Under the pieces are notes generated by a model. It made no database searches and was not told the DNA's origin. It worked only from the letters and a program-made list of their open reading frames with translations. A stretch of 27,226 nucleotides of DNA, from NCBI GenBank assembly GCA_021160245.1, contig JAGHCW010000050.1:1-27226 (forward strand), given 5' to 3'. Of the stretch, positions 1-27,226 are shown piece after piece (the first letter of the stretch is position 1; each line of letters begins with the position of its first letter). This stretch comes from a bacterium (GTDB lineage Bacteria > B130-G9). A program made the translations under genes and the position numbers.

Positions 1-35
1 CATGTGCGCATATAACATCTTATCTCTAGCTCTTG

Positions 36-77
36 AGGCTTTTGAGCCTTGGGGTGGGGGCATGCCCCTACCCCAAG
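36..77. repeat. Two adjacent palindromes at the left edge
   Basis: Positions 36-49 form a small hairpin (AGGCT, 4-nt loop, AGCCT). Positions 48-77 form a nearly perfect 30-bp palindrome built on TTGGGGTGGGGGCATG and its complement, with one G-T wobble and almost no loop. No gene explains this sequence. It lies about 135 bp upstream of the decayed IS110 transposase, so it may mark the left flank of the element or be one of the palindromic repeats seen elsewhere in the window. The rest of 1-211 shows nothing recognisable. Confidence 0.6.
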
Positions 78-211
78 CAGGTTGCGGCAAGCCCGAACGC
101 CCGTTGGTTCCGTGTGAGACCGTTTTGCAGTTTGGGCCGCGGCCGAATTGGATACAACCTGAACAGTCATACATGCCAAACACGCCCGAATTTACATGGG
201 AGTGTCCTCTA

Positions 212-1018
212 GTGTCCACTAATCGCTCTGTAACCGTTCTCGGTATCGACCCTGTCCCAAAACTGGCTCGATGCCCACAGCCTACCAGATGGCTAATTAT
301 GGCACGTCAAATCTGACCCAGATGCGCTCGCCGAATGGGTCAAGCAACTCCCAGACGACATCAGCCTCGCCGTTATGGAAGCTTCTGGCGGCCACGCGGT
401 TGTTAGTTGATGGCTAATCATGTTCAATCCGCAATCCCAAATCCCAAATCCGCAATCAAAGGCCGCCGACGCCATTGATGCCCAAATCATCGCTCAATTC
501 GGCGTCAAAATTCAGCCAACGCCTCGAAAACTGCCGAACGAGGCAGAGATGCTCCTGGCTGAACTCATCGCGAGCAGACGCCAACTCGTCGGAAATCGCG
601 TGGCGGAGCAAAATCGCAAAGATCGACGACGACATCGATCAGCAGGTCCGCAACAGCCCGATATGGCTTGCAGAGGAGAAACTGCTGACTAGCGTCTCGG
701 GCGTAAGTACAACGACTGCGCGGACTCTTTTGAGCCAATTGCCCGAACTGCGCCGCCTATCAAGTCGCCAGATTGCTGCCCTGGTCGGCCTCGCTCTATA
801 TCCACGCGAGAGCGGCGGATGGCGTGGAAAACGCTTCGTCTGGGGCGGTCGAGCGCACGTCAGAACTACCCTTTACATGCCAGCCCTAAGCGACTCACAA
901 CACAATCCTGTCCTCTCAGAGTTCTATCGCCGACTTACTGACAAAGGCAAGCCTCCAAGAGGCCACTACCGCCCGCGCCAATCTGATTTTTCGGGTCAGC
1001 CTGCCCTATTGATAACGT
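212..1018 (+). pseudogene. Decayed IS110-family transposase
   Basis: The parts of an IS110/IS116/IS902 transposase can be read only by changing frame. A GTG at 212 opens VSTNRSVTVLGID, the N-terminal DEDD-type start. A frameshift near 255 then leads into LDAHSLPDG, a TAA at 294, HVKSDPDALAEWVKQLPDD and VMEASGGH, and a TGA at 408. After a short A/C-rich filler the same frame resumes with KAADAIDAQIIAQFG (the family's DAxDA region) and SRRQLV. Near 615 sequence is missing and the frame changes again into the C-terminal Transposase_20 part: SVSGVSTTTARTLL, RQIAALVGLALYPRESG, KRFVWGGRAHVRTTLYM. The last 15 or so residues are also scrambled. The stops, two or more frameshifts and a deletion of about 20 codons show it is dead. 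IS110 elements usually lack terminal inverted repeats, so the element ends cannot be placed. Confidence 0.85.
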
Positions 1019-1056
1019 AGCATTCGATTGGTATGTTATCAATTGAACCCTAGGAT

Positions 1057-1063
1057 GAGGAGG
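1057..1063 (+). promoter_or_regulatory. Ribosome binding site that sets the tat start
   Basis: GAGGAGG lies 6 nt before the TTG at 1070. It overlaps the alternative ATG at 1055 and so argues against that start. The TTG start gives the family-typical N-terminus MFGI. Confidence 0.7.
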
Positions 1064-1069
1064 TCGCTC

Positions 1070-1351
1070 TTGTTTGGTATTGTCATGACCGAGATGCTCT
1101 TGGTCTTCGTTGTTGCACTGCTCTTCATTGGCCCGAAACGGTTGCCAGTATTTGCCAGAAGCCTCGGTCGGATACTCTCACACTTCTCCGAGGCCTCTCG
1201 CGTTTTCTATAGGGCGCTTTCGGACGCGGCAGGCGAGCATGACGATGGCAAGGCGCCGGGCATTCCCGATTGGCTCTCCGACGCGGCCCGGCCACTCAAG
1301 GGATCTTTCAAGGTCAAGAACATCGATGATGCCGACGAGAACAAGAAGTAG
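1070..1351 (+). CDS. Sec-independent protein translocase, TatA/TatB family
   Basis: This 93-residue protein has one N-terminal membrane helix (about residues 5-20), a glycine-proline hinge (IGPKRLP, about 22-28) and an amphipathic helix (about 28-50), followed by a charged, probably disordered tail ending DENKK. This is the TatA/TatB plan. These proteins sit in the inner membrane with TatC and form the pore or receptor for folded twin-arginine substrates. The GP motif and the MFGI start favour a TatB-like or bifunctional TatA, but sequence alone does not decide. TTG at 1070 is preferred over upstream starts because of the GAGGAGG site and the canonical N-terminus. No tatC lies nearby. The gene converges on the OPT transporter gene with only 3 bp between stop codons, and its promoter would lie in or near the dead transposase. 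Confidence 0.8.
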   Translation: MFGIVMTEMLLVFVVALLFIGPKRLPVFARSLGRILSHFSEASRVFYRALSDAAGEHDDGKAPGIPDWLSDAARPLKGSFKVKNIDDADENKK

Positions 1352-1354
1352 CCA

Positions 1355-3256
1355 TCAACCCGAACGGGCAGCCTTATAGACCGTTAGCGCAAGGCCGAAG
1401 AAGAGGGCAAGCGATATTGGATTGCACAAGAATCCCATCCAATCTCCGCCGCCAAAGCTGAAATCCACGCCAGTGTATGCGAGCACAGCAAAGAGTATGC
1501 CGACGAGTGCGCCTCCTGCAATCAGGCCGGAACTATAGAGTACGCCATTCTCGAGTCGGGCCTTGAAAAGCCCACCGTCCTTACCTTTTTCTATCAGCGT
1601 TCTGACAACGGCGCCGATCATTATCGGTGTGGTCAGCTTCAGCGGCAAATAGAGGCCCACGGCAAATGGGAGGGATGATACGCCGAAGAGCTCGACGACG
1701 AGCGCCGCGAACGCACCAACTGCTATCAATGCCCAGGGCATCTTTGCTGTAAAGACGCCCTCGACGACCATTTTCATCAATGTCGCTTGAGGCGCGGGGA
1801 GGTCTGGCGATCCGATGCCGTATCCATCGTGGAGCAAGAACAGGGTGATTCCGACAAAAAGCGCAGATGTCATAACGCCAAGGAACTCGCCATATTGCTG
1901 GAATTTCGGCGTTGCGCCCAGCAAGAACCCGGTCTTTAAGTCCTGCGATGTGTCGCCAGCGATGCATATAGCGATGCAGACAACCGCTCCGACGCTGAGC
2001 GCGGCCGTCATTCCCGTTGTTCCCGTTATGCCAAGCAGCACAAAAAGAAGCGCCGTGCCGAGCAGTGTCGCTATCGTCATGCCTGACGCCGGATTGGACG
2101 AGGAGCCAAGTATCCCGACGATTCTCGATGAGACGGTTACAAAGAAGAAGCTGAACAGAACGGTAAGGAACCCGCCAGAGATTCCGATCTGAACCTGCGG
2201 CAGAAGCCATATAGCGATTCCCATGACGATGGCGACCGCCACAACAAGCACCAGTGAGAGGTCTCGGTCAGTGCGTTTGGACTCGTGCTGCTCTCTCTTT
2301 TCAAATGTCTTTGCGATGCCGAGCTTTATGGACTCGACCACGGTTGGGATAGCCTTAATCAAGCTCATTACGCCGCCAACGGCGACGGCGCCCGCTCCGA
2401 TATATCGGATGTAGTTGTCCCAGATGTCTATCGGTTGCATCTGGTCGATGGGCACTGAGGCGGGATATATTGGACTTATCACGGTGGAGCCGATCGCGTA
2501 AAAAAGTGGTATGAAAACGAGCCAGCCTAACATTCCGCCGGACAACATATAGGACGATATTTTGGGGCCGATGATAAACCCGACGCCCAGCAATGAGGGT
2601 AGGGTATCCACGCCGACCTGCATTCCGCGAGCAAAGGGCAGCCGCCAGCTTGGCGATTCCCTCCAGAACGCAAGGCCATGTGGGTCCATCAGGAACTTAT
2701 AGACCGCGCCGAATCCCACTCCATAGAAGACCTTCCTGGCCTTCAAGCCGCCAGTGTCCCCCGCAACGAGCACCTCGGCGCAAGCCTTCCCCTCCGGATA
2801 CGGCAGCTTCTTATGCTGAGATACTATCAAATAGCGCCTCAGCGGAATCATAAAAAGCACGCCAAGCCAGCCGCCAAGAAGCGCCAGAACCATTATCTTC
2901 AGAAGGCCGACGTCGCTGCCAACGAGAATCAGCGCGGGTATCGTGAAGATCACGCCCGCGGCGAGCGACTCGCCCGCAGAACCGATCGTCTGGACCATGT
3001 TGTTCTCGAGGATTGTGCCCCGGCGCATGAGGCCTCGCAGCAAGGCCATTGATATGACGGCGACAGGGATTGAGGCGCTCACGGTCATCCCGACCTTCAG
3101 TCCTAGGTATGCGTTGGCGGCGCCGAATACAATGCCCAAGATGACGCCGAGAATCGCAGACCGTAGCGTGAACTCCGGCATAATCGTCTCTGCTGAGACG
3201 TATGGCTTAAACTCGGATGGCTCCTCAGGAATGGACGCGTTTTTCTCGTCTAACAT
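1355..3256 (-). CDS. OPT-family oligopeptide/metal-chelate transporter
   Basis: This 633-residue polytopic membrane protein has about 15 hydrophobic segments. The family signatures are NAYLGLKVGMTVSASIP (about 48-64), an ENNMVQTIGSAGES stretch in the second to third helix region, and YPEGKACAEVL (about 145-155), the PEGxACAEVL motif of the OPT superfamily. The length fits bacterial members. OPT proteins are cation-coupled importers of small peptides or, in the YSL branch, of metal chelates. The substrate cannot be read from sequence. The start ATG has an AGAGGG site 7 nt upstream. It is the last gene of the minus-strand operon, 30 bp after ruvA, in a position where ruvB often lies in other bacteria. 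Link to DNA repair is therefore positional only. Confidence 0.88.
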   Translation of the reverse strand: MLDEKNASIPEEPSEFKPYVSAETIMPEFTLRSAILGVILGIVFGAANAYLGLKVGMTVSASIPVAVISMALLRGLMRRGTILENNMVQTIGSAGESLAAGVIFTIPALILVGSDVGLLKIMVLALLGGWLGVLFMIPLRRYLIVSQHKKLPYPEGKACAEVLVAGDTGGLKARKVFYGVGFGAVYKFLMDPHGLAFWRESPSWRLPFARGMQVGVDTLPSLLGVGFIIGPKISSYMLSGGMLGWLVFIPLFYAIGSTVISPIYPASVPIDQMQPIDIWDNYIRYIGAGAVAVGGVMSLIKAIPTVVESIKLGIAKTFEKREQHESKRTDRDLSLVLVVAVAIVMGIAIWLLPQVQIGISGGFLTVLFSFFFVTVSSRIVGILGSSSNPASGMTIATLLGTALLFVLLGITGTTGMTAALSVGAVVCIAICIAGDTSQDLKTGFLLGATPKFQQYGEFLGVMTSALFVGITLFLLHDGYGIGSPDLPAPQATLMKMVVEGVFTAKMPWALIAVGAFAALVVELFGVSSLPFAVGLYLPLKLTTPIMIGAVVRTLIEKGKDGGLFKARLENGVLYSSGLIAGGALVGILFAVLAYTGVDFSFGGGDWMGFLCNPISLALFFGLALTVYKAARSG

Positions 3257-3286
3257 CAGACGGCCCTCTTCTTAAGATACGAGATT

Positions 3287-3877
3287 TTAGAAGAGCATCT
3301 TTAGCGATTCCCGGACAAGGTCATCAAGGCCCATATCCGAGCCCATTCTCTTGATGACCTTCCGGACGATCTTCTCCGATGTGCCAGTGGGAATTCCGAG
3401 CGAGATGAGGCCTGAAATGGCATCTCTCATCGTCCTGTCGGCGCTCATCTCGGCCGGCTCCCTTGCCGCCATCATTATGCTCGCTTTGTCTTTCAAGAAG
3501 ACAACCAGCCTCTCAGCAGTTTTGTGGCCTATGCCCGGGACGGATGCGAGGCTCTTGAGATCATTCTCTATAATTGCCCGACGGACCTCCTGGGGGCGCA
3601 TACCGGACAATATCGTCCTTGCCAGCTTGGCGCCGACGCCCGAGACCTGAATCAAGAGGCGAAAGACGTCGCGTTCCTCGGGCCTTGAGAAACCAAAGAG
3701 ATCGAATAACGGCTCCCTGAATTGAAGATGTGTCAAAAGTCTGACGTTCGATCCGACCTCGCCGAGGTCCTGATAAGTGGAGAATGAGACCAGCAGCACG
3801 ATGCCGACGCCGCCCGCCTCGACCACAACTCGCTCGGGCAGCTTTTCGACGAGCTTGCCGACGATGTACTCGATCAT
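3287..3877 (-). CDS. ruvA: Holliday junction branch migration complex subunit RuvA
   Basis: This 196-residue protein has the three RuvA parts: an N-terminal OB-fold (about 1-62, starting MIEYIVGKL), two helix-hairpin-helix motifs (VSGVGAKLARTIL, about 78-90, and VPGIGHKTAERLV, about 113-125) and a small C-terminal domain III (about 150-196) that contacts RuvB. RuvA tetramers hold the four-way junction open while RuvB drives branch migration. Its ATG overlaps the ruvC stop by 4 bp (ATGA), which indicates translational coupling. No ruvB follows; the next gene is an OPT transporter. Confidence 0.96.
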   Translation of the reverse strand: MIEYIVGKLVEKLPERVVVEAGGVGIVLLVSFSTYQDLGEVGSNVRLLTHLQFREPLFDLFGFSRPEERDVFRLLIQVSGVGAKLARTILSGMRPQEVRRAIIENDLKSLASVPGIGHKTAERLVVFLKDKASIMMAAREPAEMSADRTMRDAISGLISLGIPTGTSEKIVRKVIKRMGSDMGLDDLVRESLKMLF

Positions 3878-4386
3878 CGATTACTCCCGATTGAGGCGTC
3901 AATCCGCTCTTTGAGTCTTGCGGAATTGAGGTGGCAGATTGCCGCCGCGAGGGCATCTGAGGCGTCATTCGGAGATGGAATCTCCTTGAGGTTCAACGCA
4001 ACCTGTACCATTTTCTGGACGGCCTCCTTGTCGGCTTTGCCATAGCCGGCGACTGCGACTTTGATCTGTGTAGCGGAGTATTCCGCAACGGGGGTCTCCG
4101 TCTGTTGTGCAGCCAGCAGGACGACACCTCGGACGGCGCCGAGGGCGATGGCGGATTTCACATTTTGGGCATAGAAGACAGCTTCAATTACAAGCAGATC
4201 GGGTGCGAACTCCTCGATTTTCGAGATGATCTTAGAATGGATGGCATAAAGAGCCTCTGGCAAAGGAACATTGCGCTTGATCGGGATCACACCGAACTCG
4301 ACCGCGGCCAGGCGATTGCCCGCTAGCTGCTCTACTATGGCGTAGCCGGTCGACCTGCAGCTGGGATCAACGCCCAAAACCTTCAG
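3874..4386 (-). CDS. ruvC: Holliday junction resolvase RuvC
   Basis: Read from the CTG at 4386, this is a 170-residue protein beginning MKVLGVDPS, the canonical RuvC first strand. The four acidic catalytic residues are visible as D7, E68 (LLVIEAVF), D141 and D144 (NDASDAL), with a conserved His at 152. It cuts Holliday junctions symmetrically as a dimer. The first conventional start in frame, TTG at 4377, would give MGVDPS, losing most of beta-1, and has no ribosome binding site at normal distance. CTG has GGAGG exactly 7 nt upstream. That CTG overlaps the yebC stop (C-TGA), and the 3' end overlaps ruvA by 4 bp, so yebC-ruvC-ruvA look translationally coupled. The product is certain; the start is inferred. 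Confidence 0.93.
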   Translation of the reverse strand: MKVLGVDPSCRSTGYAIVEQLAGNRLAAVEFGVIPIKRNVPLPEALYAIHSKIISKIEEFAPDLLVIEAVFYAQNVKSAIALGAVRGVVLLAAQQTETPVAEYSATQIKVAVAGYGKADKEAVQKMVQVALNLKEIPSPNDASDALAAAICHLNSARLKERIDASIGSNR

Positions 4387-5132
4387 CCGACTTCCTCCAT
4401 GATCTTAGCGTCGATGTCGAAGTTGGCATAGACGTCCTGGATCTCGTCGCTCTCCTCCATCTTCTCCATCAGCTTTAACATTTGAACGGCCTCTTTCCCC
4501 TCAAGTTTGACCGTGTTCTTGGGCAGCGCTGTAACCTCAGACGCTTGTATCTCAAAGCCGCTTTTTTGAATCGCGTCCTTCAAGTCCTCGAGGCTCTCCG
4601 GGGGACAGATGATCTCAAAAATCCCGTCTTCATTGGTCATGTCCTCCGCCCCGGCGGTAAGCGCAACGTCCATCAAACGCTCCTCGTCGTCCACACCCGC
4701 CTGGTCAATCTGCACAAGTCCCTTTTTGTCGAACACCCAAGCCACGCTGCCGACATCGGCCATGCGGCCATTGTTCTTGGACAAGATATAACGGACTTCC
4801 GAGACCGTCCTGTTCTTGTTGTCCGTCAGACACTCGATGAAGATCGCCACGCCACCAGGGCCGTAGCCCTCGTAAACGACGTCTTCGTAGCTAACTCCCT
4901 CTAGCTCCCCGGTTCCCTTTTTAATTGCCCTCTCAATGTTATCACTGGGCATATTTCCGGACTTGGCCAATGCAACCGCGGTCCGCAATCGGGCGTTGCT
5001 AGCTATATCGCCGCCTCCCTCTTTGGCTGCGACCGTAATTTCCTTGATCAGCTTGGTGAAGAGCGCCCCTCTCTTTGCGTCTTCCTTGCCCTTCTTACGC
5101 TTTATTGTGCTCCATTTGGAATGCCCTGACAT
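4383..5132 (-). CDS. yebC: YebC/PmpR-family protein
   Basis: This 249-residue protein starts with the nearly invariant MSGHSKWSTIKRKKG. It also has KEGGGDIASNARLR and GNMPSDNIERAIKKGTG, and continues through all three domains of the family (DUF28). YebC proteins were long annotated as transcriptional regulators; some members have been linked to translation of proline-rich stretches, so the exact role here is open. The start has GGAGGAG about 5 nt upstream. It lies 25 bp after rpoZ and directly before ruvC, the frequent yebC-ruvC-ruvA arrangement. The C-terminus is acidic (EEVG end) and its last codons carry the ruvC start signals. Confidence 0.96.
   Translation of the reverse strand: MSGHSKWSTIKRKKGKEDAKRGALFTKLIKEITVAAKEGGGDIASNARLRTAVALAKSGNMPSDNIERAIKKGTGELEGVSYEDVVYEGYGPGGVAIFIECLTDNKNRTVSEVRYILSKNNGRMADVGSVAWVFDKKGLVQIDQAGVDDEERLMDVALTAGAEDMTNEDGIFEIICPPESLEDLKDAIQKSGFEIQASEVTALPKNTVKLEGKEAVQMLKLMEKMEESDEIQDVYANFDIDAKIMEEVG
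4394..4398 (-). promoter_or_regulatory. Ribosome binding site for ruvC inside the yebC 3' end
   Basis: GGAGG on the minus strand lies 7 nt before CTG at 4386 and 16 nt before TTG at 4377. The spacing favours CTG as the ruvC start. Confidence 0.6.
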
Positions 5133-5157
5133 CAGTTCTCCTCCGACCGGCGGCTAC

Positions 5158-5376
5158 TCACGCCTTGTCTTCCTTTGTTTTCCGGGGCATGACCGTAACC
5201 TTTCCGCTGACTATCTCCTCCATCGCCTTTTCAAGGTTACTCCTTCTCCCTGAACCGGCGAACGGCATTTGCCCGCTCTGCAATTGCAGAGCTCTCCGCG
5301 CTAGAATCGACACATAATCATACTCCGAACCCACCATATCAATACCTTTGAAGATGAGCTCTGTTATCTTCGTCAT
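5158..5376 (-). CDS. rpoZ: RNA polymerase omega subunit
   Basis: This 72-residue protein fits RpoZ: an N-terminal helix, YDYVSILARRALQLQSG (the conserved RRAxQL helix that clamps the beta-prime C-terminus), and EKAMEEIVSGKVTV near the end. Omega helps assemble and stabilise RNA polymerase. GAGGTG lies about 5 nt before the ATG. The gene sits between the small membrane protein and yebC with about 25 bp on each side. A short, divergent sequence leaves slight doubt, but the motif order and length agree. Confidence 0.85.
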   Translation of the reverse strand: MTKITELIFKGIDMVGSEYDYVSILARRALQLQSGQMPFAGSGRRSNLEKAMEEIVSGKVTVMPRKTKEDKA

Positions 5377-5401
5377 TTACACCTCACGTTTGTCATTCCG
5401 A

Positions 5402-5665
5402 TTAATTGCCCAAACGGCCCCGATCTACACTCAATATATAGTCCAAAACGGAACCGATTGTAAACCCAATGCCGATAAATGAAAAGAACGGCCAAACATG
5501 AGCGCCGTGGCCGGGATAGGATTTGTGCACCAGAAAAACAACAACGAGGAATAGCGCCCAGGCGACAACGTTGACCAATATCAGATCACCGAAACTATAT
5601 TGGACTCTTTCCAGCGACGACCTCGCCTGAGGGCCGGCTCTTCCTTTCTTACGTTTTTTGCTCAT
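5402..5665 (-). CDS. Small two-TM membrane protein, unknown function
   Basis: I do not recognise the family. From ATG at 5665 it is 87 residues: a very basic N-terminus (MSKKRKKGR), then two hydrophobic helices (about 29-47, LILVNVVAWALFLVVVFLV, and about 57-76, PFFSFIGIGFTIGSVLDYIL) with a short histidine-containing loop (YPGHGAH) between. The basic start suggests both ends are cytoplasmic. It is the first gene of the rpoZ-yebC-ruvC-ruvA-OPT operon. An in-frame TTG at 5701 would add 12 residues but would lie inside the -35 box of the apparent promoter. No Shine-Dalgarno sequence precedes the ATG. Confidence 0.65.
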   Translation of the reverse strand: MSKKRKKGRAGPQARSSLERVQYSFGDLILVNVVAWALFLVVVFLVHKSYPGHGAHVWPFFSFIGIGFTIGSVLDYILSVDRGRLGN

Positions 5666-5671
5666 AAGATA

Positions 5672-5701
5672 TTGATAGCAGGTATCAAGGCTCCGTGTCA
5701 A
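5672..5701 (-). promoter_or_regulatory. Putative sigma-70 promoter of the rpoZ-ruvA operon
   Basis: Minus strand: a perfect TTGACA (5701-5696), an 18-nt spacer, then TATCAA (5677-5672). Only 6 nt separate the -10 box from the ATG at 5665, so transcription would start at or next to the start codon. This fits a leaderless message and the absence of a ribosome binding site. Confidence 0.5.
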
Positions 5702-5887
5702 CTGGACGAGCTGATGGGTCTGACCTTTAGACTATAGGTAGATTCTCCCCTTAGATCATGGCTGGCCTGAACTTATCTAGCTCGATCGACGCCTTGCAAG
5801 GGCTATACAATGCCAGCCTCATGTGAAAAGTGGGGGTACCGAGCGCCCGTAACACGTACTTATCCGACTTCGATCCGTGGGTTAGTG

Positions 5888-6041
5888 AGGCTATCTAATA
5901 AGTCTGTAACTGGTGTAGATGGCACGGGATAGTGCGGCGGGACATACTACATGTAGGAGCAGGCCTTGTGTCTGCTCCAATATATAGAGGGCGACAAGCT
6001 CCACCTCTGCAGATCCCCAGAGTCGACTTATTACACAGCAT
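5888..6041 (+). mobile_element. MITE-like element, copy 1
   Basis: This is a 154-bp element. Its left end AGGCTATCTAATAAGTC and right end GACTTATTACACAGCAT are inverted repeats (14 of 17 matches). The core GGAGCAGGCCTTGTGTCTG leads into AATATATAGAG and is alignable along its whole length with copy 2 at 12633. There is no open reading frame. It lies between divergent promoters and could affect either transcript. Confidence 0.75.
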
Positions 6042-6132
6042 CTAGCACCCAGGCTACCATTCTTCAGCCCAGTCAGGATTGCAGTCTGATTACAAACAGC
6101 AGGTGCCTGTGCAAATCAATTTTCATCTGCTT

Positions 6133-6160
6133 TTGACTAAGCGACGGAACATGATACTTT
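6133..6160 (+). promoter_or_regulatory. Putative extended -10 promoter of wecB
   Basis: TTGACT (6133-6138), a 16-nt spacer, then TGATACTTT, an extended -10 form (TG-N-TACTTT). The -10 box ends 6 nt before the wecB ATG. The gene has no clear Shine-Dalgarno sequence, so a leaderless transcript is possible. The -10 hexamer itself is weak (3 of 6). Confidence 0.35.
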
Positions 6161-6166
6161 CTGCAA

Positions 6167-7279
6167 ATGGCGAATCGAAAAAAAATACTCGTTGCTCTTG
6201 GGACTCGACCTGAGGCGATTAAGCTCGCGCCGGTTGTACTTGGGCTTCGAGAGTCCGGGAGCAGCTTTGAGTGTATCGTTTGCGGCACGGCGCAGCATCG
6301 CGAGATGCTTGACCAGGTCCTTTCGGTATTCGGTATTGAGCTCGATTTTGATCTCAGACTGATGACACCGGACCAGGCGCCGGCGGACGTCATCTCTCGC
6401 GGGCTGCCGCTTCTTATGGATGCTATCCGCGAATCAAGCCCGCGCCTCGTGATGGTTCAGGGGGATACGGTTAGCACATTCGCATCGGCATACGCGGCGT
6501 TCCTGAGCAAGGTCCCGGTCGCGCATGTAGAGGCCGGGCTTCGGACGCTGGACAAGTACCATCCATTCCCGGAGGAGCAGAATCGCCGGCTGACAAGCAC
6601 GATCTGCGACTACCATTTTGCGCCAACTGAGCGGGCGAGGCAGAATCTCCTTGTGGAGGGCGTTGACGATCGACGGATACTTGTTACGGGCAATACTGTG
6701 GTTGATGCTCTCAACCTGATGCTTTCAAGAGAGAACAAATCGGAGAGGTCGCCCGTTGCCGAGTCTCAGGGGAGGCTCATACTCGTTACCGTGCATCGCC
6801 GGGAGAGCTTCGGTGAGCCGATGAAGAGGATATGCTCCGTGTTGCGACGGATTTCTCTGGAGCATCCCGAATGCAGCATTGTATTCCCGGTTCATCCGAA
6901 TCCAAATGTCCAGTCGGTCGTTCGAGGCACTTTGTCCGGGCTACCAAATGTTGCCCTGCTTGCGCCATTGCCTTACGATGAGTTCATACTGCTTATGAAA
7001 CGAGCCTATTTAATAATTACCGACTCGGGAGGTATTCAGGAGGAGGCGCCATCTCTTGGCAAGCCGGTTCTTATTTTGCGCGATAAGACGGAGCGACCGG
7101 AGGGCATTGAGACTGGCTTGGCGGTTCTTGTTGGCTCCGCGCCCGACAGGATATATGATGTCTTCAGCAGAATGCTGAATGATCAGCCCTATTATATGAG
7201 CCTTGCCGTACATGAAAATCCTTACGGGGATGGTCTGGCCTCGAAGAGGATAGTTGATTTTTTGACTGAACAGATATAG
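6167..7279 (+). CDS. wecB: UDP-N-acetylglucosamine 2-epimerase, non-hydrolysing
   Basis: This 370-residue protein of the GT-B-like epimerase family interconverts UDP-GlcNAc and UDP-ManNAc in the cytoplasm, feeding ManNAc-type sugars into surface polysaccharide. Visible motifs are GTRPEAIKLAP (12-22), QHREM (43-47), QGDT with D100, HVEAGLRT with E122, FPEEQNR with E136, TVHRRES (about 207-213, catalytic His region) and SDSGGIQEEAP near 285. These match the acid/base residues known in E. coli WecB. The length is normal and full. It is followed after 50 bp by an O-antigen ligase gene, which fits a polysaccharide locus. The ATG is preceded by no good ribosome binding site (see the promoter at 6133). 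Confidence 0.95.
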   Translation: MANRKKILVALGTRPEAIKLAPVVLGLRESGSSFECIVCGTAQHREMLDQVLSVFGIELDFDLRLMTPDQAPADVISRGLPLLMDAIRESSPRLVMVQGDTVSTFASAYAAFLSKVPVAHVEAGLRTLDKYHPFPEEQNRRLTSTICDYHFAPTERARQNLLVEGVDDRRILVTGNTVVDALNLMLSRENKSERSPVAESQGRLILVTVHRRESFGEPMKRICSVLRRISLEHPECSIVFPVHPNPNVQSVVRGTLSGLPNVALLAPLPYDEFILLMKRAYLIITDSGGIQEEAPSLGKPVLILRDKTERPEGIETGLAVLVGSAPDRIYDVFSRMLNDQPYYMSLAVHENPYGDGLASKRIVDFLTEQI

Positions 7280-7329
7280 AAGAGCACTTGTGGAGAAGGA
7301 GCTAGAACACAACTCAGTTCTTTGGGAAG

Positions 7330-8784
7330 ATGAAAGTTAACGAAGACAGCGTAGAAGAAACGATGCTCTCGCGGTTATATGACCGGCTGCTGTTCGGGAT
7401 GTTTATCTCGATGCTCGTGGTGACGCCGTTTGTTTATCAGAAGAACATGGACGCGAGCGTGGCATTTCGGCGGCCCAAAGAGACGGCCTTCCAGGTGCTC
7501 TGCATCCTGATTATCGGGACGTTTCTTATGAGGTACATTGAGCGGGGATCGTTTTCGGCCTTGACGAGGCTCAAGAGTCTCCGAGGTTGGGTTAATCTTC
7601 TAAAAAGCACGCCTTTCACAGCCCCCGTTGTGATGATATGCATTGCCTGTCTGCTCTCCTTGATGAACGTGGCCAGCAGTTTTTACTTCTGGGACACGGC
7701 AGTGGGGGTGTTCGGCGCCGCCTTTGTGTGCTTCATTTTGTCGGACGTCCTGAAGCGTAACTACAAGCGACTCTTTGCATCTGTCAGCTTCATCAGCATA
7801 GCTGGAAGCTTTATGGGCGGCTATTGCATGCTTCAATACTACAGCCTCGACCCACTCTTTGTGCCCAGAAAGGAGGCCTATGTTGGGCGAACCGTCTCTT
7901 CGGGCTTCATCGACAATCCAAATACCGTCTCAGGCTATCTCGTGGCCATCTTACCCATCGTCTTGAGCATGTTCTTTGTTGCCAAACACAAGGCGACCAA
8001 GATAGCCGCGCTTATTGGCTCAGTCCTGATATTCGGCGGCTTGCTCTCAGCGTGCACACGAGGCGCTTTGATCGCGGGGGTCTTCGCGCTTTCGGTTTTT
8101 CTTGCATTGGTTTTTTTGAAGAGCAGATATACGAAAGCAGAAAAGCGCATCATAGCGATTGGCAGTCTAATCATTATCGTCTTTATTACCTTCTATGTCT
8201 GGATCAACCCGTTTATCTACGACCGGATAGCGAATACTAAAAGCGTCTTGAACCTTCGGAAAAACACTCGGTATATTGAGTGGGCGTCCGGAAAGCGGAT
8301 GATGCAGGACCATTTCCTCGTTGGCGTTGGCCTCGGCAATTACAAGTACTATTATCTTGATTACCGAGGCGATGCGGCTCATGAGACGGAGTTCATTGGT
8401 CGCTGGGAGAAGGCCAATCAGGCGCACAATGAGTTCGTTCAGGTTGGTGCGGAGCTTGGTTTTTTTGGCCTATTCGCGATGTTCTGGATTCTCGGCTCGT
8501 TTTCATGGCTCATCTTCCGGAAGGTATCCAGCATCAAGCGTCATTTGCCTGATCTCTCGCAGCGGGATTTACAGCTAGAGCAGCGTCGCGCCAATATGCT
8601 CAATGGTTTCTTGGGTTCTTTGCTGGGTCTGGCCGGGCATTGCGCGTTCATGTTCCCACTGCATATTGTCCCATCAGCGGTTGTCGGTGTCTTCGTAATC
8701 GGAATGTCCTTTGCTCTTGTCAGGATGCCTAGGGATTGCCTCGTCCTTGCAGGGCCGCCTCAGCAAGGGAGGGGGCGCAAGTGA
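7330..8784 (+). CDS. O-antigen ligase/polymerase, Wzy_C family
   Basis: This 484-residue inner-membrane protein has about 11 hydrophobic segments. The family features are a periplasmic loop containing GVGLGNYKYYYLDYRG and QAHNEFVQVGAELGFFGL (about 362-380), matching the HNEF/L...AELG signature of Wzy_C (O-antigen ligase, WaaL/Wzy/PglL-like), and an earlier SGFIDNPNTVSGYL and SACTRGALIAG region. These enzymes transfer or polymerise lipid-linked glycans on the periplasmic face. Whether this one ligates to lipid A core, polymerises, or acts on protein cannot be told from sequence. The start at 7330 has only a weak site; the ATG at 7363 is an alternative. The stop overlaps the GTG of the next gene (GTGA), so the two are coupled. 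Confidence 0.88.
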   Translation: MKVNEDSVEETMLSRLYDRLLFGMFISMLVVTPFVYQKNMDASVAFRRPKETAFQVLCILIIGTFLMRYIERGSFSALTRLKSLRGWVNLLKSTPFTAPVVMICIACLLSLMNVASSFYFWDTAVGVFGAAFVCFILSDVLKRNYKRLFASVSFISIAGSFMGGYCMLQYYSLDPLFVPRKEAYVGRTVSSGFIDNPNTVSGYLVAILPIVLSMFFVAKHKATKIAALIGSVLIFGGLLSACTRGALIAGVFALSVFLALVFLKSRYTKAEKRIIAIGSLIIIVFITFYVWINPFIYDRIANTKSVLNLRKNTRYIEWASGKRMMQDHFLVGVGLGNYKYYYLDYRGDAAHETEFIGRWEKANQAHNEFVQVGAELGFFGLFAMFWILGSFSWLIFRKVSSIKRHLPDLSQRDLQLEQRRANMLNGFLGSLLGLAGHCAFMFPLHIVPSAVVGVFVIGMSFALVRMPRDCLVLAGPPQQGRGRK

Positions 8785-10334
8785 GAAGGGCTATTCAGAT
8801 TGGCATAGCCATCGCGGTAGTCTATTTCTGCTTCTCCACGATGCGTCCTTTTCTTGCGCAAATAAGCCTTGAGATGGGCAAGGGATGGATGAACCAGTCC
8901 ACAAAGACTGCCCAAGCCGCCGGCAAGAACTCCGCAAGGGTTGCAAGTGCTCTGCGCGGACTGAAGATGGCCGATGGATTTTTCCGGGCGGCTATAAACC
9001 TTACTCCCAGTGACGGTCAAGTGAGGCTCTTCCTTGTCTATGCCACAAATCTGATTGTCGATATCGACAAGTCAATGTCCCTGGAGCGGCGTAACGCGAC
9101 GCATAAGAGGGTCATAGCCCTGGCAAACAATGCGATGGCCTTCTATGTCGATAACATAATCACTTGGGCAAGGGGAATGGCCAATCTGAGGTTGGGCAAC
9201 GTCCTTATAGCCATCGAAGACTTTGAGACCGCGCTGCACTATTACTCCACCTGGTCACAAGCGAGGCGGGCGATTGTGGGTTCATATCTGCAACAGCTGA
9301 CGCGGAATTACCAACGGGCTCCCAAAGTGCTGGTCCAGCGGCTCGAGATGCTGGTTCATAGGTTTCCGGAGAGTCGGGAAGCCGTCGAGAGTCTGGGCAA
9401 GGTCTATCTAAATCAGAAGCGGTATCAGGACGCGAGGGAGTGCTTTCTGCGCGCTGGCAATCCAAGCAGATTGACGCCAGACCTCGGGCTATTGGTGGCG
9501 CGGACCTACATATACGAGCGGGACAGCACAAGAGCTCTATGGGAGCTGTGCCGTATTCTCGCATACTCAACCCCAAAAACAGCTAAATCCATGACCCAAG
9601 TTGCCAAGACAGTCGCACTGCGCCTGAAGAGAGCCCCCAAGAATGCCGATGCTCAATATCTTTTCGGCGTCTTCCAGCAGGACAAGATGTCCGACTACAA
9701 TGTTGCGAAGCAGTATTATATCAACGCTTTTCGCAACCGGATGACCTACTACTTCCCGGCGAAGAGGTTGGCCGGCGTTTGCAAACGTCTGGGTCAGGAG
9801 GATGAAGCTTCATCTTGGCGGAAGGCGTCCGAGCGATTGCTGGGAGTCCTCCCGAAGCTGCGGCTAATAACTCCATCGGGCATAAAAACCGCGCATTGCC
9901 TCTTCGTTCGTGAAGCGGAGTCGCTCTCGCCTATATTCGGCAAGACCGTGCAGGATAGCGATGCATCCGGCGGCAAGGCTGTCCTTTTTAGCCAGAAGGA
10001 TGGCAGGTCTCAGCCGATCAGATTCGACTGCGCCGCTCTCCCTGCAGGAGACTATGAGCTCAGCTTCCGCATCAAGATACCAGAGCTTGTGAAGTCCCCC
10101 AGGGCGCCGCTCATAAAACTGAACGCTGATGGAGAGGGCGTTAGGTGCAGGAAAATGGGAAACACATCTAATTCATACGTGCTCGCAAAAGAGGTGAGGC
10201 GCGCGGGCGTCTATTGGGACTTTGTCTATAGCGTCAGTCATCCTGGCCTCATGCCTTATCAGATCACAGTCGATTTCTGGGCCAAGAGCGACATCTATCT
10301 GGACCGAATAGCGATGGCGATCAAGGCCGACTGA
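8781..10334 (+). CDS. Membrane-anchored TPR protein with C-terminal carbohydrate-binding-like domain
   Basis: From GTG at 8781, with GGGAGGGGG just upstream and overlapping the ligase stop, the protein has 517 residues. Residues about 3-24 form a signal anchor. Residues about 45-365 are helical with TPR-like units (for example DAQYLFGVFQQDK and NQKRYQDARECFLRAGNPS), so this part is a periplasmic protein-interaction scaffold. From about residue 370 the pattern changes to strands: REAESLSPIFGKTVQDSDAS, GGKAVLF, LPAGDYELSFRIKIP and ending DIYLDRIAMAIKAD. This resembles the jelly-roll CBM6/35-like fold (an EAE start and ASGGKAV are typical there). TPR proteins next to Wzy_C ligases are common. 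The fused sugar-binding-like end suggests a role in handling the glycan, which is inference. Confidence 0.75.
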   Translation: MRRAIQIGIAIAVVYFCFSTMRPFLAQISLEMGKGWMNQSTKTAQAAGKNSARVASALRGLKMADGFFRAAINLTPSDGQVRLFLVYATNLIVDIDKSMSLERRNATHKRVIALANNAMAFYVDNIITWARGMANLRLGNVLIAIEDFETALHYYSTWSQARRAIVGSYLQQLTRNYQRAPKVLVQRLEMLVHRFPESREAVESLGKVYLNQKRYQDARECFLRAGNPSRLTPDLGLLVARTYIYERDSTRALWELCRILAYSTPKTAKSMTQVAKTVALRLKRAPKNADAQYLFGVFQQDKMSDYNVAKQYYINAFRNRMTYYFPAKRLAGVCKRLGQEDEASSWRKASERLLGVLPKLRLITPSGIKTAHCLFVREAESLSPIFGKTVQDSDASGGKAVLFSQKDGRSQPIRFDCAALPAGDYELSFRIKIPELVKSPRAPLIKLNADGEGVRCRKMGNTSNSYVLAKEVRRAGVYWDFVYSVSHPGLMPYQITVDFWAKSDIYLDRIAMAIKAD

Positions 10335-10366
10335 GCGCCTCAACGTTGATATGAGGAGATAATGCG

Positions 10367-11023
10367 ATGAAGATCAAGTGGTTGGGCCATGCGGCCTTTG
10401 AGATTACGGCAGATGATGGCGCGTCAATTCTCACCGACCCCTATAGGCCGGGCGCCTTCGACGGGGCAATTGGATATGATCCCATAACCGAGCGGTTCGA
10501 CATCGTGACCGTCAGCCACAAACACGCCGACCACGACGGGGTAGATGGCCTCCCTGGAAGCCCGACGATACTCGACCAGGCGGGCAAGACATCGGCAAAT
10601 GGCATTGCAATCGAGGGCATCAATTCGTTCCACGATAAAACTGGCGGCTCGCAGCGGGGTGGCAACATCATATTCTGCTTCAAGGTTGACGGCATAAAGG
10701 TCTGTCATCTAGGCGATTTGGGCCACTTCCCAGACGAGGCCACAATGGCGAAGCTGTCGGATGTCGATATTCTATTGATACCCGTTGGGGGCACTTTCAC
10801 CATAGACGCGGCCGAGGCAAGCGCAATCGTGGCGCAGATTGGTCCGAAGCTGGCTATCCCAATGCACTTTAAGACTCCCAAGGTCGGTTTTGATATTGCA
10901 GGCGTTGACGCCTTCACCGCCGGAAAAAGCGACGTTGAGATTGCAGTCTCCGCAGAGGTCGAGTTCGACCTCGGCAGCCTTCCCGCAAAGACGAAGATCG
11001 TGGTTCTTAAACACGCAAAATAG
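10367..11023 (+). CDS. UPF0173-type metal-dependent hydrolase, MBL fold
   Basis: This 218-residue metallo-beta-lactamase-fold protein starts MKIKWLGHAAFEI (GHAxF is the first-strand signature of the UPF0173/YtkL group). The metal site SHKHADHDG (about 48-56, HxHxDH) follows, then HLGDLGH with the bridging Asp and IPMHFKTP with the last histidine. It would bind two metal ions, probably in the cytoplasm as there is no signal peptide. The substrate is unknown for the family; some relatives are called L-ascorbate-6-phosphate lactonase-like. GAGGAG lies 7-12 nt upstream. It lies 32 bp after the TPR gene and could be transcribed with it, but there is no functional link to polysaccharide that I can see. 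Confidence 0.9.
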   Translation: MKIKWLGHAAFEITADDGASILTDPYRPGAFDGAIGYDPITERFDIVTVSHKHADHDGVDGLPGSPTILDQAGKTSANGIAIEGINSFHDKTGGSQRGGNIIFCFKVDGIKVCHLGDLGHFPDEATMAKLSDVDILLIPVGGTFTIDAAEASAIVAQIGPKLAIPMHFKTPKVGFDIAGVDAFTAGKSDVEIAVSAEVEFDLGSLPAKTKIVVLKHAK

Positions 11024-11025
11024 GG

Positions 11026-11043
11026 TTGATCGGCTTCGATCAA
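11026..11043. terminator. Hairpin between convergent genes
   Basis: TTGATCG, GCTT loop, CGATCAA: a perfect 7-bp stem between the UPF0173 stop and the trmFO stop (it includes the trmFO stop codon). The position suits a bidirectional terminator, but neither side has a convincing T-tract. Confidence 0.35.
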
Positions 11044-12371
11044 TCCAAGCACAGCCCGACGGCGTCGCGCCACTTGATGAGAGCATCAAGCGCGGCTCTC
11101 GCCATCGCCGGCTTTCGCTCCCTCTTCCGCAGCGACCTCAGTTCGCCATCGGGGGGGATAAGCCCGAAGTTCGAGTTCATCGGCTGAAAATGTTCAGCAT
11201 CGGCGGTCGAAATGTGCTGCATCAACGCCCCGATCATCGTGCCCGGCGGCGGTAGCAGAAGTTGCTGTCCCATCGCTCTCCTTGCGGCATTGATGCCGGC
11301 TATCAGGCCTGAAGCAATCGATTCCACGTAGCCCTCAAGGCCAGTTATCTGCCCCGCGAGGAAGACATTTGATGCCGCCTTCAGCTGGTGATGATCGCTC
11401 AATGCGATGGGGGAGTTGACGTAAAGATTCCTGTGCATGCTCCCAAACCGCGCAAACGAGGCGCGCTGCAGGGCGGGTATCATTCCGAATACGCGGCGTT
11501 GTTCGCCATATTTCAGCCGTGTTTGGCAGCCCACGAGAGAAAGAAGCGTCCCGGACACAGTCTCTCGCCGCAGCTGGAGGCATGCAAAGGGCCGCCTGCC
11601 GCTAACGGGATCGATCAGCCCGACGGGTTTGAAGGGCCCGAATGCGAGCGTCATTTCCCCACGCCTCGCAAGCTCCTCGACAGGCAGGCAGGCCTCAAAA
11701 AGCCGTTTGCGCTCAAAATCCCTTGGCTCAACTATCTCCGCGGAGACCAGCGCCTCGCGGAATGCGGAGTACTCGGTCTCCGTCAGCGGGCAATTGAGAT
11801 AGTCGCGATCGGCAGGTGAATATCTCGAGGCCCAGAATGCGCTCGCCAGATCGACGGTCTCGGCGTCAATCACAGGAGCGATTGCGTCAAAGAAATAGAG
11901 ATTATCATCGCCAATAATGCGTGAGAGCTCCTCAGCAAGCGAGTCTGATGTGAGCGGGCCGCTTGCTATAACGGTCAGCCGCTCGGGATCGATATGGGAA
12001 TACTCATCTCGAATGACCTCAATTAAAGGTTCGTCTTCGACCGCTTGCGTTACCCCAGCGGCAAATGCCTCCCTGTTGACCGCAAGCGCTTTCCCAGCTG
12101 GAACACGATGCTGGTCTGCGATCATAAGCAGGTGCGAACCGAGGGCGCGAAGCTCCGCCTTGAGAAGCCCATGTGCCGAATCGAGCACATCCGACTTTAG
12201 CGAATTGCTGCAGACCAGCTCTGCGAAATGGCCCGTCCGATGCGCTGGGGTCATCCGAGAGGGCCTCATCTCCCAAAGTCGGACGCCAATGCCCAGCCGC
12301 GCGATGCAGAGCGCCGCCTCGCATCCGGCAAGGCCCGCCCCAACTACGTCAATTGTGATTTTAGCATTCAA
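11040..12371 (-). CDS. trmFO: Methylenetetrahydrofolate--tRNA (uracil-5-)-methyltransferase TrmFO
   Basis: This flavoprotein makes 5-methyluridine at tRNA position 54, using methylenetetrahydrofolate and reduced FAD. From TTG at 12371 it has 443 residues, normal for the family. The FAD-binding motif VVGAGLAGCEAA lies at 9-20, followed by WEMRP, HRTGHFAELVCSNSLKSD with the conserved Cys, YLNCPLTETEY with the second Cys, and GQITGLEGYVESIASGLIAG near the C-terminus. A longer reading from 12419 would add a glycine-rich stretch not typical of the family. TTG has GGAGG exactly 7 nt upstream, so I prefer 12371. The gene is convergent with the UPF0173 gene and seems monocistronic. Confidence 0.95.
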   Translation of the reverse strand: MNAKITIDVVGAGLAGCEAALCIARLGIGVRLWEMRPSRMTPAHRTGHFAELVCSNSLKSDVLDSAHGLLKAELRALGSHLLMIADQHRVPAGKALAVNREAFAAGVTQAVEDEPLIEVIRDEYSHIDPERLTVIASGPLTSDSLAEELSRIIGDDNLYFFDAIAPVIDAETVDLASAFWASRYSPADRDYLNCPLTETEYSAFREALVSAEIVEPRDFERKRLFEACLPVEELARRGEMTLAFGPFKPVGLIDPVSGRRPFACLQLRRETVSGTLLSLVGCQTRLKYGEQRRVFGMIPALQRASFARFGSMHRNLYVNSPIALSDHHQLKAASNVFLAGQITGLEGYVESIASGLIAGINAARRAMGQQLLLPPPGTMIGALMQHISTADAEHFQPMNSNFGLIPPDGELRSLRKRERKPAMARAALDALIKWRDAVGLCLD

Positions 12372-12378
12372 GCCCGAA

Positions 12379-12383
12379 CCTCC
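12379..12383 (-). promoter_or_regulatory. Ribosome binding site that sets the trmFO start
   Basis: GGAGG on the minus strand, 7 nt before TTG at 12371. It lies downstream of the longer possible start at 12419, so it supports the shorter protein. Confidence 0.65.
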
Positions 12384-12409
12384 AGCCCCTCCGCTTCGCG
12401 TATAAACTT

Positions 12410-12426
12410 CAGTAATCAATTGATTA
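12410..12426. promoter_or_regulatory. Palindrome upstream of trmFO
   Basis: TAATCAATTGATTA (12413-12426) is a perfect 14-bp palindrome about 40-55 nt upstream of the trmFO start. Its half AATTGATTACTG occurs again at the same distance upstream of ispG (26523-26512). It could be an operator or part of a promoter region; the function is unproven. Confidence 0.3.
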
Positions 12427-12632
12427 GGGTCAGATTAACACGTCCAACCAGTCAGACAAAACTGCTGAACAACATGCTGTCGAACACACCTATATAACAA
12501 CCCATATCGTGCTTCAGCATGTTTAGATGAACACATTTGCTCGTCGGCCGGAGGTTATGAGTACGGCAGGAGCCGGTCTGTATAGCGCCCGTTGGGTGAC
12601 TGTGGATTGCGGCACACGGCCACGACACTAAT

Positions 12633-12789
12633 AGGCTGTCTAATAAGTCGGTTTTCGACGGAGATGACACGCTACAGAGCAACGGGATATACTATATGCA
12701 GGGGCAGGCCTTGTGTCTGCCCAAATATATAGATGGGCGGAGATACGCCCGCCCCTACAGGACCCCAGATTCGACTCATCAGACAGCCT
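12633..12789 (+). mobile_element. MITE-like element, copy 2 (best preserved)
   Basis: This is a 157-bp element with terminal inverted repeats AGGCTGTCTAATAAGTCG (left) and CGACTCATCAGACAGCCT (right), 16 of 18 matching. The core is palindromic: CAGGGGCAGGCCTTGTGTCT, then AAATATATAGAT, then GGGCGG and CGCCCGCCCCTACAG. It has no coding capacity. The right end abuts the remnant of an RHS/YD-repeat gene. No target-site duplication is obvious. The ends resemble those of DDE-transposase insertion sequences (the GAGGCTGTCT-type ends common in IS5/IS1182-like elements), so it may be mobilised in trans; that is inference. Confidence 0.8.
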
Positions 12790-12945
12790 CTCCGAATACT
12801 GCCACTTAGTATCACCCGACTCCGTGTCCCTCATCTTCGTGAGCCTCCCCCCAGCATCGTATTCGAACGCCAGATCATCGCCGCCTCGTAAGCCAGCGGA
12901 ATATCCTTCGGCCGCCAACGGCGGACAGCCTTTTCTGTCGTGAAC
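12790..12945 (-). pseudogene. RHS/YD-repeat protein remnant
   Basis: The minus strand encodes GDDLAFEYDAGGRLTKMRDT followed by ESGDTKWQY, one clear YD repeat (YDxxGRLTxxxDxxG) as found in RHS and wall-associated toxin proteins. The frame then runs straight into the MITE-like element at 12789, where homology ends. Upstream (about 12945-13080) the other minus frame reads SAGTNPRAFVNKF and DELWFTTEKAVRRW before stops, perhaps more of the same decayed gene. There is no start, no complete domain and no toxin domain, so this is a fossil fragment. Confidence 0.6.
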
Positions 12946-13407
12946 CAAAGCTCATCTCGCACGGCATGCGTTGTCATGAATTTGTTCACAAATGCCCTTG
13001 GGTTCGTTCCTGCAGAGATGGGTATCGTGCGTATCTCATCCAGATCCGGAGCCAGAAAAGACCAGAAGCCTACAAAAGAGGGGAACTATCATCGCCAGAC
13101 CCCGCCCCCTGGGCAGATGATGCAGCGTTGATCCGTATTCCCCGACCCAGGCGTGCCATAACCCCAAACATGACTGCAGTCAGTTGTGCTGCCGCAGTAA
13201 TCGAATAGACCAAGCAAGTCTCCGGCAAGAGCTTAGGTAGTTCACCGGGACGGGAAAAGCGTTGGTCATCCATCCCCCCGACGAGCAGGAGGAAACAGGC
13301 AACCTGCTTCTGCAGGCTGAAGCGTCCACCCATCCCGGTGAAACCTGTTTATTGCCGGAATTATCTAGTATCAGTCTATGTTGATGCATGTTTTGCCAAG
13401 TGGATTC
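12946..13407. other. Gene-poor stretch with degraded coding sequence
   Basis: No intact gene can be supported. The minus strand has an 87-codon open frame (13333-13070) with two hydrophobic patches but no ribosome binding site and no recognisable family. The neighbouring frame carries protein-like pieces interrupted by tandem stops near 13085. It most likely continues the decayed YD-repeat gene or is non-coding. No strong terminator for the upstream beta-helix gene is visible. Confidence 0.4.
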
Positions 13408-16400
13408 TTACGGAGCGTACGGAAGAGCATCATTCCCTGGGAAGACAAGAGTCCCCTCCGGCCCCCTAGGGCCAGGTCTGCTCTTATGGCTTGTGAAAAC
13501 CGGGTCTGGACGCACATAAGGGCCATCGTGTCTGCCAGATTTTGGATCACATGCCCAGCCACCAAAAGCATCCTCAAAGTAGAAGTAGAAGATGTGGCTC
13601 ATCCACCATAGCCTCGTCTGGAACACGTAGGTCCCGTTATCGGGAGTGCCGCTCTGCAAGACCATATTTTGGCCCGCCTTGTCGTCGATGAAAACCTGCT
13701 TCACGGTTGGTACGAGCCCGTCCGGATGATAGTAATGCACGGTATATGTGAATACGGTCTCTATCTTGCCGCAAATGGGATCAACTCCACCGTCGGAAAG
13801 CACGGGCAAGCTACTGGCGGACACATTCGGACCGTGCAATTCGCCCTCTTCGGGCTCTCTATCGCTTTCGCCGCAGCCGTCCTCGCAATAGAAGTGGAAG
13901 GTGTGTTCGCCGACTGGAAGCCCCATCTGGTAGATATAAGTCCCGTTAGCAGCGTCGCCGTCTTTCAGCATCATCTGACGTCCACCCGAGCCGTCAATAT
14001 GGACCCTAAGAAGCGATGGAGGATGGCCCTCCCGGTCAAAATAGTGGACAGAATAGGTGAACAACGTCTGAAGAGTGCCATTCCCGGGCCGGACACATCC
14101 ATCAGAGAGCACCGGGGCCCGATTCTCGTAATCTGTCCCCTCTGTGTAGTGATAGCCGACATCCGCGATGCCTCGATCGCAGACGCCGTCCGTTCTTGTC
14201 GTCAACTCATCAAGCCCAAGGTTGGCCGCCGTGTCGCTACCTGCGTTGACACACGGGCTGTTGATGCCCTGTCCAGCCGCTCTTTGACAAAGGTAGTAGT
14301 TTGCAACGAAGAGAGGATTCGCAGAGAAATTGCCCCCAAAGCCCTCGCAATCTGCATCCTCGATGTCGCAGTGGCGTATCTGGGAGCAGGCGACATTCCA
14401 AAGGTCGTCGTCATTTCCCCACAGGATGCACTCTGAAAGCTCGGGGAATGAACCTGCATCTGCAAACACGCCCTTATCCCAGTTGCTCTCGATTGTGCAG
14501 CTGAGCATGTCTGGCGAGGAACTCGCCGAGCAGCAGATGCCGCCTACCATGCCGGACGGGGGCGCCTGGTTTCCAGTGATGAGGCAGTTGAAGATGACCG
14601 GGGACGCCTGCGAATGGCACAGGACGGCGCCTCCATATTTTGCCTCGTTGTCGCGGATGATGCAGTCCTCGAGCAACATATCTGGCCCGATTGCGAACGC
14701 CTCGCCGGTGCAGTAGATACCACCCCCATACCCGTCGGTTGAATTGCCGGATATTGTGCATTCAACGATCGCCGGCTCACATGGGCCTTTCACATAGAAT
14801 CCGCCTCCGAATTCCTTCGCGGAGTTGCGCTCTATGAGGCAGCGCTCGAATACTGGATTGAACTCGCCGGAGCAATAGACCGCTCCGCCGCGTATTAGGG
14901 CCGAATTGTCGCTCAGAACACAGCCTCTGATGATGCTCGAACTTGTGAATGACATTGCGCCACCCTGATGCGAGAAGTTGTCCACTATCTCGCAGTCCTC
15001 AATGAGCATCTCACACGATGAGCTGCAATAGATGCCCCCACCCTTGATTCCGTCTTGGCCTGATGTGTCGGCAACGTTTGAGCCGATTCTCGTCCCGGTC
15101 AACGTGAGAGACCCTGAAAAAGCGCATACTCCGCCGCCGCTGTTTGCGCCGGTATTCCGCTCAATCTGGCAGTTCTCAAATACCGAGTAGCCGCTGTTTT
15201 GATAGACGCCGGCGCCGTAGAAGCAGCTGTTGGGGTCGTCAAGCAGTTTGTTGCCCGATATGGACGTGTTGATCACGGTTGGGGACGAATGGCGAAATAC
15301 TGTGAGCCCGCCCCCGCACTCCTCCGCCTCGTTATTGTCCATCGAGCAGTCTTCTATATGAGCGTCCGAGTTCGTCATCAGGAAGACGCCGCCGGCGAAT
15401 TTAAACGCGTAGTTATCGTCCATTGAGCAGTTTCTAATGAATGGGGAACATTGATCAAAACAGGCAACTGCTCCGCCTCTCCGGCCCTTGTTGTGCTCCA
15501 TTGTGCAGTTCTCAATGGTCGGACTCGAATCGATGAGGCAGCAGATCGCCCCGCCACCCCAGCCGGCCCAGGCGGTCTCATTGTGAGCAAAATAACAATC
15601 CTCTATTACAGGTGAGGACCGAACGCAACAGATGCCGGCTCCAGCGCCGTTCGGTTCATCACCACCGTACTGGTATGCTGTGCACGTGTTGTTGATGATT
15701 GTGCAATCGCTGATCAGGGCGTCTGATGCGCTGCAGCTTATGCCGCCGCCGAACCTCGACGCCTCGTTGTTCTCGATCGTGCAGTCTCTTACTATTGGTG
15801 AGCAGTCATCGTAAATCCTGATGCCACCTCCGGATTTCGACTTGTTCCCCTCGATGATGCAGTCCTCGATTGTCGGAGAGCTGTTGTCCCCGATCGCTAT
15901 GCCCCCACCAGCAGCAGCGTTTCTAAGAGCCACGTTGCCCCGTACGGTCGTCCCGCGAATTGTGGGAGAGCAGTTGTCGGCGATGTAGATTCCGCCGCCT
16001 TTGACGGCGTTTGAGTTATTTTCCACAACACAGTCTATGATCTTGGGGGAGGAGCCATGACCGATGTACACACCTCCCGCTGACCACACCTGGCTGCCGT
16101 TGGTGATGACGTTGCCTGAAATCGACGTGTCAATGACGGTTGGGCATCCAGCCTCCCATACGCAGAGGCCGCCGCCGGCTTCCCGCGCCTCGTTGCTGTC
16201 TATCTTGCAGTTTTCGATAAGAGGGGAGTAGCCGTCGAAACTGAAGCACCAAACGCCCCCACCATACTTGTATGACTCGTTATTCTCGATTCGGCAGTTG
16301 GTTATGCTCGCGGGGCTCTCGTGGAGACATATTCCACCTCCTCTGCGCCCCTTGTTATCGGTTATCACGCAGTTGTCTATGATTGTCTCCGCATCCCAGC

Positions 16401-17013
16401 CGCAGAATATCGCCCCGCCTCCCCAACCATATAAGCAGGTCTCGTTATGCGTGAAAGTGCTGTCATGTATGTTCAGCGAGGAATGTTTGCTGTAGATGCC
16501 AGCTCCGCTGCCCTCGGTGTCAAACATATACTGCGTGCCCGCTGAGCGGTTCCGGGTGATCCAGCATTCGGCAATCTCGAGCTTTGCCTCGTCGCAATAG
16601 ATGCCTCCACCGTGGCTATGTCGCCCGCTCCTGACCTGAAGCCCCTCAAGCCTCGATTGAGAAACATGCAAGAACTCGAAGACCCGCTGGCTGTCATCGC
16701 CCCACACAAGCGTGCTCTCCATGCTCGCACCCAGTATCGCATCATAGCTCTTAGGACGAATAGGGAAGACCTCGCCCAGGTTCGCATCATAAGTCCCTGC
16801 CGCGACGTGGATAATGACCGGGTCAGCAGCAGTCCCGGTTGTGTAATCGAGCGCGAACGTGATCGTCTGCCAGGGATCATCTGCGCTTGTGCCGCTGTTG
16901 TAGTTGTCCCCATTCTCATCTACAAAGTAGTGCTGCTCTGCGAACGCCGGGGCGATTAGCAATGCCCAGAGAGATACGCATAGCAGAATTAGGCCAAGAA
17001 GATGTTGCTTCAT
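13408..17013 (-). CDS. Secreted right-handed beta-helix repeat protein with two C-terminal beta domains
   Basis: This 1201-residue exported protein has a signal peptide at 1-25 (MKQH..., hydrophobic core, cleavage after PAFA). Residues 27-60 (YFVDENGDNYNSGTSADDPW then QTITFAL) are the DUF1565-type entry of parallel beta-helix proteins. Residues about 95-950 are dozens of rungs with the pattern GGGI.C....P.I.NC.I..N, that is, a pectate-lyase-like solenoid. A block at about 155-347 is repeated at about 443-635. Residues 966-1068 and 1069-1170 are two copies of one beta-rich domain starting PVLSDG, containing FTYxVHY, V.IDG, NGTY and F.FYxED. No PEP-CTERM, LPXTG or clear type-IX sorting tail is visible. 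It may be an extracellular or cell-surface carbohydrate-binding or degrading protein; no catalytic residues can be assigned. A possible sigma-54 promoter lies about 83 nt upstream. Confidence 0.88.
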   Translation of the reverse strand: MKQHLLGLILLCVSLWALLIAPAFAEQHYFVDENGDNYNSGTSADDPWQTITFALDYTTGTAADPVIIHVAAGTYDANLGEVFPIRPKSYDAILGASMESTLVWGDDSQRVFEFLHVSQSRLEGLQVRSGRHSHGGGIYCDEAKLEIAECWITRNRSAGTQYMFDTEGSGAGIYSKHSSLNIHDSTFTHNETCLYGWGGGAIFCGWDAETIIDNCVITDNKGRRGGGICLHESPASITNCRIENNESYKYGGGVWCFSFDGYSPLIENCKIDSNEAREAGGGLCVWEAGCPTVIDTSISGNVITNGSQVWSAGGVYIGHGSSPKIIDCVVENNSNAVKGGGIYIADNCSPTIRGTTVRGNVALRNAAAGGGIAIGDNSSPTIEDCIIEGNKSKSGGGIRIYDDCSPIVRDCTIENNEASRFGGGISCSASDALISDCTIINNTCTAYQYGGDEPNGAGAGICCVRSSPVIEDCYFAHNETAWAGWGGGAICCLIDSSPTIENCTMEHNKGRRGGAVACFDQCSPFIRNCSMDDNYAFKFAGGVFLMTNSDAHIEDCSMDNNEAEECGGGLTVFRHSSPTVINTSISGNKLLDDPNSCFYGAGVYQNSGYSVFENCQIERNTGANSGGGVCAFSGSLTLTGTRIGSNVADTSGQDGIKGGGIYCSSSCEMLIEDCEIVDNFSHQGGAMSFTSSSIIRGCVLSDNSALIRGGAVYCSGEFNPVFERCLIERNSAKEFGGGFYVKGPCEPAIVECTISGNSTDGYGGGIYCTGEAFAIGPDMLLEDCIIRDNEAKYGGAVLCHSQASPVIFNCLITGNQAPPSGMVGGICCSASSSPDMLSCTIESNWDKGVFADAGSFPELSECILWGNDDDLWNVACSQIRHCDIEDADCEGFGGNFSANPLFVANYYLCQRAAGQGINSPCVNAGSDTAANLGLDELTTRTDGVCDRGIADVGYHYTEGTDYENRAPVLSDGCVRPGNGTLQTLFTYSVHYFDREGHPPSLLRVHIDGSGGRQMMLKDGDAANGTYIYQMGLPVGEHTFHFYCEDGCGESDREPEEGELHGPNVSASSLPVLSDGGVDPICGKIETVFTYTVHYYHPDGLVPTVKQVFIDDKAGQNMVLQSGTPDNGTYVFQTRLWWMSHIFYFYFEDAFGGWACDPKSGRHDGPYVRPDPVFTSHKSRPGPRGPEGTLVFPGNDALPYAP

Positions 17014-17095
17014 AGTCCCATGCCCCGCCTTTTGTCGTTATCATTTCACATTCTAAGACGGACTGCCAAAAGGGCAAGTCACCGCTCAAATATAA

Positions 17096-17112
17096 AGCAC
17101 AAAACGTGCCAG
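17096..17112 (-). promoter_or_regulatory. Possible sigma-54 (-24/-12) promoter of the beta-helix gene
   Basis: The minus strand reads CTGGCACGTTTTGTGCT. The -24 part TGGCACG is a full match to consensus. The GG and GC pairs are separated by exactly 10 nt, and the -12 part differs from TTGCW by one base (GTGCT). It lies about 83 nt before the ATG at 17013. A 7-base match alone could arise by chance in a window of this size. Confidence 0.35.
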
Positions 17113-17209
17113 ACCATAGAATACTCATGCGGAGTGCGCGCATCTGCGGCTCTAGAACGGTAATGCGGTTTTCTAAGTCCGGATTAGGGGCGGTTCATCA
17201 GTATCCGTA

Positions 17210-17347
17210 GTGGATCAATTTAGAGCCACCCCGTCTGGAAATGGAGGCCACTCGTGGTTCCTATTAGCCTTCTATAGGCCGATTCGCTGGATGGATCAAT
17301 TTAGAGCCACCCCATACCACCGCACGGGTGGTCACGAATTGATCCAC
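17210..17347. repeat. Insertion-sequence-end-like repeats
   Basis: TGGATCAATTTAGAGCCACC followed by CC occurs twice in direct orientation (17211-17232 and 17292-17313, 81 bp apart). A shortened inverted copy, AATTGATCCAC, lies at 17337-17347. Multiple end repeats of this sort are typical of some insertion sequences, for example the IS21 family. No transposase is present, so this is probably an IS relic or a solo end. Confidence 0.55.
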
Positions 17348-17359
17348 ACATTATTCGGG

Positions 17360-17455
17360 AGGCTGTCTAAAATAAGCTACACTTTCCGTTTTGTAGGAGA
17401 GGGATTTGTCCCCGCTCATCTATATATTTGGGCAGATATGAGACCTGCCCCTACA
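17360..17455 (-). repeat. MITE-like element, copy 3 (truncated)
   Basis: It begins AGGCTGTCTAAAATAAG and carries the core in reverse orientation to copies 1 and 2 (ATCTATATATTTGGGCAG, then ACCTGCCCCTACA). The second terminal repeat is not found, so the copy is truncated or diverged. It lies between the IS-end repeats and the CapD-like gene. Within 17014-17564 nothing else is recognised apart from this, the IS-end repeats and the possible promoter at 17096. Confidence 0.65.
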
Positions 17456-17564
17456 TCTTGTCCGCCCAAGATATTGCCCGCCAGCTAAAGCGACACCGAT
17501 GATCTTCCGATACACTAGGTGGTGATCACTGTAAAGTTGTCTCTAATCGAGTAGGGGAGTCGGA

Positions 17565-19496
17565 ATGAAGCCCAAATCCGCATTGAGACCTGTCGTCAAG
17601 CTTTTCTCCGATCTATTCCTCGCCGCCGCCAGTTTCACGGCGGCAATGGTGCTTATAGTTCCTGATCCGAGCGTGCCAATTATCTCAAGCCAGTTCTTCC
17701 CCCTTCTGGCGGGTGCGCTACTTGTCAGGCTGCTCATCTTCGTGGCTTTCGGTGTTCCCAGACAGCGCTGGAGCGTATTTACGCTGCGCGATGTCGAGCG
17801 ACTCGCCAACACAGTGATGTTCAGTTCGCTTCTTTTTTACTCGTCATATTTCGCGGTCTCAAAGGACATCTTCGCGCTGAAATTGGGCGTTGTTGACACC
17901 CTAATGCTCGTAAGCATCCTCTCGCTGGTGCGGCATACAGTGTCGGCGATGAGCAGGAGACGCGCCAAGCAGAGCACTACCACGCCGACGTTGATCGTGG
18001 GCGCCGGTGAGGCGGGCGAGATGGTCTTAGAGGAGCTCATCAAGCATCCTGATCTCGGGCTCAAAATGGTCGGCTTCGTCGATGATGACTGGGACAAGAC
18101 CGGCATGAGGGTTAAGGGCATGCCAATCCTCGGCGATCGGCATTCTATTCCGGAGATAATCGAGCGAGAGAAAATCGGCCATATTATTATAGCCATCCCC
18201 TCCACATCAGGCGATCGGATACGAGGCATCGTTGACAATTGCCGCGGCTTTGACGTGGATATCCGCATTGTGCCCGCGCTAAAGGAGATAATCGACGGAA
18301 CGGTGGAGCTTCAGCAGATACGCCCTGTCCGCGTGGAGGACCTACTGCATCGGAAGCCCGTTGAGATAGACCAGTCCTCCGTCAAAAGAAGATTCTACTG
18401 CAAGAGGGTGCTCATAACCGGCGCCGGCGGCTCGATTGGCTCGGAACTCGCCCGTCAGATAGGCGCTTATGGTCCGGAGAAGATATTATTACTAGATATC
18501 GATGAGACTGCCGTCTTCAATATCCATCGAGAGCTCCAAGACCGTCGCCTAACTTGCTCGCTCTGCCCTATCGTCGAGGACGTAGGGAATACGGCCGCGA
18601 TAAAGGCCATCTTCTCCCATCAAAGACCCGACATCGTATTTCATGCCGCAGCTCACAAGCACGCGCCTCTAATGGAGACCAACTTCAGACGCGCCATACG
18701 CAACAATGTCTTTGGCACGCTGAACATGCTGCGGGAGTCTAGAAAGTCCGGTGTGGACAGTTTCGTGCTTATATCAAGCGACAAAGTAGTGGACCCCGTG
18801 AACTTCATGGGCGCCTCAAAAAAGCTCTGCGAGATATTGACCCGGCGTTATGGGAAGGGGCAGAAGGGGCGGTTTGTCTCGGTGCGCTTTGGTAACGTTC
18901 TGGGGAGCCAGGGGAGTGTCGTCCCAATCTTCGAGGAGCAGATAAGAAATGGTGGCCCTGTGACCGTTACGCATCCTGAGGCGAGGCGGTATTTTATGAC
19001 AATCCACGAGGCTGTTCAGCTGATTACACAATCCACGGTTCTTGCTCGAAACGGTGAGGTCTTGGTGCTCGATATGGGCGAACCGGTCAAGATACGGGAC
19101 TTGGCGCAGGACCTTATCCGGCTCCGCTCAATCCCGAGGCACAAGGAGGTTCGCATCAGGTTCACTGGCCTTAGACAGGGCGAGAAAGTAACGGAGACGC
19201 TCTGGACCAAGGATGAATCAGTCCGTCCGACGATTCACGAGAAGATCAACGTCGCCTTCAATGAAACGGAGCCAGAGCTAGAGCTCGACTCGATACTAGA
19301 CAGGCTGTGGTGGGCGGCGCATTGGGGCAGTCGGGATGAGATGATCAAGATAATCAGAGAGGCAATCCCCGAATTCAATCCGTCGGATGGCTCGGAGAGT
19401 CGAATGGAAGAGATGACAGCGCCTCTATCGAATAATGTTGAGGAGCCGACTTACGCGCAGCCGCTCGTTAATATGGGTTATGTTGAACCAAATTAG
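17565..19496 (+). CDS. Membrane-bound UDP-sugar 4,6-dehydratase/epimerase (CapD/WbpM-like)
   Basis: This 643-residue protein has four N-terminal membrane helices (about 10-120), a first Rossmann-like domain (TLIVGAGEAGEMVLEEL, about 142-158) and a catalytic SDR domain starting VLITGAGGSIGSEL (about 281-294, TGxxGxxG for NAD). The active-site part SSDKVVDPVNFMGASKK has Met in place of the usual SDR Tyr (MxxxK), as in WbpM and FlaA1-type dehydratases. Such enzymes act on UDP-GlcNAc-type sugars at the membrane to make precursors of O-antigen or capsule. GGGGAG lies just upstream of the ATG. The C-terminus runs about 40 residues past the usual end at AIPEFNPS. This tail is encoded antisense to lepB, with a 72-bp overlap. 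It fits functionally with wecB and the ligase 10 kb to the left. Confidence 0.93.
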   Translation: MKPKSALRPVVKLFSDLFLAAASFTAAMVLIVPDPSVPIISSQFFPLLAGALLVRLLIFVAFGVPRQRWSVFTLRDVERLANTVMFSSLLFYSSYFAVSKDIFALKLGVVDTLMLVSILSLVRHTVSAMSRRRAKQSTTTPTLIVGAGEAGEMVLEELIKHPDLGLKMVGFVDDDWDKTGMRVKGMPILGDRHSIPEIIEREKIGHIIIAIPSTSGDRIRGIVDNCRGFDVDIRIVPALKEIIDGTVELQQIRPVRVEDLLHRKPVEIDQSSVKRRFYCKRVLITGAGGSIGSELARQIGAYGPEKILLLDIDETAVFNIHRELQDRRLTCSLCPIVEDVGNTAAIKAIFSHQRPDIVFHAAAHKHAPLMETNFRRAIRNNVFGTLNMLRESRKSGVDSFVLISSDKVVDPVNFMGASKKLCEILTRRYGKGQKGRFVSVRFGNVLGSQGSVVPIFEEQIRNGGPVTVTHPEARRYFMTIHEAVQLITQSTVLARNGEVLVLDMGEPVKIRDLAQDLIRLRSIPRHKEVRIRFTGLRQGEKVTETLWTKDESVRPTIHEKINVAFNETEPELELDSILDRLWWAAHWGSRDEMIKIIREAIPEFNPSDGSESRMEEMTAPLSNNVEEPTYAQPLVNMGYVEPN

Positions 19497-20162
19497 CTCG
19501 GGCAATGAATGAGGCTTCTGGGATTCGCTCTTTCCCTCAAAGAATGCCTCGAACGGGGACCATGAATAGTAGATCATGAACGCCTTGCCTTTGAGCAGCT
19601 TTTCATCAAGCGTGCCCCAATATCTGGAGTCCAGGCTATTGTCGCGGTTGTCGCCCATCATGAAGTAGCAATTGTCCGGGACATCGATTGGACCGAAAAA
19701 GTCCCTTTTATCTCGTTGCCTGGGAATCACCCAGGGACTTAGATGTTGCTCCCAATCGTAAACCGCTTCCTCGCCATTTATGGAAAGTCGTTTGGCTACT
19801 TGCTCTATTTTATCCCCAGGCAGACCAACCATCCGCTTGATATAGTCCAATTTCATATTGGTGGGATTCTTGAAAACCGGGATGTCGAACCGCTCTGGAG
19901 CGCGAACCGGGAGTATCTTGGCAAGTGGGCCCAGTCCGTCCGTCTCATAGATCATCCGATTCACCAAGATGTGATCACCTCGCAGAAGGGTGCTCTCCAT
20001 CGAGCCGGTGGGTATCTTAAACGCCTGAACAACGAATGTTCTGAGAAAAAAGGCAAGGAGTATCGCTATCGCCATAACCTCGACGTATTCTATCAATCGC
20101 TTGGCCACTGGTCCCATCAATTCGCCCCGGGTAATGACTTTGGCGCCTTTGTCTTTTCTCAA
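19425..20162 (-). CDS. lepB: Signal peptidase I
   Basis: This 245-residue S26-family protease cleaves signal peptides at the outer face of the inner membrane. One N-terminal membrane helix (about 24-42) is followed by box B IPTGSMESTLLRGD with catalytic Ser54, box D DYIKRMVGLPGDKIE with catalytic Lys109, and box E MGDNRDNSLDSRYWG. It ends NERLRVSRLLNIIR, close to the normal family C-terminus, so the end is real even though it overlaps the convergent sugar-dehydratase gene by 72 bp. The start TTG at 20162 has AAGGGA upstream; ATG at 20117 is a weaker alternative. It lies 105 bp downstream of mtaB on the same strand. It would process the secreted proteins of this window. Confidence 0.95.
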   Translation of the reverse strand: MRKDKGAKVITRGELMGPVAKRLIEYVEVMAIAILLAFFLRTFVVQAFKIPTGSMESTLLRGDHILVNRMIYETDGLGPLAKILPVRAPERFDIPVFKNPTNMKLDYIKRMVGLPGDKIEQVAKRLSINGEEAVYDWEQHLSPWVIPRQRDKRDFFGPIDVPDNCYFMMGDNRDNSLDSRYWGTLDEKLLKGKAFMIYYSWSPFEAFFEGKSESQKPHSLPELIWFNITHINERLRVSRLLNIIR

Positions 20163-20267
20163 ATCATGGTCCCTTCATTTGGAGAACCGCATCGGTCATA
20201 GTTCATCGAATAGCCGCCAGCAATGCTAGAGGCTCAAAAGAGAAACACCCGATCTGCAATAATAGTT

Positions 20268-21599
20268 TCAATATGGCACTGATGTCCGCTCGCCCATTGC
20301 CAGCTCACCTGAGAATGAGGTCAGTTCAACGTCGATGATCTGCCCTGCAAACAACGCGTCCGCATCGACAAGGACATTGATGTAATTGTCCGAAAGCGAG
20401 AGACGACGGCCTGATTTTTCGTCAATCTTCTTCAACACAAGCACATCGAGCTTGGAGCCGACTTCAGAGGTGCAAAAAGCATGCCGCTTTGCGCTGCTAA
20501 TGCCTCTGAGTATCTTGCTGCGGCTCTTGATCTCCTCACTCGGAATCAGATCGCTGCTCCGGTATTTCTCGGCCGCCGGAGTGCCCGGACGAGTCGAATA
20601 CGAGAAAACGTGCAGATACGAAAGGTCGAGGTCTTGGATGAACTCAGATGTTAGCTCAAACTCACGACTAAACTCCGCGGGGAAGCCGACGATCACATCC
20701 GCTCCGATGCAGATGCCGGCGCGTCCTCTCTTAAGCCGCTTAATCAGGGCGGAGTAATCGGCTGTTGTATAGTCGCGATTCATGGCGCAGAGCACGGAAT
20801 CGCAGCCGCTTTGAAGCGGAATATGCAGATGCCGACATATCCGCGTTTCCGAGACGATAGCCTCAATCAACTCGTCGGTGAACTCCCTCGGCTCGATTGA
20901 ACTGAGCCGAACCCGCCTGACGCCGGTCTCATCGAGCATCCGTCGAAGCAAAGCGGCAAGGCTGAGCGCCTCGTTCAAGTCGCTTCCATAAGTCCCAAGG
21001 TGTGTGCCACATAGCACGATCTCTTGATAGCCCGCCTCAACCAGCCTCTGAACCTGCTCGATCACCCAATCCGGCTTCATACTCCGGTTAGGGCCTCTTG
21101 CTCTCGGAATTATGCAGTAAGCGCACTGGGAATCGCATCCCTCTTGGACCTTCACAAACGCCCTTGAATAGTCGAAGAACCGATCGATCATCGGCTCGTT
21201 GCCCGTGGAGTGTTGCTGATGTGGCGAGATTGACGAGACAACATCCCTGTCATTGCCGAGGCCTTTCAGGATTGCGGCAATGTCCATCTTATCCCTGTTG
21301 CCCAAAATGAGAGTAACGCCCGGAATCGAGGCGTACGTCTCACCTGCTACCTGGCAGCCGCAGCCCGCAACAACGATCGCGGCGCTTGCGTTCTTGCGCT
21401 GAGCCTTTCGGATAGCCGCCCTGCATCGGTGATCACCCTTGTGCGTCACGGTGCAGGTGTTGATGACGTATATGTCGGCTAGCTGATCAAAGCGAACGAC
21501 CTTGAAGCCGGCGTCTGCCAGCTGGCCGGCCATCTGGGCGCTCTCGAACTGGTTCAACTTGCAGCCCAGTGTGCAGAATGCAACAGATCTCGTATTCAA
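20268..21599 (-). CDS. mtaB: tRNA t6A37 methylthiotransferase MtaB
   Basis: This 443-residue radical-SAM enzyme of the MiaB/RimO family adds methylthio to t6A at tRNA position 37. The N-terminal UPF0004 domain has its three cluster cysteines (TLGCKLNQFES, NTCTVTHKGD, VAGCGCQV). The radical-SAM motif CDSQCAYC lies at about 155-162, with QEGCDSQCAYCIIPRARG as in MtaB (MiaB has a different following sequence). A C-terminal TRAM-like domain lies at about 375-440. In the third cysteine block a Cys (GCGC) replaces the usual aromatic or Ala of GC[YA]AQ, adding a cysteine next to the cluster ligand. The start is TTG at 21599 with only a weak ribosome binding site. Likely co-transcribed with lepB. Confidence 0.92.
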   Translation of the reverse strand: MNTRSVAFCTLGCKLNQFESAQMAGQLADAGFKVVRFDQLADIYVINTCTVTHKGDHRCRAAIRKAQRKNASAAIVVAGCGCQVAGETYASIPGVTLILGNRDKMDIAAILKGLGNDRDVVSSISPHQQHSTGNEPMIDRFFDYSRAFVKVQEGCDSQCAYCIIPRARGPNRSMKPDWVIEQVQRLVEAGYQEIVLCGTHLGTYGSDLNEALSLAALLRRMLDETGVRRVRLSSIEPREFTDELIEAIVSETRICRHLHIPLQSGCDSVLCAMNRDYTTADYSALIKRLKRGRAGICIGADVIVGFPAEFSREFELTSEFIQDLDLSYLHVFSYSTRPGTPAAEKYRSSDLIPSEEIKSRSKILRGISSAKRHAFCTSEVGSKLDVLVLKKIDEKSGRRLSLSDNYINVLVDADALFAGQIIDVELTSFSGELAMGERTSVPY

Positions 21600-21747
21600 A
21601 CTCTGTGTCCTAATTATGCGACGTTCAAAATAACAGGTTCCCGGTTTAATGCAAATGCGTCAAGACCGAAATCGCAAATATCACCTTGATCACTCCCGCT
21701 TCCACTCAACTGGGGTGTTCTTAGCGGCGGAAATCAGATTGGATCGG

Positions 21748-21780
21748 GTGTAGGACGGGCTTTCTGAGGCTGTCTCCGGC
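21748..21780 (+). repeat. Dispersed repeat (GTGTAGGACGGGCTTTC type), copy A
   Basis: GTGTAGGACGGGCTTTC is followed by a diverged GGCTGTC and CCGGC block. The same 17-mer occurs on the minus strand at 25371-25355 at the end of ispG, again followed by CTGTC and CCGGC. A 17-base identity is unlikely by chance here, so it is a small dispersed repeat. Confidence 0.6.
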
Positions 21781-21916
21781 GGGCGTGATCGCCGATCGGC
21801 AAGCTCCTTTGGATCCATAGGATCGGCGCTATTGAACTTAACAAGAAACCTGCGCATCCGATTTACTGGGACCAGGAATGGTCATCACGTCAAATAAGGC
21901 GAGATTCTGAGGCAAT

Positions 21917-21945
21917 TTGAGCATTTGTGGCAAAGTAGTTATATT
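21917..21945 (+). promoter_or_regulatory. Possible sigma-70 promoter
   Basis: TTGAGC (21917-21922), a 17-nt spacer, and TATATT (21940-21945; 5 of 6). It lies about 200 nt upstream of the 136-residue secreted-protein gene and would give a long 5' leader. The region is AT-rich, so a chance match is possible. Confidence 0.25.
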
Positions 21946-22152
21946 GAATAATAACTCATAAACATAATTGCTGAATAGATAAACGTAATTAAAGCTTTAC
22001 CTTTCCTATCGGAGCCCTAAACTCCCCGGATTAAATCAATTTCTATTCATGGATATATTCAAGACCGCGGAGAAAAGAGTGTCCGGGAGCACTTTAAGGA
22101 ATCTGATAATTAGAAACCAAACCAACATAATAAATGCAAAATAGAGGAGAAG

Positions 22153-22563
22153 ATGAGAAAATGTAACTTGAATTGGCATGTAGCCATCCTGGCAGTAATG
22201 CTGTTTGGCATACTCGGGACAACTCTGAGCGCCAACGCTCAATGCCTGAGCAACCCCGGCGTAACCGAAGTGAGCGCGTGGAACTACGAGTTCTCTGTAA
22301 CGGGATATCTTCCCAACATGCTGGACTACCCGAAGGTGTGGGTACGGGTACCTGGCTCCTTGCTCTGGAACTCGTACATGATGACGCTCTGGACACCGAT
22401 TAGCCCTGTCTATAAAGAGTTCTGGGTCGTTTTGGACTTCGAGCCGACCGGAGCCGGGACTTATGACTACAAGTTTGAAGCAAGCTGCGGCTGGCTACCT
22501 TCGACAGGAGAATGGCACTTGTCGGTTGACGAGGACGGGCACTGCGATTGGGGCTGCAACTAA
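22153..22563 (+). CDS. Small secreted single-domain protein, unknown function
   Basis: This 136-residue protein has a clear signal peptide (1-29, cleavage after SANA, before Q30). The mature part is a single beta-rich domain with four cysteines (C31, then ASCGW, GHCDW and GCN near the end), which suggests two disulfides outside the cytoplasm. The pattern YEFSV, KVWVRVPG, MMTLW, then GAGTYDYKFEASCG follows the same order as the two C-terminal repeats of the beta-helix protein (FTYSVHY, VHIDG, MMLKDG, GEHTFHFYCEDGCG). It may therefore be a stand-alone copy of that domain; this is judged by eye. GAGGAG lies 4-9 nt upstream of the ATG. A hairpin follows the stop, so it is probably transcribed alone. 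Confidence 0.7.
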   Translation: MRKCNLNWHVAILAVMLFGILGTTLSANAQCLSNPGVTEVSAWNYEFSVTGYLPNMLDYPKVWVRVPGSLLWNSYMMTLWTPISPVYKEFWVVLDFEPTGAGTYDYKFEASCGWLPSTGEWHLSVDEDGHCDWGCN

Positions 22564-22605
22564 GGTTGACTGACCGGCGCGGTTCCAGGCTGGCCGTCCC
22601 TGAGT

Positions 22606-22627
22606 AAGGCCCTCGCTCCCGGGCCTT
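22606..22627 (+). terminator. Hairpin after the small secreted-protein gene
   Basis: AAGGCCC, 8-nt loop, GGGCCTT: a perfect 7-bp GC-rich stem 43 bp after the stop. It is followed by TGAAATT rather than a clean T-run, so it is a weak or factor-assisted terminator. Confidence 0.45.
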
Positions 22628-22709
22628 TGAAATTACTTGACTTCGGATTCTCTATTTGGTTACAGCATTATACGTAACAGATAACCGGTTAACTTAAGGG
22701 AGGGGAGAA

Positions 22710-24932
22710 ATGAAGAATCGTCTTCTGCCGATCTTCATGGTTGTCTTGATTTTTGTGGCCTTCTCACAGGTCGGAAACGCTCAGACGTGGCACAGCTATC
22801 CCAAGGCGAATGGCCAGGGGCAGCTTGTAATCGAGGGTAACTATCTGTGGTCCGCCGGCGAGCTTCTGTATCGGTACGACATCTCTTCTGGGGCCTGGCG
22901 CATGTTCGGCCGCGATGATGGCTTGCCGGAGAATGCCCTGAACTGCATTGCCCTAGACTCTGGCGGCGCCAAGTGGATTGGGACCCAGGACAGGGGACTA
23001 TGGTCGTTCGACGGAAATGAGTTTCATCGACTCGATCTAGACATGCCATCCGCCCCGGAGTCGGTCTCGATCCTAATGACAGACCCAACCGACCGTATAT
23101 GGTTCGCTAAAAAATGGAGTGAGGGGCTGTGGGTCTCCGACGGCCTGATAACCCTCTGCCACGGCGAGTCATCCGGACTTATCGGCCGAGTGAAGTCGAT
23201 CACATGGGGGCCTGGTGATACTGCCTGGTGCACAACAAACAATAGCGTTTATCGTCTCGACGGCGACACCTGGACAGAGCTTAAGACCGCCGGTGACTAC
23301 TACTTTGACACTATCTTCGCCGATAGATCCGGGACGGTCTGGGTAACGCAGAGCATGGGGCCGATCCTCCGATACAATGGCGATACATGGACCTCCTGCT
23401 CAATTCCTGGAGCAGATTCGTTCAATCCATTCAGTGGCTTCTCCGAGGGACCTGATGGGACAATATGGTTGGCCAATTATAGGTGCCTCGCACGTTTTGA
23501 TGGCGCCGAATGGACGAGCTTCAAGGTAGGCGATGGCATGCCGTCAGAATGGCCCGACATCATAGATGTATCGAGCACGGCCGTGGATGACAACAACGTC
23601 TTATACGCATCGTGCAATCTTGGGATCATCAGCTACGACGGCCAACAGTGGTCCATTATTGGGCCTCTTAGCAACGTTCCGGTCAACAATCTCACCGCAG
23701 CTTCATGGGCCAACGACCGACTATTCTTTGGGACATGGGATAATGGGCTGGGCGAGTTCGATGGTCTCCAGTGGCGTATGGACCGGGACGATTCTGCCGG
23801 CTCAAATGCTCCGTTTGACGTCGTGCAATATGACCCCGAGCGCGACGTGACCTGGTATGGCGGCGAGAGGAGTGGCTTTGGCTGCTTTGGCCCGGGCGCC
23901 GGGGAGTACACTGGCGGCTCTGATGCTAACCGTCCGAAGTCCGGCAAATGTATGACGCTGGACCAGGACGGCAACGTGTGGGTAGGTTCAGGGAGCAATA
24001 TTCACAAATGGGATGGTTATACATGGACTAAGTACACAGATGAGGACGGTCTTCTGCCTGTCGAGAGCTTCACGGGCATTGCTGCTTCGCATGACGGTTC
24101 TATATGGGCTGTCGGCCGGTGCGTGCCAGCCTCGATGATAATGACGGCCAGCGTCTTTGATAACGGAACATGGACGGTCAAGACTTTTGATGATATTTCC
24201 GGACAGGCGGCCGACATCACATCTGACGCGCTTGGCGGCGTCTGGGGTTTGCTCCAGATGGTGGACATCGAAGGCAACTGCAAGGTGGTGAGGCTCTCAC
24301 TCGATGGCGTTCTTGCGGAATGGGACATGGCCGGGGGCGGCTGGGGACTGCAAAAGATATTCGTATCCCCTCAGGTGAACGGTATCTGGCTCGTGGGCGA
24401 ATACGGGGCCCTGCGTCTTTTTGACGACGAATGGCGACTTGTAACTCCGGCGGAAGGCCTAGCCTCTGGCTCTGTTTACAGCGTTGCATTTGCGCCGAAC
24501 AACGTGACCTGGTTCTGCACAGGAACCTCGCTCTGCAGGCTGGATGAAAGCCCAATCCCATGGGTCCGACTCTACGCGGCCGGTGGCACTGGCGGAACGC
24601 TTGATTTTAAGTCCGGGGACACGTTGGACGTTCAAGCCGAGCTCCATAATCCGATGACCGAGTGCTCGGTATCGATTTACGTAGCGGTTCGACTGCCAAA
24701 CGATCCCACGTTGTTCTTCTGGCCGTCGTTCTCAACCCAGCAGGAAGCGGCATTTACAGGAACGCTCTCCGACAAGATGTTCTTGGGGCCGCTCTCCCTA
24801 TTCACGCACACATTCTCAGGCCAAGAACCTCCGGGCACATACTCAATCTTCTCTGCCGTCTTCTCCAACGAAACTAGTGAGATGATCGGCGACATCCAGC
24901 AGGTGGACATAGACTTCACAGCCGGGCAATAG
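22710..24932 (+). CDS. Secreted beta-propeller protein (two-component-regulator propeller type)
   Basis: This 740-residue exported protein has a signal peptide at 1-24 (MKNRLLPIF..., cleavage after GNA). Residues about 26-620 are repeats of about 40-45 residues with the Reg_prop-like pattern DG.IW......L.RFDG..WT, for example GPDGTIWLANYRCLARFDG, GDTAWCTTNNSVYRLDGDTW, and GNVWVGSGSNIHKWDGYTW. Such repeats build one or two seven-bladed propellers, as in the sensor part of hybrid two-component systems. No kinase or membrane anchor follows here. From about residue 622 to the end there is a beta-sandwich-like domain (GDTLDVQAELHNPM to the terminal TAGQ). The role is unknown, probably ligand or glycan binding outside the cell. 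GGGAGGGGAG precedes the ATG. It lies 147 bp after the small secreted protein, with a hairpin between. Confidence 0.82.
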   Translation: MKNRLLPIFMVVLIFVAFSQVGNAQTWHSYPKANGQGQLVIEGNYLWSAGELLYRYDISSGAWRMFGRDDGLPENALNCIALDSGGAKWIGTQDRGLWSFDGNEFHRLDLDMPSAPESVSILMTDPTDRIWFAKKWSEGLWVSDGLITLCHGESSGLIGRVKSITWGPGDTAWCTTNNSVYRLDGDTWTELKTAGDYYFDTIFADRSGTVWVTQSMGPILRYNGDTWTSCSIPGADSFNPFSGFSEGPDGTIWLANYRCLARFDGAEWTSFKVGDGMPSEWPDIIDVSSTAVDDNNVLYASCNLGIISYDGQQWSIIGPLSNVPVNNLTAASWANDRLFFGTWDNGLGEFDGLQWRMDRDDSAGSNAPFDVVQYDPERDVTWYGGERSGFGCFGPGAGEYTGGSDANRPKSGKCMTLDQDGNVWVGSGSNIHKWDGYTWTKYTDEDGLLPVESFTGIAASHDGSIWAVGRCVPASMIMTASVFDNGTWTVKTFDDISGQAADITSDALGGVWGLLQMVDIEGNCKVVRLSLDGVLAEWDMAGGGWGLQKIFVSPQVNGIWLVGEYGALRLFDDEWRLVTPAEGLASGSVYSVAFAPNNVTWFCTGTSLCRLDESPIPWVRLYAAGGTGGTLDFKSGDTLDVQAELHNPMTECSVSIYVAVRLPNDPTLFFWPSFSTQQEAAFTGTLSDKMFLGPLSLFTHTFSGQEPPGTYSIFSAVFSNETSEMIGDIQQVDIDFTAGQ

Positions 24933-24991
24933 ACAACCCAAAACTGCGAGCATTCTCTGGGGTGTATTCCTCTGAATTCGGCGTGTTTTAG

Positions 24992-25145
24992 AGGCTGCCT
25001 GAAAGGTCGTATTTCTGTTTTGCAGGGGCGGGGCTTGTCTCCGCCCATCTATATATTCAGGCACTCACAAGGCGCCTCCACATATAGCATGTCCAGTTGC
25101 GCCTCGCATGCCGACTCCAACGAAAACCGACCTATTAGACAGGCT
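24992..25145 (-). mobile_element. MITE-like element, copy 4
   Basis: This is a 154-bp element with ends AGGCTGCCTGAAAGGTCG and CGACCTATTAGACAGGCT, inverted repeats with 14 of 18 matches. The core reads TGCAGGGGCGGGGCTTGTCT, then CCGCCCATCTATATATTC, so its ATCTATATAT part is in the opposite orientation to copies 1 and 2. The length matches copies 1 and 2 within 3 bp. It lies between the convergent propeller and ispG genes. Confidence 0.75.
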
Positions 25146-25183
25146 TTTTATTTGGGTGGCCTGAAGAGATGCGGTCACCCGCT

Positions 25184-25264
25184 CCTCCCTCCTCGAGATC
25201 CTCATCTGATGGGGATATAGAGGGAGGCGCCGGCCGCCGCACATCCCCCGAATGAATTCGGGGG
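25184..25264. repeat. Two hairpins between convergent genes
   Basis: Positions 25184-25227 pair CCTCCCTC with GAGGGAGG around an inner ATCC/GGAT pairing. Positions 25245-25264 form a strong stem, CCCCCGAAT, GA, ATTCGGGGG (9 bp). Either could end transcription from ispG or the propeller gene, but neither has a T-tract. The rest of 25146-25365 shows no gene. Confidence 0.6.
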
Positions 25265-25354
25265 TTAGGATTATGATAGCCTTCTGCATCGCCTCGGCTG
25301 AAGTCGGGCGATGAGCTGGCGTTCACGACCTCGGCGATGCCGGATGGACAGGCG

Positions 25355-25371
25355 GAAAGCCCGTCCTACAC
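25355..25371 (-). repeat. Dispersed repeat (GTGTAGGACGGGCTTTC type), copy B, at the ispG stop
   Basis: The minus strand reads GTGTAGGACGGGCTTTC, identical to 21748-21764. Its GTG-TAG is in frame with ispG and provides the last Val codon and the stop codon. Confidence 0.6.
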
Positions 25372-26472
25372 ATCTCGCACGGTCTGCTTCACATCCCAGA
25401 TGAGGCGATTGATGGCGATTTCGGCGGCGCCGCTTGCGTAGCGCTTGCCCTTTCTGAACAGGTTGGCGGTACCATCGTCCGCGAACGCGATGCCAATGTC
25501 CGCTTGCCGCGCCTCCCCGGGCCCGTTCACAACGCAGCCCATCACGGCGATCGTGATGTCGGCCTCGAGACCTGAGAGTTTGCTCTTGACTGTCTCAAGA
25601 TGAGCCAACAGATCGACTTTGCAGCGGCCACACGTCGGGCAGGCGACGAATTCAACGCCTCGTGGGCGAAGCCCGAGGACTCTTAGTATCTCGATTGCGA
25701 CCTCAACTTCGGCAAGCGAGTCGTCCGCTAGCGAGACGCGGATCGTGTCGCCGATGCCTTGCAGCAGGAGCGAGCCGATGCCGATGGCGGATTTTATGAT
25801 CGCGGTTCGACCAGAGCCGCTCGCAGTTATACCGAGGTGCAGGGGATAGCTGGTGATTTGTGAAATCGTGAGATAGGCATCGACCGTGTCCGTAACGTCG
25901 TGCGATTTCATCGAAAGCTTCAAGTCCTGAAAGCCCCAGCTCTCGAACTTGTTGATGCACAGGATGGCCGATTGGACCATCGCTTGAGGCGTTGGGCCGC
26001 CATACATCCTCAGAAGAGACTGCTCCAACGAGCCGGAGTTGATGCCGATACGAATTGGTATTCCGGCGCTCTTGGCCGCGTCGGCGACGGCCTTGAGATG
26101 CTGGTCGCGCTTCATGTTGCCCGGATTTATGCGAACGCAGTCGACACCACCCTCAATCACCGTCAGCGCCAGCTTGTGGTCAAGGTGAATGTCCGCAACA
26201 ACGGGGATCGGACTCCGCTTCGTTATATCGCCGACCGCCTCCGCTGCGGCCTCGTCCGGAACCGCCACGCGAATAATCTGGCAGCCCGCGGCCTGAAGCT
26301 CGCGAGTTTTTGCGATCACCGCGTCAACGTCGGTCGTTGGGCATTTCGTCATCGATTGGACGGAGACGGGCGCGCCAGCTCCAATTTCCACGTCCCGGAG
26401 CACTAGCTTCCGCGTTTTAGGACGGGCGTCCTCCGATAGTGCCTCGATCTTAAGGTCGCCTATATCGCTCAT
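25366..26472 (-). CDS. ispG: 4-hydroxy-3-methylbut-2-en-1-yl diphosphate synthase IspG (GcpE)
   Basis: This enzyme makes HMBPP from MEcPP in the MEP isoprenoid pathway with a [4Fe-4S] cluster. From ATG at 26472 it has 368 residues. Motifs are VSVQSMTKCPTTDV near the N-terminus, VADIHLDHKLAL, CVRINPGN, IRIGINSGSLE, LGITASGSG, and the cluster region CPTCGRC (about 275-281) with MGCVVNGPGEA (about 310-320), which carries the third Cys and the Glu ligand. This is the compact bacterial form without the large plant/Chlamydia insertion. The start at 26472 has GGAGG 8 nt upstream; a longer reading from 26493 overlaps that site and is less likely. The stop codon lies in a dispersed repeat. Confidence 0.96.
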   Translation of the reverse strand: MSDIGDLKIEALSEDARPKTRKLVLRDVEIGAGAPVSVQSMTKCPTTDVDAVIAKTRELQAAGCQIIRVAVPDEAAAEAVGDITKRSPIPVVADIHLDHKLALTVIEGGVDCVRINPGNMKRDQHLKAVADAAKSAGIPIRIGINSGSLEQSLLRMYGGPTPQAMVQSAILCINKFESWGFQDLKLSMKSHDVTDTVDAYLTISQITSYPLHLGITASGSGRTAIIKSAIGIGSLLLQGIGDTIRVSLADDSLAEVEVAIEILRVLGLRPRGVEFVACPTCGRCKVDLLAHLETVKSKLSGLEADITIAVMGCVVNGPGEARQADIGIAFADDGTANLFRKGKRYASGAAEIAINRLIWDVKQTVRDV

Positions 26473-26480
26473 GTTCTCAA

Positions 26481-26485
26481 CCTCC
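26481..26485 (-). promoter_or_regulatory. Ribosome binding site that sets the ispG start
   Basis: GGAGG on the minus strand, 8 nt before ATG at 26472, within the codons of a longer alternative reading from 26493. It favours the shorter protein beginning MSDIGDLK. Confidence 0.65.
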
Positions 26486-26545
26486 ATTCTCATACATCCA
26501 GTCTGCCTCGCCAGTAATCAATTTGAGGTGATAGGTTTCTTGCTC

Positions 26546-26735
26546 GCACCCGCTGGGTGCTTTGGAGTGCGGTGGCTTGACACCGCTTTGTTACGCGGTG
26601 GCTCGACGCCGCGATCGCTCCATTCGGTCGCTATGATAGCTGACGTCTATCCTAAACCGGCGATTGAGAAGCGTGCTCAGTATATCGCGTCAAACCGCGA
26701 CGTGTGAAAGCGGCGTCGAGCCGCCGCACTCCAAA
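26546..26735. repeat. Palindromic element with long inverted ends (TTTGGAGTGCGG type)
   Basis: The left arm 26561-26589 (TTTGGAGTGCGGTGGCTTGA, then CACCGCTTT) and the right arm 26707-26735 (AAAGCGGCGTCGAGCCGCCG, then CACTCCAAA) are inverted repeats of 29 bp with three mismatches. A second half-copy, GCGGTGGCTCGACGCCGC, lies inside. GCACCC-GCT-GGGTGC (26546-26560) is an extra hairpin at the left edge. There is no coding sequence in it. It fills most of the gap between ispG and the FAD-linked oxidase. I recall similar motifs as common intergenic repeats in environmental bacterial genomes. Confidence 0.7.
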
Positions 26736-26826
26736 ACATCACCGCACCCTTGGATCAATCTGATTACCGGAGTCCTGGGCCTTCTCTTGCTCCTTTCTGC
26801 AAAGCAATCCATGTAGGATACCTCCG

Positions 26827-27226
26827 CTAAAATATCTTGCCGGGATTCAAGATGTTGTCGGGATCAAAAACCTTCTTCAGTCCGCGCATCAGTTCTATTT
26901 GCGGTCGCCCGAGCTGTTTTTCAAGGAATTGGACCTTCGTTATGCCGACGCCATGCTCGCCGGTAATGGTTCCGCCGAGTTCGAGCGCCACGTCGAATAC
27001 CCTCGTCGCGGCCTGCTCCGCTCTCTCTTTTTGGCCCTTAACATCTGGGTTATAGAGGATATTGACGTGGATGTTCCCGTCACCCGCATGGCCGAAGTTG
27101 GGGATCACTAGATTCATCTCATCCGCTATCTGGCCTATCCGTCGCAGCAGTTCGGGGATTCTCGACGGCGGAACCCCCACGTCCTCGTTCACTTTGCGAG
27201 GCGCAAGCGCGCTTACTGACGAGGAG
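26827..27226 (-). CDS. FAD-linked oxidase, GlcD/D-lactate dehydrogenase type (C-terminal part, runs off the window)
   Basis: Only the last 132 codons lie in the window; the frame is open to the right edge (SSSVSALAPRKVNEDVGVPP, then SRIPELL). The protein is the C-terminal domain of the GlcD/DLD family: KVNEDVGVPPSRI, NFGHAGDGNIHVN with the conserved histidines, GGTITGEHGVG, and the C-terminal DPDNILNPGKIF. These flavoenzymes oxidise 2-hydroxy acids such as glycolate or D-lactate; the exact substrate cannot be read from the C-terminus. The FAD-binding (PCMH) half and any partner subunit lie outside. About 90 bp separate it from the palindromic element. Confidence 0.93.
   Translation of the reverse strand, partial: SSSVSALAPRKVNEDVGVPPSRIPELLRRIGQIADEMNLVIPNFGHAGDGNIHVNILYNPDVKGQKERAEQAATRVFDVALELGGTITGEHGVGITKVQFLEKQLGRPQIELMRGLKKVFDPDNILNPGKIF

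What the first reader, a model, noticed from the sequence alone, without database searches (positions are those of the whole stretch)
5888..25145. Four copies of a MITE-like element of about 155 bp with palindromic cores
Copies at 5888-6041, 12633-12789 and 24992-25145 have matched lengths (154, 157 and 154 bp), imperfect 17-18 bp terminal inverted repeats of AGGCTGTCTAATAAGTCG type, and a shared core around AAATATATAGAT flanked by GGGGCAGG/GCCC palindromes. A fourth, truncated copy lies at 17360-17455. Copies 3 and 4 are inverted relative to 1 and 2. All lie outside intact genes. No transposase is encoded, so a full-length IS elsewhere in the genome would have to move them, or they are stabilised as RNA structures. 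Their number in 27 kb suggests a major repeat family in this genome.
Basis: partly seen in the sequence, partly recalled or inferred. Interest (0 to 1): 0.6.

Follow-up and report, generated by a model that had tools for sequence, protein, structure and literature searches.

The report
IS1182-type MITE carrying its own target
The window holds four copies of a short non-coding jumping element, repeated at 57 or more places in this bacterium's genome, that is most likely moved by a common family of transposase (IS1182) and that carries inside itself a palindrome of the kind such elements like to land in, so copies can nest inside copies.

Summary
The element is a ~157-bp MITE with 18-19-bp terminal inverted repeats (GAGGCTGTCYAATAAGTCG), found at 57 or more places in the host genome and in two other genera of its family. 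It was not found in a fourth genome, of the same genus as one of the carriers. Direct repeats of 4-6 bp flank 8 of 26 copies (1.5 expected; 0 of 5,000 re-dealings reach 8). The RNA-structure alternative is not supported: no covariation.

In one relative a MITE sits inside the core of another MITE with an exact CTTG duplication, and the joined flanks restore the core with 1 mismatch in 64. So this MITE carries a target for its own kind. IS1182-type MITEs, REPINs and REP-targeting ISs are each known; I found no report of the combination. Transposition itself is inferred, not shown.

The parts
5887..6041 (+). MITE copy 1, full length, intergenic, upstream of a UDP-GlcNAc 2-epimerase gene (6167-7279)
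12633..12789 (+). MITE copy 2, full length, best match to the family model (131.9 bits), intergenic
12633..12650 (+). left TIR of copy 2, AGGCTGTCTAATAAGTCG, no mismatch
12696..12759 (+). core of copy 2: REPIN (two inverted GTAG-type REPs around AAATATATAGAT)
12772..12789 (-). right TIR of copy 2, two mismatches to the left TIR
17360..17492 (-). MITE copy 3: core plus right end; left TIR not recognisable; between two divergent genes
24992..25145 (-). MITE copy 4, full length, between two convergent genes
24986..24990 (.). probable target duplication TTTTA, left of copy 4
25146..25150 (.). probable target duplication TTTTA, right of copy 4

Best explanation
The repeats are a family of non-autonomous DNA transposons (MITEs) with IS1182-type ends. 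A DDE transposase of the IS1182 family, made by full-length ISs elsewhere in the genome, is inferred to bind GAGGCTGTCYAATAAGTCG at both ends, move the MITE, and join it into new DNA with a target duplication of about 4 bp. The tip of REP hairpins is a favoured landing site. The MITE's core is itself a REPIN (two inverted GTAG REPs, a kind of repeat thought to be spread by RAYT tyrosine transposases). Each new copy therefore brings in a REP loop that can serve as a further landing site, and MITEs nest inside MITEs. Shown: the family, the ends, the matching IS, the duplications, REP arms at many insertion points, and one exact nested insertion. Inferred: that an IS1182 transposase moves the MITE in trans, how the REPIN came to be inside, and that carrying a target helps the MITE spread.
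For: Family of 57 or more places with shared ends. Complete IS1182 element with the same ends, C94:3903-5701. About 20 contig ends lie in a multicopy IS with the same tips. Direct repeats of 4-6 bp at 8 of 26 elements, null mean 1.5, 0 of 5,000 re-dealings reach 8. REP arms beside insertions: 9 of 17 IS contig-end flanks against 0.17% of random sites; 6 of 26 flanks in G000 against 0.05%; 7 of 26 in G001 against 1.9%. An intact copy of the palindrome found beside the IS ends, CCGCGTT-TC-AACGCGG. G002's IS1182 element sits in a REP with its 4-base loop TTCG duplicated. Core halves occur as free REPs in unrelated genomes and with other spacers in G002, and flank a RAYT gene in G002. Nested insertion in G002:C287 with CTTG duplication; empty core restored with 1 mismatch in 64; three more interruptions at the same point.
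Against: Duplications are significant in G001 (6 of 13) but not in the host alone (2 of 13; 314 of 5,000 re-dealings as high). General palindromy of MITE flanks is weak. The C94 IS lies between mirror-image arms with no direct repeat, as in an IS1272-like replacement. The REP-arm patterns were chosen after seeing the flanks. The body of the multicopy IS is not in the assembly, so its family is not shown. G001 has MITEs but only IS1182 remnants.
Confidence: 0.8

Rival explanations
1. An IS1182-type MITE that integrates by the inverted-repeat-replacing mode described for IS1272: the target palindrome is swapped for the element and no duplication is made.
For: IS1272, an IS1182-family member, replaces palindromes without duplications (PMC5678879). 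The C94 IS sits between two mirror-image REP arms without a direct repeat. 18 of 26 elements show no duplication.
Against: 8 of 26 elements have direct repeats, far above the null. The nested MITE in G002:C287 leaves the target palindrome complete apart from a CTTG duplication. G002's IS1182 duplicates the loop TTCG. Old copies may have lost their duplications.
Confidence: 0.1
2. A REPIN family spread by RAYT tyrosine transposases, the IS1182-like arms being passengers.
For: The core is a GTAG REPIN and lies beside a RAYT gene in G002. The core is better conserved than the arms (0.876 against 0.72-0.76). Copies that are core-only or keep one end exist.
Against: Left TIRs are as well conserved as the core (0.902). 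Full-length copies end exactly at the TIRs and have duplications there. The host shows only a partial RAYT hit, next to a different REP.
Confidence: 0.05
3. A structured RNA or regulatory element kept by selection, not a transposon.
For: The consensus folds strongly (z -8.9), and all four window copies are intergenic.
Against: No covariation: 84.2% of cells paired against 84.0% in shuffles. Window copies fold weakly (z -1.5 to -2.7). No Rfam match. Copies lie in divergent, convergent and upstream positions alike.
Confidence: 0.04

Closest known systems
MITEPye1 of Paracoccus yeei (PMC11578231)
   Same: MITE with 18-bp TIRs like IS1182-family ends, flanked by direct repeats, mostly intergenic, folds into a long stem-loop, thought to be moved by IS1182 transposases.
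   Different: 1-3 copies per chromosome there, at least 57 places here; no REPIN core or REP-loop targeting is mentioned in the passages read.
IS1272 and the IS1182 family (PMC5678879)
   Same: IS1182-family transposase; some members aim at palindromes.
   Different: IS1272 replaces the palindrome and makes no duplication; here duplications of about 4 bp are seen and the palindrome is kept in the clearest case. 4-bp repeats are listed for the IS1182 member ISPse1 (PMC3281130).
REPINs and GTAG-type REPs with RAYT transposases (PMC3116915, PMC3733652)
   Same: The core has two inverted GTAG-tagged palindromes, and a RAYT gene in G002 is flanked by the same units.
   Different: Here the REPIN is enclosed in IS1182-type ends and copied with them.
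REP-targeting insertion sequences (Tobes and Pareja 2006, PMC1525189)
   Same: Insertion into REP palindromes.
   Different: That survey names families IS3, IS110, IS4, IS256 and IS5, not IS1182; those ISs are not described there as carrying a REP target inside.

Membership tests
MITE | Short (about 70-300 bp), non-coding, repeated in the genome | tested here: met
   ~157 bp; at least 57 places; no transposase inside
MITE | Terminal inverted repeats | tested here: met
   18-19 bp
MITE | Target-site duplications | tested here: met
   8 of 26 elements, 0 of 5,000 re-dealings as high over G000 and G001 together; weak in the host alone
MITE | Ends shared with an autonomous IS in the same genome | tested here: met
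   C94 IS, ends within 2 mismatches of the MITE TIR
MITE | Moved in trans by that transposase | not testable with these tools
   needs an assay
IS1182 family (the C94 partner element) | Transposase matches the IS1182 model above its cut-off | tested here: met
   NF033551, 302.8 bits against 270
IS1182 family (the multicopy IS with ends A and B) | IS1182 transposase between the two ends | tested here: inconclusive
   body not in the assembly; a sequence like end B lies on the same contig as an IS1182 remnant in G001
REPIN (the core) | Two REP palindromes in inverted orientation, GTAG-tagged | tested here: met
REPIN (the core) | Associated RAYT gene in the same genome | tested here: inconclusive
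   met in G002 (80.4 bits against 80); only a partial RAYT beside another REP in the host
IS1272-type inverted-repeat replacement | No duplication, target palindrome removed | tested here: not met
   not met in the nested MITE and the G002 IS1182; the C94 IS is compatible with it
Structured RNA element | Covarying base pairs | tested here: not met
   no Rfam match

The most novel reading that the evidence does not exclude
A self-targeting MITE: by carrying a REPIN whose hairpin loop is a landing site of its own transposase, the element spreads its own insertion sites, so that MITEs build up in nested stacks in intergenic places, with two unrelated transposases (IS1182 DDE and RAYT) acting on one composite repeat.
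Probability: 0.4. Interest if true: 0.65.

Novelty: new variant of a known kind. Interest (0 to 1): 0.5.

Why it matters
MITEs, REPINs and REP-targeting insertion sequences are usually studied apart. This family joins all three in one 157-bp unit and shows nesting of one copy in another with an exact target duplication. It suggests a simple way in which non-coding repeats can multiply with little harm to genes (land in intergenic palindromes, and carry more of them), and it adds IS1182-type elements, with a duplicated hairpin loop, to those that aim at REPs. It also accounts for many of the breaks in this genome's assembly.

Tried and rejected
RNA element: rejected on covariation and folding. 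Palindromy of MITE flanks in general, by arm similarity or joint folding: weak and carried by a few clear cases. Naming the host: an exact core pattern and the IS transposase found nothing in named genomes. Exact core pattern in viral contigs, and copy 2 by BLAST in phages and plasmids: nothing. Empty sites in G003: the MITE is absent at two syntenic places, but one G003 locus holds a different repeat and the other a lysine-aminomutase-like gene (my reading of its translation), so neither is clean. Papers on the combination of MITE, REP and nested insertion: none held, in a library limited to open-licence papers.

Full report
OBSERVATION. Copies 1, 2 and 4 are full length (154-157 bp); copy 3 is core plus right end and reaches 17492, not 17455. 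The TIR motif occurs 5 times in the window against 0.02 expected. In the host genome (G000, 3.43 Mb, 244 contigs; the window is contig C112) BLAST with copy 2 finds 40 matches. A sequence-only model built from 13 copies finds 90 matches, from which I count at least 57 distinct places after removing reverse-strand duplicates. These 13 copies are on average 74% identical (65-87%), so this is an old family rather than one recent burst.

ANATOMY. Consensus: TIR AGGCTGTCYAATAAGTCG, a left arm of about 45 bp, a 64-bp core TGTAGGGGCAGGCCTTGTGTCTGCCC-AAATATATAGAT-GGGCGGAGACAAGCCCCGCCCCTACA, a right arm of about 12 bp, and the inverted TIR. Conservation is highest in the left TIR (0.902) and the core (0.876), lower in the right TIR (0.786) and the arms (0.72-0.76). 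The base outside AGGCT is C read outward in 45 of 52 flanks, so the real tip is GAGGCTG.

THE PARTNER IS. A scan for the TIR led to a complete IS at C94:3903-5701 (1,799 bp). Its 493-aa transposase has DUF772 and DDE_Tnp_1_6 and passes the IS1182 equivalog cut-off (302.8 against 270). A broken relative lies on C173. Many contigs stop inside one of two sequences that begin with the same tip: end A (GAGGCTGTCCAATAAGTCGGGAGTAGG) and end B (GAGGCTGTCTAATAAGGCCTGATG), 21 matches in the genome, all at contig ends. I read these as the two ends of one IS of about ten copies that the assembler collapsed; its body is not in the assembly. In G001 a sequence 81% identical to end B lies on the same contig as an IS1182 transposase remnant. 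G002 has an intact IS1182 element, 54% identical in protein and also above the cut-off, with ends GAGGCTGTGCCATAA.

TARGET DUPLICATIONS. Of 26 elements with both ends, 8 have direct repeats of 4-6 bp at the boundary. Re-dealing left and right flanks gives 1.5 on average and never 8 in 5,000 trials. The signal is strong in G001 (6 of 13) and weak in the host alone (2 of 13). Copy 4 of the window has TTTTA on both sides.

WHERE THEY LAND. Outward flanks of the multicopy IS look alike: CTTCAACGCGGTGATATAG, CTGAAATATGGTGATTTGG and so on. An uninterrupted copy of this palindrome, CCGCGTT-TC-AACGCGG, is seen elsewhere in the genome (L017, L037). Thus the IS sits at the tip of that REP hairpin. REP arms stand beside 9 of 17 IS contig-end flanks against 0.17% of random sites; a second REP arm (CCTACGGCTA) beside 6 of 26 MITE/IS flanks in G000 against 0.05%; GTAG REP arms beside 7 of 26 flanks in G001 against 1.9%. 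The patterns were chosen after looking at the flanks, so the ratios are descriptive. The IS1182 of G002 lies in GGTGGGCT-TTCG / TTCG-AGCCCGCC: a REP stem with its 4-base loop duplicated. The C94 IS lies between two mirror-image arms about 40 bp long without a direct repeat, as IS1272 might leave it (PMC5678879). General tests of palindromy over all MITE flanks are weak, so loop targeting is established for the clear cases, not for every copy.

THE CORE IS A REPIN. The half-core TGTAGGGGCRGGCCTTGTGTCTGCCC occurs alone or in other pairings in genomes of other families, and in G002 as pairs with quite different spacers (L213, L214). It carries the GTAG tag that defines a superfamily of REPs (PMC3733652). 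In G002:C3 a tyrosine transposase that just meets the cut-off of NCBIfam's REP-associated model (80.4 against 80) has a core upstream and a half-core downstream. The host itself shows only a partial RAYT hit, next to a different REP.

NESTING. In G002:C287 a 161-bp MITE interrupts the core of another MITE...TGTAGGGGCAGGCCTTG | GAGGCTGTAACATAAG...CTTATGTTACAGCCTC | CTTGTGTCTGCCC... Removing the insert and one CTTG restores the 64-bp core with one mismatch to the consensus. Three further places in G002 are interrupted at the same point (L100, L196, L216); L100 appears to be three elements deep (my reading). So the loop of the core's own REP is a real landing site for elements of this type.

RELATIVES. 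Only three other genomes of the family are held. Full-length MITEs at up to 84% identity to the consensus are in G001 (another genus), related ones in G002 (a third genus); G003, of the same genus as G001, has none. Orthologous DNA of G001 and G003 is about 86% identical at one locus, so copy number changes fast, unless the 83% completeness of G003 hides some. The nearest other genomes share only the domain. The host could not be named.

NOT AN RNA ELEMENT. Pairing in the consensus fold is the same in real and shuffled columns (84.2 and 84.0%), with no clear excess of compensatory changes. Rfam gives nothing. The palindrome of the consensus (z -8.9) has decayed in the window copies (z -1.5 to -2.7).

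VERDICT. A known kind of element (IS1182-type MITE; MITEPye1 is a published example, PMC11578231) in an unusual form: it encloses a REPIN, lands in REP loops, and thereby carries a target for itself. Mobilisation in trans, and any advantage of carrying a target, are inferences that need an assay.

Noticed in passing
window 25147-25321 (best part 25243-25315): A different dispersed repeat abuts MITE copy 4; its best part is 95% identical to places in G001 and G003, while orthologous genes are only 66-71% identical.
   Followed up: partly
window 26546-26736: Another dispersed repeat with a large inverted repeat (arms 26558-26609 and 26687-26738), many copies in G003.
   Followed up: no
L169:7525-7574 (G001:C34): A 50-bp repeat with about 35 matches at 92-94% in G003, many near contig ends.
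   Followed up: no
G000 contig ends, e.g. C6, C17, C41, C121, C206, C239: About 20 contig ends lie in two recurring IS ends; the IS body is missing from the assembly.
   Followed up: partly
L011 and L012 (G000:C3 and C64): Two MITE copies share similar sequence on both flanks, so the MITE seems to lie inside, or to have been copied with, a larger repeat.
   Followed up: no
L013 and L022 (G000:C155 and C89): A second kind of left end, AGGCTGGGTCA, with the same core: probably a sister MITE subfamily.
   Followed up: no
window 13408-17013: A 1,201-aa right-handed beta-helix protein with Chlamydia-PMP-type repeats; internal DNA repeats there give many repeat hits.
   Followed up: no
L192:1270-2360 (G001:C146): An IS200-like tyrosine transposase gene lies among at least four copies of another palindromic repeat, about 195 bp apart downstream of the gene.
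   Followed up: no
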